Source: Plantimonas leprariae (GTDB lineage: Bacteria; Pseudomonadota; Alphaproteobacteria; Rhizobiales; Rhizobiaceae). Taken from it: 58,620 nucleotides of DNA. Location: positions 1 through 58,620 of the forward strand of contig NZ_VZDO01000025.1 in the NCBI RefSeq assembly GCF_008802405.1, given 5' to 3'. A model generated the notes under the pieces. It did no database searches. It saw nothing but the letters and a program-made list of their open reading frames with translations, and was not told the DNA's origin. The position numbers and the translations under genes are program-made. Positions within the stretch are counted from its first letter, which is position 1, and each line of letters opens with the position of its first letter. Shown here in pieces: positions 1 to 58,620 of the stretch.

Positions 1-319
1 GGATCCGGACGCTCCGGCTTGCAGTGGTAGGCCGTCTCCTTCTGGTGGTGAAACACGGGGGTCGGCTCCTCTGGAATGGCATGGGCCGATCGACGAGCCC
101 ATACGCCGAAGGCAGCGCACGAAAGATGCGTTCCACGACGAGTACTTTGCTGGCGATCTATACTCAGCTAATCGAAAATCATTCGCTGACTGAGCGGCGT
201 TCATCGAGCATGGATACGAATCGTCATGTTCGAATAGTCTGGTGATATGCTTCGCTGACACCTGCGGCGAGACTGTCCTTTCGAGGATAGCCAGCTTCTC
301 ATCTTGGCAGTTTGCCGCA
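1..319. other. Gene-poor leader before rhodopsin 1
   Basis: I see no convincing gene here. The only open frame (24-245, plus) is short, lacks recognisable motifs, and contains an odd mix of residues. The base composition is less GC-rich than in the genes that follow, as expected for an intergenic or decayed stretch. Confidence 0.5.
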
Positions 320-344
320 GGAACGCAGCGTAACTTGCGCTGTT
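320..344 (+). promoter_or_regulatory. EcfG-like stress promoter of rhodopsin operon 1
   Basis: The sequence shows GGAAC at 320-324, a 16-nt spacer, and TGTT at 341-344, ending 31 nt before the rhodopsin ATG at 376. The alphaproteobacterial general-stress sigma factor EcfG recognises about GGAAC-N16/17-CGTT, so this matches at all but one position. The same arrangement with the same 31-nt leader occurs before rhodopsin copy 2 (40247-40272), which makes chance less likely. Function is inferred. Confidence 0.55.
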
Positions 345-375
345 CGCCTCTGGCATTCACAGCGAGGGGACATTC

Positions 376-1224
376 ATGACCGTCAACGCCTGGCTTTGGA
401 TCGGCGCGATCGCGATGGCGATCGGCGCCGCGGTTCAGCTCGTCATCGGCTGGGGGCCGCGCACCCGCGACGTCGAGAACCACTACCTCCTGCACCTCTT
501 CGTCTGCCTGGCGGCGATGGCCTCCTACCTGGTGATGGCGACGGGCGACGGCGCGATCCACCTGGCCGACGGCGGTCCCAACGGGCGCGACTTCTACTTC
601 GCCCGCTACATCGACTGGTCGGTGACGACGCCGATGCTGCTGCTTGGGCTAGGTCTCACGGCCATGCATTCGCCCTTCCGGCGCTGGGCGGCGTTGCTCG
701 GCGTCCTGTTCGCCGACAGCTACATGATCATCACCGGCCTCTTTGCCGGCCTCAGCCCGGTCGGCTCCAGCCAGAAGTGGCTGTGGTATCTCGTGAGCTG
801 CGCCGCCTTCGCCTTCGTCTACATCGGCATCTGGGGGCTGTTCCGGGAGGAAGCGCGGAAGACCAGCGACGAGGCCGCCAGCATCTTCCGGACCAACGCG
901 ACGATCCTGTCGATCGTCTGGCTTCTCTACCCGGTCGTGTTCCTGCTCGGCACGGAAGGCACGCTGTTCATGGGCGACGTCCCGACCGCCGCCGCCTATA
1001 CGATCCTCGATATCGTCGCGAAGGTCGGCTACGGCATCTTCTCGCTGCTGGAGACCAAGCGCAAGGCCGCCCGCGAGCTCGCCGCCGGGCTCATCCCCGA
1101 GCCGGACCTTCGTCCGGCCCCGGGAGCCTTCCACGAGGTCCGCGCTCCAGACCGCAACGAGATCGTCGGCGGCGAGGCGATCGAGCCGAACGAGCGACCC
1201 GTCGGCACCAGGCGCCGGACGTGA
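376..1224 (+). CDS. Microbial rhodopsin, DTG motif (copy 1)
   Basis: A 282-residue seven-helix retinal protein in the inner membrane, probably a light-driven proton pump or light sensor. Helix C reads RYIDWSVTTPMLLLG: Arg77, Asp80 (counter-ion, bacteriorhodopsin D85), Thr84 (T89) and Gly91 where pumps carry an Asp or Glu proton donor (D96). Helix G reads LDIVAKVGYG with Asp212 and the retinal lysine Lys216. Leu at the position of bacteriorhodopsin L93 suggests green absorption. The ATG follows GAGGGG at a good distance. The stop overlaps the GTG of the downstream carotenoid dioxygenase, so retinal supply is translationally coupled. Pump versus sensor is not settled by sequence: no transducer gene is adjacent, but the missing donor would slow a pump. 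Confidence 0.95.
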   Translation: MTVNAWLWIGAIAMAIGAAVQLVIGWGPRTRDVENHYLLHLFVCLAAMASYLVMATGDGAIHLADGGPNGRDFYFARYIDWSVTTPMLLLGLGLTAMHSPFRRWAALLGVLFADSYMIITGLFAGLSPVGSSQKWLWYLVSCAAFAFVYIGIWGLFREEARKTSDEAASIFRTNATILSIVWLLYPVVFLLGTEGTLFMGDVPTAAAYTILDIVAKVGYGIFSLLETKRKAARELAAGLIPEPDLRPAPGAFHEVRAPDRNEIVGGEAIEPNERPVGTRRRT

Positions 1225-2237
1225 GCATCTCGGAAAGAGAGCAGGTTGAGCAAGCGCGGTCCGTCCGGCCGCACGACCTTCAAGACCTCCGGGACGGCCA
1301 CGCCCTTCTCGCCTCGCTTGTGTTCCTGGCGGTTTGCGTCGCGGTCGGGCTGACGGGGCTGCCGAGCCGGGAAACTCAGCTGGTCCTGCTCGTTCCCGCT
1401 GTCGCCGTCGGACTGCCGCACGGCGCGCTCGATGGGCGAGACGGCAAGCGGCTGTTCGCGCCCCGGTACGGCCGGTTGTGGTTCGTGCCGTTTCTCGGCT
1501 GCTACGCCGCGCTGTTCACGGCCACTCTGCTGCTGTGGTGGCTCGCGCCCTTCCTCGCCCTGTCCGGCTTCTTGCTGATCTCGCTGGTTCACTTCGGCCA
1601 GTGCGACCGCGACCCGGCGAGCCGCTTTCCGCGCTTGTCGATCTTCGCGCATGGGGGCATCCCGATCGTCCTGCCGGCGCTCGCCTTTCCGAACGAAGTC
1701 GCGCAGCTGTTCGCTTGGCTCGTCGGCGAGCGGGACGCGGCGACGATCCTAGCTCTTCTGACCGGACCGGTTGCGGTCACCTGGGTAGCGGCGCTCTGCG
1801 TCGAGTGCGTGCAAGCCCTTCTCGAGCCGCAGGGCGCCCGACTGGGTGAGGCGCGACGCACCTTCAGCGCAACGGCTGCGCTGGTGCTGCTGTTCGCGAC
1901 CGTGCCGCCGCTCCTCGCCTTTGCCTTCTACTTCGCGCTGTTCCACGCGCCGCGAGCGCTCCTGGAGGCCACAGAGGGCGAGGCGCCGGACCCACGCGCT
2001 GCGATCGGGCGCGAGCTGAAGGCCGCCATGCCCCTGTCGATCGCCGCTATGGCGATCGGCGTCGCCTTGTTCGTCTTCCAGCAGGCCGACGACTGGACGC
2101 CCGCCGTCCTGCGCTCCGTCTTCCTGCTCCTCAGTGCGCTCACCGTCCCGCACATGTGGCTCGAATATCGTCTCAACGCGCAACGCGCCGCTAGCTTGTG
2201 CACGTCCAACCTGGTCCGGAGACAGCCGGGCAACTGA
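1221..2237 (+). CDS. blh: Brp/Blh-family beta-carotene 15,15'-dioxygenase (copy 1)
   Basis: A 338-residue polytopic membrane enzyme that cleaves beta-carotene to two retinal molecules, the rhodopsin chromophore. Family histidines are visible in PHGALDG, SLVHFG, FHAPRA and VPHMWLE, the presumed iron ligands. The GTG at 1221 overlaps the rhodopsin stop (GTGA). The open frame extends upstream to 312, but that part is only rhodopsin read out of frame. Copy 2 at 41149 has the same GTG start and the same first four residues. The stop overlaps the next ATG (TGATG), continuing the operon. No carotenoid synthesis genes are in the window, so beta-carotene must come from elsewhere. Confidence 0.92.
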   Translation: MSISEREQVEQARSVRPHDLQDLRDGHALLASLVFLAVCVAVGLTGLPSRETQLVLLVPAVAVGLPHGALDGRDGKRLFAPRYGRLWFVPFLGCYAALFTATLLLWWLAPFLALSGFLLISLVHFGQCDRDPASRFPRLSIFAHGGIPIVLPALAFPNEVAQLFAWLVGERDAATILALLTGPVAVTWVAALCVECVQALLEPQGARLGEARRTFSATAALVLLFATVPPLLAFAFYFALFHAPRALLEATEGEAPDPRAAIGRELKAAMPLSIAAMAIGVALFVFQQADDWTPAVLRSVFLLLSALTVPHMWLEYRLNAQRAASLCTSNLVRRQPGN

Positions 2238-3313
2238 TGCAGTCCCTGTCACTCCTTCCACTTCTCGCCATCTTCGCGGCGGCGGCCGTCGCGATCTGGG
2301 TTGCCGGCGTCCAGCTCTCGAACACGACCGACGTCCTGTCGCAGCGGTTCGGCCTCGGACAGGCGCTCGGCGGCGTCATCCTGCTCGCCATCGCCACCAA
2401 CCTGCCCGAGCTCGCGATCACCGCCAGCGCGGCTGCGAGCGGCAACATCGGCGTCGCGGTCGGCAACATCCTCGGCGGCATCGGCATCCAAACCGTGGTG
2501 CTCGTCGCGCTCGACGCGTTCGGCGTCCGGGAGAAGATGCCGCTGACCTACAAGGCCGCCAGCCTGACGCTGGTCATCGAGGGTCTGCTGGTCGTCGCCG
2601 TCCTCATCGTCGCGATCATGGGAACGCAACTGCCCGCCTCGCTCGTCTACGCCCGCGTCGGGCGGGACGCGCTCGCGATCGCGCTGATCTGGATCCTCGG
2701 CGTCTGGCTGATCGGGCGGGCGAACCGCGGCCTGCCCTGGCACGACAGCGCCGGCGACGCGCCGGACACGCAAAGCGAGCCGAAGGGCCATTCGCAAGCG
2801 AAAGCCGAGCAGGACGCGACCAGCAAAGGCACGAGCACCGTCCGGACGGCGATCGTCTTCCTCGTCGCGGCGGTCGTGACACTGGTGGCGGGCGTCGTGC
2901 TGGAGCGCGCCGGCGACGGCATCGCCGACCACATCGGCATGAGCGGCGTCCTGTTCGGCGCGACCGTCCTGGCCGCGGCGACATCGTTGCCCGAGCTCTC
3001 CACCGGGCTGACCTCGGCGCGGGCCGGCGACTACCAGCTCGCGATCAGCGACATCTTCGGCGGCAACGCCTTCCTGCCCGTCCTTTTCCTGCTCGCGACG
3101 CTAATCTCGGGCAAGGCTGTGCTGCCGGAGGCGCAGGACACCGACATCTACCTCGCCGGTCTCGCGGTGCTCTTCACCAGCGCCTACCTCGCCGGCCTGA
3201 TCTTCCGCCCGAAGCGCCGCATTCTCGGCATGGGCATCGACTCGCTGGCCGTGCTCGTCCTCTACGCCGTCGGGACCATGGGCTTGTTCGCGATCGCGCT
3301 CCAACATGCCTGA
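2237..3313 (+). CDS. Ca2+/cation antiporter (CaCA, Na+/Ca2+ exchanger-like) membrane protein
   Basis: A 358-residue protein with two halves of about five membrane segments each. Each half carries a CaCA alpha-repeat: TNLPELAITASAAASGN in the first and TSLPELSTGLTSARAG in the second, followed by GN or SD-x-FGGN elements that line the ion site. A charged, Gln/Lys-rich cytosolic loop (about residues 175-210) separates the halves, as is usual. It starts by TGATG overlap with blh, and its stop lies inside the start of mgtC (8-nt overlap). Being in the rhodopsin operon suggests it uses the light-driven ion gradient to move Ca2+ or another cation. Substrate and coupling ion are inferred. Confidence 0.85.
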   Translation: MQSLSLLPLLAIFAAAAVAIWVAGVQLSNTTDVLSQRFGLGQALGGVILLAIATNLPELAITASAAASGNIGVAVGNILGGIGIQTVVLVALDAFGVREKMPLTYKAASLTLVIEGLLVVAVLIVAIMGTQLPASLVYARVGRDALAIALIWILGVWLIGRANRGLPWHDSAGDAPDTQSEPKGHSQAKAEQDATSKGTSTVRTAIVFLVAAVVTLVAGVVLERAGDGIADHIGMSGVLFGATVLAAATSLPELSTGLTSARAGDYQLAISDIFGGNAFLPVLFLLATLISGKAVLPEAQDTDIYLAGLAVLFTSAYLAGLIFRPKRRILGMGIDSLAVLVLYAVGTMGLFAIALQHA

Positions 3314-3791
3314 CGGGCTGGACATGCTCCTGCGCCTGATCGTGGCCACCGCCGGCGGCGCGGTGCTTGGCTTCGAGCGCTCGCGGCAGAACCGCGCCAT
3401 CATGGGCTTCCGGACGCTGAGCCTCGTCGGCTTGGCGAGCTGCATCGCGGTGCTGGCGATCACGAACAGCGGCCTGCCGCAGATGAACGCCGACGCTGCC
3501 GGCCGCGTCGTGCAGGGCGTTCTGTCCGGCGTCGGCTTCATCGGGGCCGGGGCGCTGCTGCATGGGTCGAGCGGCCAACAGGTCCACGGCCTCGCGACGG
3601 CGGCCAGCATCTGGGTGTCGGCGGCGATGGGAACGGCGGCGGCGCTCGCGGTCTGGCCGCTGATCGCGGGCGGCGTGACGCTGGGACTGTTCGTGCTTCT
3701 TGTCGGCGGTCCGATCGAGCGCCGCATCCGTGAACATGCCCGCGGCACCGACGAGGAGGCGGATCGGCGCGATATGGAGGAGCGACCGTGA
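3306..3791 (+). CDS. MgtC/SapB family membrane protein
   Basis: A 161-residue inner-membrane protein with the MgtC/SapB hallmarks: GFERSRQNRAIMGFRTLSL near the N-terminus and the LSGVGFIGAGALL and HGLATAASIWVSAAMG stretches. It has about four to five membrane helices and lacks the C-terminal ACT-like domain of the longer virulence MgtC proteins. The family is tied to growth in low Mg2+, acid or phosphate stress, often through effects on the F-ATPase or membrane potential. A role beside a rhodopsin and a cation antiporter would fit membrane-potential control, but this is inference. A near-identical 5'-truncated copy lies at 58405-58620. Confidence 0.88.
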   Translation: MPDGLDMLLRLIVATAGGAVLGFERSRQNRAIMGFRTLSLVGLASCIAVLAITNSGLPQMNADAAGRVVQGVLSGVGFIGAGALLHGSSGQQVHGLATAASIWVSAAMGTAAALAVWPLIAGGVTLGLFVLLVGGPIERRIREHARGTDEEADRRDMEERP

Positions 3792-3810
3792 CGCGACGGA
3801 GCCCATACCG

Positions 3811-4170
3811 ATGACCGAGGCCGACGCCATCCACCTCGTCACGCGGGCCGTCGAGATCGTCGGCACCGCGATCATCGTCGTCGGCTCGTTCGGCGCGCTG
3901 GGGCTGTTCCTGCTTCGGCTGTTGAGCAACGCTGCACCTCGCGACGTGCTGTTCGCGAGCGTGCGCTCGAACCTCGGTCGGTCCATCCTGCTCGGTTTAG
4001 AGTTCCTGGTCGCGGCCGACATCATCAACACGGTGGCCGTCGAGCCAACGATCCAGAGCCTTCTCGTCTTGGCCGGCATCGTCCTGATCCGCACCTTCCT
4101 CAGCTTCTCGCTGGAGGTCGAGATCGAGGGACGCTGGCCGTGGCAAAAAGTCGGGAAGGCGGCCAGTTGA
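3811..4170 (+). CDS. DUF1622 family small membrane protein
   Basis: A 119-residue protein with an N-terminal helix, then two further membrane segments around the sequences FLVAADIINTVAV and LLVLAGIVLIRTFLSFSLEVEIEG, typical of DUF1622. Function is unknown. It lies 19 nt after mgtC on the same strand and is the last gene of the rhodopsin 1 operon. The ATG at 3811 is preferred because the in-frame start at 3700 would lie inside mgtC. Confidence 0.8.
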   Translation: MTEADAIHLVTRAVEIVGTAIIVVGSFGALGLFLLRLLSNAAPRDVLFASVRSNLGRSILLGLEFLVAADIINTVAVEPTIQSLLVLAGIVLIRTFLSFSLEVEIEGRWPWQKVGKAAS

Positions 4171-4183
4171 AGGAGCCGGGATC

Positions 4184-4204
4184 GTCCATCCGTACCCGGA
4201 TGAC
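4184..4204. terminator. Weak hairpin between convergent genes
   Basis: CATCCG-TACC-CGGATG forms a 6-bp stem (4187-4202), extended by GT/AC around one bulged base. There is no T-tract. It sits just past the rhodopsin 1 operon and before the convergent HxlR gene, where a terminator is expected. Confidence 0.3.
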
Positions 4205-4414
4205 GCTCAATCAGCGCACCGCGCTTGTATCAGTCCGCAAACGACCAAGCCACCGCCCTTCCCGCGGAAGCGGATTCGTTCTTCCACCCATCGCGGCGGT
4301 TCGGATGGTTGCGCCTCGTCGTGTGACGCAGCTGCTCAGGTTACCTGAAAGGACGTCGCAGTCGCGCCGCTACATTCTGTTCCTTCGGTGCTCAAGACGC
4401 CCAGCTCCTCAGTT

Positions 4415-4807
4415 TCACTTTGAGGTCTTGGCTTGCTTCATCTGGTGAATGTTCGCCTCGATCCAGTCGGCGAGCGCGGCGACCTTCTCCGCCGCCCCTT
4501 CACCGAGCGGCGTCAGCGTGTAGTCCGTATGCGGCGGCACGACCGGATAGGACCGGCGGACGACCAGCCCGTCGCCTTCCAGCCATTGCAGGGTCTGCGA
4601 CAGCATGCGCTCGCTGATGCCGGTGACTTTGCGACGGAGTTCGCTGAAGCGATGGGTGCCGCCCTGCAGGGCAATCAGAACCAGAACGCCCCAACGGCTG
4701 GTCATGTGCAGCATGACCGATCGCGACGGGCAGCCGGGCTCGAAGAGGTCGCCACGGGCCACCCGCTCGAACATCGACTCCGGCTTCGATATGTCCGCGA
4801 TCGACAC
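4415..4807 (-). CDS. HxlR-family redox-type transcriptional regulator (YtfH/QorR-like)
   Basis: A 130-residue winged-helix repressor. The core reads CPSRSVMLHMTSRWGVLVL, then GGTHRFSELRRKVTGIS and LTPLGEGAAEKVAALADWI, closely resembling E. coli YtfH. The single Cys (about residue 26) is the residue that thiol- and quinone-sensing HxlR regulators oxidise. It is divergent from qorB with 92 nt between, as ytfH-ytfG are in E. coli. It therefore likely represses qorB and itself until quinone or thiol stress. The start used is GTG at 4807; an ATG at 4774 is a possible alternative. Confidence 0.88.
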   Translation of the reverse strand: MSIADISKPESMFERVARGDLFEPGCPSRSVMLHMTSRWGVLVLIALQGGTHRFSELRRKVTGISERMLSQTLQWLEGDGLVVRRSYPVVPPHTDYTLTPLGEGAAEKVAALADWIEANIHQMKQAKTSK

Positions 4808-4812
4808 CTGAC

Positions 4813-4847
4813 GCTTACCTCGGCGTGCGTACTTCCTTAACGTAAGC
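4813..4847. promoter_or_regulatory. Candidate HxlR operator between ytfH-like and qorB
   Basis: GCTTAC (4813-4818) and GTAAGC (4842-4847) form an inverted repeat with a 23-nt spacer in the divergent intergenic region, beginning only 6 nt from the regulator's GTG. HxlR proteins bind as dimers to such divergent promoters. The site is inferred from symmetry and place. Confidence 0.4.
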
Positions 4848-4899
4848 TACTCGGTTATCCGGGATCGGGCAAGACAACCCTTCCAACCGGAGCCTCTTC

Positions 4900-5760
4900 A
4901 TGCGGTACGCCATCACCGGAGCTACCGGCCAGCTCGGCCGCCTCGTCATCGACGCGCTTCTCGAAACCGTTCCGGCAGCCGACGTCGTCGCCGCCGTCCG
5001 CGATCCGGCTAAGGCGTCCGACCTCGCGGCGAAGGGCGTCGAGGTGCGGGAGGCGGACTACGACCGCCCGGACACGCTGCGCACCGCCTTCGAGGGCATC
5101 GGCAAGGTGCTGCTGATCTCGTCGAGCGCCGTCGGCGTCCGCGAGAAGCAGCACCGAGCCGCGATCGATGCGGCGAAGGCGGCGGGCGTCGAGCTTCTCG
5201 CCTACACGAGTATCCTCCACGCCGACACGACGCCGGCGAAGCTCGCCCGCGAGCACAAGGCGACCGAGGACGCGATCGCGGCGTCCGGCGTGCCGGCCGC
5301 GATCCTGCGCAACGGCTGGTACACCGAGAACCACCTGATGGGCCTCCAGCCAGCGCTGGAGCACGGCGCCATGGTCGGCTCCGCTGGCGAGGGTCGGTTC
5401 TCGTCGGCGGTCCGGGCCGACTACGCGGCGGCCGCGGCGGCCGTGCTCCTGTCGGCGGAGAGCCAAGCGGGACAAGTGTACGAGCTGGCCGGCGACGACG
5501 GCTACACGCTCGCCGAGTTCGCCGCCGAACTGTCGCGGCAGACGGGCAAGGAGATCGCCTACCGGGATCTGCCCGAAGCGGACTACAAGGGCGTCCTCGC
5601 GGGCGCTGGCCTGCCGGAGGCGCTCGCCGACGCGCTCGCCGACGAGGACAACGTGGCGCGGAACGACACGCTGTTCGACGACGGCCGAACCCTCAGCCGC
5701 CTGATCGACCGACCCACGACGCCGATGCGCGAGACCGTCGCCGCCGCCCTCGCAGGGTAG
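4900..5760 (+). CDS. qorB: NAD(P)H:quinone oxidoreductase, QOR2 type
   Basis: A 286-residue NmrA-like atypical short-chain dehydrogenase, the same length as E. coli QorB (YtfG). It reduces quinones with NADPH in the cytosol. The N-terminal nucleotide-binding motif is ITGATGQLG. Further family stretches are YTSILHADT, LRNGWYTENHL and VYELAGDDGYTLAEFAAEL. It is divergent from its probable regulator and followed by a strong hairpin, so it is likely a single-gene unit switched on by quinone or electrophile stress. Confidence 0.9.
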   Translation: MRYAITGATGQLGRLVIDALLETVPAADVVAAVRDPAKASDLAAKGVEVREADYDRPDTLRTAFEGIGKVLLISSSAVGVREKQHRAAIDAAKAAGVELLAYTSILHADTTPAKLAREHKATEDAIAASGVPAAILRNGWYTENHLMGLQPALEHGAMVGSAGEGRFSSAVRADYAAAAAAVLLSAESQAGQVYELAGDDGYTLAEFAAELSRQTGKEIAYRDLPEADYKGVLAGAGLPEALADALADEDNVARNDTLFDDGRTLSRLIDRPTTPMRETVAAALAG

Positions 5761-5772
5761 CGGCATGGGTCT

Positions 5773-5812
5773 GCGCCCGGCCGCTGATCACCATACCCAG
5801 GCGGCCGGGCGC
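5773..5812 (+). terminator. Strong GC hairpin after qorB
   Basis: GCGCCCGGCCGC (5773-5784) and GCGGCCGGGCGC (5801-5812) form a perfect 12-bp stem with a 16-nt loop, starting 13 nt after the qorB stop. There is no T-tract, as is common in high-GC species. It probably ends qorB transcription and may also stop the convergent cluster. I see no gene in the remaining sequence up to 6071. Confidence 0.6.
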
Positions 5813-6071
5813 GAACCACGCGGAGAGTTGCCGCGGCTGTGATCGGCGGAAACCGCCCCATCGCGCCTCAGTCCGAGGTTCGATCAAGTCCGAACACGAC
5901 CCGTTCATGTCGAGGTAGGCGAGGTTGTGATGTTCGGGAGCCGACGTAGCAGATGCATTCAGCGCCGACGTTGACTTACCTGTCGAAAGCAATGGTGCCA
6001 TGCAGTCTTACGGACCAACGCATGAAAGTTTCGACGATCAGTTTGATGAATATCTGATCTCCAACCTCAGC

Positions 6072-7016
6072 CTACGCCGCCGTACCTCCGGAGCCGCCCT
6101 TGCCTTCGACCTCGCTCTTGGCGCTCTTTGCAGCTGCATCGGCAACCGTCGAGAGCTTGTCGCCCAACGTCTGAGCCGTGGCAGTTAGTCCGTCCTTGCT
6201 TAGTCCCTGCGCTTCGACCTCGCCGGAAACCTGATCGAAGATCTGGCCCGCCACAGCTTTCGCATCGTCGAGTTTCGCCGCGACGATGGAGCTTGCGTGT
6301 TCCTTCGCCGCGTCGCTGGCCTCGCCCATGAACTGCCGCTCGATCTCGGTTCGGGGCAAGGCCGCCGCGAGACCGGCACCGATCGCCAGGCCGAGGATGC
6401 CGAGCGCCAGCGGCTTGTCCTCGAAGAACTCGCCGAGCGTCTGCTGCAGGTTCTCGGTCTGCGCGCGTGCACCACGTGCGACGGATCTCGAAGCGTCGTA
6501 GGCGGACGAACCGGCATTGGACGCCGCTTCGCCGACGCGGCCGGCGGCGGATCCCAAACCTTCGTAGGCTGCGGACAACCCGCTCGATCCGTGCGTCGCC
6601 GCCGCCGACGCGGCGCTCCCGACGCGTTCGGCCGGTGATCCGACGGTGTCAACCGGCGAGGTCCCGGAGCCGCCGGCCGAGGCTGACTTGAACGACATCC
6701 CCGACGCAGCGCTTTCGTCCGCAAAATGATGATCCGCGTTGTACCGCGCCGACCGACCGAACCGGAACGGGTTCGCCCTTTTGCTCCCACCAAGGAGCGA
6801 GACGTTCGCTCCCCCAGTCAACAGCCAAGCTGCGCCGATGCCGATGAGGGCTGCCGAGGCGGGGTTGGCCCGAACCGCCTCCGTCAGCCCTTCCACGAAA
6901 CCGCGCGAAGCCGGGGTACTCGTCTCAGGCCGTGAGGTCCGAGGCTCGACGGGAATGTCGTTGACCCTCACCCTGCCGGTGCTCACAGGCGTTCTCTGGG
7001 TGCGCGCATCGCTCAT
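6072..7016 (-). CDS. Stress-cluster protein, nutrient-deprivation-induced type
   Basis: A 314-residue protein. The N-terminus is polar and a hydrophobic segment follows (about residues 50-70, ALIGIGAAWLLTGG). A long Ala/Ser-rich region suggests a coiled coil or amphipathic helix. A second short glycine-rich hydrophobic segment is LALGILGLAIGAGLAAALP, and the C-terminus is an Ala-rich charged helix. Its layout parallels the DUF3618 protein at 8102-9130, including the ...DKPLALGILGLAIGAGLAAALP-type motif there (KNPFVVAGLAALAGAAVAALLP), so the two are probably distant paralogues. The start is set at 7016 because it overlaps the upstream stop (ATGA); the frame is open further upstream. Function unknown. 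Confidence 0.75.
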   Translation of the reverse strand: MSDARTQRTPVSTGRVRVNDIPVEPRTSRPETSTPASRGFVEGLTEAVRANPASAALIGIGAAWLLTGGANVSLLGGSKRANPFRFGRSARYNADHHFADESAASGMSFKSASAGGSGTSPVDTVGSPAERVGSAASAAATHGSSGLSAAYEGLGSAAGRVGEAASNAGSSAYDASRSVARGARAQTENLQQTLGEFFEDKPLALGILGLAIGAGLAAALPRTEIERQFMGEASDAAKEHASSIVAAKLDDAKAVAGQIFDQVSGEVEAQGLSKDGLTATAQTLGDKLSTVADAAAKSAKSEVEGKGGSGGTAA

Positions 7017-7408
7017 CTTGCCTGTCCTTTCGCAGCCATCGGGTCTTTCCCGACCTGGCGCAGGGTTCGTTCGGGCACGAGGGTGTCGGCCTTCAGTCGC
7101 TGAAGGCCGAGCCACGCCAGGAGGCCAGCCGCTGCGGCGCCGACCAGAGTCGCGATGACCGAGGACGCGGCGGCGTTGACGCCCGCCGCCGTCAGCAAGG
7201 CCGCGATGGTGATCAGCAGCATGACGGCGGTCGCGATGCCGAACACCGCAGCGGCCGCCAGGAAGGCGACGGCCATGGACGCCCTGACGGCCTTGTTCGA
7301 CAGTTCGAGCTTGGCGAGCTGGACCTCGCTGCGAAACAGCGCCTTCACCTGCGCCAAGGCATCAGAAACGAGGTCCGAGAAGGACCGGTCGTCGGCGGGC
7401 ATCGTCAT
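7013..7408 (-). CDS. Phage-holin-family (DUF1469) membrane protein
   Basis: A 131-residue protein with the family pattern: an N-terminal amphipathic part (SFSDLVSDALAQVKALFRSE, then VQLAKLELSNK), two membrane helices (about residues 45-90) and a charged tail. Despite the name, these chromosomal homologues are not lysis holins; they commonly sit beside DUF3618 genes in alphaproteobacterial stress clusters. It is coupled to the next gene by ATGA and lies 14 nt after the previous one. Confidence 0.82.
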   Translation of the reverse strand: MTMPADDRSFSDLVSDALAQVKALFRSEVQLAKLELSNKAVRASMAVAFLAAAAVFGIATAVMLLITIAALLTAAGVNAAASSVIATLVGAAAAGLLAWLGLQRLKADTLVPERTLRQVGKDPMAAKGQAR

Positions 7409-7422
7409 CTCGTGCTCCGTCG

Positions 7423-8082
7423 TCAGCCGGCGCGGAAGTCGCGAGTGCCCGGCGTGCCGGCGGGTTGCGACCGCGTCGGATAGGCCGCCCCGCCGTCCGC
7501 CGTCCGCGCCGCCGTCGCCCGCTTCTCGGCCGAGGTCATCAGGAAGCGCACCGCCGCGAAGCTCGCGAGCGCGCTGACCCCGAGGAACACCGCTGGCTGC
7601 CGACGAGCGTAGTCGTGGACGACGCCGACGAGGTCGGTCAGGTCGCGCCGGCGGATCTCGTCGGCCAAGTGCTCGGCTTCGCCCGCCGCCAAGCGCACCA
7701 GGCGCGCGACCTGCGGGATCTCGTCTTCCAGTTCGTCCGCCGCCCGGTTGATCGCACCGGCGATCCCCTTGACCCGGTCCGCACCGGCGGCCTTCTGGTC
7801 CTCGGCCATGCCGCGGGCCTGCTCGGTCGCCTCCGAGAACCCTTGCTTGGCCTTCTCGGCGAGATCGGCCACCGAGGCTTTCGCTTCGTCTGCGGCGGCC
7901 GACGCGGTCCTGCCGATGTCGGCGGCCTCCGCTTTCGCCTTCGCGGCGGCAGGCTTCCTCGTATCGGCTTTCGGCTCGCCCGGCTTGCCGGCGTCAGCCT
8001 TCAGATCGGCGCTCTTATTGGCTTCTGGCGGCGTCGTCGTCAGCTTGACGCCGGTGTCGGGGTTGTCGGTCGGGTTTGACAT
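7423..8082 (-). CDS. Ala/Lys-rich stress-cluster protein with one C-terminal membrane helix
   Basis: A 219-residue protein. The first 100 residues are Ala-, Lys- and Asp-rich and low in complexity, like LEA-type helices. A helical middle follows (RAADELEDEIPQVARLVRLA), then the motif HDYARRQPAVFLGVSALASF before a short membrane segment. That last motif recurs in nutrient-deprivation-induced proteins that accompany DUF3618 and holin-like genes. A GAGG ribosome site precedes the ATG. Role unknown; probably membrane-attached stress protection. Confidence 0.75.
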   Translation of the reverse strand: MSNPTDNPDTGVKLTTTPPEANKSADLKADAGKPGEPKADTRKPAAAKAKAEAADIGRTASAAADEAKASVADLAEKAKQGFSEATEQARGMAEDQKAAGADRVKGIAGAINRAADELEDEIPQVARLVRLAAGEAEHLADEIRRRDLTDLVGVVHDYARRQPAVFLGVSALASFAAVRFLMTSAEKRATAARTADGGAAYPTRSQPAGTPGTRDFRAG

Positions 8083-8101
8083 GGTTTCGATACCTCGAGC
8101 T

Positions 8102-9130
8102 TCAGCTGGGGTTGGAGGCGCCGGACTGCGACTTGGGTGGTTCCGGTTCGCTCGACGTCGCGCTGGCGACGGCCTTGTCCACGACGGCGCCGACCTTTTC
8201 GGCGACGTCCCGGACGGCGTGCCTCGCCTCGTCAGGGCCGATGCCCTGCTCGCTGGCCGCCTCTAGCGTATCGTCGAGCACGCGCCCGCCGGCTTCCGCG
8301 ACGGCGTCGATACCGTGATCGACCGTCGCCTTGACCTGTTGTTTAAGATTGTCGCTGGTTTCCCCGAACAGGCGCGCTTCGGTTCGGCTGGACGGCAACA
8401 GCGCGGCGACGGCCGCACCGGCGAGAGCCGCCAGCCCAGCGACGACGAACGGGTTCTTGTCGACGGCTTCCAGCACACCGTTGCGGGCCTGACGCCCGGA
8501 CGCCGCCATGCGATCGCCGGCGGCGGATGCCGCTCGCACGCCGCTCTCGTAGGTCTCACCGGCGAACTCGGTGGCGGCGTTCGCGAGATCGCTCGCGGCG
8601 TCTCCCGTCCCTTTCCCGAAAGCAGATACCCGATCCGACACGGACACGGCGGCGTCGCTCACCGATTGCGCCGCGTCCGATACGACTGCGTTGGCTCGAT
8701 CCGCCACTGTGCCAGCTGCGGACGAAACGCTGCCGGCAGAACCGGCAGCGGAAGTGCGAGCGGACGCGGGAGCGGCGGTGCCGTCCCCCGAGGTTCGGCC
8801 AACGCCGCGGCTTGCGAGGGCTACGCCGGCGCCGATCAAGAGGAAGGGAGCCGGAAGGCGGCGCAACATGCCGAGCAGCGGATAGGCAGCGCCGACTCCG
8901 ATCGCAGCGGTCTGCAACGGATGGTCCTGCGCCAGTTTCTGGAGTTTGGCCAACCTGTCCTGTCCGGAATGGACGACGCGGCTCGTGACGTCGTCCCGGA
9001 TGCTGCTCGGCGAAAGCCGGCGGCGCAGTTCGCCAACCGTGCCGGCGAGGTCGGCGCGGATCCGCTCGGACTGCGCTTCGGCCTCGTCGATGTTGCTCGG
9101 CTGCAGTTCGGGAACGGCTCGGTCGGTCAT
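8102..9130 (-). CDS. DUF3618-containing protein
   Basis: A 342-residue protein. Residues about 18-50 form the DUF3618 helix (SERIRADLAGTVGELRRRL). Short hydrophobic stretches follow (AAIGVGAAYPLLGML; FLLIGAGVALAS), then a long Ala/Ser/Val-rich helical repeat region, a second glycine/alanine membrane patch and a charged C-terminus. DUF3618 proteins occur with holin-like partners in envelope or general-stress loci. 19 nt separate it from the next gene. Molecular role unknown. Confidence 0.8.
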   Translation of the reverse strand: MTDRAVPELQPSNIDEAEAQSERIRADLAGTVGELRRRLSPSSIRDDVTSRVVHSGQDRLAKLQKLAQDHPLQTAAIGVGAAYPLLGMLRRLPAPFLLIGAGVALASRGVGRTSGDGTAAPASARTSAAGSAGSVSSAAGTVADRANAVVSDAAQSVSDAAVSVSDRVSAFGKGTGDAASDLANAATEFAGETYESGVRAASAAGDRMAASGRQARNGVLEAVDKNPFVVAGLAALAGAAVAALLPSSRTEARLFGETSDNLKQQVKATVDHGIDAVAEAGGRVLDDTLEAASEQGIGPDEARHAVRDVAEKVGAVVDKAVASATSSEPEPPKSQSGASNPS

Positions 9131-9243
9131 GGCGTCGGTTCATCCATTGCGGTTGCCGGAGGCGGCGAAGTGAAGTGTTCCGACCAGCGCCGCTCGACCA
9201 AGGAATTGGTCGAGCGGCAGGAAGGTTGCGGCGCGAGCAGCCT

Positions 9244-10233
9244 TCAGTCGTTCCGCGTGGAGACCGTCGCCCGCCGCGTCGGGACGATGCGGTCGGCGTA
9301 GACCGGGTGGACGACGCCGGAGCGTCCGCCGAGCCAGCCGGCGATGGCGCCGAGCACGAGCGCGACGAAGGCGAGAAGCGAACCCTTCGAGACCACCGAA
9401 GCAGCCGTATCGGCGGCGTCGGTCGCCTTCTGCTTCGCTGAGGCAACGGTGTCGTTATAGCGCTTCTCGATGTCGGCGACCTGCGTCCGCGCCTGATCCT
9501 CTGGGATGCCACGGGCCTTAGCGAGCGCTTGCGCCGCCTGGGTACGGGCCTGGTCCTTGCCGGCTTCGTCGCCGGTCAGAAGACCGCGGACCGCGTTGAC
9601 CGCGTTGACCGCGTTGACCTGCAGCGCCTGCGGATCGGTGCCGGTGGATTGGATCTGGCTCGTGATCGCGTCGAGCGGGTTCGAGTTGGCGAGCGCCGGG
9701 GCCGCGGTGTGGGCCGCGGTCTTTCCGAGGCCACCGAGCGTCGAGGTGACGCCCGAGAACACGCCGCCGACGATGCCACCGACCGCGCTGGTCAGAAGGT
9801 AGAGAACAAGGAGCGTCGTGAACGCCCACGTCGTCAGGCCGTGCAGCGCCCCGGTGGTCGCGACGGTCTTGCCGGACATGCGGCTGGAGACGTAGCCGCC
9901 GACGTAAGCCGCGACGATGCCGCTGAGGACGTACCAGATGCCGGCGCCGATCGAGAAGGTCGAGGCGGCCGGGTTGTCGCCGGTGCCGGGATCGAGCGTC
10001 GCGATGCCGATCCCGACGCCGAGCATGGTCAGGAGCACCTGCGTGATCAGCCCGACCACGACGCCGGCGAAGATTGCACCCCACGACACTCTATTCATCA
10101 GCTCGACGCGCCTGTCGTCCTCGAGCGTCGGGCCGGTCAGCAGGTTCGCGTCGAGTGGCGCCGCGGTGCGCACGGCATCCGTTCGAAAGGCATCGCGCGG
10201 CAGCGTCCCGGATACGCTGGTGAAGTCGCTCAT
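9244..10233 (-). CDS. PhnA-like polytopic membrane protein
   Basis: A 329-residue protein annotated in relatives as PhnA-like, although it is not the zinc-ribbon PhnA. The core has membrane helices starting at VSWGAIFAGVVVGLITQVLL, then a segment ending GIVAAYVGGYVSSRMSGK and one at FTTLLVLYLLTSAVGGIVGG. An Ala/Gln-rich extracytoplasmic or cytosolic segment with long helices (about residues 200-285) follows, and a final helix SLLAFVALVLGAIAGWLGG ends it. A 27-bp triple repeat lies inside it (see repeat). Function unknown; it is part of the stress cluster. Confidence 0.8.
   Translation of the reverse strand: MSDFTSVSGTLPRDAFRTDAVRTAAPLDANLLTGPTLEDDRRVELMNRVSWGAIFAGVVVGLITQVLLTMLGVGIGIATLDPGTGDNPAASTFSIGAGIWYVLSGIVAAYVGGYVSSRMSGKTVATTGALHGLTTWAFTTLLVLYLLTSAVGGIVGGVFSGVTSTLGGLGKTAAHTAAPALANSNPLDAITSQIQSTGTDPQALQVNAVNAVNAVRGLLTGDEAGKDQARTQAAQALAKARGIPEDQARTQVADIEKRYNDTVASAKQKATDAADTAASVVSKGSLLAFVALVLGAIAGWLGGRSGVVHPVYADRIVPTRRATVSTRND
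9592..9618. repeat. Three 9-bp tandem repeats inside the PhnA-like gene
   Basis: CGCGTTGAC is repeated perfectly three times in a row. On the coding strand it gives the repeated tripeptide Val-Asn-Ala. Being a multiple of three, slippage here would change length without breaking the frame. Confidence 0.8.
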
Positions 10234-10321
10234 GGTCGATGGTCTTTCGTTGTGCGGCTGGCCGTCCGCGAGGACGACGTCCAGCGTCGGTGATCGAATG
10301 AATGGAAGGCGCGACGCGCGC

Positions 10322-10855
10322 CTACCACTGCGAGGCTTCGGCCTCGGTCGGCAAACGGCCGTTCGGGGTGACGCCGTGCACGACGTCGGGCAAGACTTGG
10401 GATAGCTGCTGCAGGAGGTCGCCCTGCGGCAGGCCGGTCTGCTGCGACAGCTGGTCGACCGTGTCTTGGCCGAGTGCCTGGTTCAGCTGATGCGGCGCGA
10501 TCGGCTGGTTCTCGCCGTCGCCGACCCACGAGTCGGCGATGCTGCCGTGGCCATTCTGCTGGAAGCGTTCGAGCAAGCCGCCGAGGCCGCCGGCTATGCC
10601 GCCGCCGGTCATGCCGCCGAGCAGCCCACCAAGGCCACCGCCTCCGCCGCCGAGCGCACCGGAGCCGAGCAGCGCCATCAGCGCCATGACGAGCGGCGAC
10701 GAACCGCCGCCCATCCCGCCCATGCCGCCACCGCCGAGGCCACCCCCGCCCAAGGCGCCGCCGAGCATGCCGCCAAGACCGCCGCCCATGCCGCCCTGTT
10801 GGCCGCCCATGCGCGAGTTGATGACGTTGCCGATGACCTGATCGAGAAGTCCCAT
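10322..10855 (-). CDS. YidB family (DUF937) protein
   Basis: A 177-residue protein. The N-terminus is MGLLDQVIGNVI, followed by a very glycine- and methionine-rich region (about residues 17-90) and the conserved C-terminal YidB/DUF937 part (IADSWVGDGENQPIAPHQL, then LGQDTVDQLSQQTGL and LLQQLSQVLPDVV). Function of the family is unclear. The gene lies between YsnF-like and PhnA-like genes, with 61- and 88-nt gaps. The low-complexity segment is much longer than in E. coli YidB. Confidence 0.88.
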   Translation of the reverse strand: MGLLDQVIGNVINSRMGGQQGGMGGGLGGMLGGALGGGGLGGGGMGGMGGGSSPLVMALMALLGSGALGGGGGGLGGLLGGMTGGGIAGGLGGLLERFQQNGHGSIADSWVGDGENQPIAPHQLNQALGQDTVDQLSQQTGLPQGDLLQQLSQVLPDVVHGVTPNGRLPTEAEASQW

Positions 10856-10916
10856 CGTTCGTATCCTTCGAAGGAGGAAGGCGGCCGGCGGATCGTCCCG
10901 CCGGCCACTTCGATGC

Positions 10917-11960
10917 TCAGAGCTTCTTGTCGGTGCCCCCGGACGGCAGGCCGAGCGTGCCGGTCCGGCGCGCCGACTGCTGCCGAACCTCGTCTTCGCT
11001 CAGCGACTGGTTGCGGCGCTCGTCCTCGATGTCGACTTCCGTGCGCCGCACCGTGTCGGAGACGGTCTCGGTACGCTCGGTGCCGACCTTCCGCAGGTCG
11101 ATCTCCTCCTTCACCCGCGCTTCCTTCGACACGACAGCCTCTTCGGCCCGCTCTTCCAGCTCGAGCGTCTGGTCACGGAAGGCCGCGTCGCCGGCTTCGA
11201 CAGGCCGGTCCACAGGGCGCCGCTCGATCTCGACGTGCTCCGAATGCAGCGACACGTTCTCACTGACCGGCTCCTCGCGAACGTAGGAGCGCACCCGAAC
11301 GCGACCGCCGGCGACGTCGCGCTTGCCGACCTTGAGGTTCTCCTCGACGACCTCGATCGTGCCGTCGCGGTCCCGGACCCCGGCGTCGCCGCGCAGGTTC
11401 GTCGTCTCCGCAGCCGAACCGGACAGCTGCGCCGCACCCGTCCCCGTCGTGCCGACCGGACGCGTCTCGACGTCGTCCCGCGAAACGAGGCTGTCGCTGG
11501 ATCCATAGCCGACCGCGCTCGACGTGCCGACCGCCGCCGCATCGTAGCCGGCGGACTGGCCGGACCAGCCTTCCGAGCGCCAAGTCGACTCGCGCTCGTC
11601 CATGTCGACCGTGCCTTCGTCATCCAGGATGTCGAGGATCGCATCGCGGTTGTGATCAGTGGTCGAGACGCTGACGAGGTAGCCGCCGCGGCTGAGGCCC
11701 TCGGCATAGGAGTGTCGGTCCTCGTCCGGCAGGAAGAAGTCGCCGAGCGCCTCGAAGAAGCCGCGCTCGTGGACCGGCTCGGTGGTCGTCGTCGTGGTCG
11801 TTGCGGTGGCCGACGAATCGGTGCCTTCGACCAGCCGGATCTCGTCGCGCGACACGCCGGCATCGACGACGCGCTCGATCGCAGCTTCCGCGTCGCTGCG
11901 GCTGTCGAAGAAGGCCGTCAGGGTCTGGCGGCTGGTAGTGGACGTGGTGTTGAGAGACAT
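10917..11960 (-). CDS. YsnF/AvaK-type stress protein (DUF2382)
   Basis: A 347-residue protein in two parts. Residues about 12-115 resemble the general-stress 17M/YflT-like domain (AFFDSRSDAEAAIERVVDAG; SYAEGLSRGGYLVSVST). Residues about 200-320 form the DUF2382 beta-helical repeat (VEENLKVGKRDVAGGRVRVR, SEHVEIERRPVDRPV, RTETVSDTVRRTEVDIED). Such proteins are stress-induced; their activity is unknown. GAGGAGGA precedes the ATG and overlaps the end of the gene upstream, so translation is coupled. Confidence 0.88.
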   Translation of the reverse strand: MSLNTTSTTSRQTLTAFFDSRSDAEAAIERVVDAGVSRDEIRLVEGTDSSATATTTTTTTEPVHERGFFEALGDFFLPDEDRHSYAEGLSRGGYLVSVSTTDHNRDAILDILDDEGTVDMDERESTWRSEGWSGQSAGYDAAAVGTSSAVGYGSSDSLVSRDDVETRPVGTTGTGAAQLSGSAAETTNLRGDAGVRDRDGTIEVVEENLKVGKRDVAGGRVRVRSYVREEPVSENVSLHSEHVEIERRPVDRPVEAGDAAFRDQTLELEERAEEAVVSKEARVKEEIDLRKVGTERTETVSDTVRRTEVDIEDERRNQSLSEDEVRQQSARRTGTLGLPSGGTDKKL

Positions 11961-11964
11961 AAGC

Positions 11965-12417
11965 TCATTCCTCCTCGGTTGGGTTTGTCTCGTCGCTCGA
12001 TCGCTCGACGACGACGCGCTGCTGGCGAAGGGTGACGGGGATCGCGACGTTCTCGGACGTCGTCTCGTGGCGGATGTGGACTTCCTCGACGAGGAACAGC
12101 CGCTTCTCCACCACCAGTCTTTCTTCGACGACCGGCAGGATCGTCACGCCGTTCTCGAGGCGAGGCTCGGGAACCGCGTCGATCATCCGGTCGACGGGAA
12201 CACGCTCGATGCTGACGCTCCGCTTCGACACGGCGTCGCGCAACGTCTCCTCGACCGTGTCGGTGACAAGCTGGACGCGAACCGTTCCGGTGACATGCTC
12301 GACCTTGTCGATCCGCGCCGTCTCCTCGACGACGTCGATCACGGTGTCGGACCGCTCGCCGACCGCGGCCTCGAGCGGTCGAGCCGGCGACATCGAGCCG
12401 TCCCGGTCAACCGACAT
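11965..12417 (-). CDS. DUF2382 protein, single-domain
   Basis: A 150-residue protein made almost entirely of the DUF2382 domain. Alternating beta-type repeats are visible (VEHVTGTVRVQLVTDTVEE, KRSVSIERVPVDRMI, LPVVEERLVVEKRLFLVEEV). It lies 4 nt from both neighbours, between csbD-like and YsnF-like genes, so the three form one transcript. It may pair with the DUF2382 part of the YsnF-like protein. Confidence 0.85.
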   Translation of the reverse strand: MSVDRDGSMSPARPLEAAVGERSDTVIDVVEETARIDKVEHVTGTVRVQLVTDTVEETLRDAVSKRSVSIERVPVDRMIDAVPEPRLENGVTILPVVEERLVVEKRLFLVEEVHIRHETTSENVAIPVTLRQQRVVVERSSDETNPTEEE

Positions 12418-12421
12418 GGCG

Positions 12422-12604
12422 TCAGCGCTTCAGAACGCTGCGAACGCCGTCCTTGGCTCGGCCGACGCCGGACTGGACCTTGCCGGCGGCCTTCTCGGCC
12501 GCGCCCTCAGCCTCCGTCGCCCGGTTGCCGGTGATCTTGCCGACGGCTTCCTTGATCGAGCCGGCGGCCTGCTTGCCCGCGCCTTCAATGCGGTTCTTGT
12601 CCAT
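12422..12604 (-). CDS. CsbD family general-stress protein
   Basis: A 60-residue protein matching CsbD: MDKNRIEGAGKQAAGSIKEA, then VGKITGNRATEAEGAAEKAAG. CsbD is a highly expressed small protein under general stress control in many bacteria; its role is unknown. It is preceded by AGGAGG and is the first gene of the minus-strand stress cluster. I searched the upstream 120 nt for a GGAAC-N16/17-CGTT site and found none. Confidence 0.92.
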   Translation of the reverse strand: MDKNRIEGAGKQAAGSIKEAVGKITGNRATEAEGAAEKAAGKVQSGVGRAKDGVRSVLKR

Positions 12605-12727
12605 CGCTGCTGCTTCCTCCTGCCGGAACCGGACCGCACGGCGGCGGTTGGTTCGATGCGGCGAGAGATGGGCAGCGCGCCGGCCACCAACAGAGCAGGA
12701 ATGCTCAGCTGATAAGGTAGAATACTA

Positions 12728-14236
12728 CTATTTTAACGGTTTGTTTATTTGGCTGGATGGCGAGTTCGACGCCAAGCCATGTTCGTGAGCCCAGACCACT
12801 ACAGCACCGCGCCGGTTGACCCCGATCTTGGCGTAGATGCGGGCCACGTGATTGCGAACCGTGTTCGGCGACATCGACAACCGATCGGCGATCTGCGCGT
12901 CGCCGAGACCTTCGCAGATGACGCGAAGGACTTCGATCTCGCGTTTCGTCAACGCAGCAACTTCCCTCGGCGGCGTTCCGAGCGGTTGGACCCGCAGGTT
13001 GGCGAGCGTCGCAACGATGCTGTGGCTGAACCAACTGGCATCCTTCATCACCGTCTCGATCGCGGTGACGAGCTCCAGCTCGGAATGACGCCGCTCGGTA
13101 ATGTCCTGGATCACCCACAGCACGCGCGGATCGTCCTCCACGGTAATCGCCGCCGCCGATACCAAGCAATCGAGTACGTCCCCCGCCTTGGTGCGAACCT
13201 TGGCGTCCGCGTTGTGCAGGCCGCCTGACGCCTCGATTACCTGCTCGAAACGCCGGCATGTTGCCGGCGTGTCCCAGAAGGCCAGCTCGCCGGGCCGCAG
13301 ACCGACGGTCGCCTCGTCGTCATGGCCGGTCATGCTGTTGAAGGCTCGGTTCGCATCGATGATCTCGTGACCCTTCAGCGACGTGACGACCATCGCAACG
13401 GGCGCCATGCGGAAGGCGTGCGCAAAGCGCTGTTCGCTCTGTCGCGCCAGCCGTTCCGCCTTCCGCCGCGGCTCGAGGTCGGCAAAGGTGAACAGCATGT
13501 AGTCCTCGTCGTTCACCTCGATCGGCTGGCCGGCGACGATCACCAGCTTCGACGTCCCGTCCGGCAGATCGAGTTCGGACTCCATCTGCGGCACGGGACG
13601 CCCTTCGACGATCCGCTCCTTGGCGAGCTTGCGATCCGTCGCGTTGGCGAAGATGTCGAAGTCGAACACCGAACGTCCGACGATCGCCTCGCGCTCGAAG
13701 CCCGTCATGTCGAGGAAGCCCTGGTTGACCTTGACGAAGCGCTGGTCCGACAGGCGGCAGATCAGCGCCGGGGCTGGGTTGGCGCCGAAGGCCCGCTCGA
13801 ACCGCTCTTCGGCCTCGAAACGCAGCGACGCGTCCTGCAGGATGAGCGCGAGGCATTCCGGCGCGCCGTTCTCGTCGCGGATCACGAGGCTGCGGATCTT
13901 GTGAACCCATTCCGGCTCGGCTGCGCCGGCTCTGGCGACCTCGACGATGACCTCCGAGAAGGCCTCGCCGCCGACCACGCGCTCGATCGGATCGCCGCCC
14001 GGCTCGACCGGGTGGTTGTTGCGGTAGCGCAGCTGGAAGCGCTCGCGGTAGTCCGAGACGGTCGGACCGAGTTCGTCAGTCGACAGGACGCCGTGCATGT
14101 CGAGCGCCGCGGCGTTCGCCCAGAGCAGCGTCTGGTCGGGATCGATCAGGATGACGCCCTCCGTCAAGCCGACGACGATCTCGCGCAGGACGTTCGCGCT
14201 GGTCGATCGAAGCGAGGCGGCGGAATGGTCGGTCAC
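12728..14236 (-). CDS. PAS-PAS-PAS-LuxR transcriptional regulator
   Basis: About 502 residues. Three PAS sensory domains (about 10-130, 145-265, 275-390) include QRFVKVNQGFLDMTGFEREA and HEIIDANRAFNSMTGHDDEA. A C-terminal LuxR/NarL helix-turn-helix follows (LTKREIEVLRVICEGLGDAQ to MSPNTVRNHVARIYAKIG). It is a soluble one-component sensor that should bind DNA in response to a small ligand, redox state or light; no chromophore cysteine motif is evident. I prefer GTG at 14236 because GGGAGAGG lies about 7 nt before it; ATG at 14266 is an alternative. It lies upstream of the stress cluster on the same strand and could regulate it. Confidence 0.88.
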   Translation of the reverse strand: MTDHSAASLRSTSANVLREIVVGLTEGVILIDPDQTLLWANAAALDMHGVLSTDELGPTVSDYRERFQLRYRNNHPVEPGGDPIERVVGGEAFSEVIVEVARAGAAEPEWVHKIRSLVIRDENGAPECLALILQDASLRFEAEERFERAFGANPAPALICRLSDQRFVKVNQGFLDMTGFEREAIVGRSVFDFDIFANATDRKLAKERIVEGRPVPQMESELDLPDGTSKLVIVAGQPIEVNDEDYMLFTFADLEPRRKAERLARQSEQRFAHAFRMAPVAMVVTSLKGHEIIDANRAFNSMTGHDDEATVGLRPGELAFWDTPATCRRFEQVIEASGGLHNADAKVRTKAGDVLDCLVSAAAITVEDDPRVLWVIQDITERRHSELELVTAIETVMKDASWFSHSIVATLANLRVQPLGTPPREVAALTKREIEVLRVICEGLGDAQIADRLSMSPNTVRNHVARIYAKIGVNRRGAVVVWAHEHGLASNSPSSQINKPLK

Positions 14237-14362
14237 ATTGCCTCTCCCGCCGAGTACGACGTCCATGGGCAAGTCGCGTTCGCTGCAACGACTTCAACGT
14301 CAAGTGAGAACAAACGCGCGGAGCCGAGAAGCATGGCGATCTGCCAAGTGCGCCACCTCTGG

Positions 14363-15337
14363 TCAGGCGGGATCGTGCAGTTCGACGTCGTCGTTTTCGC
14401 GCTTTTCGGGCCGAATGTAGATCGTGGTGAGCTCCGGCATCTCGGCGCGCAGCCGCGCCTCCAGCGCCTCGATCAGCGTCTCGCCCTCGCCCATCCTTAA
14501 GCTGTCGTCGAAATCGACGCTGGCCGCGACGAACACCTCGTCTGGCGCGGTGTGGATGGTGCGCACGTGGTTGACCGCCGTGATCCGGGCGTGCCCGTCG
14601 AGGACGGCCGTCACCCGCGCGACCAGCGCCTCGTCCGCCGGCTCGCCGATCAAAAGGCTCTTCGCCTCGCGGGCGAGCAGCATCGCGACGACCGCCAGCA
14701 CGATGCCGATGGCGATCGAGGCCGCTCCGTCGATCCGCGGCTCGTCGAGGCGGTGGCTGGCGTAGACGCCCGCCGCCGCCAGGGCGATGCCGACGAGCGC
14801 GGCGGCGTCCTCGAACGCCACGACGAGCGTCGAGGGGTCCTTCGACCGGCGGATCGCCTCCCACCAGCCCCGATCGCCCTTGGTGCGGCCAAGGTTCCGC
14901 ACCGCGATGATCCAGGACGTGCCTTCGAGCACGAACGCGACGGCGAGCACGACATAGTTCACGAACGGGTCGGAAAGCTGCTCGGGCGCGCGGATGTGCG
15001 CGTAGCCCTCGAACACCGACAGGCCCGCCCCGATCGCGAAGATCAGGATCGAGACGACGAAGCTCCAGAAGTAGATCTCGCGGCCGTAGCCGAACGGGTG
15101 CGCGCGGTCCGGCGGCCGGCGCCCCCGGTGCTCGCCGTAGAGGAGCAGCAGTTCGTTCGTGCTGTCGACCGTGGAATGGAAGCCCTCCGACAGCATCGAC
15201 GACGAGCCGGTGAGCCCCGCCGCGACGAACTTGGCGATCGCGATGCCGACATTGGCGGCGAGCGCGCCGTAGATGACGAGTTGCGATTTGCCGGCGCGAT
15301 CTCTCACCCTGCGGCCTTCGCCAGCCGCCTCCGGCAT
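14363..15337 (-). CDS. Cation diffusion facilitator (CDF) metal transporter
   Basis: A 324-residue inner-membrane protein with six membrane helices (about residues 18-215) and a C-terminal cytoplasmic ferredoxin-like domain. Metal-binding residues are visible in TM2 (SEGFHSTVDSTNE) and TM5 (AFEDAAALVGIAL). HPFGYGREIYFWSF is the family signature before TM3. CDF proteins export Zn2+, Mn2+, Fe2+ or similar ions against protons. It starts 1 nt after the DUF2945 stop. The exact metal cannot be told from the sequence. Confidence 0.9.
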   Translation of the reverse strand: MPEAAGEGRRVRDRAGKSQLVIYGALAANVGIAIAKFVAAGLTGSSSMLSEGFHSTVDSTNELLLLYGEHRGRRPPDRAHPFGYGREIYFWSFVVSILIFAIGAGLSVFEGYAHIRAPEQLSDPFVNYVVLAVAFVLEGTSWIIAVRNLGRTKGDRGWWEAIRRSKDPSTLVVAFEDAAALVGIALAAAGVYASHRLDEPRIDGAASIAIGIVLAVVAMLLAREAKSLLIGEPADEALVARVTAVLDGHARITAVNHVRTIHTAPDEVFVAASVDFDDSLRMGEGETLIEALEARLRAEMPELTTIYIRPEKRENDDVELHDPA

Positions 15338-15338
15338 T

Positions 15339-15527
15339 TCAGCCCTTCTTCAGTGCGCTTGCCTTGTGGGACGCCCTCTTGCCGGACTTGTCGCTCTCGA
15401 CGACGTATTTCGGGTCGTCCTGCAAGCCCTTGCCCTTCGCCGCGTCCTTCTTGACGACGTGCCCCGTGGAGTGTCCGCCGGAGGAGTCCCAGGACACCTT
15501 GTCGCCGCTCTTCAACGTCTTCGCCAT
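15339..15527 (-). CDS. DUF2945 small protein (Tudor-like hypervirulence-associated fold)
   Basis: A 62-residue protein: MAKTLKSGDKVSWDSSGGHS, then TGHVVKK and SDKSGKRASHKASALKK. This is the DUF2945 pattern, a small SH3/Tudor-like beta barrel of unknown function common in rhizobia and methylobacteria. The frame is open far upstream, but only from this ATG does it resemble the family. It is the first gene of the operon with the CDF transporter. Confidence 0.88.
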   Translation of the reverse strand: MAKTLKSGDKVSWDSSGGHSTGHVVKKDAAKGKGLQDDPKYVVESDKSGKRASHKASALKKG

Positions 15528-15740
15528 CGTGGTCCTCCGCGTGTCGGACAGATCGGTCCGAAGCCGTTGATGAAGCCCGACGAGCGGATGTCGTTCCCCG
15601 CGGCGCGACGCGAAACCCGAGTGCCGGCAAAACGAGGCCGGCGTTGCCCCAGACGGGCCGTTCGGAGGATGAAGATCATTCAGCCCTGCGGCTGGAGGAC
15701 GACCTGCGTCCTGTTGATCACTGTGCCGCGATGCAGGCGA

Positions 15741-15770
15741 CAACGTTGCAAACCATGTTCGGCAACGTTG
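15741..15770. promoter_or_regulatory. Paired CAACGTTG palindromes
   Basis: The 8-bp palindrome CAACGTTG occurs at 15741-15748 and again at 15763-15770, 22 bp apart (two helical turns). They lie in the 349-nt region between the divergent DUF2945-CDF operon and the AI-2E permease gene. Two same-face sites suggest cooperative binding by a dimeric regulator; this is inference. I see no gene in the rest of 15528-15876. Confidence 0.35.
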
Positions 15771-15876
15771 AAAGCCTCTCGACGAACCGGGCGCCGCCGC
15801 AACCTTCGCTGTCGACCGGCATCCATGAGGTTGCGGACGGTCCGTCGACCATGGCTGAACCATAGAAGGAGAACGG

Positions 15877-17838
15877 ATGCCCGAGGAACTTCGGCCGACA
15901 CCATCTGCCCCCGCTTCCGTGGCGCCGGCCGGCACGCCGAGCACCAGCGGACTGCTATCGTTGGCGGTGGGCGTCGTGGTGGTCGCGGCGCTGTATCTCG
16001 CCCGTGAGGTGCTCGTTCCGATCACTCTGGCGGTACTTCTGTCTTTCGTCCTCGCGCCGCTCGTCAGTCTCCTGCGTCGGATGCGGTTCCCGAACGTCCT
16101 CGCCGTCCTCATGGCGGTCGTCGTCGGCCTCGGGGTTCTCGGCGCCCTCGGGGGCGTCATCGGCATTCAGGTTGCGAGCCTCGCGCCGAACCTGCCCGGC
16201 TACGTCGCGACGATCGAGGGAAAGGTCCAGACCGTCCAGGCGGCAACCGTCGGGCGCCTGACAAGCCTTGCCGAGCGGGTCGGTCGCCACGTCGAGCCCG
16301 CGCCAACGCCCGCCAACCCGGACGCGGCGTCCTCAGGCAGGCTGGGACGCGCGAGCGACCAACCCGTTCCCGTGACCATTCAGGAGGAAGACAACAACCA
16401 GGTCGAACTCCTCCGGCGGATCGCCGAACCGGTCCTGGCCCCGGTCGAGACGACGCTGATCATCTTCATCGTCGCCGTCTTCATCCTCCTGCAGCGGGAG
16501 GATCTGCGCGATCGGCTCATCCGACTGTTTGGATCGGGCGATCTGCATCGAACGACGATCGCGCTCGACGAAGCCGCCCGCCGGCTGAGCCGCTACTTTC
16601 TCGCGCAGCTTGGCATCAACGCTGCCTTTGGCGTCGTAGTGGCGATCGGCTTGACCATTATCGGCATACCCTCGCCGATCCTCTGGGGCATCCTCGGTGC
16701 GCTGCTGCGCTTCGTGCCCTATGTCGGCGCGATCATCGCCGCCGCGCTGCCCGTCGCGCTGGCCGCGGCCGTCGATCCGAACTGGTCCTTGGTGATCTGG
16801 ACAGCCGGGCTGTTCGTCGTTTGCGAGGCCCTCACGGGTCAGGTGGTCGAGCCGCTCGTCTACGGCCATTCCACCGGTCTGTCGCCGGTCGCCGTCGTGG
16901 TCGCGGCGATCTTCTGGACGTGGCTTTGGGGACCGATCGGGCTGATCCTGTCGACGCCCCTGACGCTCTGCCTCGTGATTCTCGGCCGCTACGTCGATCG
17001 GCTGGAGTTCCTCGACGTGCTGCTCGGCGACCGGCCCGCGCTGACGCCGGTCGAGAACTTCTACCAGCGCATGCTGGCCGACGATCCCGACGAGGCACAG
17101 GAGCAGGCCGAGCTGCTGCTGAAGCAGCGCTCGCTGACCGGCTACTACGACGAAGTCGCGTTGAAAGGCTTGCAACTCGCCGCGAACGACGCCCAGCGCG
17201 GTGTGCTGGGGCAAGAGAAGCTGGAGCGGATCAAGCGCAGCATCCGCAGCCTCGTGCACGAACTCGCCGACTACGACGACGTCGAGCCGGCGCCTGACGA
17301 GAGGGCGGAAGCCGCGGCGGGCAGTTCAAAATCCGAGAAGGATGTCGAAGCGAACAGCCCGCCCGAACATCCGCCGGAAAGAGCGGCGCGGGCGCCTGGC
17401 TGGGACGGCGCCACGCCGATCATGTGCCTGGCAGGTCGCGGTCCGCTCGACGAGGCGGCCTCGACCATCCTCGCTCAGCTGCTCGACAAACATGGCCTCG
17501 GAGCGAGGGTGATCCCGCACGAGGCTGCGTCGCGCGAGGGGATCGCGACGCTCGATCCGGCCGGCATCGTGTTGATCTGCATTAGCTACCTGGAGATCAG
17601 CGGCAATCCTGCGCATTTAAGGTATTTGATCGGACGTCTGCGCAAACGCTTTCCAAAGATTGCGATCCTGGTCGGACTTTGGCCGGCGGAAGCCGAAGTC
17701 TTGCGGGACGAGCAGATGCGAAAGGCGATCGGATCGGACTACTATACGACGTCGCTCCGGGAGGCGGTGGAAACCTGCCTGAAGGCCGCGACATCCACAG
17801 CGCCGGGTTCGTCGACCTCAGTTCATCGGGCTGCGTGA
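15877..17838 (+). CDS. AI-2E family (PerM/UPF0118) permease with C-terminal extension
   Basis: A 653-residue protein. Residues about 25-385 are the AI-2E permease domain with about eight membrane helices and the family signature VPYVGAIIAAALP. Homologues are proposed exporters or Na+/H+ antiporters. A helical linker follows (about 390-470), then an acidic disordered stretch. A soluble alpha/beta domain comes last (about 515-640: TPIMCLAGRGPLDEAASTIL, VLICISYLEISG, KIAILVGLWPAEAE), resembling a B12-binding-like Rossmann fold without the cobalamin His motif. GAAGGAGA precedes the ATG. A DUF1003 gene follows 7 nt later. The fused domain suggests ligand control of transport. Confidence 0.87.
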   Translation: MPEELRPTPSAPASVAPAGTPSTSGLLSLAVGVVVVAALYLAREVLVPITLAVLLSFVLAPLVSLLRRMRFPNVLAVLMAVVVGLGVLGALGGVIGIQVASLAPNLPGYVATIEGKVQTVQAATVGRLTSLAERVGRHVEPAPTPANPDAASSGRLGRASDQPVPVTIQEEDNNQVELLRRIAEPVLAPVETTLIIFIVAVFILLQREDLRDRLIRLFGSGDLHRTTIALDEAARRLSRYFLAQLGINAAFGVVVAIGLTIIGIPSPILWGILGALLRFVPYVGAIIAAALPVALAAAVDPNWSLVIWTAGLFVVCEALTGQVVEPLVYGHSTGLSPVAVVVAAIFWTWLWGPIGLILSTPLTLCLVILGRYVDRLEFLDVLLGDRPALTPVENFYQRMLADDPDEAQEQAELLLKQRSLTGYYDEVALKGLQLAANDAQRGVLGQEKLERIKRSIRSLVHELADYDDVEPAPDERAEAAAGSSKSEKDVEANSPPEHPPERAARAPGWDGATPIMCLAGRGPLDEAASTILAQLLDKHGLGARVIPHEAASREGIATLDPAGIVLICISYLEISGNPAHLRYLIGRLRKRFPKIAILVGLWPAEAEVLRDEQMRKAIGSDYYTTSLREAVETCLKAATSTAPGSSTSVHRAA

Positions 17839-17845
17839 CGCTTCC

Positions 17846-18366
17846 ATGGACGCCGAACGACGCAGCTCGGATCAGGTTGAAGAAACCGTTGAGCGACTGG
17901 TGCAGCTTTACGACGAACACGATCGTGCCACGCCCCGCATCCAGAAGGCCGCGAACCGTCTGACGAACTTTCTCGGTCGTCCGTCCTCGGTGGCATCGAT
18001 CCTCGCCGTAGTGATCGTCTGGATGGTTGGGAACTATGTCGCGAGCCGGCTCGGCTACCATCCGCTCGAAGGCTTTCCGTTTCCGGACCTCGCTTTCTTC
18101 GCGACCGTCGCGGCGTTCATGGTCGCCTTTTGATCCTGACCACGCAGCGCCATCAGGATAAGTTGGCGGAGAAGCGCTCGCAGCTGACGCTGCAAATATC
18201 GTTGCTCAACGAGCGCAAGATCGCGAAAGTCATTGCGCTACTGGAGGAGCAGCGGCGGGACAGCCCGATGTTGCCCTCCCGGATCGACGTCGAGGCGGCC
18301 GAAATGGCCCGCTCGAGCGATCCCATCGAAACGCTGGAACGACTGAACGGGCTCGAACTGGAGTAG
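17846..18366 (+). pseudogene. DUF1003 membrane protein, split by a -1 frameshift
   Basis: Two frames together give a complete DUF1003 protein. The first (17846-18133) contains RIQKAANRLTNFLGRPSSVA and the first membrane helix, ending ...FMVAF. The second starts at once in the -1 frame (18130) with LILTTQRHQDKLAEKRSQL, the conserved second half. The break is at GCCTTTTGA, where one more T would restore a single frame. It may be a real one-base deletion, an assembly error in a T-run, or programmed -1 slippage. Both halves keep normal codon use, so decay, if any, is recent. It lies 7 nt after the AI-2E gene, probably the same operon. Confidence 0.75.
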
Positions 18367-18500
18367 GTTGGGTTGTCTCAGCCGGAACTCGGCGCCGCCC
18401 TTTCCAGACGCTACTCGGAGTCGGACGGCTTGCCAGGCACGGCGATGGCAGCACAATATCAGGTGAAGCGGTGGTCAAAGTCGCTCAGGCCACCGTCGCC

Positions 18501-18833
18501 CTACTCCAGCTGATATCGAAAATGCGCTCCGACAGCATTGTCGTAGATCGTCACGACATCGCCGGACACCTTGCCGGAATAACGCTGGCCGGATTGCTCC
18601 ACCCACCCGGAGAAGCGCGAGCCGTGATGGTCGAAAAGGATGCGGGTGTCGGGATCGTGAACCAGTAACCTTCGGGTCCGCATGGCCGAGAGGCGACAGC
18701 CCGTCCGCTCGTCGAGATCCTCGGACATCCGCGATCGGTCACGGCCCTGGCGGCTCAGCACGATTTGAGCGCGGCGATCGGCAATCTGCAGTCCCGCTGC
18801 GTAGGCGATCGACCGACGAACCAGCTCTTTCAT
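18501..18833 (-). CDS. Hypothetical protein
   Basis: A 110-residue protein that I do not recognise. The N-terminus is an amphipathic helix (MKELVRRSIAYAAGL). The C-terminal third is beta-rich (RFSGWVEQSGQRYSGKVSGD, then VVTIYDNAVGAHFRYQL) and looks like a small beta-barrel. The frame is open upstream to 18950, but the ATG at 18833 gives the more protein-like sequence. It is convergent with the DUF1003 gene. Confidence 0.55.
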   Translation of the reverse strand: MKELVRRSIAYAAGLQIADRRAQIVLSRQGRDRSRMSEDLDERTGCRLSAMRTRRLLVHDPDTRILFDHHGSRFSGWVEQSGQRYSGKVSGDVVTIYDNAVGAHFRYQLE

Positions 18834-18979
18834 TGGTGTCAACTCTGACGGCCGGGATGAACTTCGGTGCCGTCCGCAGCCAAATGACCGCGACGTCTGC
18901 GCGTTGCGGTGCGCATTCGTACCAAGTCGCAGAGAATGCTGGTCCGGCAAACAGATCGCCTACGGCCCGAGGCGAACAT

Positions 18980-19069
18980 CGACGCATTCTACCGGTTCGC
19001 GTTTCGAATATCCCCACCATTCTGAAACCCGTATCGGCGGAAGCAAGCGTCGATGCACTGACGGCTTGA
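18980..19069 (+). pseudogene. Receiver-domain C-terminal remnant
   Basis: Thirty codons (RRILPVRVSNIPTILKPVSA, then EASVDALTA and a stop) match the last part of the receiver at 44949-45314 (RRVLPVRFANIRTILKPASA). They include the conserved Lys-Pro. Similarity starts abruptly at 18980; upstream sequence is unrelated. The phospho-acceptor half is missing, so it cannot work as a receiver. Confidence 0.7.
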
Positions 19070-19188
19070 ACAGACGAACGCGGCGAGCACGTTACTGTCT
19101 GGAGCGATCAACAGCCCCGCCATTTTGGAGCTGGAAGGCCATTAGCTCGCAATGGTTTGAGCTTCTGGACAGTTCTGCGATCCGCTGC

Positions 19189-19437
19189 ATGTCGTTTGCG
19201 GCAACCCGCTTGCGGAGCATGTCGATGTCCCTGCGATCACCGCCACGCGGCCTGTGTGACAAGCTCGCCAACGAAGCCCGCAGGAAGGCGCAATTCGCGC
19301 CCCTGCCGAACGTTCGGGACAGGTTCCTGCGATCGGAACGAGCGTGGCGACTGCTCGCCGATAGCGCATTGGACGGTGCAGGCGATGCGTCTCGCGACGC
19401 TGAACCGCTGTCCGCGACGACGAACGTCCTGATTTAG
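19189..19437 (+). CDS. Small conserved protein, paralogue of 45410-45682
   Basis: An 82-residue protein containing LANEARRKAQFAPLPNVRD and FLRSERAWRLLADSAL. The copy at 45410 is the same length with many silent differences and no indels, so the reading frame has been under selection. The paralogue's ATG corresponds to a CTG at 19165 here, and that may be the true start; ATG 19189 is the first canonical one. Arg-rich, no membrane segment, function unknown. In the other copy it follows a complete receiver gene, which suggests a link to signalling. Confidence 0.6.
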   Translation: MSFAATRLRSMSMSLRSPPRGLCDKLANEARRKAQFAPLPNVRDRFLRSERAWRLLADSALDGAGDASRDAEPLSATTNVLI

Positions 19438-19544
19438 CTTTGGTCAGCGGTTGCCGGCTACGAAAGACAGCGGGATCGAGCACCGCCCGGTCAGGGTTCT
19501 CACGACGCAGCGACACGATCACCGGAACCCGAGGAACCATAGCG

Positions 19545-21023
19545 ATGAACTCTCGCGACGTCGCTCGCGGACTTGCCTGGTTCGGCATCGGGCTCGGGGT
19601 TGCGGAGTTGCTGGCGCCCCGTTCCGTCGCACGGGCAACCGGGCTTGAGGGACGCGAGACGCTGCTGCAAGTCTTCGGGCTGCGCGAGATCGCGTCCGGC
19701 GTTCTCATCCTGGCGGCCGAGAACCCGGAGGCGTGGCTGTGGACGCGTGTCGCGGGCGATGCCCTCGACGGCCTTCTCCTGGCGGAGGGGATGCGGACAG
19801 ACAATCCTGAGCGGCATCGCACCATGCTGGCTGCTGCGGCAGTCGCGCCAGTGGTCGCGCTCGACCTTCTCTATGCGCAACGCTCGCTCGGACCCGAGAA
19901 GGCCGAATACACGCCGACGTCGACCTACCTTCCTCTACCGTCTCCTCGGGCCTTCGTCCGATACAGCGACACCGTCGAGAGCATCCCGGCGGACGAAGCC
20001 GAGACGGTCGATGCGATCCTCGCCTCGCTGCACCGTCTGCACGAGCGCACGCACGCGAAGTACGGCGAGGCGGTGCGGGTGTCGCACGCCAAGGCGCATG
20101 GCATCGCGGTCGGCGAGCTGACCGTCGCGGACGACCTGCCGGAGCCGCTGGCGCAGGGACTGTTCAAGCCGGGCAAGCGCTATCCTGTGATCGCCCGGCT
20201 CGCCAACGTTCCGGGCGAACTGGACAGCGATGCGGTCGGAACGCAGCGCGGCCTAGCGCTGAAGGTCCTCGACGTCGAGGGCGAGAAGCTTCAGGGGCAT
20301 ACCGAAGCGACGCAGGACTTCGTGCTCGATTCCGGCAACCGCTTCGCGGTCGGAACCGCCGCCCAGTTTCTCATGAACCATCGCATGCTGGAACACGCGC
20401 CGCAGATCCCGGACGCACTCAAGGCGATGGTTTCGTCGGTATCGCGGGCCGGCAACAAGGTGCTACATCGCGTCGGCGCCGACAGCTCGACACTGGACTT
20501 CTTCGGGCACTCCAGAGTGCATCCGATGGCAGAGGCCTACTTCACGCAGGCGCCGATGCGCTACGGCAGTTACGTCGCCAAGATCGCGGTCGTACCCGTA
20601 GCACCGACGCAGCGAGGGCTTGCCCGCAAGGCGATCGATCACGACGACCCGGATGCGCTGCGGACAGCGACGGTCTCGTACCTTCGGGACAACGACGCCG
20701 AGTTCGAGATCCGGGTGCAGCTTTGCACCGATCTCGACACGATGCCAGTCGAGGACGCCAGCGTCGAATGGCCCGAAGAACAGAGCCCCTACCGCACCGT
20801 GGCGCGGTTGCGCCTGCCCAGGCAGGAGGCCTACAGCGAGGCGCGGCGGGAATTCGTCGACAATCTCTCGTTCAGCGTATCGCACTGCCTCGCGGATCAT
20901 CGCCCGCTCGGGTCCGTGCAGCGCGCACGTTTGCGCGCCTATCCCGAGATGGCCCGGCTGCGTCGGGAAACCAACGGCGTTGCGGTCCGCGAGCCGGTCT
21001 CGATCGACGAGGTGCCGGCTTAG
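19545..21023 (+). CDS. Catalase-family protein with N-terminal membrane domain
   Basis: A 492-residue protein. Residues 1-110 form a small four-helix membrane domain (RGLAWFGIGLGVAELLAPRS; QVFGLREIASGVLILAA) of the DUF4267-like type. Residues about 150-490 match the y4iL-type catalase-like family, heme proteins related to catalase and allene-oxide synthase (HAKAHGIAVGELTV; RGLALKVLDVEGEKL; QDFVLDSGNRFAVG). The catalytic His of true catalases cannot be assigned with confidence. ATG 19545 follows GAGGAACC; the frame is open to 19440. Likely a membrane-tethered peroxide-handling or lipid-peroxide enzyme. Confidence 0.8.
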   Translation: MNSRDVARGLAWFGIGLGVAELLAPRSVARATGLEGRETLLQVFGLREIASGVLILAAENPEAWLWTRVAGDALDGLLLAEGMRTDNPERHRTMLAAAAVAPVVALDLLYAQRSLGPEKAEYTPTSTYLPLPSPRAFVRYSDTVESIPADEAETVDAILASLHRLHERTHAKYGEAVRVSHAKAHGIAVGELTVADDLPEPLAQGLFKPGKRYPVIARLANVPGELDSDAVGTQRGLALKVLDVEGEKLQGHTEATQDFVLDSGNRFAVGTAAQFLMNHRMLEHAPQIPDALKAMVSSVSRAGNKVLHRVGADSSTLDFFGHSRVHPMAEAYFTQAPMRYGSYVAKIAVVPVAPTQRGLARKAIDHDDPDALRTATVSYLRDNDAEFEIRVQLCTDLDTMPVEDASVEWPEEQSPYRTVARLRLPRQEAYSEARREFVDNLSFSVSHCLADHRPLGSVQRARLRAYPEMARLRRETNGVAVREPVSIDEVPA

Positions 21024-21150
21024 GCGGACGAACCCTCAAAGCCCGCAGGACCAGCAGCGCCTCCTGGCGACGACGACGGCCGTCTCGTCCACGGCGTGCC
21101 CCGCGTCGACCGCGACGAAGCGGCGGATCGTGTCGCGTCGTCTCGGCATG

Positions 21151-23379
21151 TCAGCGTCCGCCAGGCGCCTCGTCGTCGGCCTGCAGCTCGGTCAGCGAGG
21201 CGACGATCCGGCACCGGAGCCCCTCGGGCGCGTAGGTAATTTCCGACGTCCCCTCCGCTGCGCCCGACACGCCGATGCCGATCAGCCGCATCCCGAAGCT
21301 GGTCTTCGTCGGCGGCGTCACCGGCGGACCACCGACCTCGCGCCACTCGAAGGTCAGCGTCGGGCGGCGCGTTGCAAGGTCGTCGGCGATCGACCAGTCG
21401 ACCTCGACATGCCCGGCCTCCACCGACAGAGAGCCGTACTTCACGGCGTTGGTCGACAGCTCGTGCACGATCAGCGACAGCGTCAGCGCCGCCTTCGGCC
21501 CGACGAGGACGGCCGGACCCTCGAGACGCACCCGGCCGCCTTCGTCGTGCAGCGCCACCGCGGACGCGACGATCGCCCGGAGGTCGCCGGCGTCGCGTCG
21601 GCCGACGACGAGGATGTCGTGAGCCTTGGCGAGGGCACCGATGCGCTCCGTCAGGGCCGTGCGCGCCGTCGCCATGTCGGGCGCCGAGCGCAGCGTCTGG
21701 GTCGCGATCGACTGAACGAGGGCGAGGTTGTTCTTCAGCCGGTGCGCGAGTTCCGCGTTCAGCACCGCCCGGCGCTCGTCCGCCTCGACCCGCTCGGTGA
21801 CGTCGAGGACCGCGCCGATGAACCGGGCGCCGCCGATGACGCGCCCCTTCAGCGCCACCCAGCGGACCTTCGCATCGTCGACGCCGACCGTGCGGAACTG
21901 CAGGTCGAAGGTGCCGCCGGCGGCCGCCGCCCGGAATACCGCGTCGAAGGCCGCCCGGTCGTCGGGATGCACGGCGCCGAGCTTCTCTCCTTGCGTCACG
22001 AGACGACCATCGAGGACGCCGAAGGCGGCCCTCGCCCGCTCGTCGAGAATGACGAAGCCGGTCGACAGATCGAGATCGAAGGTGCCGACCTCGCCGATCG
22101 AGAGGGCCAACCGCTGTCGCTCGTCGCTTTCCCGGAGCGCCCGGTCGCCGCGCACTTTCTCCGTCGCGACGCGGACGCGGTCCGCGACGTCGTGGACGAA
22201 CGCCAGTTCCTCCGCCGTCCAGTCCCGCGGCCGGTCGGTGCTGACGTAGAGAAGGGCGACGAACACGCCGCGCTCGATCACCGGCATGTTGACGAAGGCG
22301 CGGGCGTGCCGCTCCTTCAGCGCCTCGGCGAAGTCGCGGGTGCGCGGGTCCGTCTCGCAATCGCGGACGATCACCGTCTCGCCGCGCTGCAGGTCTTCGA
22401 CGTAGGAGCCGAAGTCCCGGAACCGGAGCGTCCCGGCGAGGCTGGCGACCCCGGGAGCGGTCCAGTCCCGTTCCACCGTGATCGTCTCGGCCAACGGATC
22501 GACGTCGCCGTAGCCGACGAGCCCGGCGCCGAGGGCGCTCGCCAGCGCCTCGCAGGCGACGAAGGCGATCTCGGCCGGCTCGGTGAGGTCCCGCAGCCGG
22601 TCGCCCGTCGCCAGGAGCATGTCCTGTCGCCGCCGCGACGCGACTTGGTCGGTGACGTCTCGGGCCGTGCCGACGAACCGGACGGGACGGCCGTCGCCGC
22701 CGCGCTGAAAGTCGCCTTTGCGCTCGATCCAGCGGACCTCGCCGGTGTCGGCGCGGCGGATGCGGTAGGTGACGTCGGTCGGCGCCTCGCCCGTTCGGCG
22801 TGTCGCGTCGCTCGAAACCAGGTGCCGGTCCTCCGGGATCACCAGCGCGCCGAAGTCGTCCGCCGGCCGGGTGTCGAGATGCGGCAGACCGTAGAGGCGC
22901 GAGAAGCCGGGCGTCGCGGTCAGCGTGCCGGTGGCGATCTCGACGGTGCACAGGCCGACCCCGCCCGCCTCCTGCGCCTGCGCGAGCTGCCCCTGCAACT
23001 CCTCGAGCCGGACGCCGGCCAAGTGCTGGTCGGTCCGGTCGCGCAAGATTTTCACGAAGCCGACCTGGCGGCCATCGTCCTCGCGCAGCGGCATCATCTC
23101 GCCCGACGCCCAGAAGCGCTCGTCGCCCTTCTTCATGTGCCAGCGCTCGTCGACGCCGAAGCCCTCGCCGAGCGCCGCCTCCATCTCCTTCCGGATCTGG
23201 CCGGCGGCCCGGTCCTCGGGCGTGAAGATCCGCGACGCGTCCCGGCCGACCATCTCGGCGGCCGTCCAGCCGAGGATGCGCTCGGCCCCGGTGTTCCAAT
23301 CGGTGACCGTGCCGTTCCGGTCGGTGACGATCACCGCGAACTCCGTCGCGCTCTGCAGGATCTGCTCGTAGCGGCTCAC
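21151..23379 (-). CDS. HWE-family sensor histidine kinase (PAS-PAS-GAF-PAS)
   Basis: A 742-residue soluble kinase. A PAS domain lies at about 1-115 (VTDWNTGAERILGWTAAEMV), a PAS/PAC at 120-240, a GAF at 245-400 and a PAS at 410-520. The HWE core follows: AELAHRLKNNLALVQSIA with the phospho-acceptor His, HELSTNAVKYGSLS as N-box, and FEWREVGG as the W-x-E motif. It should autophosphorylate and pass phosphate to a receiver. The start is GTG at 23379 after GAGGGG, since residues upstream are Arg-rich nonsense. The neighbour 23515-23892 encodes a receiver without an Asp, so its true partner may be elsewhere. Confidence 0.92.
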   Translation of the reverse strand: MSRYEQILQSATEFAVIVTDRNGTVTDWNTGAERILGWTAAEMVGRDASRIFTPEDRAAGQIRKEMEAALGEGFGVDERWHMKKGDERFWASGEMMPLREDDGRQVGFVKILRDRTDQHLAGVRLEELQGQLAQAQEAGGVGLCTVEIATGTLTATPGFSRLYGLPHLDTRPADDFGALVIPEDRHLVSSDATRRTGEAPTDVTYRIRRADTGEVRWIERKGDFQRGGDGRPVRFVGTARDVTDQVASRRRQDMLLATGDRLRDLTEPAEIAFVACEALASALGAGLVGYGDVDPLAETITVERDWTAPGVASLAGTLRFRDFGSYVEDLQRGETVIVRDCETDPRTRDFAEALKERHARAFVNMPVIERGVFVALLYVSTDRPRDWTAEELAFVHDVADRVRVATEKVRGDRALRESDERQRLALSIGEVGTFDLDLSTGFVILDERARAAFGVLDGRLVTQGEKLGAVHPDDRAAFDAVFRAAAAGGTFDLQFRTVGVDDAKVRWVALKGRVIGGARFIGAVLDVTERVEADERRAVLNAELAHRLKNNLALVQSIATQTLRSAPDMATARTALTERIGALAKAHDILVVGRRDAGDLRAIVASAVALHDEGGRVRLEGPAVLVGPKAALTLSLIVHELSTNAVKYGSLSVEAGHVEVDWSIADDLATRRPTLTFEWREVGGPPVTPPTKTSFGMRLIGIGVSGAAEGTSEITYAPEGLRCRIVASLTELQADDEAPGGR

Positions 23380-23514
23380 GTCCGCCCCTCGACGTTCGTC
23401 GCGATCAACCCTTCGCCCCGTCCGCTGGAATCTTCCGCGCCCGGCCCTCGCGGCGCACACAGCCTTCTAAGCGACGGCCGTGGCGGCGAAAAGGTTTCGT
23501 TTCGCCGCGTGTCG

Positions 23515-23892
23515 TCAGGCGGCGGGACGCGGCTCGAGGCCGTCGACGGCTCGCAGGATCTCGCGGCGGACGAACGGCTTCGAGACGAAGCCGACCGGCT
23601 TCCATTCGCGAGCGCGGGCGCGGACTTCGTCGGTCAGCTTGGCGCTGACGAACAGCGAGCCGACGTCGTGTTCCTCGCGCAGGCGGCGGGCGGCCTCGAC
23701 GCCATCGGGCTCGCAGGCGAGTTCGACGTTCACGAACGCCATGTCGATGTCCGGGTTGGCTCTGGCCAGTCCGAGCGCCGCCTCCGTGGTCGCGGCGGTT
23801 CCGACCACGATGTGCCCCTCGTCCTCCAGGATCGTCTCGAGGTCGAGCGCGATCAGGGGTTCGTCCTCGACGATCACGACGCGAAGGGGCAT
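23515..23892 (-). CDS. Receiver protein with Asp-to-Asn phosphosite
   Basis: A 125-residue CheY-like protein. VVIVEDEP supplies the acidic pair, LFVSAKL the Ser/Thr position and FVSKPF the Lys. The phospho-acceptor position reads AFVNVEL, with Asn55 in place of Asp. Such pseudo-receivers cannot take a stable phosphate at that site and usually work by protein contact. GGAG lies 9 nt before ATG 23892; an ATG at 23907 is also possible. It lies directly upstream of the HWE kinase on the same strand (135-nt gap). Confidence 0.82.
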   Translation of the reverse strand: MPLRVVIVEDEPLIALDLETILEDEGHIVVGTAATTEAALGLARANPDIDMAFVNVELACEPDGVEAARRLREEHDVGSLFVSAKLTDEVRARAREWKPVGFVSKPFVRREILRAVDGLEPRPAA

Positions 23893-23990
23893 GCCTGCGG
23901 TCTCCATGCTCTCCGTTCCGGCGGACGGCGTCCCCCGCCGGGAGAGCGGAAACTAGTTTGCCGGCTGCACGACGGAAAGGCAGACGGCTA

Positions 23991-24173
23991 TTATTTTTCA
24001 AGGCCTTCAGCGCAGTCGAGTCGAGCGGTGCCGAGCGCGTATGAGGTCATGGCTTTCAACGTGTAGGGCAGCACCTGCTCGATCAGCGTGCGCCCGTAGC
24101 CGCCGCGATGCATCGGCCCTTCCGTCGCCTCGATGCGCGTGTCGATGCCTGTCTTGACCCATTCGAGCTGCAG
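23991..24173 (-). pseudogene. HWE kinase C-terminal fragment
   Basis: LQLEWVKTGIDTRIEATEGP, then HRGGYGRTLIEQVLPYTLKA, is the ATP-binding end of an HWE kinase, close to the fragment at 31124-31321 and to the intact kinase at 32631. No dimerisation domain or sensory domain precedes it. It is a remnant, not a functional gene. Confidence 0.75.
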
Positions 24174-24353
24174 ACGGCTCCTGCCGGTGCCGAAAGGCGT
24201 CCGCCTCCTCGTGCTGACGGTCTCTTCGTTCTTCGTCGACACTGCCGCGAACGCGGACGCGCAGTTCAATCCGCCATTTTAGATCGTTTGGTGCGCGGGC
24301 TGCAGAGCCGCTAACAGTTTCGCCAACTCAAGCGTCGTGAACCCGGTTTATGC

Positions 24354-25469
24354 CTATGCCGATTGGGGGACGATGTTGATCATCTCGTCCTCGCTCGGCT
24401 GCTTGGCCGGCTTCAGCTGCAGCGCCTGGTCCGGCTCGACACGGCGCTTGCGCGACCTCGGCTCCAGCGCCACCCGCTCGCCCGTCTCCAGCGAGCGCTC
24501 CACCGCCGCCAGCACGCGCATGTCGAACAGCCCCTCCTCGCCGTCGGCCTCCGGCTCGCGGTCGTCGAGGATGCAGTCGGAGAAGTACTGCGTCTCGGCG
24601 CCGAACTGCTCGACCGGATAGAAGCTGTGCTCCTTCTCGGCGTCGCCCGTCTTCTCGACATAGCTGATCCCGACCTTCGGGCCGAAACCGAAGCAGGGCG
24701 AGGCGTGGATGCTGGCCTTATCGCCGACGAGGGCGAACGACTCCGAGGGCGCGGTGGCGTAGCTCACCGTGAACTGCGCCACGCGCTCGCCCTCGAAACG
24801 CAGCGTCACCGCCACCGTGTCATGGAAGTTGAAGCCCCGGCCCGGCGTCTTGGTGCCGACCGCGTGCACCTCGGTCGGCTCCTGGCCAAAAAGGTTGCGC
24901 ACGGCGTTCAGCGGATAGGCGCCCATGTCCGGCACCGGGCCACCCCAGTAGCCGTTGTGGCCGCGAGAGTTCTTCTCGCTGATGTTCTGCGAGAAGGTCG
25001 AGGAAAAGTACCGCAGCTCGCCGAAATCGCCGTTGCGGGCGCGGGTGATCATCTCGACCGTGCCAGGCTCGTGGTGGAGGCGGTAGGCGATCATCAGTTT
25101 GGCGCCGCCCTTCGCCTTCGCCGCGATGATCGCCTCGGCCTCCTCGACGCTTGATGCCATCGGCTTCTCCAGCAGCACGTGGATCCCTGCCTCCAGCGCT
25201 GGGACGGTATATTCCCGATGCAGGAAGTTCGGCGTCGCGACGTAGGCCGCGTCGATCTCGCCCGACTTGAGGAGGTCGCCATACTGTTCGTAGGTCCATG
25301 CCTTGATGCCGTAGAGCTTGGCGAGCTTGTGCGCCTTCACCGGGTCGCCGGTGACGAGGGCCGCCAACTCGGAATTGTTAGTGCGAGCGATGCCCGGCAT
25401 GAACGCCTGCTGGGAGATCTGGCCGCCCGCAACGACGGCGTAGCGGACCTTCTTGCGGCTTCCGAACAT
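24354..25469 (-). CDS. Gfo/Idh/MocA family NAD(P)-dependent oxidoreductase
   Basis: A 371-residue protein. The N-terminal Rossmann fold starts VRYAVVAGGQISQQAF. The family EKP motif is in HVLLEKPMASSVEEAE. The C-terminal substrate domain includes GGPVPDMGAYPLNAVRNLFG. Enzymes of this family oxidise or reduce sugars, inositols or related polyols. Substrate cannot be told. It stands alone, with a decayed kinase fragment downstream. The loop AGGQISQ deviates from the usual GxGxxG (G-G-Q-I-S). Confidence 0.88.
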   Translation of the reverse strand: MFGSRKKVRYAVVAGGQISQQAFMPGIARTNNSELAALVTGDPVKAHKLAKLYGIKAWTYEQYGDLLKSGEIDAAYVATPNFLHREYTVPALEAGIHVLLEKPMASSVEEAEAIIAAKAKGGAKLMIAYRLHHEPGTVEMITRARNGDFGELRYFSSTFSQNISEKNSRGHNGYWGGPVPDMGAYPLNAVRNLFGQEPTEVHAVGTKTPGRGFNFHDTVAVTLRFEGERVAQFTVSYATAPSESFALVGDKASIHASPCFGFGPKVGISYVEKTGDAEKEHSFYPVEQFGAETQYFSDCILDDREPEADGEEGLFDMRVLAAVERSLETGERVALEPRSRKRRVEPDQALQLKPAKQPSEDEMINIVPQSA

Positions 25470-25652
25470 GGTGGCTTCCGTGTGCTGGACGCGTGGACCT
25501 TAATCGAACGACGAAGACCAGCGGGCACCATTATGTTCCCCAACCGGGAGGTGGAGGTACGGCGCCCGGTCCAAGCTGCCGACCGAGCGTGTGCCTTCGG
25601 ACAATCCATTCGACGAACCATCGGGGCAACGCGCCGGCGAACGTTCGGTGGT

Positions 25653-26768
25653 TCAAACGGCGCCGAGCAGCGGGGCGACGACGTCCCCTTCGTCGTCGTG
25701 CTCCATGAGAGTTTCGCCGCTCGCCTCCGCCCGGCCGAAGAACTCGTCGGCGTCGAACCAGACGAGGTCCGCCGGCGCCGAGAACGGCCCGACCGCGACG
25801 GCTCCCGCGACCGCCGACACGACGACGCGCCCGCCATCGTCGGTCGCGGCGCAATGGATGGTCGCGGGACGCCCCTCCGGCACGCCATGGCGACGCAGCG
25901 CCGCCTCCATCGGGACCCGGATCGTCTCCCAGGCGAGCGCCGCGGCGCAGGCCGGCCAGTCGAGCGGCGCGCCGACCGCCAGATCGGCGACGTCGGCGGC
26001 ATAACAGTCGTACCAAGAGTCGACCGCAGCGACCCTCGCCATGTCCTCGGCATCGAGCTCGTCCTCCGAGACATCCGTTCTTTCCGCGGACGTGTTCGGC
26101 ACCAGCTCGACCCCGACCAGCGCCCCGAATGTCGTGCCGGTTCCGGAAGCGCCGGGATCGATCCCACTGAATTCGGCCAAGGCGTCCCGAATGTCGTCGG
26201 GCGACAGCGACTTCTTCCCCGCCAGCCTCTCGACCAGACGGTCGGAGAGGTATCCATGGAGCAAACGCACCCGCCCGGGCGGGATCGCGTCCGGCGCGAA
26301 CGCGGCGATCGGCAGTACAAGAGGGAGCACGAGGCATCGGCCGTCCTCGGGAACGACACCGGCCTCACGCAACGAACCCTCCAGCCGCGCGATCTCTTCT
26401 GTGTCGTCCGCGAACGCAGACACCCTGCCCGGCGATCCGGCAACAGGGCACAAGAACAGCCGCGTGCCCATTTCGACGTCGGCACCGGCTGCGCCCGCGA
26501 CGCGCAACGTCCCGAGTCCGGCTGCAGCGTAGGCTTGCGCCCGGAACTCGGGATACCGCTCCTCAAGGATGTCCTGCAGCTCGTCGGCCAGCCGGGTCCA
26601 AGCATCGTCGAAGTCGGAGCGCGCCAGGCACGACCCGAGCTGGCCCGGGGGACCGTCGCCCGCAAACGAAGCGGCGCGCAGGATCGCCGCTTCCGTCGGC
26701 GACTTCGCCCGCTTTACCGCCTGCCGAGCGATCTTCGCCGACGCCCGCCTGTCTGCCCGATTGGCCAT
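25653..26768 (-). CDS. Hypothetical acidic protein
   Basis: A 371-residue protein that I do not recognise. It begins MANRADRRASAKIARQAVKR, a typical basic start, then becomes acidic and alanine-rich without membrane helices. Repeated features include FADDTEEIARLEGSLREAG and LVGVELVPNTSAERTD. Because the frame is open to 27074, an upstream start is possible, but that part reads as a fragment of another gene (see 27010-27155). The composition suggests a folded cytosolic protein. Confidence 0.65.
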   Translation of the reverse strand: MANRADRRASAKIARQAVKRAKSPTEAAILRAASFAGDGPPGQLGSCLARSDFDDAWTRLADELQDILEERYPEFRAQAYAAAGLGTLRVAGAAGADVEMGTRLFLCPVAGSPGRVSAFADDTEEIARLEGSLREAGVVPEDGRCLVLPLVLPIAAFAPDAIPPGRVRLLHGYLSDRLVERLAGKKSLSPDDIRDALAEFSGIDPGASGTGTTFGALVGVELVPNTSAERTDVSEDELDAEDMARVAAVDSWYDCYAADVADLAVGAPLDWPACAAALAWETIRVPMEAALRRHGVPEGRPATIHCAATDDGGRVVVSAVAGAVAVGPFSAPADLVWFDADEFFGRAEASGETLMEHDDEGDVVAPLLGAV

Positions 26769-27009
26769 GCAATATCCCGTCCGACGCGGCTTGCCCATCG
26801 CCTCCGCGGTCGCTGCGTAGTTCGAAGGATGGGCTCCGTCCATCGCGATCGAACCCGGCGTGCCTTCCGCGCTACTCCAGGCAAAGACGGGAACGCGCCC
26901 ACGGTGTCGAGGGTCGATGTTTCCGCCTGCGGTTCGGATCAATTCGCCCCGCAGCTTCTCGAGGGTCGATCGAGCGTTCTGGCCGGGATGGCGACGGTGC
27001 GGTGTAGAT

Positions 27010-27155
27010 AGCGAAGATGAAGTGCACTTCCGCATCGACATGCGGCCGCCCGGCCCCCAGCCCCTATCGCACAAGGCAACGCCCTGGCCTCATCTCACGA
27101 GAACATCAGCGCCGGACAGGCCAGCGATCCCCGCACCGACGATGGCAATCCTCAT
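27010..27155 (-). pseudogene. N-terminal remnant of a renalase-like FAD oxidoreductase
   Basis: From ATG 27155 the frame reads MRIAIVGAGIAGLSGADVL, a classic FAD-binding start. It then meets a TGA, and continues in the same frame as GVALCDRGWGPGGRMSMRK, matching the ...D-K-x-x-GPGGRM-ST-R region of renalase-like NAD(P)/FAD amine oxidoreductases. After about 48 codons similarity ends. A stop codon plus truncation makes this a pseudogene. Adjacent to DUF427. Confidence 0.7.
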
Positions 27156-27200
27156 GCGTGTCCCGCTGCAGTTCGCCTCCCGACCGTCGATGTCGCGCCG

Positions 27201-27695
27201 TCACCATAAGCGGCTGCCGGGCATGCCCTTGAACGGGCCGGCGAGGTCGCTCGTGATCCAGCCGCCGTAGAAGTCGCCCGGCTGCGGCACGACCCGCTCG
27301 CCGTCGACCGTGCACTCTTCGAACGGCGCGGCGTAGAAGGCGACGTGGTCGCGCAAGCATGCGAACGGCGCGGTCGGGTCCGGGTAGCTCCAGCCGACAT
27401 CCGAGAGCGTATCGCCGTCGATCGCGACGTCGAAGTAGACGGCGCTGCCCTCCCATTCACAAAGCGAGCGGCGTTCCGTCCGTCGCAGCCGCGCCATGTC
27501 GATGTCCTGGCGGGGGATGTAGTAGCTCGGCGGATGGCTGGTCTCGAGCGTCCGCACGGCTTGGGAACTGTCGGCGAGCACGACGCCGCGATGCACGATC
27601 CGGACGCGCTTCGAGGTCGGCTCGGCCACGGCCGGGCGCGGGTAGTCCCAGACGCTTTCCTGGCCTGGAAGGGCTGGATGCGGCACCGGCCTCAT
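27201..27695 (-). CDS. DUF427 protein
   Basis: A 164-residue protein of the DUF427 beta-tent family: VRIVHRGVVLADSSQAVRTL, SYYIPRQDIDMARL, CEWEGSAVYFDVAI and VAFYAAPFEECTVDGERV. Function is unknown, though homologues are small soluble proteins often beside oxidoreductases. ATG 27695 overlaps the stop of the membrane gene upstream (ATGA), so the two are cotranslated. Confidence 0.88.
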   Translation of the reverse strand: MRPVPHPALPGQESVWDYPRPAVAEPTSKRVRIVHRGVVLADSSQAVRTLETSHPPSYYIPRQDIDMARLRRTERRSLCEWEGSAVYFDVAIDGDTLSDVGWSYPDPTAPFACLRDHVAFYAAPFEECTVDGERVVPQPGDFYGGWITSDLAGPFKGMPGSRLW

Positions 27696-28183
27696 GCTTC
27701 GCCGCTCCGTCCCGTTCCAAACATCGTCTCCGACATGTTGACCCCGACGGCCAGCCCGATCGCCAGCGCGGCGTAGGCGGCGAGCATGGAACGCTTCGAG
27801 AGTGCCAGTTCCCAGCCGGGCGTGAAGCGCCGCGGCGTCGCGCCGTAGTCCACGGCCGCCGCGATCGCCGACATCACGGTAGCGTCGCGCAGCAGGGCCG
27901 CGAACGGGCGACGCGGCTGGCGGTTCAGCCAGAGCTGGAACGGCAGGGCCCAGAACAGGCTGGACGCGTGGTGCGTCCCGGTGCCGACCAGAGTGTGGGC
28001 CCTGTCCGGCTCGTCGCGCGTCGCGGCGGCCTCGCCGTAGAGCCAATGGCTCGTGGCGTTGAGAGGACGGGCGGCGCCCCGCCCTTCGGCGCGCGAGAGC
28101 AGGGCCAGCGCCGCTGCCGAGACCACGCTGGCGACGCTCCCCGTTACCAGCGTCGACAGGGCGAGCCGCGTCCAGCGATCCAT
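27692..28183 (-). CDS. Hypothetical membrane protein
   Basis: A 163-residue protein with an N-terminal helix (LALSTLVTGSVASVVSAAAL), a second at SSLFWALPFQLWLN, and others near residues 95-110 and 130-150. It resembles small conserved membrane proteins of unknown role that contain the motif NATSHWLYG. It is coupled to DUF427 by ATGA. Confidence 0.75.
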   Translation of the reverse strand: MDRWTRLALSTLVTGSVASVVSAAALALLSRAEGRGAARPLNATSHWLYGEAAATRDEPDRAHTLVGTGTHHASSLFWALPFQLWLNRQPRRPFAALLRDATVMSAIAAAVDYGATPRRFTPGWELALSKRSMLAAYAALAIGLAVGVNMSETMFGTGRSGEA

Positions 28184-28341
28184 CGGTTCACGTCCCTCCG
28201 TCGCGGACCATCGGCGGGCGATGCCGATCCGGCGAACCTATCTACCTATGGCTTTTCCGTTCACCGCCGAGCCCCGTCCTGTCCCACGCCGTCGCCACGA
28301 CTGATCGCACCGCTCCCGCCCGCGAGACGCTGGTCGGGTCG

Positions 28342-30471
28342 GTGGAGCGCGTGACGTACCACAACGAGGCGAACGGCTTCGCGGTGCTCAGGGTGAAGGC
28401 GCGGGGACGGCGGGATCTCGCGACGGTCGTCGGCCATGCCGCATCGATCTCGGCCGGCGAGTTCGTGCACGCGCTCGGCGCCTGGGCGACGGACCGCACG
28501 CACGGCCTACAGTTCCGCGCCGACGTCCTGAAGACCACTGCCCCGACCACGGCGGAAGGCATGGCGCGCTATCTCGGCTCCGGCATGGTGCGCGGCATCG
28601 GCGAGAAGCTCGCCGAGCGCATCGTCGCCCTGTTCGGTCTTCAGACCTTCGAACTGATCGAGGCCGAGCCCGATCGGCTGCGGGAGGTCTCGGGCATCGG
28701 CGAGATGCGCGCCAAGCGCATCGCGGCGGGCTGGGCCGAGCAGAAGGCGGTGCGCGACATCATGGTGTTCCTGCATGGCCACGGCGTCTCGACGTCCCGG
28801 GCCGTGCGCATCTTCCGCACCTACGGCTATGATGCCATCGCGGTGATGACCGAGGACCCCTACCGGCTCGCCCGCGACATCCGCGGCATCGGTTTCAAGA
28901 GCGCCGACGCCATCGCCATGCGGCTGGGGCTGACGAGGGAGCATCAGAAGCGGCTGCGGGCCGGCGTCTCCTACGCGCTGCAGAACGCCACCGACGAGGG
29001 GCACTGCGGCCTGCCGGTCGAAGAGCTCGTGGCGCTCGCGGTCAAGCTCCTCGAGGTCCCTGCTGAACCGATCCGGGAGGCGATGCAGGTTGAACTCGCC
29101 GAGGGCGCGGTCGTGCTCGACGCGGTGGCGGGCACCGAGTGCCTGTTCCTGCGCGGCCTGCATGCCAGCGAGCGGGCCATCGCCGAGCGGCTCCTGCTGC
29201 TGGCGGCGGGTCCCCTGCCCTGGCCGGCGATCGACGCCGCGGCCGCGGTCGGCTGGGTCGAGGGCAAGACGGGCAAGGAGCTGTCGCCCTCGCAGCGGGA
29301 AGCGGTCGCCAAGGTTCTCGGCGCCAAGGTGGCGGTGATCACCGGCGGCCCCGGTGTCGGCAAGACGACGCTGCTCGACACGGTGCTGCGCATCCTCGCC
29401 GCCAAGGGCGTCCGCATCCTGCTCGCCGCCCCGACCGGGCGGGCCGCGAAGCGGATGAGTGAGCAGACGGGGATGGAAGCGAAGACCGTCCACCGCCTGC
29501 TCGAGATCGATCCGGCGAACGGTGACTTCAAGAAAGGAGCGGAGGACGCGCTCGCCTGCGACCTGCTCGTGCTCGACGAGGCGAGCATGCTCGACGTGCC
29601 GCTGACAAACGCCATCCTGAAGGCGGTGCCGGGGCACGCGGGGCTGCTTCTCGTCGGCGACGTCGACCAGTTGCCGTCCGTCGGTCCCGGCCGGGTGCTC
29701 GCCGACGTGATCGACTCCGGGGCGGTGCCTGTGGCGCGCCTGACGGAGGTGTTCCGCCAAGCCGCGACGAGCCGCATCGTCACCAACGCGCACCGGATTA
29801 ACAGCGGCGAGATGCCGGACTGGCCGAAGCGGGGCGAGGCGTCGGATTTCTTCTTCGTGGAATGCCATGATCCCGAAAACGGCGCTGCCAAGGTCGCCGA
29901 GATCGTCGGGCGCCGCCTGCCGGAGCGCTTCGGGCTCGACCCGGTGCGCGACGTGCAGGTGCTCTGCCCGATGCAGCGCGGCGCGCTCGGCGCCCGCGCC
30001 CTCAACGCCGACCTGCAGCGGGTGCTGAACCCGAACCCGACGGCGCGCGTCGAGAAGTTCGGGCAGACGTTTCAGCCGAGCGACAAGGTCATGCAGACCG
30101 AGAACGACTACGACCGCGAGGTATTCAACGGCGACCTCGGTATCGTCACGAAGATCGACGAGGAGGAAGGCGTCCTCACCGCCAGCTTCGAAGGCCGCGA
30201 GGTCGAGTATCCGTTCGCCGACCTCGACGCGCTCGTCCCTGCCTACGCCACGACGATCCACAAGTCGCAGGGCTCGGAGTACCCGGCGGTGGTCGTGACC
30301 CTCGCGACCCAGCACTACACTATGCTCGCCCGCAACCTACTCTACACCGCCGTCACCCGCGGCAAACGCCTCGTCGTCATCGTCGGCCAGCGACGGGCGC
30401 TTGCAATCGCCGTCAGAACCTCGAACGCCGGCAAACGATGGACGAAGCTTGACGAATGGTTACGGAGGTGA
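28342..30471 (+). CDS. recD2: RecD2-like ATP-dependent DNA helicase
   Basis: A 709-residue superfamily 1B helicase of the RecD2 type, 5'-3', not dependent on RecBC. An N-terminal OB-like domain begins ERVTYHNEANGFAVLRVKA. Helix-hairpin-helix repeats follow (GSGMVRGIGEKLAERIV; VSGIGEMRAKRI). Walker A is GGPGVGKTTLL (about residue 330), Walker B LLVLDEASMLD, and motifs V/VI are TTIHKSQGSEYP and LLYTAVTRGKRLV. The frame is open upstream, and the residues LVGS before the GTG at 28342 look conserved, so the true start may be a few codons earlier at a rare codon. Role: DNA repair or fork restart. It stands alone. Confidence 0.9.
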   Translation: MERVTYHNEANGFAVLRVKARGRRDLATVVGHAASISAGEFVHALGAWATDRTHGLQFRADVLKTTAPTTAEGMARYLGSGMVRGIGEKLAERIVALFGLQTFELIEAEPDRLREVSGIGEMRAKRIAAGWAEQKAVRDIMVFLHGHGVSTSRAVRIFRTYGYDAIAVMTEDPYRLARDIRGIGFKSADAIAMRLGLTREHQKRLRAGVSYALQNATDEGHCGLPVEELVALAVKLLEVPAEPIREAMQVELAEGAVVLDAVAGTECLFLRGLHASERAIAERLLLLAAGPLPWPAIDAAAAVGWVEGKTGKELSPSQREAVAKVLGAKVAVITGGPGVGKTTLLDTVLRILAAKGVRILLAAPTGRAAKRMSEQTGMEAKTVHRLLEIDPANGDFKKGAEDALACDLLVLDEASMLDVPLTNAILKAVPGHAGLLLVGDVDQLPSVGPGRVLADVIDSGAVPVARLTEVFRQAATSRIVTNAHRINSGEMPDWPKRGEASDFFFVECHDPENGAAKVAEIVGRRLPERFGLDPVRDVQVLCPMQRGALGARALNADLQRVLNPNPTARVEKFGQTFQPSDKVMQTENDYDREVFNGDLGIVTKIDEEEGVLTASFEGREVEYPFADLDALVPAYATTIHKSQGSEYPAVVVTLATQHYTMLARNLLYTAVTRGKRLVVIVGQRRALAIAVRTSNAGKRWTKLDEWLRR

Positions 30472-30580
30472 ACGGTGCTGAGACGGCGGCGCGCTGCTTC
30501 AGCGACATCGACGCCACGGTGCCGTACCCGGCGACGAGCGCCCTGGCTCGGCGCCTGCATTGGAAGCACCAGAGATCGGC

Positions 30581-30735
30581 ATGACGGACGAAACACCTTT
30601 CGAGCCCTCGAAGCTCATCCGGACGAAGCGCCGCTAGGCGAGCGAGGGCAGGTTCCTGACCGGCGACGCGGTGCGGCATGCGACGGACCGTTTGCCGCCC
30701 GGGCAGCACCTCGTCTGGGACTGGCTGGTGCTTCG
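30581..30735 (+). pseudogene. Sulfite-oxidase-like molybdenum oxidoreductase N-terminal remnant
   Basis: From ATG 30581 the frame reads TPFEPSKLIRTKRR, a TAG, then ASEGRFLTG and RLPPGQHLVWDWLVL. This matches the start of sulfite-oxidase-like oxidoreductases (SKL..TK-R-WA-EGR-LTG ... RLPPGQ-LV-DWPVLDLG). The TAG replaces the expected Trp codon TGG. Similarity stops at about 30735, exactly where an unrelated kinase fragment begins on the other strand. Confidence 0.65.
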
Positions 30736-31073
30736 AGCGTCCGGCGCAGCAAGTCGGACAGGCCGCTGACCGGCTTGTTGGCATCCACCGGTTCGGGCGC
30801 CAAGGCTTGCTGGCGCGAGAAGGCGAGAAGCCGCTGCATCAACGTCGCGGCGCGGGTTGCTCCTTCGATAGCGGCGTCGATGAACTTGCCGACGTCGTGG
30901 TCACCCTTCTTCAGGCCCCGCGCCGTGACGTTCAGCCCGCCGATGACGATCGAGAGCATGTTGTTGAAGTCGTGCGCGATGCCGCCGGTGAGCTGACCGA
31001 CCGCTTCCATCTTCTGCAGCTGCCGGACTTGGTTCTCAGCTTCTTCCCGCCCGCGCATCTCCGCGACGACGGC
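30735..31073 (-). pseudogene. Histidine kinase dimerisation-domain fragment
   Basis: On the minus strand: QLQKMEAVGQLTGGIAHDFN, with the His-box phospho-acceptor, then MQRLLAFSRQQAL and GLSDLLRRTLEA, the HisKA domain of a hybrid-type sensor kinase. Sensory and ATPase domains are missing; after RRTLEA the frame runs into unrelated sequence. A truncated relic. Confidence 0.75.
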
Positions 31074-31123
31074 GCGATGGGCGGCTGGCCGTTCGATGGG
31101 AGGAGTATCGCACGGACGCAGGC

Positions 31124-31321
31124 GGCCGGCGACTGCGCTTCGAGTGGACCGAAACCGGCATCAACGCCCGCGCCGGGGAAACCGAAGGGCCGCTGCACAA
31201 GGGCGGCTACGGGCGCAAGCTCGTCGAGGAGGCCCTGCCCTACACGCTGAAAGCGAGCACTAGCTACGCGCTGGGCACGGATCGTTTCGACTGCACCATC
31301 GACATGCCGCTCGACCGCTGA
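31124..31321 (+). pseudogene. HWE kinase C-terminal fragment
   Basis: LRFEWTETGINARAGETEGP, HKGGYGRKLVEEALPYTLKA and FDCTIDMPLDR plus stop are the last 60 residues of an HWE kinase ATPase domain. There is no upstream kinase; the preceding sequence belongs to a HisKA fragment on the opposite strand. It was too short and lacked a start codon for ordinary gene calling. Confidence 0.78.
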
Positions 31322-31518
31322 AGGATCGGCGCATGCGCGCTGCTCGCGCTCGTGCGACAGGAGATGCGTGCCTCTGTCCGGATCGTTGCGCCGGCTCGCT
31401 CCGACCGCGTGCACCTCGCGGCCGGACAGGATGGCCAACTAATTGTAATTCCAGGCCCCTTCTGTTCCCCGCGAGACAAAGCGTCGCATATCGTAACGGC
31501 GAACGGCTGGAGCCTGCC

Positions 31519-31884
31519 ATGATCGACACAGCTGAACGATGTCTGTCCGGCAAACGCATCCTGGTCGTCGAGGACGACTGGTTCCTCGCGATGGCGATGG
31601 CGCAGCAGCTTGAGGACGCCGGCGCGACAGTCGTCGGTCCGGCGCCCGATCTCGAGGAGGCGATGGAAACGGTGCGAACCGAGCGCATCGACGGTGCTCT
31701 TCTCGACGTTGGGCTCGACGAGATGCGCTCGTTTCCAGTGGCCGACGTCCTGAAGGCGCGCCGGGTGCCCTTCGTCTTCGCGAGCGCTTTCGGTCGGCGG
31801 GCGTTCCCCAACGCCTATGCCGACGTCCCCAACCTTGGAAAACCGTTCGACGTCAGGGACGCAGCGAAGGCCCTGTTCGGCTGA
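31519..31884 (+). CDS. Stand-alone response regulator receiver
   Basis: A 121-residue CheY-like protein. ILVVEDDW carries the acidic residues, GALLDVGL the phospho-acceptor Asp63, and NLGKPF the Lys. No output domain follows, so it acts as a phosphate shuttle or by protein contact. It belongs to the short receiver group often paired with HWE kinases (compare 31989, 36314 and 44949). The start at ATG 31519 (MIDTAERC) is preferred over the long upstream frame. Confidence 0.88.
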   Translation: MIDTAERCLSGKRILVVEDDWFLAMAMAQQLEDAGATVVGPAPDLEEAMETVRTERIDGALLDVGLDEMRSFPVADVLKARRVPFVFASAFGRRAFPNAYADVPNLGKPFDVRDAAKALFG

Positions 31885-31988
31885 ATCGAGGATGCGTCTG
31901 TCTTCATCGCCACGCAACGACTTCGGTCTTCACAAGATCGTCGTGCCCTTGCTGGAATAGTTGTCGTCGGAACGGGTGGGTCCGCCGC

Positions 31989-32381
31989 ATGCAACGCAAG
32001 ACGGACGCGCTTGTCGGTCGGCATATCCTCATCGTCGAGGACGATTGGTTCATCGTCGAGGAGATCGTGCAGCATCTGGAGACGGCCGGAGCGATCGTCG
32101 TCGCTCCCGCTTCCGATCTAGCAGGCGCGCTCGGGCTGGCTGCCAAGGCCGAACCGCTGGACGGCGCCATCCTCAACGTCTCGCTGCACGACGAACTCAC
32201 CTACACGGTCGCCGATGTCCTCCGCGAACGTGGCGTTCCGTTCGCGTTCGCGACCGGCTTCGAGCGTCGGGAGATCCCGAAGGCCTATGCCGACGTTCCT
32301 CACATCGACAAACCCTTCGAGACCAGCGATGTCGTGAGGGCGCTGTTCGGGCCAAGCTGCCCTAAGGACTCTGCCGTCTGA
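31989..32381 (+). CDS. Stand-alone receiver with Asp-to-Asn phosphosite
   Basis: A 130-residue paralogue of the preceding receiver. ILIVEDDWFIVEE keeps the acidic pair and HIDKPF the Lys. The phospho-acceptor position reads GAILNVSL, with Asn63 instead of Asp. It should not be phosphorylated in the usual way, and may lock a partner or act as a decoy for the kinase downstream. It lies about 105 nt after the first receiver and 249 nt before the big HWE kinase, all on the plus strand. Confidence 0.83.
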   Translation: MQRKTDALVGRHILIVEDDWFIVEEIVQHLETAGAIVVAPASDLAGALGLAAKAEPLDGAILNVSLHDELTYTVADVLRERGVPFAFATGFERREIPKAYADVPHIDKPFETSDVVRALFGPSCPKDSAV

Positions 32382-32630
32382 CGCAGGTGCCGGAGCGAGC
32401 GCGGTCGGCAAGATCACCGCCATGTCCGTTGCTTGCTGCCCCTGCCGATAAACCGCGATTAACCCCACCCAACCATGCCATCCGCCGACGCGGTCGCTCC
32501 CGATCTTCCACGATCGTATGGAGCGATTTCCGTGGCGTCCGGAAGCCGGCAGTCATCTATCCGCTAGCTAAGCACTTCGCGAACGCGGCGTTTCGGCAAT
32601 CGTGCATCTTCGTCGGAAAACGGAGGTTTC

Positions 32631-35600
32631 GTGCCGGACAATCTGGCATCCATATGGCCGCAGGGCAGCGGCGAGATGGCCGAGCGCGTTCGCGCCTTCG
32701 ACTGGTCGCAGACGCCGCTCGGACCGACCGAGGCGTGGCCCCCGAGCCTGAAGGTCGCCACTCGCTTGGCTCTGAACAGTCGCCACCCGATGTTCATCTG
32801 GTGGGGCCCGGACCACATCCAGATCTACAACGACGCATATCGTGAGACGATGGGGCCGGAAAAGCACCCGGACGCCCTGGGGCGGACAGGACGCGAGACG
32901 TGGGCGGAGATCTGGGACACCATCGGCCCGCAGATCTCGCAGGTCATGGCCGGTGGTCCGGCGACCTGGCACGAGGATCAGCTCGTCCCGGTGACGCGCC
33001 ACGGACGGCGCGAGGACGTCTGGTGGACCTACAGCTTCAGCCCGATCAACGACGAGATGGAGCCGAACGGTGTCGGCGGCGTCATGGTCATCTGCCGCGA
33101 CATGACGACGGAACATTCGGCCCGCGAGGCGGCCGCCGAGAACGAGGCCCGTCTGCGCACCGTGCTCGACGGCATCAGCGAGCCCTTCTATGCGCTGGAC
33201 AGCGACTGGCGGTTTCTGTTTGCCAGCCAGTCCGCGCTCCGGCTCTGGGGCAAGGATGCGGGCGAGGTCCTCGGGCGCCCGTTTCTTGAGGCCTTTCCGC
33301 AGGCGGCCGGCAGCGCAGCCTTTGAAGCGCATCGCCGCGTCATGGAGACGCGCGTGGCGGAGCGCCTGGAGACGATCTCCCCTGTCGTTCACCGTTGGAT
33401 CGAAATCGACTTCGCCCCGACGCCGCAGGGCGGCTTGTCCGTCGCGTTCAGGGACATCGAGGAGCGACGACGGGCTGAGGATGCTCTCCGCGAGAGCGAG
33501 GAGAAGTACCGCACCGTATTCGAGTCGATCGACGAGGGGTTCCTCATCCATGAAATGATCCGAGACAAGTCGGGCCAAGTCGTCGATTACCGATTGCTCG
33601 AGGCCAACCCGGCGCACCAACGCGCCACGGGGTTGCCACGAGACACCATCGGCAAGCTCGGCAGCGAGTTCATGCCGAATGTCGAACCGTACTGGCTGGA
33701 GCTCTTCCATCGAGTCTCGACGTCGGGCGTCGCCGAGCGCGCCGAGATGTACAATGCGCCGACCTCCCGATGGTATAACGTCCAGGCCTCGCCTGTTCGC
33801 GGCCACGATCGCATCGCCATTGTCTTCGACGACGTCACGAGCCGCAAACGTGCCGAAGCTATCCTTCGCGAGAGCGAGGAGCGGCAGGCATTCCTGCTGA
33901 AGCTCAGCGATGCCTTGCGGCCGCTCGACGATGCCGAGGACATTCGGCTGACGGCGGCGCAGGTGCTGGGCCGGCATCTCGGCGCGAACCGGGTCGCCTA
34001 TGCCGAGAACGGCGGCGACCACTTCATGGTGGCGCGCAACTACGTCGACGACACGCAGGAGATCGTCGGGCGCCAGAACTATGTCGACTTTGGGCCCGAC
34101 ATCCTCGCCGAACTCCAGGCCGGACAAAACCGCGTCCAGCCGGACATCCGGAACGACGGCCGGCTGAGCGACCACCAGAAGCAAGGGTTGGCCGCCGCGG
34201 ACGTCGGCGCGTCGCTGAACGTGCCGCTCGTGAAGAACGGTCAACTCGTTGCGTTCCTCGGTGTCAACTATCCGGTCGCGCACGACTTCCAGCCGTCCGA
34301 GATCGCGTTGGTGGAAGACGTGGCCGAGCGCACCTGGGCGGCGGTGGAACGCGCCCGTGCCGAGAACGCGTTGCACCAGAGCGAGCGGCGGCTGGCGGCG
34401 GAATTGTCCGGCACTCAACTGCTTCAGCGGCTGAGCACCCGTCTCATTCCGGAACAGTCGCCCGACGTGCTGCACGAGCAGATCCTCGACGCGGCCCAGG
34501 AGCTGATGGAGGCCGACGCGGTCAGCATCCAGTTGCTGGAAGACAGCGGCCAGCGGCTGCGCCGCCTGGCGACCCGGAACCTTCATCCCGACTCGACCGA
34601 GTACTGGACATGGGTGGACGCAAGCCACGCCAGCACTTGCGGGCAGGCGCTTCGCATGAACACCCGTATGGTCGTGGAAGATGTCGAAACGAGCGCCGAG
34701 CTGGCCGGGACGGATGACTTGGAAGCGTTCCGCCGGTCCGGCACCCGGGCGGCGCAATCCACGCCGCTGGTGTCCCGTTCCGGGCGGCCGATCGGCATGA
34801 TCTCCACGCACTGGCACAAGCCGTGTGCGTTGGCCGAGCGCGACTTTGGCCTGTTCGACATTCTGGCGCGGCAGGTCGCGGATCTCTTGGAGCGCTCGCA
34901 GGCGGAAGCCGCCTTGAGGGCCAGCGAGGAACGACTGCGGGGCTTCGGCGAGGCGTCGACGGACGTCCTGTGGATCCGCGATGCCGAGACGCTGAACTGG
35001 ACCTACCTGACGCCGGCCTTCGAGGCGATCTACGGCATGCCGCGGGATGAGGCGCTCAGCGGCAACAACTTCCGCAACTGGGTCGAACTCATCCTGCCGG
35101 AAGACCGGGACCAGGCGGTCGACACCATCCGTCGCGTCCGCCTCGGCGAGCCCGTCACCTTCGAGTACCGCATCCGCCGGCCAAGCGACGGCCAGATCCG
35201 CTGGCTGAGGAACACCGACTTCCCGATCCGAAACGCCGAAGGACGCGTGACGGCGATCGGCGGCGTCGGCCACGACGCCAGCCACAAGAAGGAAGCCGAC
35301 CGGATCATCCGGGCCAGCCGCCGGCAGATGCGCACCCTCATCGAGGGCGTGCCGCAACTCGTGTGGCGCGGCGTCGAAGGCGGCGAGTGGACGTGGTCGA
35401 GCCCGCAATGGACGAGCTTCACCGGACTGTCGGAAGCGGCCAGCACCGGCCGCGGCTGGCTGGCCGCGGTGCATCCGGACGACCGGGAGCGGGCGATGGA
35501 CGCGTGGCAACAGGCCGAGGCGACGGAGGAGCCGCTCGAGGTCGAGTACCGCATCCGACAGGCCGGTGGTGAAGGTTACCGCTGGTTCCAGACGCGGGCG

Positions 35601-36317
35601 CTCCCCGTTCGCGACGAGGACACCGGTCGGATCCTCGAATGGCTCGGGACATCCACCGACGTCGACGACATGCGCGCCATGCAGGAGAGCCAGGCCGTGA
35701 TGGTCGCCGAACTCCAACACCGGACGCGCAACCTGATCGCCGTCGTCGGCTCGATCGCCCGACAGACAATGGCGCAGACCGGACCGACAACGACCTTCCA
35801 GGCGGAGTTCAAAGACCGCCTGGAGGCGCTGTCGCGGGTGCAGGGACTCCTGTCGCAGGCGGGCGAGGACCGCATCACGATCGGCGAGGTCGTCGCGATG
35901 GAGCTGAAGGCGCTCGGCGCGCTGTCGTTCGGCGAGCGCGTCAGGGTCGAGGGGCCGGACGTGCCGCTGCGCAAGTCGATCGTACAGACCATGGCGCTGG
36001 CGATCCACGAGCTGGCGACCAACGCCCGGAAGTACGGCGCGTTGTCGAACGGTTCGGGCGAGCTGGCCGTGCGCTGGACGACGAGCCCGGCGGAAGAGAA
36101 CGACCGCCACCTCTTCTTCGAATGGATCGAGCGCGGTGTGGCAGTGAAGTTCGCGGACGGCGCCGCCGTCACGCAGGGCGGCGGCTACGGCCGCAGGCTC
36201 ATCGAGGAGTCGCTGCCCTACTCGTTGAAGGCGAAGACGACCTACGAACTCGGACCGGACGGCCTCGCCTGCATGATCGACCTGCCGCTCACCAAGCCCC
36301 GAAGGAGCCGAGCATGA
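32631..36317 (+). CDS. Large multi-PAS/GAF HWE-family histidine kinase
   Basis: A 1228-residue soluble sensor kinase. The N-terminal domain (1-160) is the PAS-like type beginning ...RAFDWSQTPLGPTEAWPPSL. PAS domains follow at about 165-280 and 285-410, GAF domains at about 415-590 and 600-760, and PAS domains at 765-895 and 900-1020. The HWE core comes last: VAELQHRTRNLIAVVGSIAR with the His, HELATNARKYGALSN as N-box, FEWIERG as W-x-E, and GGGYGRRLIEESLPYSLKA. CGGAGG lies 6 nt before GTG 32631. The stop overlaps the receiver ATG (ATGA), so kinase and receiver are made together. Confidence 0.94.
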   Translation: MPDNLASIWPQGSGEMAERVRAFDWSQTPLGPTEAWPPSLKVATRLALNSRHPMFIWWGPDHIQIYNDAYRETMGPEKHPDALGRTGRETWAEIWDTIGPQISQVMAGGPATWHEDQLVPVTRHGRREDVWWTYSFSPINDEMEPNGVGGVMVICRDMTTEHSAREAAAENEARLRTVLDGISEPFYALDSDWRFLFASQSALRLWGKDAGEVLGRPFLEAFPQAAGSAAFEAHRRVMETRVAERLETISPVVHRWIEIDFAPTPQGGLSVAFRDIEERRRAEDALRESEEKYRTVFESIDEGFLIHEMIRDKSGQVVDYRLLEANPAHQRATGLPRDTIGKLGSEFMPNVEPYWLELFHRVSTSGVAERAEMYNAPTSRWYNVQASPVRGHDRIAIVFDDVTSRKRAEAILRESEERQAFLLKLSDALRPLDDAEDIRLTAAQVLGRHLGANRVAYAENGGDHFMVARNYVDDTQEIVGRQNYVDFGPDILAELQAGQNRVQPDIRNDGRLSDHQKQGLAAADVGASLNVPLVKNGQLVAFLGVNYPVAHDFQPSEIALVEDVAERTWAAVERARAENALHQSERRLAAELSGTQLLQRLSTRLIPEQSPDVLHEQILDAAQELMEADAVSIQLLEDSGQRLRRLATRNLHPDSTEYWTWVDASHASTCGQALRMNTRMVVEDVETSAELAGTDDLEAFRRSGTRAAQSTPLVSRSGRPIGMISTHWHKPCALAERDFGLFDILARQVADLLERSQAEAALRASEERLRGFGEASTDVLWIRDAETLNWTYLTPAFEAIYGMPRDEALSGNNFRNWVELILPEDRDQAVDTIRRVRLGEPVTFEYRIRRPSDGQIRWLRNTDFPIRNAEGRVTAIGGVGHDASHKKEADRIIRASRRQMRTLIEGVPQLVWRGVEGGEWTWSSPQWTSFTGLSEAASTGRGWLAAVHPDDRERAMDAWQQAEATEEPLEVEYRIRQAGGEGYRWFQTRALPVRDEDTGRILEWLGTSTDVDDMRAMQESQAVMVAELQHRTRNLIAVVGSIARQTMAQTGPTTTFQAEFKDRLEALSRVQGLLSQAGEDRITIGEVVAMELKALGALSFGERVRVEGPDVPLRKSIVQTMALAIHELATNARKYGALSNGSGELAVRWTTSPAEENDRHLFFEWIERGVAVKFADGAAVTQGGGYGRRLIEESLPYSLKAKTTYELGPDGLACMIDLPLTKPRRSRA

Positions 36318-36934
36318 GCGACACGACGACATCGCTGGCGGGCAAACGGGTTCTCCTCGTCGAGGACGAGTACTTCATCGCCCAGGAGATGAAGCAGGCG
36401 TTCGAAGCCTTCGGCGCGACGATCGTCGGTCCGGTCGCCGACCCCGACGACGCGCTCGACCTGATCGAGGCCGCGGAGCCGATCGACGGCGCGGTGCTCG
36501 ACGTCAACCTCCAGGGCGACACGGTCTACCCCGTCGTGGACGCCCTCAAGGAGCGTGGCGTGCCGTTCGTGTTCGCCACCGGCTACGATCGTTCCCACGT
36601 CCCCGCCAAGTTCAGCGACGTCACGATGTACGAGAAGCCGATCCGGCCGAGCGTCGTCGGCGCAACGCTGTTCGAAGAGACGCCCCAGCCTAGCGCGGAT
36701 CGACATTCAGCGGAGCCAGATCATAGTGGCGGCGAGATGGACGAAGCCGGCGAAGTGGATGGTTCGGCGATCATAACGGGTCGCGAAGCGGCGGAAGTGC
36801 TTGAGGCGTCCGAAGCATCGTTCGATGCGGTTGCGCTGTTTATAAGCGGTCGCGTCATGGGGGATGGCAACCTTGCGGGATCGGTTCGAAGGGATGACGA
36901 TCGTGGCGCCCATATCGGCGATGGTGGCCCGTAG
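36314..36934 (+). CDS. Receiver partner of the HWE kinase, C-terminus replaced by IS sequence
   Basis: Residues 1-120 are a normal receiver: VLLVEDEYF, GAVLDVNL with Asp63, FVFATGY and YEKPI. Translational coupling to the kinase (ATGA) marks it as the cognate partner. After about residue 125 (LFEETPQ) the frame continues through the IS5-family remnant in antisense and ends at 36934, adding about 80 foreign residues (for example DHSGGEMDEAGEVDGS). The core domain is intact, so it may still function with an odd tail. Confidence 0.8.
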   Translation: MSDTTTSLAGKRVLLVEDEYFIAQEMKQAFEAFGATIVGPVADPDDALDLIEAAEPIDGAVLDVNLQGDTVYPVVDALKERGVPFVFATGYDRSHVPAKFSDVTMYEKPIRPSVVGATLFEETPQPSADRHSAEPDHSGGEMDEAGEVDGSAIITGREAAEVLEASEASFDAVALFISGRVMGDGNLAGSVRRDDDRGAHIGDGGP

Positions 36935-37272
36935 AGCATTGCTGTCATAGGCTTTGTCGGCGAGCACGGCCTCACCGCTCTGCCCCTGAAGCAAGGCGGG
37001 CGCCTGGGTGATGTCGCCGGTTTGTCCGGGCGTGATGATGAAGCGAAGCGGGCGGCCGAGTGCGTCGGCCAGCATGTGGACCTTTGTGGTCAGTCCGCCT
37101 CGGGAACGCCCCAGCGCCTGATCCTTGGCCCCCCTTTTCCGCTCGCCGCCTGCTGGTGCGCCCGCACGATCGTGCTGTCGATCATCAGGTACTGGTTGGC
37201 CCGGTCGGCAGCCAGCGTTTCGAAGACCCGTTCCCAGACGCCAGCATGGCACCAGCGGCTGAAGCGGCGTCG
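36690..37272 (-). mobile_element. Truncated IS5-family element
   Basis: The transposase lies on the minus strand; its C-terminal end (ATMIWLR, stop at 36707) is close to the receiver gene, while its 5' end is cut inside the coding region at about 37272, where sequence switches to a copper-protein gene. Roughly 580 bp of an expected 800-900 remain. I could not identify terminal inverted repeats or a target duplication, so both borders are approximate. Loss of the 5' end together with the 3' half of the neighbouring gene suggests an IS-adjacent deletion. Confidence 0.75.
36707..37272 (-). pseudogene. IS5-family transposase, 5'-truncated, two frames
   Basis: Two overlapping minus-strand frames. 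The first (to 37090) reads RFSRWCHAGVWERVFETLA and YLMIDSTIVRAHQQAASGK, carrying the first catalytic Asp. The second (36707-37252) reads GRSRGGLTTKVHMLADALG, LADKAYDS with the second Asp, and RNRIERCFGRLKHFRR with the Glu. They are joined at an A4G6 run (37138 to 37129 on the minus strand), the kind of slippery site this IS group uses for frameshifting. The N-terminal about 70 residues are gone, so it is not active. Confidence 0.82.
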
Positions 37273-37388
37273 GCGCAGGACGTGCAGAACAGCGAGCACA
37301 GCATCGCGTGACGCGCCGCCGTCGCCAGCGCTTCGTTGAGGTCGCCAGCCACGTCGGGATGAAGGCCGATCATCTTCTCGATGGACAT
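37270..37388 (-). pseudogene. Four-helix-bundle copper-binding protein (DUF326), 3'-truncated
   Basis: MSIEKMIGLHPDVAGDLNEA, then HAMLCSLFCTSCADA, is the start of the DUF326/Csp-like family of Cys-rich four-helix copper-storing or ferredoxin-like proteins. After CTSCADA the sequence turns into transposase, removing two-thirds of the protein and most cysteines. It starts 29 nt after the gcd stop on the same strand, so it was probably in the gcd transcript. Confidence 0.7.
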
Positions 37389-37417
37389 TGCTGATCCTTT
37401 CGCACGTTTGTGATTCG

Positions 37418-39928
37418 TCAGCGACCGGACGGTGCGCTCCGCCCGGTTTCCTCCCTCGGCAGGGCGTAGGCGACGACGTGGTCGCCGAGTTCCGTGCCGA
37501 GCGAGCCGTGGCCGCCGGCGACCGCCACCACGAACTGCCGCTCCGATGCCTCCGACCAGTAGGTCATCGGCGTCGCCTGCGCCCCGGCCGGCAGGCGCGC
37601 CTGCCAGAGCTCGCGCCCGCTCGTCAGCTCGTAGCCGCGGATGTAGTAGTCGAGCGTCGAGGTGAGGAAGGCGAGGTTGCCGGCCGTCACGATCGGGCCG
37701 CCGAGCGAGGGCACACCGAGCTTGAAGGGAACCGGGATCGGGCTCTCGTCGCGGATCGTGCCGTTTCGGTGCTTGTAGACGATCTTGCCGGAGGCGAGAT
37801 CGACGCCCGCGACGTAGCCCCAGGGCGGCGCTTGGCAGGGGAGCCCCAGCGGCGACAGGAACGGGTTCAGCTCCACCGCGAAGGGCGCGCCCTTGTTGGG
37901 GTTCAGCCCGTGCTCGTCCGAGGCCTGGAGGTCGGAGCCGCCGGCGGGACCCGTCTGGCCGGACGTGCCAGCCGGGCTGTCGTTGCCCTGCGGCTCCACC
38001 CGCTGCGGCACGAGCCGATCGACGAAGGCGAAGTAGTCCGGGTTGACGAAGGCGACCTGGCGTTCCGGGTCGACGGCGATCCCGCCCCAGTCGGTGACGC
38101 CGAAGTTGCCGGGATAGACGATCGTGCCCTGCGTAGACGGCGGCGTGAACGGCCCCTCGTAGCGGAGCTGGCGGAAGCGGATGCGGCAGGCGAGCTGGTC
38201 GAACAGGGTCGCACCCCACATGTCGGCTTCGCGCATCATCGGCTCCGGCCGGAGCGAGACCGACGAGAAGGGCTGCGTCGGAGACGTGTGGTCGCCGGGC
38301 GCGGCGCCGCCCGGCACGGGGCGCTCCTCGATGGGATGCACGGGTTCCCCGGTGCGCCGGTCGAGCACGAAGATGTCGCCGGTCTTGGTGGACTGGGCGA
38401 GCGCCGGCACCCTGCCCTTCCCCTCGATGTCGAGGTCGACCAGCACCGGCTGCGAGGGCACGTCCATGTCCCAGAGATCGTGGTGGACGGTCTGGTGCAC
38501 CCAGCGCACCCGGCCTGTCGCGATCTCCAGCGCCAGCACCGAGGTCGCGAAGCGCTCGGTGGTCTCCGGCCGCTCGCCACCCCACTGGTCTACGGCCCCC
38601 ATGCCCATCGGCACGTAGAGGAGGCCGAGATCCTCGTCGGCCGACGAGGTGCTCCAACTATTCGGCGAGGACCAGGCGTAGTGTTGGTCAGGACCGATCG
38701 GCGCCGTCTGGTCCGGGTTGCCGGGATCGAAGTTCCAGACCAGCCTTCCCGTGGCGACGTCGAAGGCGCGGATCACGCCGGAGGGCATCTTCACCGCCGC
38801 GTTGTCGTAGACGGCGCCGGCGAGGATCACGAGCCCCTTCATCACCAGCGGCGCGGAGGTGAACTGGTACCAGCCGTCCTGCCGGCTCGGCATGCCGCGC
38901 CACATGTTCACTTGGCCGCCCTCCCCGAACGTCGGGCACGGCTGGCCGGTGCGCGCGTCCAGCGCGAAGAGCCGCGTGTCGTTGGTGCCGAGGAACAGAC
39001 GCTCGGCGCATTCGCCGTTGGGGGCCTTGACCGCGCCGGGGACGCGGGAGTCGTGGTAGGACACGCCACGGCAGGTCAGGTGCTGGAGGTGCGGCGAGAC
39101 CGTGATCTTCGGATCGAACCGCCAGCGCTCCTGCCCGGTCTCGGCCTCCAGCGCCAGGACGATGTCGTGCGGGGTGCAAAGATAGACGGTGTCGCCGACC
39201 TTCAGCGGCGTCACCTCGTAGGTCGTCTCGTGCGGGTCGCCGGGCCGCATCATATCGCCGGTGCGGATCGACCATGCAACCTCTAGGCTACTGACGTTCT
39301 CCGGGTTGACCTGATCGAGCGGCGACCATTTGTTGCCGTGCCAGGAACGGCCGTAGGCGCTCCAGTCGCCGTCCGGGACGCCGCCGTAGTTCGCCGCGAC
39401 CGAGGCGCGCTTATCCGGCAAGGTGCCGGGTTGGGTATGATAGTCCGAAAGCAGCGCCGCGGCGCCGACGCCGGCCGCGACAACGAGCGAAAGCGCGAGC
39501 GGCACGCCGGCCCCGCGCCAGGGCAGCGGGGCCCGCTCGCCGGGGTGGCGGGAAAGCGAGCGCGTGATCCACGGGGTAAGCAGTAGGAGGCCAACGAGGA
39601 ACACGATATCGCCGCGTGGCACGAGCTGCCACCAATCGAAGCCGATCTCGGCGACCGCCCAGCCGACCGTTCCGAGCACCACGGCGGCGTAGACCCAGAG
39701 CGCCAGCGGCGAGCCGCGGAAGAGAAGCACGCCGGTGGCCAGCATTCCGACCCCGGCCAGCACGTAGTACCAGTTGCCGCCGAGCGCCGCGAGCCAGCCG
39801 CCGGCGACGAGAAGCCCGAGTCCGACGATCGCGAGAAGAAGACCGACGAGACGGACGAAAAGGTTCGGGGGCCGCTGGCTTCGACCGGCGAGCGCTTCGG
39901 ATTGCTCCACGTTCGGCCTGCTCTCCAT
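37418..39928 (-). CDS. gcd: Membrane-bound PQQ-dependent glucose dehydrogenase
   Basis: About 836 residues, close to the usual 800. Five N-terminal membrane helices (about 20-150) anchor it in the inner membrane. A periplasmic PQQ beta-propeller follows, with GDWSAYGRSWHGNKWSPLDQ at the start and SPHLQHLTCRGVSYHD, QTVHHDLWDMDVPSQPVLVD and YPGNFGVTDWGG blades. It oxidises glucose (or another aldose, quinate or shikimate; that subfamily is similar) to the lactone and passes electrons to ubiquinone. No PQQ synthesis genes are in the window. ATG 39928 has AGGG 12 nt upstream; ATG 39940 and TTG 39973 are alternatives. Divergent from rhodopsin 2. Confidence 0.9.
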   Translation of the reverse strand: MESRPNVEQSEALAGRSQRPPNLFVRLVGLLLAIVGLGLLVAGGWLAALGGNWYYVLAGVGMLATGVLLFRGSPLALWVYAAVVLGTVGWAVAEIGFDWWQLVPRGDIVFLVGLLLLTPWITRSLSRHPGERAPLPWRGAGVPLALSLVVAAGVGAAALLSDYHTQPGTLPDKRASVAANYGGVPDGDWSAYGRSWHGNKWSPLDQVNPENVSSLEVAWSIRTGDMMRPGDPHETTYEVTPLKVGDTVYLCTPHDIVLALEAETGQERWRFDPKITVSPHLQHLTCRGVSYHDSRVPGAVKAPNGECAERLFLGTNDTRLFALDARTGQPCPTFGEGGQVNMWRGMPSRQDGWYQFTSAPLVMKGLVILAGAVYDNAAVKMPSGVIRAFDVATGRLVWNFDPGNPDQTAPIGPDQHYAWSSPNSWSTSSADEDLGLLYVPMGMGAVDQWGGERPETTERFATSVLALEIATGRVRWVHQTVHHDLWDMDVPSQPVLVDLDIEGKGRVPALAQSTKTGDIFVLDRRTGEPVHPIEERPVPGGAAPGDHTSPTQPFSSVSLRPEPMMREADMWGATLFDQLACRIRFRQLRYEGPFTPPSTQGTIVYPGNFGVTDWGGIAVDPERQVAFVNPDYFAFVDRLVPQRVEPQGNDSPAGTSGQTGPAGGSDLQASDEHGLNPNKGAPFAVELNPFLSPLGLPCQAPPWGYVAGVDLASGKIVYKHRNGTIRDESPIPVPFKLGVPSLGGPIVTAGNLAFLTSTLDYYIRGYELTSGRELWQARLPAGAQATPMTYWSEASERQFVVAVAGGHGSLGTELGDHVVAYALPREETGRSAPSGR

Positions 39929-40246
39929 GCGTTCTGCCATCCCTTGTCGCGCGAGCGTGACGGGCGCCTCCAAACCTTTTGCTTATTCCGCTGCGCCGGA
40001 CTGCCGAGGCGGATACCCGGAACGTCTGGGCCTTTTCCGCCAAGTGCGACATCCGCCGCCGACGCCGCCACGACTCGATCGCCGCAAACCGTTCTTCAGG
40101 CGCAATATCGGCAATGACCGTGGAGCCGCCAATGCGAAATGGTTAGCCAGCACAGTTCAATATTCGGCAGCTCGGCAAGCATTTTTCGAAGCATTTATGC
40201 GCCGCCGGCTACGTATAGTCGGCTCAGTTCATTCAGACGATCGCAT
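39929..40246. other. Divergent intergenic region, gcd / rhodopsin 2
   Basis: About 318 nt with no gene that I can support. It must hold the gcd promoter on the minus strand; I see no clear sigma-70 boxes. Its right end meets the GGAAC promoter of rhodopsin 2. Confidence 0.5.
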
Positions 40247-40272
40247 GGAACGCCCGCTTTATCCTACATGTT
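40247..40272 (+). promoter_or_regulatory. EcfG-like stress promoter of rhodopsin operon 2
   Basis: GGAAC at 40247-40251, a 17-nt spacer and TGTT at 40269-40272, ending 31 nt before the ATG at 40304. This is the same architecture and leader length as upstream of rhodopsin 1 (320-344), although the spacer and leader sequences differ. It resembles the alphaproteobacterial EcfG consensus (GGAAC-N16/17-CGTT) with T for C in the -10. Confidence 0.55.
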
Positions 40273-40303
40273 GGCTTGCGGTCATCCGCAGCGAAGAACA
40301 AAC

Positions 40304-41152
40304 ATGACCGTCAACGCCTGGCTTTGGATTGGCGCGATCGCGATGGCGATCGGCGCCGCGGTTCAACTCGTGATCGGCTGGGGGCCGCGAACCCGCGACG
40401 TCGAGAACCACTATCTCCTGCATCTCTTCGTCTGCCTGGCGGCGATGGCATCCTACTTGGTGATGGCGACCGGCGACGGCGCGATCCATCTGGCGGACGG
40501 CGGACCGGTAGGCCGCGACTTCTACTTCGCCCGCTACGTCGACTGGTCGATCACCACGCCAATGCTCCTCCTCGGGCTCGGGCTGACGGCGATGCACTCC
40601 CCGTTCCGCCGCTGGGCGGCGCTGCTCGGCGTCCTCTTCGCCGACAGCTACATGATCATCACCGGCCTGTTCGCGGGACTCAGCCCGGTCGGCTCCGGCC
40701 AGAAATGGCTCTGGTACATCGTCAGCTGCGCCGCGTTCGCCTTCGTCTACATCGGCATCTGGGGCATCTTCCGAAGCGAGGCGAAGAAGACCAGCGAAGA
40801 GGCCGCCAGCCTCTTCCGGACGAACGCCACGATCCTCTCCGCCGTCTGGTTCCTCTATCCGGTCGTGTTTCTCCTCGGCACCGAGGGCACCCTGTTCATG
40901 GGCGACGTGCCGACGGCCGCCGCCTACACGCTCCTCGATATCGTCGCGAAGGTCGGCTACGGCACCTTCTCGCTGATCGAGACCAAGCGTAAGGCGGCCC
41001 GCGAACTCGCCGCCGGCCTGATCCCCGACCCGGACCTTCGGCCGGCGCCGGCCGCCTTCCACGAGATCCGCGCGCCGGCCCGCAACGAAGCGGTCGGCGA
41101 TGAGGCGATCGAGACGAACGAGCGACCCTTCGGGACTCGGCGCCGAACGTGA
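40304..41152 (+). CDS. Microbial rhodopsin, DTG motif (copy 2)
   Basis: 282 residues, the same length as copy 1, with about 23 differences (about 92% identity). Asp80, Thr84, Gly91, Asp212 and Lys216 are all kept (RYVDWSITTPMLLLG; LDIVAKVGYG). Changes near the pocket are conservative (I79V, V83I, I221T); others cluster in the loops and C-terminal tail. The frame is open to 40139, but ATG 40304 matches copy 1. The stop overlaps the blh GTG. Whether the two differ in colour or kinetics cannot be read from sequence. Confidence 0.95.
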   Translation: MTVNAWLWIGAIAMAIGAAVQLVIGWGPRTRDVENHYLLHLFVCLAAMASYLVMATGDGAIHLADGGPVGRDFYFARYVDWSITTPMLLLGLGLTAMHSPFRRWAALLGVLFADSYMIITGLFAGLSPVGSGQKWLWYIVSCAAFAFVYIGIWGIFRSEAKKTSEEAASLFRTNATILSAVWFLYPVVFLLGTEGTLFMGDVPTAAAYTLLDIVAKVGYGTFSLIETKRKAARELAAGLIPDPDLRPAPAAFHEIRAPARNEAVGDEAIETNERPFGTRRRT

Positions 41153-42168
41153 GCATTTCCGAACGGGAGCCGGTCGAGGCGGCGCGATCCCTGCGGCCGC
41201 GCAGCCTTCACGACCTGCGAAGCGGCCAAGCGCTTCTCGCCTCGCTCGCGTTCCGGGCGGTTTGCGGCGCTGTCGCGGTGGCCGGACCGCCGAATGCCGG
41301 AACCCAGCTCGCCTTGCTGGTTCCCGCCGTCGCGGTCGCGCTGCCGCACGGTGCTCTCGACGGACGAGACGGCAAGCGGCTGTTCGTCCCACAGCACGGC
41401 CGGTTGTGGTTCGTGCCGTTTCTCGGGAGCTACGCAGCGCTGTCCATGGCCACCCTGCTGCTGTGGTGGTTCTCACCCTTCCTTGCTCTCTCCGGCTTCC
41501 TGCTGATCTCGCTGGTTCATTTTGGTCAGTGCGATCGTGAGACGGCGAGCAGCTTCCCTCGAGCCTCCGTTCTCGCGCGGGGTGGCATCCCGATCGTCCT
41601 GCCGACGCTGGCCTTTCCAGACGAGGTCGGGCGCCTGTTCGCTTGGCTTGCCGGGGAAAGGAACGCCGCGGTAGTCCTCGCCCTTCTCGTCGGCCCGGTG
41701 GCGGTGGTCTGGCTTGCAGCGGTCGCCGTGGAAGTGGCGCAGGCGCTTCTGGAGCCGCAGCGTCGCCGACCGGGCGACGCGCTGACGGCGCTCAGTGTCG
41801 CCGGTGCTCTGGCGCTGCTGTTCGCGACCGTGCCGCCGCTTCTCGCCTTCGCGCTCTACTTCTCGCTGTTCCATGCTTCCCGGGCGCTCTTGCAGGCGAC
41901 GGCGGGCGAAGGGACGGACCCGCGCACGGCGATCGGGCGCGCGATGCGGGATGCGGTTCCCCTGTCGATCGCCGCGATCGCGATCGGCGCCATCCTGTTC
42001 CTGTTCCAGCCCGCCGGCGCCGCGACGCCCGCCGTGCTGCGCGCCGTCTTCCTGCTGCTCAGCGCTCTCACCGTCCCGCACATGTGGCTCGAACACCGGC
42101 TGCGGATAGACGCAGATTCGATGTCGAAGCGACTTGAAGCGGCAGCCGTTCGGGAGGAACGCCCATGA
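41149..42168 (+). CDS. blh: Brp/Blh-family beta-carotene 15,15'-dioxygenase (copy 2)
   Basis: A 339-residue membrane enzyme that makes retinal from beta-carotene for rhodopsin 2. The histidines in PHGALDG, SLVHFG, FHASRA and VPHMWLE are kept. Helical segments align with copy 1, but the ends differ: copy 1 has a longer unrelated C-terminus (...SNLVRRQPGN), while this one ends ...KRLEAAAVREERP. It is coupled to rhodopsin 2 by GTGA and to the oxalate decarboxylase by ATGA. Confidence 0.92.
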   Translation: MSISEREPVEAARSLRPRSLHDLRSGQALLASLAFRAVCGAVAVAGPPNAGTQLALLVPAVAVALPHGALDGRDGKRLFVPQHGRLWFVPFLGSYAALSMATLLLWWFSPFLALSGFLLISLVHFGQCDRETASSFPRASVLARGGIPIVLPTLAFPDEVGRLFAWLAGERNAAVVLALLVGPVAVVWLAAVAVEVAQALLEPQRRRPGDALTALSVAGALALLFATVPPLLAFALYFSLFHASRALLQATAGEGTDPRTAIGRAMRDAVPLSIAAIAIGAILFLFQPAGAATPAVLRAVFLLLSALTVPHMWLEHRLRIDADSMSKRLEAAAVREERP

Positions 42169-43382
42169 CCCGCATGACTCGTCGCGGCTTCGTCGCCGGA
42201 ACAACAGGAGCCATGCTCATGGCGGAAGCCGCCAGCGCAGCCGACGGACCGATCCCGATGCGCGGGAACGAGGGCGCCGACATCATCGGGCCGCGCAACC
42301 CTGCCCGCGAGGCCGAGGATCCGTTCACGCTGTCGCCGCCGGCCACCGATCACGGCACGATGCCGAACCTCAAATGGTCCTTCGCCGACAGCCACATGCG
42401 GCTCGAGGAGGGCGGCTGGGCGCGCCAGACGACGATCCGCGAGCTGCCGATCTCCACCGCCATGGCCGGCGTCAACATGCGGCTGAAGGCAAACGCGGCG
42501 CGGGAGATGCACTGGCATAAAGAGGCTGAGTGGTCCTACATGCTGAAAGGCCGGGCACGCGTCACGGCTGTCGACGGTGAGGGTCGCACCTTCGCCGACG
42601 ACATCTCCGAGGGCGACCTCTGGTACTTTCCGTCCGGCATCCCGCACTCGATCCAGGCGCTGGAGAACGAGGATGCCGACGGCTGCGAGTTCCTCTTGGT
42701 CTTCGACGACGGCGCGTTCTCGGAAGACTCGACCTTCCTCCTCACCGACTGGCTGGCGCACACGCCGCCGGATGTCCTCGCCAAGAACCTTGGTGTCGAG
42801 CCGAGCGCGCTCGCGAACCTGCCGAAGAGCGAGCTCTACATCTTTCCCGCCCCGAAGCCGGGGCCGCTCGAGGGCGACCGGTTGCGCGGCGAAGGCCCGG
42901 TGCCCGAACCCTTCAGCCATCGGATGACCGCGCAGGCGCCGATCCAAACGAAAGGCGGCACGATCCGCATCACCGACTCGACCGTGTTCAAGGCGTCGAA
43001 GACGCTCGCCGCCTCGCTCGTCGAGCTCGAGCCCGGAGCCTTGCGGGAACTGCACTGGCATCCGAGCGGCGACGAATGGCAGTACTGGATCGAGGGCCAG
43101 GGGCGGATGACGGTGTTCGGCTCGGAGGGCAAGGCCCGCACCTTCGACTATCAGGGCGGGGATGTGGGCTACGTGCCCTTCGCCATGGGCCACTACATCG
43201 AGAACACCGGCTCGACGAAGCTGCGCTACCTCGAGATGTTCCGCAGCCCGCTCTACTCGGACGTCTCGCTCAACCAATGGCTGGCGCTGACCCCGCACCC
43301 GCTCGTCGCGGCCCACCTGAAGGTCGACCGGTCGGTCATCGACGCCCTGCCGGCGGAGAACTATCCAGACGTGCCGAAATGA
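42165..43382 (+). CDS. oxdC: Oxalate decarboxylase, bicupin, with Tat signal
   Basis: A 405-residue protein. TRRGFVAGTTGAMLMAEA is a twin-arginine signal, so it should act in the periplasm. Cupin 1 has His116, His118, Glu122 and His161; cupin 2 has His297, His299, Glu304 and His343, both Mn2+ sites. The lid loop reads SEDST (186-190) with Glu187, like SENST of Bacillus OxdC, whose Glu favours decarboxylase over oxidase activity. The reaction, oxalate to formate and CO2, consumes a proton. It is coupled to blh by ATGA, an unusual partner for a rhodopsin. A decayed second copy's end lies at 47051-47220. Confidence 0.92.
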   Translation: MTRMTRRGFVAGTTGAMLMAEAASAADGPIPMRGNEGADIIGPRNPAREAEDPFTLSPPATDHGTMPNLKWSFADSHMRLEEGGWARQTTIRELPISTAMAGVNMRLKANAAREMHWHKEAEWSYMLKGRARVTAVDGEGRTFADDISEGDLWYFPSGIPHSIQALENEDADGCEFLLVFDDGAFSEDSTFLLTDWLAHTPPDVLAKNLGVEPSALANLPKSELYIFPAPKPGPLEGDRLRGEGPVPEPFSHRMTAQAPIQTKGGTIRITDSTVFKASKTLAASLVELEPGALRELHWHPSGDEWQYWIEGQGRMTVFGSEGKARTFDYQGGDVGYVPFAMGHYIENTGSTKLRYLEMFRSPLYSDVSLNQWLALTPHPLVAAHLKVDRSVIDALPAENYPDVPK

Positions 43383-43486
43383 GCGCGCAACTGGGCCGCG
43401 CGGAGGCGCTGGGAAACCTCGTTCCCAACGACATCGGGTTCATCGCGGCGAACGGGGGAGGAGCTGGTGTTTGGCTTATGGAATAA
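43379..43486 (+). CDS. Possible 35-residue ORF after oxdC
   Basis: ATG overlaps the oxdC stop (ATGA) and gives MSAQLGRAEALGNLVPNDIG, then FIAANGGGAGVWLME. The coupling and in-frame composition are suggestive, but I know no homologue. It may be a decayed start of another gene. Confidence 0.25.
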   Translation: MSAQLGRAEALGNLVPNDIGFIAANGGGAGVWLME

Positions 43487-43579
43487 GCCGGCGACGATCT
43501 CGCCAACAACGGCCAGGTCAACTAACGTCCGGTCGCCGCGCAGCGAGCGGCACCCTCAAAGCCATGCGGAAGTGCATCG

Positions 43580-43789
43580 ATGCCGACCGGAACAGTGAAG
43601 TGGTTCAACGCCGACAAGGGTTACGGCTTCATCCAACCCGACGCTGGCGGTCAGGACGTTTTCGTCCATGTTTCCGCCGTTCAGCGCGCCGGGCTCAACA
43701 GTCTCAGCGACGGTCAGAAGATTTCCTACGAGCTCGTCACCGATCGCCGTTCCGGAAAGACGTCTGCCGGTGAAATCAAGGTCGGTTGA
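43580..43789 (+). CDS. Cold-shock domain protein
   Basis: A 69-residue CspA-type RNA chaperone with the RNP1 motif KGYGFIQP and RNP2 DVFVHVSAV, starting [14 protein letters not shown]. It binds single-stranded RNA or DNA and melts structure. It stands alone, with about 190 nt upstream free of recognisable genes, probably a regulated leader. Confidence 0.95.
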
Positions 43790-43894
43790 GGAGCGAAACT
43801 TCCAATCGACGCCGCGGCGAGTGCTGGATGTCGCGCTCGTTGCGGCGCACCGCGGCGGCTGAACGGGGGCCGTGGAAGGACGGTCGCGACGCCG

Positions 43895-44242
43895 ATGGAA
43901 TGGCTGACGAACGGCGCCGTCGAACAGCTGGCCCTCAGCGGACTGTCGCCCGAATTTGCGGACATCCGAAGCATCGTTCTCGGCCTCGGTTTCGAGTACC
44001 CCGGTCCCTATACACCGCGCATCAGGCGTGCCCTCGAGCAGGCGACGTCGAAGGTTTTGGCCAACCGGTCGCCACAGCGCCTACCGGCCGCATGGAGCAT
44101 CACGACCGCTGGTCGCCGCGCTCTCGCCACCCGAACGACTTCAGCTTTCGGCATCCACGCTGGTTACCGCGCCGCCAGCATGGAAATCATGAACGGCGAT
44201 GCGCCAAGTGTCCGGCCGAGGTTGGCGAAGAAGCAGCCTTAG
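43895..44242 (+). CDS. Hypothetical protein
   Basis: A 115-residue protein that I do not recognise. MEWLTNGAVEQLALSGLSPE begins a helical region; the C-terminus is basic (APSVRPRLAKKQP). No membrane helix or motif. Composition is somewhat poorer than neighbouring genes, so it may be decayed. Confidence 0.4.
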   Translation: MEWLTNGAVEQLALSGLSPEFADIRSIVLGLGFEYPGPYTPRIRRALEQATSKVLANRSPQRLPAAWSITTAGRRALATRTTSAFGIHAGYRAASMEIMNGDAPSVRPRLAKKQP

Positions 44243-44482
44243 CCGAAGCATGAGTTTGAACGAACAGCGGTGGGTTGACGTGCGGCGCGCTGTCGGCTCG
44301 CGACAGGTCTGACGTATCCACTGCCCGTCATTGGCGTTGATTGCCGAGCAAATCAATACGCCTTGGCGCTTCCGGAACGCTTCAACCTTAGCGAACCTTT
44401 GCTTTCGCGAACGGCGTTGGAAATCTCATGCCTCCGCAGGACGGCTCCGTTCAACTTACGATACGAATGAAGGCTGAGGGCT

Positions 44483-44806
44483 ATGTCGGACCGCGCCATC
44501 GAGACTACCGTCACCTTCGCGAACGCCTTTGCGATCGACCGGTCGACCGGGATCAGGCCAGCTGGCACTTATCGCGTCGTCGTCGAGGAGAACGAGATCC
44601 GCGGCGTCTCCTTTCTCTCCTTCAATCAGGTTGCAACGCTGTTCCATGTGCCGGCAATCGGCACTTCCGGATTTCGACATGTTTTCAGCGTCGATCTTAA
44701 GGATCTCGACGCCGCTGTCGAAACCGACAGCCGGACGCCGTCCCCATTCGGCAGGATCGCAGCGATCGGAGCGGCCGACCTGAACGGTACGGCCGGATTG
44801 GCATGA
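44483..44806 (+). CDS. Hypothetical small beta-rich protein
   Basis: A 107-residue protein: MSDRAIETTVTFANAFAI, PAGTYRVVVEENEIRGVSFL and FRHVFSVDLKDLDAAVETD. It resembles the many small proteins of unknown role in methylobacteria that share TVTF...PAGTYRV. Soluble, mildly acidic. Stands alone. Confidence 0.6.
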   Translation: MSDRAIETTVTFANAFAIDRSTGIRPAGTYRVVVEENEIRGVSFLSFNQVATLFHVPAIGTSGFRHVFSVDLKDLDAAVETDSRTPSPFGRIAAIGAADLNGTAGLA

Positions 44807-44948
44807 GCGCGACCGCCGCTGTCGATCGGCTGAAGGCACGTGCTGCCGGACGCTCTTTCTCGGCTCACACCCCGGCGGCCGCCGCTGATCCTGCTTGCTG
44901 ACGCGCTGTTTTCAGCGCTGGCCTCGGCTGCCACCTGAAACGAATACA

Positions 44949-45314
44949 GTGCCCGCTCTGCCCATCTCCCTCTTGCGTCGATATGTGCTGGTCGTGGAGG
45001 ACGAGTACTTGCAGGCGGACGAACTCCGACTGGAACTGCTTCGACGCGGCGCCGTGGTTGCCGGGCCGGTGGCGAGCATCGGAGATGCCTTCGCCTTGAT
45101 CGACTGCACTCCGGAATTGGCTGTCGCCGTTCTCGACGTCAACCTCGACGGCAGGATGATCTTCCCGGTCGCCGACGAACTGCTGCGCCGCGGCGTGCCG
45201 CTGGTGTTCGTCACCGGTTACGATCGACGCGTCCTACCAGTTCGCTTTGCGAATATCCGAACCATTTTGAAACCCGCATCGGCGGAGACAGTCATCGACG
45301 CGCTGACGGTTTGA
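44949..45314 (+). CDS. Stand-alone response regulator receiver
   Basis: A 121-residue CheY-like protein: YVLVVEDEYLQ with the acidic residues, AVAVLDVNL with the phospho-acceptor Asp, FVTGYDRR, and TILKPAS with Lys. No output domain. GTG 44949 (residues PALPISLLRRYV) is preferred over ATG 44895, whose extra residues are not receiver-like. The last 30 residues match a remnant at 18980-19069. A small gene follows after 95 nt. Confidence 0.85.
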   Translation: MPALPISLLRRYVLVVEDEYLQADELRLELLRRGAVVAGPVASIGDAFALIDCTPELAVAVLDVNLDGRMIFPVADELLRRGVPLVFVTGYDRRVLPVRFANIRTILKPASAETVIDALTV

Positions 45315-45682
45315 ACAGACGAACGTCGCAAACAGGTCATCGTCTGGAAGCGACCAATAGCTTCATCAGTCATAGCTAAAAGATCGTTAGCTATCAATGA
45401 TTTGAGCTTATGGACAGTTCCGCGAGCCGCTGCATCTCCCCTGCGGGAACCTGCTTGCGGAGCATATCGATGTCCCTGCGATCGCCGCCAAGAAGTCTGT
45501 GCGACAGACTTGCAAACGAAGCTCGCAGGAACGCGCAATTCGCGCTTTTGCCAAATGTTCGAGACTTGTTCTTGCGATCGGAACGAGCGTGGCGACTGCT
45601 TGCCGAGAGCGCGTTGGACAGTGCAGGCGATGTGCCTCGCGACACGGAGCCGCTGTCTGCGACGACGAAGTTTCTGAATTAG
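45229..45682 (+). repeat. Duplicated block, copy B (receiver end plus small gene)
   Basis: Second copy of the block at 18980-19437. Here the receiver gene is complete, and the small gene begins with an ATG, so this is the better-preserved copy. The shared intergenic text includes the words 'gaacagacgaacg' and 'tttgagctt'. Confidence 0.75.
45410..45682 (+). CDS. Small conserved protein, paralogue of 19189-19437
   Basis: A 90-residue protein: DSSASRCISPAGTCLRSIS, LANEARRNAQFALLPNVRD and FLRSERAWRLLAESAL. It is the same length as the paralogue's 273-nt region with no indels. Mildly basic, helical, no membrane helix, function unknown. Two other open frames cover the same bases, but only this one is conserved between copies. 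It follows a receiver gene. Confidence 0.6.
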   Translation: MDSSASRCISPAGTCLRSISMSLRSPPRSLCDRLANEARRNAQFALLPNVRDLFLRSERAWRLLAESALDSAGDVPRDTEPLSATTKFLN

Positions 45683-45957
45683 TTCGGGCCTCCCATCAGT
45701 ACGGACGCTTCGCGCCCCTCAACTGTCGTAGCGCTCGGCTGCCAGGCAACAGCCGATCTTCACGTTGACCCCAAGGGTCCCTCGACGGCGAGCAGCGCCC
45801 TCGGCCGCAAGCAAGCGGCCGCAGGCTGATTGCGATCGTGAAGGTCGGCTCAAATCCTCTTCCGGCGCTACCAGCATCGATCATAGAGGCTCTGCCTGCC
45901 GTCCGCGGCGGCGCTGCTTCCAGCTCGATCCAACGCAGGAGGCTGTAGCTGCCGGAG

Positions 45958-46296
45958 TCATGCGTCGGTCTTGATTTGCGGCTTCGGCTCGGGCGCGAGA
46001 TGCGCGCGGAACTGATCCAGCCGGCGTTCCGAAAGCGGACGAAACAGCCTCGCCGGCCAGCAGCCGCCCGGATGGCGAGCATCGACTTCGGCCACGACAA
46101 GGCACGGCTCCTCCTTTCGCGTCAGTCGGCTGACGCCGATGCATACTTCCAGGACCGTGTAGACGCGCCCTTCCGCCAAGTCGGTCCCGGCGCTGGAACA
46201 GCGCTCGAAAAGACCGAAGAAGAGCGACCGCGTGCGCGAGTTCGTCGGCGTTTTGTCGTCGATGCATACGACATGCTGCCCAACCTCAAAGTTCAT
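45958..46296 (-). CDS. Hypothetical protein, small SH3-like
   Basis: A 112-residue protein starting MNFEVGQHVVCIDDKTP, with LAEGRVYTVLEVCIG and CWPARLFRPLSERRLDQFRA. This pattern (VG..VVCIDD ... G.VYTV ... RF.P) is common in small phage- and plasmid-borne proteins of unknown role. Cytosolic. Confidence 0.65.
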   Translation of the reverse strand: MNFEVGQHVVCIDDKTPTNSRTRSLFFGLFERCSSAGTDLAEGRVYTVLEVCIGVSRLTRKEEPCLVVAEVDARHPGGCWPARLFRPLSERRLDQFRAHLAPEPKPQIKTDA

Positions 46297-46508
46297 TGCG
46301 CCGATCCTCCGGAACGAGCAGCCTCACCGACATTGTCGATCTCCTTGTTGGCTTGCGGGTCGGCAGGGCCCCGGCTCCCCGCCGCTGTCGCGGACGCCCC
46401 GGACAATGAGCTCAGCGACGGCGACGAGGATGAGACCGACGGCAAGTCGATTTCCAACCTCCAGGTGAAAGAAAGCGCTGGCACCAGTTCGCGTCGAACT
46501 GTGCTTTC

Positions 46509-46727
46509 TCAGGTCGACCGGCTGCGGCGCGCCTCGCGCAGCCGGAGTTTCATGGCAATGACGACATCCTTGAACGACTGAAGCACTTGTCGGCCGCTCC
46601 GCATGCTGGGCTGATCGCCGGCCGCGTGGATTGCGCGGAGTTTCGCCTGCTGGCGCTCGACGTTCGCTTCGGCTTCGCGCACCCGCCGCTCGGCCCGCTC
46701 GATGCGGTTTTCGTGGAGAGCCATCAC
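46509..46727 (-). CDS. Hypothetical short coiled-coil protein
   Basis: A 72-residue very charged helix: NRIERAERRVREAEANVERQ, then QAKLRAIHAAGD and LQSFKDVVIAMKLRLREARR. Heptad-like spacing suggests a coiled coil. Such short helical proteins are frequent in methylobacteria; role unknown. The frames between this gene and 46296 are ambiguous and I call none. Confidence 0.5.
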   Translation of the reverse strand: MMALHENRIERAERRVREAEANVERQQAKLRAIHAAGDQPSMRSGRQVLQSFKDVVIAMKLRLREARRSRST

Positions 46728-47050
46728 GCCGCCTTTCGCAAGCTGCCCGATCGTAAGCTCTCGACATCAACCTCCGTTCCGAGCCGGTTTCCCTCAATTC
46801 ATCAACTGGCTAAGCCGATCGCCGCAACCGGAAACACCGCTGGAGACGGCGGTGCCGCTGGACAGCAACCGGAGAGCCATCGTTTGGCGTCGGCAATCTC
46901 GACGTTTCAATCGTTCGAACGGCTCGCGGGCCAATTCGAGCGTGATCCGACTCGCCGAGCCGCCGAGATGGCAGAACGCAACTTCGAGCGAGAAGGGCGC
47001 CTCCGCAGACGCACAGCCTCGCGCCCCAATCCGCCCCTCGTCGCGGTGAG
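46728..47050. other. Region without a supported gene
   Basis: About 320 nt. Open frames exist on both strands but have low-quality composition and no motif. It directly precedes the oxalate decarboxylase remnant, so it may be decayed DNA. Confidence 0.4.
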
Positions 47051-47220
47051 TCGACGAAGCTGCGCTATCTTGAGCTGTTCCGCAGCCCACCTGCCGGAAG
47101 GTCTCGCTTGACCGATGGCTGGCGTTGGCACCGCGGCGGCCTGTCGCCGCGCACGTGAAGCGCGACACGGCCGTCGTCGACGGGCTGCCGACGGATCAGC
47201 ACCGCAACGTGCCGCGGTAA
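47051..47220 (+). pseudogene. Oxalate decarboxylase C-terminal remnant
   Basis: The first part reads STKLRYLELFRSP in one frame. After a frameshift near 47098 it continues VSLDRWLALAPRRPVAAHVK and TAVVDGLPTDQHRNVPR to TAA. This matches the end of the intact gene (STKLRYLEMFRSP..., VSLNQWLALTPHPLVAAHLK). The upstream 350 codons are missing. It is diverged enough from 42165-43382 to be an old copy or a different allele. Confidence 0.8.
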
Positions 47221-47343
47221 GCACGCTCAGGAGCTGTGCTCCGATCGCTCATCAGCCCCCTATCGAAAGCAGGGCCCACCAGTCCGGAACGGTCGGAACA
47301 AGGTGCCGTTCAGTCCGACCCGAAGGTTCGAACGGAACGGTTC

Positions 47344-49620
47344 ATGGCTTCCCCAGAAACGTCGGTCGTCAAGCTGCAGGTCGCCAACAGCCGCCCCGAG
47401 GACGCCGGCCGCGGCATCGCCAGGCTCGGCATGAACGCTTTCGCCGAGCTCGGCCTTCAGCCCGGCGATCCGATCGAAATCGTCGGCAAGCGCCACACCG
47501 TGGCGCTTGCCGTTCCGCCTTACTCGGAGGACGAAGGGCTGAGTCTCGTCCGGCTCGACGGCCTGCAGCGGGCGAACGCCGGGGCGACGAGCGGCGACGC
47601 CGTCGAGATCCGGCGCGCCGAGGTGCGGCCTGCCGCGCGCATCGTGCTGGCGCCGGCGCAGAAGAACCTGCGCCTACAGGGCTCGGGCGACGCCTTGAAG
47701 CGCACCCTCTTCCGCCGCCCGCTCGTCGGGGGCGACGTGATCTCGACCCCCGCCGCCCAGCGCCCGGCCGCGCTCGACCCGCGGATGCCGCCCGAGCTCC
47801 AGCGCATGTTCCAGGGACCGGCCTACGGTCTGCAGGAAATCCGGCTCGTGGTGGTCGCCACGAGCCCGCGCGGCCTCGTTCAGGTGACGGAGGCGACCGA
47901 GATCGAACTTCGGCCGCAATACGAGGAGCCGAAAGGCGAGCGGCGCGCCGACGTCACCTACGACGACATCGGCGGCCTCGGGAACACCGTCGACCAGGTG
48001 CGCGAGATGGTGGAACTGCCGCTGCGCCATCCCGAGCTCTTCCAGCGACTCGGCATCGACCCGCCGAAGGGCGTCCTGCTCTACGGCCCGCCCGGCACCG
48101 GCAAGACCTTGCTCGCGCGCGCAGTCGCCAACGAGGCGGAGGCGAACTTCTTCCTCGTCAACGGCCCGGAGATCATGGGCAGCCGCTACGGCGAAAGCGA
48201 GGAGCGCCTGCGCGAGGTGTTCGGCGAGGCGCGCCAGAACGCGCCGTCGATCGTCTTCATCGACGAGATCGATTCGATCGCGCCGAAGCGCGAGCAGGTG
48301 ACGGGCGAGGTGGAGCGGCGGCTCGTCGCGCAGCTCCTCACCCTGATGGACGGCCTCGAGCCGCGCCAGAATGTCGTGGTGATCGGCGCCACCAACCGGC
48401 GCGACGCGATCGACGAGGCGCTGCGCCGGCCGGGCCGGTTCGACCGCGAGATCGTCATCGGCGTGCCCGACCAGGCGGGGCGGCGCGAGACGCTCGGCAT
48501 TCACACGCGCGGCATGCCGCTCGGCGAGGACGTCGACCTCGACGAGCTCGCCCGCACCACCTACGGCTTCGTCGGCGCCGATGTCGCGGCCCTCGCCCGC
48601 GAGGCGGCGATGGACGCGGTGCGGCGCATGCTGCCGGAGATAAACTTACGCGAAGGAATCCCGACCGAAGTGGTGGACCGCCTGCGCGTCGAGCGCGGCG
48701 ACTTCCTGAACGCCCTGAAGCGCGTCCAGCCCTCGGCGCTACGCGAGATCATGATCCAGGTGCCGGACGTAACCTGGGACGACGTCGGCGGCCTGGAGGC
48801 GGTGCGCACCACCCTGCGGGAGGGGATCGAGCTGCCGCTGCGCAACCCGGCAGCGTTCGCGCGCCTCGGCATCTGGCCGGCGAAGGGCTTCCTCCTGTTC
48901 GGCCCGCCGGGCACCGGCAAGACGCTGATGGCGAAAGCGGTCGCTCGCGAGGCGGAAGCGAACTTCCTCGCCACCAAGTCCTCCGATCTCCTGTCGAAAT
49001 GGTACGGCGAGTCCGAGCAGCAGGTATCGCGCCTGTTTGCCCGAGCCCGTCAGGTCGCCCCGTCAGTGATCTTCATCGACGAGATCGACAGCTTGGTGCC
49101 GGCGCGCGGTGGAGGCCTCGGCGAGCCGGCCGTGACGGAGCGCGTCGTTAACACGATCCTGTCGGAGATGGACGGGCTGGAGGAGTTGCAGGGCGTCGTG
49201 GTGATCGGCGCCACCAACCGCCCGAACCTCGTGGACCCGGCGCTGCTCAGGCCCGGCCGCTTCGACGAGCTCGTCTACGTGCCCGTCCCCGACCAGACCT
49301 CGCGCCGGCACATTCTCGGCATCCAGACCAAGGCCATGCCGCTGGCGGGCGACGTCGACCTCGACGATCTGGCGGGCCGGACGGAGCGCTACACGGGCGC
49401 CGACCTTTCCGACCTCGTGCGCCGCGCCGGCCTTCTGGCGCTGCGCTCCGACCCGGAAGCGGGCGAAGTCTCGGCGGCCTGCTTCGAGAAGGCGCTGAAG
49501 GAAACCCGGCCCTCCGTCACGCCGGAAATGGAAGGGGACTACGAGCGCATGCTGCAGACGCTGAAGCAACAGGAGCCGCGCCGCTCGATCGGTTTCGGTA
49601 TCGCCTCGCGTCGTGACTGA
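47344..49620 (+). CDS. CDC48-type (p97/VAT) double AAA ATPase
   Basis: A 758-residue protein, the usual length of the archaeal/eukaryal CDC48 family. The N-domain is at about 10-190 (VKLQVANSRPEDAGRGIARL). D1 has GPPGTGKTLLARAV and IVFIDEIDSIAPKR; D2 has GPPGTGKTLMAKAV and VIFIDEIDSLVPAR, with arginine fingers after both (PGRFDRE; PGRFDEL). Hexameric unfoldase that extracts proteins from complexes or membranes. Bacterial copies are patchy. ATG 47344 starts the N-domain; the frame is open to 47236. The next gene overlaps by 8 nt. Confidence 0.93.
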   Translation: MASPETSVVKLQVANSRPEDAGRGIARLGMNAFAELGLQPGDPIEIVGKRHTVALAVPPYSEDEGLSLVRLDGLQRANAGATSGDAVEIRRAEVRPAARIVLAPAQKNLRLQGSGDALKRTLFRRPLVGGDVISTPAAQRPAALDPRMPPELQRMFQGPAYGLQEIRLVVVATSPRGLVQVTEATEIELRPQYEEPKGERRADVTYDDIGGLGNTVDQVREMVELPLRHPELFQRLGIDPPKGVLLYGPPGTGKTLLARAVANEAEANFFLVNGPEIMGSRYGESEERLREVFGEARQNAPSIVFIDEIDSIAPKREQVTGEVERRLVAQLLTLMDGLEPRQNVVVIGATNRRDAIDEALRRPGRFDREIVIGVPDQAGRRETLGIHTRGMPLGEDVDLDELARTTYGFVGADVAALAREAAMDAVRRMLPEINLREGIPTEVVDRLRVERGDFLNALKRVQPSALREIMIQVPDVTWDDVGGLEAVRTTLREGIELPLRNPAAFARLGIWPAKGFLLFGPPGTGKTLMAKAVAREAEANFLATKSSDLLSKWYGESEQQVSRLFARARQVAPSVIFIDEIDSLVPARGGGLGEPAVTERVVNTILSEMDGLEELQGVVVIGATNRPNLVDPALLRPGRFDELVYVPVPDQTSRRHILGIQTKAMPLAGDVDLDDLAGRTERYTGADLSDLVRRAGLLALRSDPEAGEVSAACFEKALKETRPSVTPEMEGDYERMLQTLKQQEPRRSIGFGIASRRD

Positions 49621-50536
49621 AGCGGAAGCTCCTGAGATTGCCAAGCCCGTTCCCGCCGAGGAGCGGCCGTTCAAGGTCCTGGTGATCGCCGGCTCGCAGC
49701 GGCGGCTGAACTCGTGCCCCGGTCTCAACTCGAAGGCGCGGGCGCTGATGCATCGGATGCTCGGCCGCCTGCCAATGGGCTGGCAGATCGATCACGAGGA
49801 CATCGGCAACGAGCATGGCAAGCCGAAGATCCAGCCCTGCAACGCCTGCGTCTCGTCGTCAATGGCGCTCTGCGTCTGGCCCTGCAACTGTTACGGTCCC
49901 GGCAGCGACCACCAGCCGGACCTATTCTGGGACCTGCACCTCTACGAGCGCTTGGCTCGGGCGGACGCCTGGGCGTTCATCGGTCCGATCAACTGGTACG
50001 GTCCGTCCTCCACCTTGAAGCTCCTGTTCGACCGCCTCGTCTGCATGAACGGCGGCAACCCGCGTCCCGACCTCATCGAGAAGAAGTCGACGCTGCTCGC
50101 GCAGGCGCTGGAGCGCTCGCCGCAGTGGCAGGATCTGACGCGCAACCATCTCGAAGGGCGCACGGCCGCCTTCTTCTGCTACGGCGACCAGGGCGGGGCC
50201 GATCTCGACGAGACCGGCCGCCCGAAGATCCTCCGGCACAAGGACTGGTTCGATCCGGCGGACGAACCGTTCCGCAACGAGCGCGACGCCTATCAGGGCC
50301 TCGTCTGGCAGTGCCGCTATTCCGGCATCGAGGTGCCGGATCGGCTGTGGCGGCACGCCGACATCGGCGTCGGCCGGCTCTACGCCGACGACCAGGCCGG
50401 AGACATGACGAGCGAGCCCGACGCGCTCGCCGCGTTCGACGCATGGGCCGACGACTTCGCCCGCCACGTCGAGGCGAAGGGTCGGGTGCCGGACACGACG
50501 GAGGCCGAACGCTCCGCGAGATCGACAACGCAGTGA
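49613..50536 (+). CDS. Flavodoxin-like NAD(P)H-dependent FMN oxidoreductase
   Basis: A 307-residue protein. After a short N-terminal tail, FKVLVIAGSQRRLNSCPGL is the FMN-phosphate loop of the NADPH-dependent FMN reductase fold. DAWAFIGPINWYGPSSTLKL, then LFDRL, is the second flavin loop. A Cys cluster (CNACVSSSMALCVWPCNCYG) could bind metal or act in redox chemistry. The GTG at 49613 overlaps the AAA ATPase gene (GTGACTGA) and its stop overlaps the FUSC gene, so three genes form one operon. Confidence 0.82.
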   Translation: MTEAEAPEIAKPVPAEERPFKVLVIAGSQRRLNSCPGLNSKARALMHRMLGRLPMGWQIDHEDIGNEHGKPKIQPCNACVSSSMALCVWPCNCYGPGSDHQPDLFWDLHLYERLARADAWAFIGPINWYGPSSTLKLLFDRLVCMNGGNPRPDLIEKKSTLLAQALERSPQWQDLTRNHLEGRTAAFFCYGDQGGADLDETGRPKILRHKDWFDPADEPFRNERDAYQGLVWQCRYSGIEVPDRLWRHADIGVGRLYADDQAGDMTSEPDALAAFDAWADDFARHVEAKGRVPDTTEAERSARSTTQ

Positions 50537-51525
50537 CGTTCAGCAGTTTCGTCCGCCATGCGGTGCGCAACTGGCGGCGAGCCTTGCGAGGCGTTCTCCT
50601 GTCGGCCGCCGCGGCGTCGCTCGCGTGGTGGCTCGCCTCGTACCTGCCGGGAAGCACGCAACCGACCTTCGCCGGCATCGCCGCCGTGACGTGCTTGTCG
50701 CCAGGCGTATCCGACCGCGGCCGGCAGGCGATTCGCATGCTTGCCGGCGTCGCCCTCGGGATCCTCGTCGGAACCGCCGGCTTGGCGTTCGGCGACGCGT
50801 ATCCGGTTCTGCGGGTCGGGGCGGTCACGCTCGCCGCGATGCTGGTGGCGGCGAGCTTCGGCTTCAACGCCACCGTGATCATCCAGGCCGGTGCGTCGGC
50901 GATCATCGTCGTCGGCAGCGCCCAATCGGGCGCAGGCTTCCAGCGTATCTTCGATGCCGCGATCGGCGGCATCGTCGGGCTCTTCGTATCGCAGGTGTTG
51001 TTTCCGCCCGATCCTGTCCGAATCATCGCGAAGGCGGCCGACCGCCTCCTCGACACAGTCGCCCTGTCCCTCGAAGCGGGCGCGGAGGCCGTCCGCAGCG
51101 GCGACGTCCGCCCTTTGCGCGCCGGTGGAGAAGCGGTACGGCGCCAAGGCGGCGGCCTGACGGAAGCGATCGACTTCGCGGAAGGGGTCGCGCGCTGGAC
51201 GATCCGCGGACTTCTGAACCGCCGCCGGCTCCTGAGCAAAGCCGAGCGCTGGCGCCGGAAGGCGACGCGGATCGGGCCAATGACGATCCTGTTCGGCGAG
51301 GATCTGGCCGACGCGATCGAGAGTGGCGGTGTGCCTGCCGACTTGGCGGACGCATTGCGCGCTGTGGCGGGGTACTGCCGGCAGGCCGACGCCGAATTTA
51401 GACCGCCTTGTCTTCATCCGAGGCGCAGCAAGCAGTTGACTTCGCAACTCGAAACGCTGCGGAACGAAAGCGCGCAACTACGCCGCATGACGACTGAGGC
51501 GGCGGGCAACAACGGGCGGCACTGA
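50533..51525 (+). CDS. FUSC-family (aromatic acid exporter-like) membrane protein
   Basis: A 330-residue protein with about six membrane helices in the first 170 residues (ALRGVLLSAAAASLAWWLAS; ILVGTAGLAFGDAYPVL; FDAAIGGIVGLFVSQVLFPP). A helical cytosolic half follows. FUSC proteins resemble the efflux subunits AaeB and YccS; a half-size one may act as a dimer. GTG 50533 overlaps the oxidoreductase stop (GTGA). Substrate unknown. Confidence 0.82.
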   Translation: MTFSSFVRHAVRNWRRALRGVLLSAAAASLAWWLASYLPGSTQPTFAGIAAVTCLSPGVSDRGRQAIRMLAGVALGILVGTAGLAFGDAYPVLRVGAVTLAAMLVAASFGFNATVIIQAGASAIIVVGSAQSGAGFQRIFDAAIGGIVGLFVSQVLFPPDPVRIIAKAADRLLDTVALSLEAGAEAVRSGDVRPLRAGGEAVRRQGGGLTEAIDFAEGVARWTIRGLLNRRRLLSKAERWRRKATRIGPMTILFGEDLADAIESGGVPADLADALRAVAGYCRQADAEFRPPCLHPRRSKQLTSQLETLRNESAQLRRMTTEAAGNNGRH

Positions 51526-51730
51526 GCGTTGCTTCCTATTATCCGCTGCAGCCATGCGACCCGAACCGTTCGATCGGATGATCGGCTGCGACGCGAACGG
51601 CATGGCTTGCCGATGGCGAATGTCCCGAGCCGCCATGCGTGGCGCTTGTGCGCCTATTCATGTTTCGGCTTGCCGCCACCTGCCGCCGATGCATCTGACA
51701 GGTCCTGCTGTCGCGGATCGGAGCTGTTTC

Positions 51731-52951
51731 ATGAAAGCCATCGTCTTTCACGCGATCGGCGACATCCGTCTCGAAGACGTTTCGGAACCGACCATCCAAG
51801 AGCCGACCGACGCGATCGTTCGACTGACCGCTTCTGCCATCTGCGGCACGGACCTGCACTTCGTGCGCGGCACCTTTTCGGGGATGAAACCCGGAACGAT
51901 CCTCGGCCACGAGGGCGTCGGCGTCGTCGAGAGCGTCGGGCCGATGGTGCGCAACTTCCAGCCGGGCGATCGGGTCATCATCCCATCCACCGTCGGCTGC
52001 GGCTCCTGCTCCTACTGCCGCAAGGGCTACTACGCACAGTGCGACAACATGAACCCCGGCGGCAAGCGCGCCGGCACCGTGTTCTTCGGCGGGCCGGAGG
52101 CGGCGGGCGGGCTCGACGGGCTGCAAGCGGAGAAGGCCCGCGTCCCCTGCGCCCACATCAATCTTGTGAAGCTTCCGGACGCGATCTCCGACGACCAGGC
52201 GATCCTGATGAGCGACATCTTGCCGACCGGCTGGTTCGGCGCCGATATCGCCGACATCGAGGAAGGGCATACGGTCGCGGTCTTCGGTTGCGGGCCGGTC
52301 GGCCAGTTCGCCATCGCCGCAGCCCTTGTCATGGGCGCACGGGTGATCGCCGTCGATCGCCACGAGGACCGGCTCGCCATGGCGCGGCGCCAAGGCGCGG
52401 AAATCGTGAACTTCGACAAGGAGGATCCGGTCGAGACGATCGTCCAGCTCACGGGCGGGATCGGCGTAGATCGGGCGATCGATGCGGTAGGCGTCGACGC
52501 CCAGCACGCCGACCATGGGCCGGCGGGCGAGACCGCGCAGGAGCAGTTCGACCAATTCGGAAAGGAACAGGCGGAGATCGAGCCGGACGCGCGGAAGACC
52601 GGCGACCAATGGGTCGCGGGCGACGCCCCAACGCAGGCTCTCGACTGGGCGGTCGAGGCGCTCGCCAAGGCCGGGCAACTCTCGATCATCGGCGTCTATC
52701 CGCCGACCGACCGCGTCTTCCCGATCGGCAAGGCGATGAACAAGAACCTCACCGTAAAGATGGGGAACTGCAATCACCGCCGCTACTATTCAGCCCTGAT
52801 CGACCTCGTCGTGTCCGGCGCAATCGACCCGTTGAAGGTCCTGACCGAGGTCGAGCCCATGCACGGCGCGATCGAGGCCTACGAGGCCTTCGACCGGCGC
52901 GAGCCCGGCTGGATCAAGGTCGAGCTGAAGCCGGTCGCCGAACCCGCCTGA
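51731..52951 (+). CDS. Zinc-dependent alcohol/aldehyde dehydrogenase (MDR family)
   Basis: A 406-residue cytosolic enzyme. The catalytic zinc site is ICGTDLHF with GHEGVGVVESVG. The structural zinc loop is CGSCSYCRKGYYAQC (Cys at 1, 4, 7, 15). The NAD-binding motif is VFGCGPVGQFAI. The long form with an insertion near residues 255-300 resembles glutathione-independent formaldehyde dehydrogenase/dismutase types. It lies 30 nt before paoA-like on the same strand, so it probably feeds aldehyde to the molybdenum enzyme. ATG 51731 starts the conserved MKAIVFHAIGDIRLEDV. Confidence 0.9.
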   Translation: MKAIVFHAIGDIRLEDVSEPTIQEPTDAIVRLTASAICGTDLHFVRGTFSGMKPGTILGHEGVGVVESVGPMVRNFQPGDRVIIPSTVGCGSCSYCRKGYYAQCDNMNPGGKRAGTVFFGGPEAAGGLDGLQAEKARVPCAHINLVKLPDAISDDQAILMSDILPTGWFGADIADIEEGHTVAVFGCGPVGQFAIAAALVMGARVIAVDRHEDRLAMARRQGAEIVNFDKEDPVETIVQLTGGIGVDRAIDAVGVDAQHADHGPAGETAQEQFDQFGKEQAEIEPDARKTGDQWVAGDAPTQALDWAVEALAKAGQLSIIGVYPPTDRVFPIGKAMNKNLTVKMGNCNHRRYYSALIDLVVSGAIDPLKVLTEVEPMHGAIEAYEAFDRREPGWIKVELKPVAEPA

Positions 52952-52981
52952 CGACGTCGGAACGGAAGGGAGGCCGCGGCC

Positions 52982-53452
52982 ATGGATGTCCGGCTGACGG
53001 TGAACGGCACGAGCCACCGGCTCGATCTCGATCCGCGCGTCACGCTGCTCGACGCGCTCCGCGAGCGGCTCGGCCTGACGGGCACGAAGAAGGGGTGTGA
53101 CCAGGGCCAGTGCGGTGCCTGCACGGTGCTCGTCGACGGCCAGCGCGTCCTGTCATGCTTCGTCCTCGCCGCAACCGTGCGCGGGAAAGTCGAGACCGTC
53201 GAGGGTCTGGCTAGCGAAGGTGACCCACTGCACCCGATGCAGGCGGCCTTCATCGAATGCGACGCCTTCCAGTGCGGCTACTGCACGCCGGGGCAGATCA
53301 TGAGCGCCATTGCCTGCATCCGCGAAGGCCATGCGGGCGACGAGACGGAGGTTCGAGAATACATGAGCGGCAATCTCTGCCGCTGCGCCGCCTATCCGAA
53401 GATCGTCGAGGCGGTCCTGAAGGCGAAGCCCGCGATTGAGGCACGCGCCTGA
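52982..53452 (+). CDS. 2Fe-2S subunit of a PaoA-like molybdenum aldehyde oxidoreductase
   Basis: A 156-residue small subunit with two 2Fe-2S clusters: plant-type ligands Cys39, Cys44, Cys47 and Cys59 (GCDQGQCGACTVLV) and the helical-bundle set in CGYCTPGQIMSA and NLCRCAAYPKI. E. coli PaoA carries a Tat signal of about 50 residues; this one begins directly at the ferredoxin domain (MDVRLTVNGTSHRLDL), so the enzyme is probably cytosolic. The stop overlaps the next ATG (TGATG). Confidence 0.92.
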   Translation: MDVRLTVNGTSHRLDLDPRVTLLDALRERLGLTGTKKGCDQGQCGACTVLVDGQRVLSCFVLAATVRGKVETVEGLASEGDPLHPMQAAFIECDAFQCGYCTPGQIMSAIACIREGHAGDETEVREYMSGNLCRCAAYPKIVEAVLKAKPAIEARA

Positions 53453-54477
53453 TGCGTGCCTTCGCAATCGAACGGGCTGCCGGCACGGCCGAGGCGCTCC
53501 GGCTCGGGCGGATCGAGGCGGGAGCCCAAGACGACCTCGCCGCGGTGCCGCGTTTCCTCGCCGGCGGCACGAACCTTCTCGACCTGATGAAGCTCGACGT
53601 GATGCGCGCGAGCGTCCTGGTCGACATCAACGACCTCGAAGCGGAGCATGGCGGCATCGCGATCCGGGACGGCATGCTGCATCTCGGCGGCCTCGCGCGC
53701 ATGGCGGCGGTCGCGGATCACCCCGTGGTCCGGCGCGACTTTCCCATCCTGTCGGAGGCTTTATGGAAGGCCGCGAGCCCGCAGCTTCGCAACATGGCGA
53801 CGCTTGCCGGCAACGTCCTCCAGCGCACTCGCTGCAATTACTTCCGCGGCAGGCAGTGGGCCGGCTGCAACAAGCGCGATCCCGGCTCCGGCTGCGCGGC
53901 GAAGGACGGCGTCAACCGGCGCCTCGCCGTTCTCGGCACGAGCGAGCAATGCATCGCCAACTATCCCGGCGACTTCGCTGTCGCCCTCGCGGGGCTCGGC
54001 GCCGAAGTCGACATCCTCGGCAATGACGGCGGACGGCGCAGCCTGCCGTTCGAGGCACTGCACCGCCTGCCCGGCGACACGCCGCATATCGAAACGGAGC
54101 TGGAACCGGGCGAACTGATCACCGGCTTCCGCGTACCGATCGGCGACTGGACCCGCCGCTCGCTCTACCTAAAAATCCGCGACCGCGAGTCCTACGACTT
54201 CGCGCTGGCTTCAGCCGCCGTCGCGCTCGACCTCGGCCCCGACGGCACGGTTCGATCCGCCCGCATCGGACTCGGCGGCCTTGCGGCGAAGCCCTGGCGA
54301 TCGCACGAGGCGGAAGACGCGCTCGCAGGCCGGAGCCTCGACGAGACGTCGGCGCAGGAGGCCGCGGAGGCTGCCTTCGCTTCCGCCGTGCCGCATGGTG
54401 ATGCGGCCTTCAAGCTCGATCTCGGCCGCCGCACGCTGGTCCGCGCTCTGCTCGCCGCGCAGGCGATGGAGATTTAG
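53452..54477 (+). CDS. FAD/4Fe-4S subunit, PaoB-like
   Basis: A 341-residue medium subunit. FLAGGTNLLDLMKLDV is the FAD-binding loop. The Cys-rich insertion TRCNYFRGRQWAGCNKRDPG, then SGCAAK and TSEQCIANYPGD, matches the 4Fe-4S site found in PaoB and in 4-hydroxybenzoyl-CoA reductase-type subunits. It passes electrons from the molybdenum site to the acceptor. The stop codon is immediately followed by the large subunit ATG. Confidence 0.92.
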   Translation: MRAFAIERAAGTAEALRLGRIEAGAQDDLAAVPRFLAGGTNLLDLMKLDVMRASVLVDINDLEAEHGGIAIRDGMLHLGGLARMAAVADHPVVRRDFPILSEALWKAASPQLRNMATLAGNVLQRTRCNYFRGRQWAGCNKRDPGSGCAAKDGVNRRLAVLGTSEQCIANYPGDFAVALAGLGAEVDILGNDGGRRSLPFEALHRLPGDTPHIETELEPGELITGFRVPIGDWTRRSLYLKIRDRESYDFALASAAVALDLGPDGTVRSARIGLGGLAAKPWRSHEAEDALAGRSLDETSAQEAAEAAFASAVPHGDAAFKLDLGRRTLVRALLAAQAMEI

Positions 54478-56754
54478 ATGGACGATCTCCTGCCGCTCGA
54501 CTCCGCCCACCGCGTCTTCGGCACATCGCACCCGCGCATCGACGGCCGCGCCAAGGTGACGGGCCGCGCGCTTTATCCGTCCGACGAGCCCGTCGCCGCC
54601 CCGGCCTATGCCTTTCTCGTCACCAGCGCGATCGCGCGCGGGCGGATCGCCGGCTTCGATTTGGACGAAGCGCGGTCGCTGGATGGCGTCATCGATATCC
54701 TGACTCACGAGAATGTCGGCGGCGAGGCGCGCCCGCCCGAGCAGCAGGCCGGCGGCGAGACGACCACGACGATGGAAAACGACCGGATCTGGCACGACGG
54801 CCAGATCATCGGCGTCGTCGTCGCCGAAACCTACGAGATCGCGCGCGATGCGGCCTATCGCATCTTCGTCCATTACGAGTCGGAAGCGCCCTCAGCCACC
54901 TTCGACTCTCCCGGCGTCGAGGAGGAGCGGCGCGAACCTGGCGAGCACGAGGATTACGAGGTCGGCAACGCGGAAGGCGCTCTGGGTGAGGCCGAGGCGA
55001 CCGTCGACGAGTGGTATGAGACGCCGACGCAGCACCACAACCCGATCGAGCTTTTCACCACGACCTGCATCTGGGAGAACGATCGCCTGACGGTGCTGGA
55101 GCCCAGCCAGTTCGTCTATGGCATGCGCGGCAACATCGCCGGGCAGTTCGGCCTCGATCCCGGGAAGGTTCGGGGCGTTTCGAAATATGTCGGTGGCGCC
55201 TTCGGATCGAAGGGCGGACTCACCGCCCGCACGGCCTGGATCGCGATCGCCGCCCGCCGGATCAACCGTCCGGTGAAGCTTGTCGCGACGCGCGACCAGG
55301 GCTTCACCATTGTCACGTATCGCGCCGAAACGCGCCACCATCTTCAGCTCGGCGCGACGCGCGAGGGCAGGCTCGTCGCCCTTCGGCACGAGGGCTGGGA
55401 ACTGACGAGCCGGCCGAGCCAGTACAATGTCTCCGGCACCGAGACGACGGCGCGCGTCTACGCCTGCCCGAACATCCTGACACGCGTCAACATCGTCCAT
55501 GCCGACCGCAACACGCCGGGTTTTATGCGGGCGCCGCCCGACACGCCCTACATGTTTCCGCTGGAATCGGCGATGGACGAGCTTGCCTGGAAGCTGGAGA
55601 TCGATCCGATCGAGCTTCGACGCTTGAACGAGCCGGGCCGCGACCCGGTGAACGGCAACGCTTGGTCGAGCCGCAACCTGATGGCCTGCTTCGAGGAAGG
55701 CGCGAAGCGCTTCGGCTGGCCGTCGCCACGTCCGGCCCCCGGTACCCGTTGGGACGGCGACTGGCGGGTCGGCCTCGGCTGCGCCAGCGCCGCCTATCCG
55801 TCCAACATCGCGGCGACCGCGGCGCGAGTGCATCTTCGGGCGGACGGCCATGCGCGAGTGGAGATCGCCGGGCACGACATCGGCACCGGCGCCTACACGG
55901 TCGCGGCGATGACGGTTGCGGACCGGCTCGGCGTCGAGGTCGGGAAAGTCGACGTCGCGATGGGTGACACCAGCCTGCCGCCAGCCTCGCTCGCGGCCGG
56001 TTCGAGCCACACCGCATCGATCACCCATGCCATCGCTCTCGCCTGCGACGACTTGCGCCGACGCCTGATCCAGACGTCTATCACCAGCGACGAAGGACCT
56101 CTTGCCGGCCGCGGGTTCGAGGCGGTCGACCTCTACGGCGGAAGGCTCGTGGCCGATGATGGTGGCGAGGAAAGCTTGGAGGACGCGGCGAACCGCCTTT
56201 CGCGCGGCGCCGTCGAAGCCTATGGCGAATACATCCCGAAGGGTCTTCCGCCGGAGGCGATGGACAAACTCTACAGCGGCAAGCCGCCGATCTGGCGCGG
56301 CCAGCAGCGCAAGGATGTGACCGCCTACGGCTTCGGCGCGCAGTTCGTTGAAGTTCGGGTCCACGCCCGGACCGGAGAAATCCGCGTACCCCGCATGCTC
56401 GGCGTCTTCTCCTGCGGCACGATCGTCAATCCGCTCACCGCGCACAGCCAGTTCATGGGCGGTATGATCTGGGGCATCGGGGCGGCGCTCTTGGAAAAGA
56501 CCGAGATCGACCTTCGCCACGCAAGCTACGTCAACGACAACATCTCGGAATACCACATCCCGGTGAACGCGGATGTCGGCACGGTCGAGGTCGTGATGCT
56601 GCCGGAACGCGACGTGGCGGTGAACCCGCTCGGCATCAAGGGCATCGGCGAGATCGGCATCGTCGGCGTCAACGCCGCCATCGCCAACGCCGTGTTCCAC
56701 GCGACGGGCCGCCGTATCCGCAAGCTCCCCATTCGGATCGAAGACATGATCTGA
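54478..56754 (+). CDS. Molybdopterin subunit, PaoC-like aldehyde dehydrogenase
   Basis: A 758-residue large subunit of the xanthine oxidase family. KYVGGAFGSKGG is the family Gly-rich segment, AGSSHTAS a cofactor loop, and GIKGIGEIG contains the catalytic Glu near the C-terminus. It oxidises aldehydes (aromatic ones in E. coli) to acids, using water as the oxygen source. It needs a molybdopterin-cytosine cofactor and a PaoD-like maturation protein, neither of which is in the window. With the zinc dehydrogenase it forms a detoxification or carbon-use operon. Confidence 0.93.
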   Translation: MDDLLPLDSAHRVFGTSHPRIDGRAKVTGRALYPSDEPVAAPAYAFLVTSAIARGRIAGFDLDEARSLDGVIDILTHENVGGEARPPEQQAGGETTTTMENDRIWHDGQIIGVVVAETYEIARDAAYRIFVHYESEAPSATFDSPGVEEERREPGEHEDYEVGNAEGALGEAEATVDEWYETPTQHHNPIELFTTTCIWENDRLTVLEPSQFVYGMRGNIAGQFGLDPGKVRGVSKYVGGAFGSKGGLTARTAWIAIAARRINRPVKLVATRDQGFTIVTYRAETRHHLQLGATREGRLVALRHEGWELTSRPSQYNVSGTETTARVYACPNILTRVNIVHADRNTPGFMRAPPDTPYMFPLESAMDELAWKLEIDPIELRRLNEPGRDPVNGNAWSSRNLMACFEEGAKRFGWPSPRPAPGTRWDGDWRVGLGCASAAYPSNIAATAARVHLRADGHARVEIAGHDIGTGAYTVAAMTVADRLGVEVGKVDVAMGDTSLPPASLAAGSSHTASITHAIALACDDLRRRLIQTSITSDEGPLAGRGFEAVDLYGGRLVADDGGEESLEDAANRLSRGAVEAYGEYIPKGLPPEAMDKLYSGKPPIWRGQQRKDVTAYGFGAQFVEVRVHARTGEIRVPRMLGVFSCGTIVNPLTAHSQFMGGMIWGIGAALLEKTEIDLRHASYVNDNISEYHIPVNADVGTVEVVMLPERDVAVNPLGIKGIGEIGIVGVNAAIANAVFHATGRRIRKLPIRIEDMI

Positions 56755-56979
56755 CGCGGTGTACGATCGTCAACCATTGCGAGCCGTGTGCTGCCCAGGG
56801 TTCCACATTTTCAGGCACGAGGTACGATAACCCGTAGTCGGCCTCGTCATCTGTCGCCGATCCCCTGCCGGAGAAGGTAGCCAAGGGACAAGCGACGTCA
56901 GGCGGCTCAGCCTCCCTTGGTAAGGTTGCGAAGCCGGTCGGTTTCGTGGGAACTATTCCTGTCGCGGACCGGGGGATGC

Positions 56980-57807
56980 ATGGAACGGTTGAAGCCGTCC
57001 CGAAGAGACTTCCTGGTCGGTCTCGGGCGTGGATTTGCCGGCTCGCTGATCTTCTCGCTGCCGATGCTGATGACCATGGAGATGTGGTGGCTCGGCTTCT
57101 ATGCCGACCCCTTGCGCCTCGCTCTCTTCATGACCCTTCTCCTTCCCTTGTTGTGGCGTTTATCACGCTACGGCGGCTTGCGGCACACCCGATCCGGCTG
57201 GGACGACTTGGCGGACGCGCTCGTCGCGGTCGCCATCGCTGCCATCGCCTCCGCGGTCGTGCTCGCCCTGTTCGGTGTTCTCGATCGCGGCATGTCGACC
57301 CACGAGGTTGTCGGCAAGCTCCTGCTCCAGACCTTCTGCGGCAGCATTGGGGCTATGCTGGCGCAGAACCAGTTCGGCGAGAAGGATCTGAGGGACGAGC
57401 GCCGCGAGGCGGAAGCCTCCTATCTCGACGAGATGTTCCTGATGGTTGTCGGGGCGCTGTTTCTGTCGCTGAACATGGCGCCTACCGAGGAAATTATCCT
57501 TATCGCCTACCAAATGTCCGTCTGGCAGGTGATCGTCCTCATCCTTCTGACGCTCGTTCTCATGCACGCCTTCGTCTACGGGCTGGAGTTCGGCGGAACG
57601 GAGCGGCCGCGTGATGGCGAAGGCTTCTGGAGCGTCTTCGCTCGCTTCACCGTTGCGGGCTATGCTCTTGTCCTGCTTGTCAGCTTCTATGTGCTGTGGA
57701 CCTTCGGCCGGCTCGACAGCACTGGCAACTTGCCGACCCTTGGAACGACCATTGTCCTCGGATTTCCCGGCGCTCTCGGCGCAGCGGTTGCAAGGTTGAT
57801 GCTCTGA
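56980..57807 (+). CDS. TIGR02587 family membrane protein
   Basis: A 275-residue protein with about seven membrane helices: a basic start (MERLKPSRRDFLVGLGRGF), then FAGSLIFSLPMLMTMEMWWL and GFYADPLRLALFM, later AEASYLDEMFLMVVGALFLS and APTEEIILIA. TIGR02587 proteins are always followed by a TIGR02588 gene, as here. Function unknown. GGGGG lies before ATG 56980; ATG 56976 is out of frame, and the frame is open to 56917. Confidence 0.88.
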   Translation: MERLKPSRRDFLVGLGRGFAGSLIFSLPMLMTMEMWWLGFYADPLRLALFMTLLLPLLWRLSRYGGLRHTRSGWDDLADALVAVAIAAIASAVVLALFGVLDRGMSTHEVVGKLLLQTFCGSIGAMLAQNQFGEKDLRDERREAEASYLDEMFLMVVGALFLSLNMAPTEEIILIAYQMSVWQVIVLILLTLVLMHAFVYGLEFGGTERPRDGEGFWSVFARFTVAGYALVLLVSFYVLWTFGRLDSTGNLPTLGTTIVLGFPGALGAAVARLML

Positions 57808-58229
57808 TGGGGTGGTTCAAGCGAACTCCGCCTCCCTCGGCCTCTTCGCGCCAAGTCGGCACGTCCGCGCTCGAATGGAGTTTTGCAGTCGCCGGCGGCA
57901 CGATCTTGGTCGGGATGATCGGGTACATGGTCTATTACGGGCTGAGCCAGCCGACCGGACCCGCAAAGATCGTCCTCAAGGCTGACACGGTTGAGCCGAT
58001 GCCGGAGGGCTACGTGCTGACTTTCACGGCGCGCAACGTCGGCTCCTCGACGGCCGCGGCGCTGAAGATCAAAGCCACCCTCCTGGAAGGAGAGCGAGTG
58101 ATCGAGGAGCGGGAGGCGACGATCGACTACCTCCCCGAGCACTCCGAGCGGGAGGGCGGCTTCTTCTTCCGCCGCGATCCTCGCCTCTATCGCACGGACT
58201 TGATGAGCGCCGGTTACGCGGCTCCATGA
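57807..58229 (+). CDS. TIGR02588 family protein
   Basis: A 140-residue protein with one membrane helix (TILVGMIGYMVYYGLSQ) and an extracytoplasmic beta-sandwich (VLKADTVEPMPEGYVLTFTA, then RNVGSSTAAALKIKATLL) like an Ig-fold. The ATG overlaps the TIGR02587 stop (TGATG). Probable partner subunit of the membrane protein. Confidence 0.88.
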   Translation: MGWFKRTPPPSASSRQVGTSALEWSFAVAGGTILVGMIGYMVYYGLSQPTGPAKIVLKADTVEPMPEGYVLTFTARNVGSSTAAALKIKATLLEGERVIEEREATIDYLPEHSEREGGFFFRRDPRLYRTDLMSAGYAAP

Positions 58230-58404
58230 GAACCGCGAATAGAGATAATGATTTTGAACGGACGGCCGTCGTCCAATTTGCTCGCCAGCGATGAGGCGAT
58301 CCTGTCGTCTACATCAAATCGGCTCGAACGGTCACACGACATTCTCTCTTGTAAAGGCGTAGCAATTCCAGGCAGCGGGGCGGAGCAAAGGCAGACCACG
58401 GCGC

Positions 58405-58620
58405 ATGAACGCCGACGCCGCGGGCCGCGTCGTGCAGGGCGTCCTGTCCGGCGTCGGCTTCATCGGGGCCGGGGCGCTGCTGCATGGCGGCAGCGGCCAG
58501 CAGGTGCATGGGCTCGCGACGGCGGCCAGCATCTGGGTGTCGGCGGCGATAGGAACGGCGGCGGCGCTCGCGGTCTGGCCGCTGATCGCGGGCGGCGTGA
58601 CGCTGGGACTGTTCGTGCTT
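58405..58620 (+). pseudogene. MgtC/SapB, 5'-truncated second copy, runs off the window
   Basis: The 72 codons from ATG 58405 match residues 60-131 of the mgtC gene at 3306 (3483-3698) with 12 base and 2 residue differences (about 94%); the last 65 or so bases are identical. The first 59 residues, including the conserved ERSRQ stretch, are absent, and 58230-58404 is unrelated. It is probably a non-functional copy, unless its missing part is supplied by a different upstream start that I cannot see. The sequence continues past the window end. Confidence 0.75.

Follow-up and report, generated by a model that had tools for sequence, protein, structure and literature searches.

Bacterial genomes with two rhodopsin loci have been described before. 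Sphingomonas aerolata PDD-32b-11 carries two DTG/DTS rhodopsin homologues, each beside a beta-carotene dioxygenase gene, and excerpts of the report compare them with the Pseudomonas putida rhodopsin, a proton pump, and give no comparison of cargo (PMC9584328); a Dokdonia genome encodes a proteorhodopsin together with a xanthorhodopsin-like protein, according to the excerpts of PMC3587595. For the DTG rhodopsins of Methylobacterium, the relevant passage of PMC10154332 cites MpR of Methylobacterium populi as a Li+/Na+ pump and gives E32, E33 and D35 as common to most MpR-clade members. In our own search, 3 of 111 Methylobacterium genomes held two full rhodopsin-blh loci, with paired rhodopsins 51–55% identical.

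Here we describe a pair of rhodopsin-blh cassettes in Plantimonas leprariae, both located on contig C16, the whole of which (58,620 bases) is the window of this analysis. The earlier note on this DNA had called two such cassettes with different downstream genes in one region unusual. That judgement stands for the different cargo, which is the stronger point, and for a 92% identical pair inside one 43-kb stretch, seen among the genomes searched in this window only, but not for two rhodopsin-blh loci in one genome, which are already known. The arrangement of familiar parts is unusual; it is not a new kind of system.

Organization of the two loci

A search of the genome gave exactly two rhodopsin and two blh matches, all on this contig, where the two pairs lie on the same strand 39.9 kb apart (Table 1). 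The note's account of two 282-residue rhodopsins, about 92% identical (259 of 282 residues) and each with a coupled blh gene, was borne out, the rhodopsin and blh frames overlapping by 4 nt in both loci, and family matches and coordinates likewise agree with its reading of an antiporter, MgtC and DUF1622 behind copy 1 and oxalate decarboxylase behind copy 2. The antiporter gene overlaps blh 1 by 1 nt and mgtC by 8 nt, and the oxalate decarboxylase gene overlaps blh 2 by 4 nt; the sole spacing in either operon is the 19-nt gap ahead of DUF1622 (start taken at the ATG 19 nt past mgtC), all other junctions overlapping by 1–8 nt. With these overlaps and the short gap, rhodopsin, blh and cargo may be read as one transcript in each locus. 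No terminator-like site was found in the stretch scanned (3700–5000), and the window contains no tRNA and no Rfam match.

Table 1. Features of the two rhodopsin-blh loci in the window
Feature	Position	Strand	Evidence
EcfG-type (general stress response) promoter-like site GGAAC-N16-TGTT	320..344	+	pattern scan; ends 31 nt before rhodopsin 1 ATG
Homologous block, copy 1	354..2173	+	82.7% DNA identity to 40283-42101
Rhodopsin copy 1 (282 aa)	376..1224	+	PF01036 (Bac_rhodopsin) 160 bits, alignments
blh copy 1, beta-carotene 15,15'-dioxygenase (retinal synthesis)	1221..2237	+	PF15461 175 bits, TIGR03753 190 bits
CaCA-superfamily cation antiporter (Na_Ca_ex)	2237..3313	+	PF01699 92 bits
MgtC-family membrane protein	3306..3791	+	PF02308 86 bits
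DUF1622 membrane protein	3811..4170	+	PF07784 86 bits, scored on longer frame 3700-4170
EcfG-type promoter-like site GGAAC-N17-TGTT	40247..40272	+	pattern scan; ends 31 nt before rhodopsin 2 ATG
Homologous block, copy 2	40283..42101	+	counterpart of 354-2173
Rhodopsin copy 2 (282 aa)	40304..41152	+	PF01036 149 bits; 92% to copy 1
blh copy 2	41149..42168	+	PF15461 168 bits, TIGR03753 183 bits; 69% to copy 1
Bicupin oxalate decarboxylase, predicted N-terminal twin-arginine-type signal	42165..43382	+	TIGR03404 560 bits

The open frame of rhodopsin copy 2 has a possible earlier start at 40139, and 40304 was taken as the start homologous to that of copy 1; the view upstream of copy 1 stops at position 1 of the contig. 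Between the two loci, blastn returned no match outside the homologous blocks, and homology ends near the 3' end of blh, which is the point where the cargo switches. An IS5-type transposase fragment sits between the two cassettes. The same contig also carries fragments of mgtC and oxdC, relics of duplicated genes.

Divergence and selection

Given a base difference of about 17% and different flanks inside one contig, the two loci are not one copy assembled twice, and an assembly artefact was rejected as far as sequence allows. The rhodopsin pair has dS 0.464 and dN 0.050 (dN/dS 0.11) and the Blh pair dS 0.57 and dN 0.168 (dN/dS 0.29), so neither gene drifts freely, although Blh changes faster than rhodopsin. 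At dS values of 0.46–0.57, these ratios uphold the earlier claim of selection on both copies; its remark that many differences are silent fits the rhodopsins well and blh less so. Neutral drift of one copy is not supported by the same ratios.

Slow decay of one copy after duplication is very improbable. In its favor, polarization by the commonest outgroup residue placed five rhodopsin changes in copy 2 and one in copy 1, a skew of six sites in all (a further 12 agree with neither, and an outgroup letter is missing for 5 of the 23 differing sites), and the mgtC and oxdC relics lie in the same contig. Against it, neither copy has a frameshift or stop, the active site is intact, the rhodopsin dN/dS is low, and polarized Blh changes are roughly balanced, with 15 falling in copy 2 and 19 in copy 1.

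A third branch of DTG rhodopsins

Both rhodopsins far exceed the Bac_rhodopsin cut-off of 24.6 bits and share D80, T84, G91, D212, K216 and H40. The motif D-T-G at bacteriorhodopsin (BR) positions 85/89/96 corresponds to D80/T84/G91, H40 occupies the position of BR T46, and the retinal lysine K216 is invariant across 10 aligned sequences. The closest solved structure is PDB 8xx8 chain A ("Rhodopsin"), the best of 171 PDB sequences (E 1.2e-51, residues 3–243), which differs in having T at the position of the window proton acceptor D80 (RYITW versus RYIDW).

With the MpR-like DTG rhodopsins of Methylobacterium the window proteins have in common the DTG motif, the His at the BR T46 position, an adjoining blh and about 45% identity, but in them E32 and D35 are missing and the C-terminal tail runs on for about 30 more residues, and they fall on their own branch. 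The markers E32/E33/D35, numbered from a Methylobacterium aquaticum relative rather than MpR itself, read V33/E34/H36 here, a match at one of three, which together with the separate branch sets both copies outside that clade. The SpaR/PspR/PaR-like "mirror" proteorhodopsins share the DT(G/S) motif and the H37 and H33 equivalents, whereas equivalents of H32, S121 and S199 are absent from the window proteins and identity is 36–39%; with numbering from a Sphingomonas parapaucimobilis relative, H32/H33/S121/S199 read N35/H36/G/T (one of four). The clade of the P. putida rhodopsin is separate as well, judged on relatives from S. parapaucimobilis and Pantoea soli. On these comparisons the two copies make up a DTG branch of their own, a third one next to the SpaR-like and MpR-like clades and new here. 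Placement was taken from a 14-row tree without the long-branch rows L024, L020, L022 and L025, which made placement in the 48-row tree unsure.

A reading in which both proteins are light-driven Na+ pumps like MpR and directly supply a Na+-coupled antiporter within operon 1 seems unlikely to us. MpR has been reported as a Li+/Na+ pump (as cited in the passage of PMC10154332), and by path length the DTG rhodopsins of Methylobacterium come nearest in the tree; yet E33 is the only MpR-clade marker retained, E32 and D35 being replaced, and for the antiporter Na+/Ca2+ is only a candidate specificity.

In both trees the two copies are mutual closest relatives. The closest other rhodopsins found were about 45–47% identical, in pattern scans that find relatives of the query patterns only, so that a closer rhodopsin may exist. 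A contig scan with N-terminal patterns from the two copies alone gave no relative; in a second scan, for which five sequences were aligned, 29 loci came up, of which 27 were in Methylobacterium/Methylorubrum and two in Beijerinckiaceae MAGs. None of five congeners (one genome 65% complete) had a rhodopsin match. Three records with identities of at least 95% aside, the plasmid search gave, among the matches listed, no near copy of the contig, single shared genes only.

These distributions bear on whether the cassettes instead came separately from one unsampled donor lineage with their cargo already attached, an origin that we consider possible but not probable. The absence of rhodopsin matches from the congeners, the distance to the closest other rhodopsins, the restriction of homology to the cassette with differing flanks, and the intervening transposase fragment would fit such arrivals. 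However, the two copies pair with each other in both trees, share a strand at a distance of 40 kb and resemble each other in GC and GC3, for which local duplication is the simpler account.

Downstream genes

The antiporter of operon 1 scored 67 bits against TIGR00367 (calcium/sodium antiporter; cut-off 180) and fell below the NCBIfam cut-offs for named antiporters, which leaves its assignment at the level of superfamily PF01699. The order rhodopsin-blh-antiporter-DUF1622, which is that of the window minus mgtC, recurs in two Methylobacterium genomes, G1118 (locus L125) and G1136 (locus L126). The antiporters are 67.5% identical to that of the window but the rhodopsins only 39–40% (that of L125 being of DTS type), and the linkage could thus have originated on two occasions; the two genomes count as one event because they are close relatives. 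Taken at E up to 1e-50, the subfamily of this antiporter is rare, present in 3 of 110 Methylobacterium genomes, in two of them directly behind rhodopsin-blh, and in 1 of 397 genomes across the order, that of the window itself.

The antiporters on plasmids of Cnuibacter, Hymenobacter and Spirosoma had no annotated rhodopsin within 5–6 kb on each side, and tblastn searches using the two rhodopsins of the window and the L125 one found none in these stretches or in an unannotated Natronococcus stretch. In Spirosoma the antiporter is followed by a DUF1622 gene, and the pair therefore exists without rhodopsin too. Open-licence PMC papers yielded neither rhodopsin together with DUF1622 nor rhodopsin with "calcium antiporter" and operon.

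The cargo of operon 2 scores well above the TIGR03404 cut-off of 254 bits, has HxH motifs at 116 and 297 and keeps the lid Glu, as expected of an oxalate decarboxylase. It matched Bacillus subtilis OxdC structures (PDB 1j58/1uw8, 5vg3) at E 4e-154, as a full-length bicupin with both HxH metal motifs and the lid Glu, and differs from OxdC in its twin-arginine-type signal, through which it is probably exported, in its lid (SEDST versus SENST) and in being the third gene behind rhodopsin-blh. No MgtC or oxalate decarboxylase match was found beside other rhodopsin loci (many with 1.5-kb flanks, 29 with up to 8 kb), and the oxalate link is therefore a single case.

Both operons might instead serve one shared light-energy job, a redundancy of dosage with the downstream genes as incidental neighbors. 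The identical rhodopsin active-site residues and the faster evolution of Blh agree with this, but the overlaps between cargo and blh (1 and 4 nt) and the reappearance of antiporter-DUF1622 downstream of a distant rhodopsin make this reading rather doubtful.

Stress-promoter-like sites

The EcfG promoter consensus is GGAAC-N16/17-CGTT. The sites upstream of the two rhodopsin genes match it in GGAAC and in spacing, with TGTT rather than CGTT as the -10 element. By shuffling, the chance of such a site per 100 nt is about 0.002. GGAAC-N16/17-NGTT occurs four times in the whole window on both strands, and the site count in the window is unremarkable (three found against 1.09 expected, with 9 of 100 shuffles reaching three). 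The rest of the two upstream regions is without significant similarity (59 of 500 shuffles score as high).

Both phyR and an ECF sigma gene that matches PhyR_sigma2 are present in this genome, where GGAAC-N16-CGTT also occurs at the beginning of an HWE kinase frame. An EcfG site is expected in the phyR-ecfG intergenic region; a scan of this region here found no GGAAC-type site. Elsewhere, all seven rhodopsins of one Methylobacterium clade have a GGAAC-type site 90–97 nt upstream, against a background of 15 in 3542 pieces of 250 nt. No such site was found in 45 of 53 other rhodopsin upstream regions (one with 11 nt readable), and these 45 include the 250 nt upstream of L125 and of L126. The excerpted open-licence PMC papers naming both rhodopsin and EcfG gave no link between the two. 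Perhaps both cassettes are stress-induced through their GGAAC-N16/17-TGTT sites.

Proposed function and significance

With a probability that we put slightly above even, the two loci represent a pump-plus-retinal cassette that was duplicated long ago and now heads two operons, a reading that includes ion, co-transcription and regulation as proposals. An ancestral cassette of DTG-type rhodopsin and Blh would have been duplicated at a time reflected in a synonymous divergence of about 0.5, and both copies may have persisted since each came to lead a separate operon. Both Blh proteins score above the curated TIGR03753 cut-off of 95 bits, as Brp/Blh beta-carotene dioxygenases do, and contig C11 carries genes for lycopene cyclase, a CrtI-like oxidoreductase and phytoene synthase. 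Blh would cleave beta-carotene from this carotenoid cluster to retinal, which would turn both rhodopsins into light-driven outward cation pumps, most likely for H+ and possibly for Na+. Operon 1 could then direct the light-driven gradient to cation homeostasis via the CaCA antiporter with MgtC and DUF1622. Oxalate decarboxylase consumes H+, and operon 2 would tie the same pump to an exported form of this enzyme. The general stress sigma factor EcfG may turn on both operons via GGAAC-N16/17-TGTT.

In a broader reading, to which we give low probability, rhodopsin-blh from a third and uncharacterised DTG lineage would act as a "plug-in" light-power cassette under stress induction, its copies attached to different cargo so that light drives cation (possibly Ca2+) extrusion by antiporter-MgtC-DUF1622 and oxalate or acid handling by the exported oxalate decarboxylase. 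If true, this would be of use to a bacterium living with calcium oxalate on the surfaces of plants or rocks, and the reappearance of the antiporter-DUF1622 partner in Methylobacterium would reflect a genuine functional link. A pump alone rarely reveals the use of a light-driven gradient; here, near-identical probable pumps occur in one cell with different, defined cargo, and the purpose of each set would be separable by single-set deletion. The recurring antiporter-DUF1622 partner is a specific candidate consumer of the gradient, and the stress-promoter-like site hints at a possible place for some rhodopsins in the general stress response, not in growth phototrophy.

Results

The window is the complete contig C16 (58,620 bases) of a 4.77-Mb parent genome in 39 contigs. 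The two rhodopsin-blh modules claimed in the earlier note proved real: in alignment the rhodopsins share 259 of 282 residues, each is followed by a blh gene that overlaps it by 4 nt, and the two Blh proteins are identical at 236 of 340 alignment columns (69%). Profile searches of the own genome returned these two genes as its only Bac_rhodopsin matches and the two blh genes as its only BCD-family matches. The downstream genes differ, as had been claimed, copy 1 leading into an antiporter, MgtC and DUF1622 and copy 2 into a bicupin oxalate decarboxylase. We infer that each gene set is one operon, since neighbouring genes overlap by 1 to 8 nt apart from a single 19-nt gap.

Coordinates of the twin cassettes and of other features in the window
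Feature	Position	Strand	Remarks
Rhodopsin copy 1	376-1224	+	282 codons; Bac_rhodopsin match
blh copy 1	1221-2237	+	BCD-family match
Antiporter, operon 1	2237-3313	+	PF01699
MgtC, operon 1	3306-3791	+	
DUF1622, operon 1	3811-4170	+	
Repeated 460-base stretch	18978-19437; 45223-45682		80% identical; no Pfam match in frames scanned
PAS/GAF-HWE histidine kinases, response regulators and apparent fragments	21151-23460 (-); 23515-23907 (-); 30615-32381; 32631-36317 (+); 44895-45314		
IS5-type DDE transposase fragment	36707-37252	-	between the cassettes
Membrane-bound PQQ-dependent glucose/quinate/shikimate-type dehydrogenase	37418-39973	-	TIGR03074, 1065 bits; divergent from operon 2
Rhodopsin copy 2	40304-41152	+	282 codons; Bac_rhodopsin match
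blh copy 2	41149-42168	+	BCD-family match
Bicupin oxalate decarboxylase, operon 2	42165-43382	+	
Relic of oxalate decarboxylase gene 3' end	47051-47217		short; immediately precedes CDC48-type ATPase gene
Second mgtC fragment	58405-58620		lacks 5' part; cut by contig end

The sole homologous stretch between the two loci (354-2173 versus 40283-42101, 82.7% DNA identity) runs from the ribosome-binding region to a point some 65 nt short of the blh stop, so that the cargo switch lies at the extreme end of blh, the final ~20 codons of the two genes having lost their mutual resemblance. Residues 27-404 (of 405) of the oxalate decarboxylase align with Bacillus subtilis OxdC (E 4e-154); the protein retains the lid glutamate (SEDST) as well as both HxH motifs, and has a twin-arginine-type signal at its N-terminus. 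The second mgtC fragment matches 3483-3698 at 204 of 216 bases; in part, the operon 1 cargo probably underwent a duplication that is younger than that of the rhodopsins.

Nei-Gojobori counts gave dS 0.464 and dN 0.050 for the rhodopsin pair (ratio 0.11), and dS 0.57 and dN 0.168 for the first 316 aligned Blh codons (ratio 0.29). Purifying selection acts on both pairs, with Blh less constrained, in agreement with the earlier note's claim that both copies have been kept under selection. The lower dS in rhodopsin codons 1-47 (0.20) may reflect either gene conversion or constraint on the start region. Against 37 outgroup sequences, only six of the 23 differing rhodopsin sites could be polarised (12 match neither copy and five have no outgroup letter), copy 2 having changed at five and copy 1 at one. 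Blh changes were near equal, with 15 in copy 2 and 19 in copy 1, and 60 sites matched neither.

PF01036 matches were present in 10 of 100 relatives, own genome included, and none was found in five congeners, one of them 65% complete. Protein searches, each count including the own genome, found rhodopsins in 3 of the 297 family genomes, 10 of the 397 in the order and 23 of the 385 in the class; within these sets and the 100 relatives, no genome but the window's own had a second one. Among 111 Methylobacterium genomes, 39 had a rhodopsin match and three (G1087, G1110 and G1118) had two full rhodopsins, 51-55% identical within each genome and all six adjoined by blh. One further Methylobacterium genome, G1132, has a full rhodopsin and a broken one in two opposite-strand pieces (L130, on contig C134). 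Sphingomonas aerolata PDD-32b-11 is described as having two DTG/DTS rhodopsins with a beta-carotene dioxygenase gene beside each (PMC9584328). Dual loci were thus already known, and the earlier note's description of the arrangement as unusual is too strong for dual loci as such and holds for a close pair with divergent cargo.

Two side observations concern other loci. In L005-L010, from the same family (L006, same order), R replaces the retinal-binding lysine (DFLNR or DILNR versus DFLNK of locus L003, read by eye), and these rhodopsin-family proteins are probably unable to bind retinal. On a 40-kb Methylobacterium plasmid (L015), rhodopsin-blh lies close to IS91 transposase and integrase genes; such a plasmid is a possible vehicle for these cassettes.

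In alignments, both window rhodopsins have D80, T84 and G91 (DTG), the group histidine H40, D212 and K216. DTG/DTS rhodopsins are described as two clades, the SpaR-like proton pumps marked by H32, H33, S121 and S199, and the MpR-like proteins marked mostly by E32, E33 and D35; for MpR, pumping of Li+/Na+ has been reported (PMC10154332). The window rhodopsins have one of the four SpaR-like and one of the three MpR-like marker residues. A 14-row tree placed them on their own branch (support 98/94); next to it stand a SpaR/PaR-like clade (100/99) and a Methylobacterium group whose 90/93 falls short of the starred support threshold. Given the few clade marks and the separate branch, we take them to be a third DTG lineage, with H+ as the default guess for the transported ion. 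The closest solved structure, 8xx8 chain A (E 1.2e-51), has T where they have the acceptor D.

Because contig C11 carries carotenoid genes, a supply of beta-carotene to Blh is plausible. These comprise a lycopene cyclase (PF05834, 310 bits, spanning 1-378 of 380 positions, a family that also matches 10 of 14 control genomes), a phytoene synthase (PF00494, 239 bits) and an amine-oxidoreductase-family frame in the position expected for CrtI; a glycosyltransferase on the same contig may be CrtX.

Discussion

The consensus of EcfG, the general stress response sigma factor, is GGAAC-N16/17-CGTT. We counted three GGAAC-N16/17-YGTT sites in the window against 1.09 expected, a total that is not remarkable (at least three in 9 of 100 shuffles), and four of the relaxed NGTT form. 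Two of the three YGTT sites end 31 nt ahead of the rhodopsin ATGs, one per copy, and the chance of such a site is about 0.002 per 100 nt. Over the 100 nt that precede the homologous block, similarity between the copies was not significant (59 of 500 shuffles were as good); with the upstream DNA otherwise dissimilar, the candidate site was either kept or regained. Such sites were present in 8 of 53 other rhodopsin upstream regions (starts script-guessed, one region 11 nt long), and seven of the eight lie at -90 to -97 in a single Methylobacterium clade, every one of whose seven members has the site; being related, these do not count as independent. Cutting the 29 named loci into 3542 pieces of 250 nt gave a background of 15 with a site, some being the rhodopsin sites themselves. 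The own genome encodes phyR and an ECF sigma factor matching PhyR_sigma2. A GGAAC-N16-CGTT site extends to the first base of an HWE kinase's longest frame, and thus lies upstream of the kinase should translation begin further in. As a point against the promoter reading, no site turned up between phyR and ecfG in a scan with spacers of 15-19 plus one or two bases. Overall, both cassettes may be under EcfG-type control, a reading given low weight in which the missing phyR-ecfG site is already counted.

A search of the collected rhodopsin loci with nine proteins of the window recovered antiporter and DUF1622 again, behind rhodopsin-blh, in two Methylobacterium genomes (L125 in G1118 and L126 in G1136), and did not find MgtC there. 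Compared with the window's proteins, identity is 67.5% for the antiporters of these two loci and 39-40% for their rhodopsins. This antiporter subfamily (E up to 1e-50) is present in 3 of 110 Methylobacterium genomes, the third being G1153, where antiporter and rhodopsin lie on different contigs, with no rhodopsin match in 9 kb around the antiporter; order-wide, it is confined to the window's own genome (1 of 397). A single ancestral operon whose genes evolved at unequal speeds could account for the link. Since the unlinked G1153 antiporter is close to the linked ones (88-89% identity) and the rhodopsins are distant, the comparison suggests that the antiporter was joined to rhodopsin-blh in two separate events, with G1118 and G1136 counted as one. 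A Spirosoma plasmid has antiporter-DUF1622 with no annotated rhodopsin nearby, so the pair exists apart from rhodopsin too.

The twin cassettes are real and under selection, and they vary an arrangement that is already known; their function, ion and regulation we infer. What makes them valuable is the pairing of testable gene sets, together with the recurring antiporter-DUF1622 partner, rather than two rhodopsins as such.
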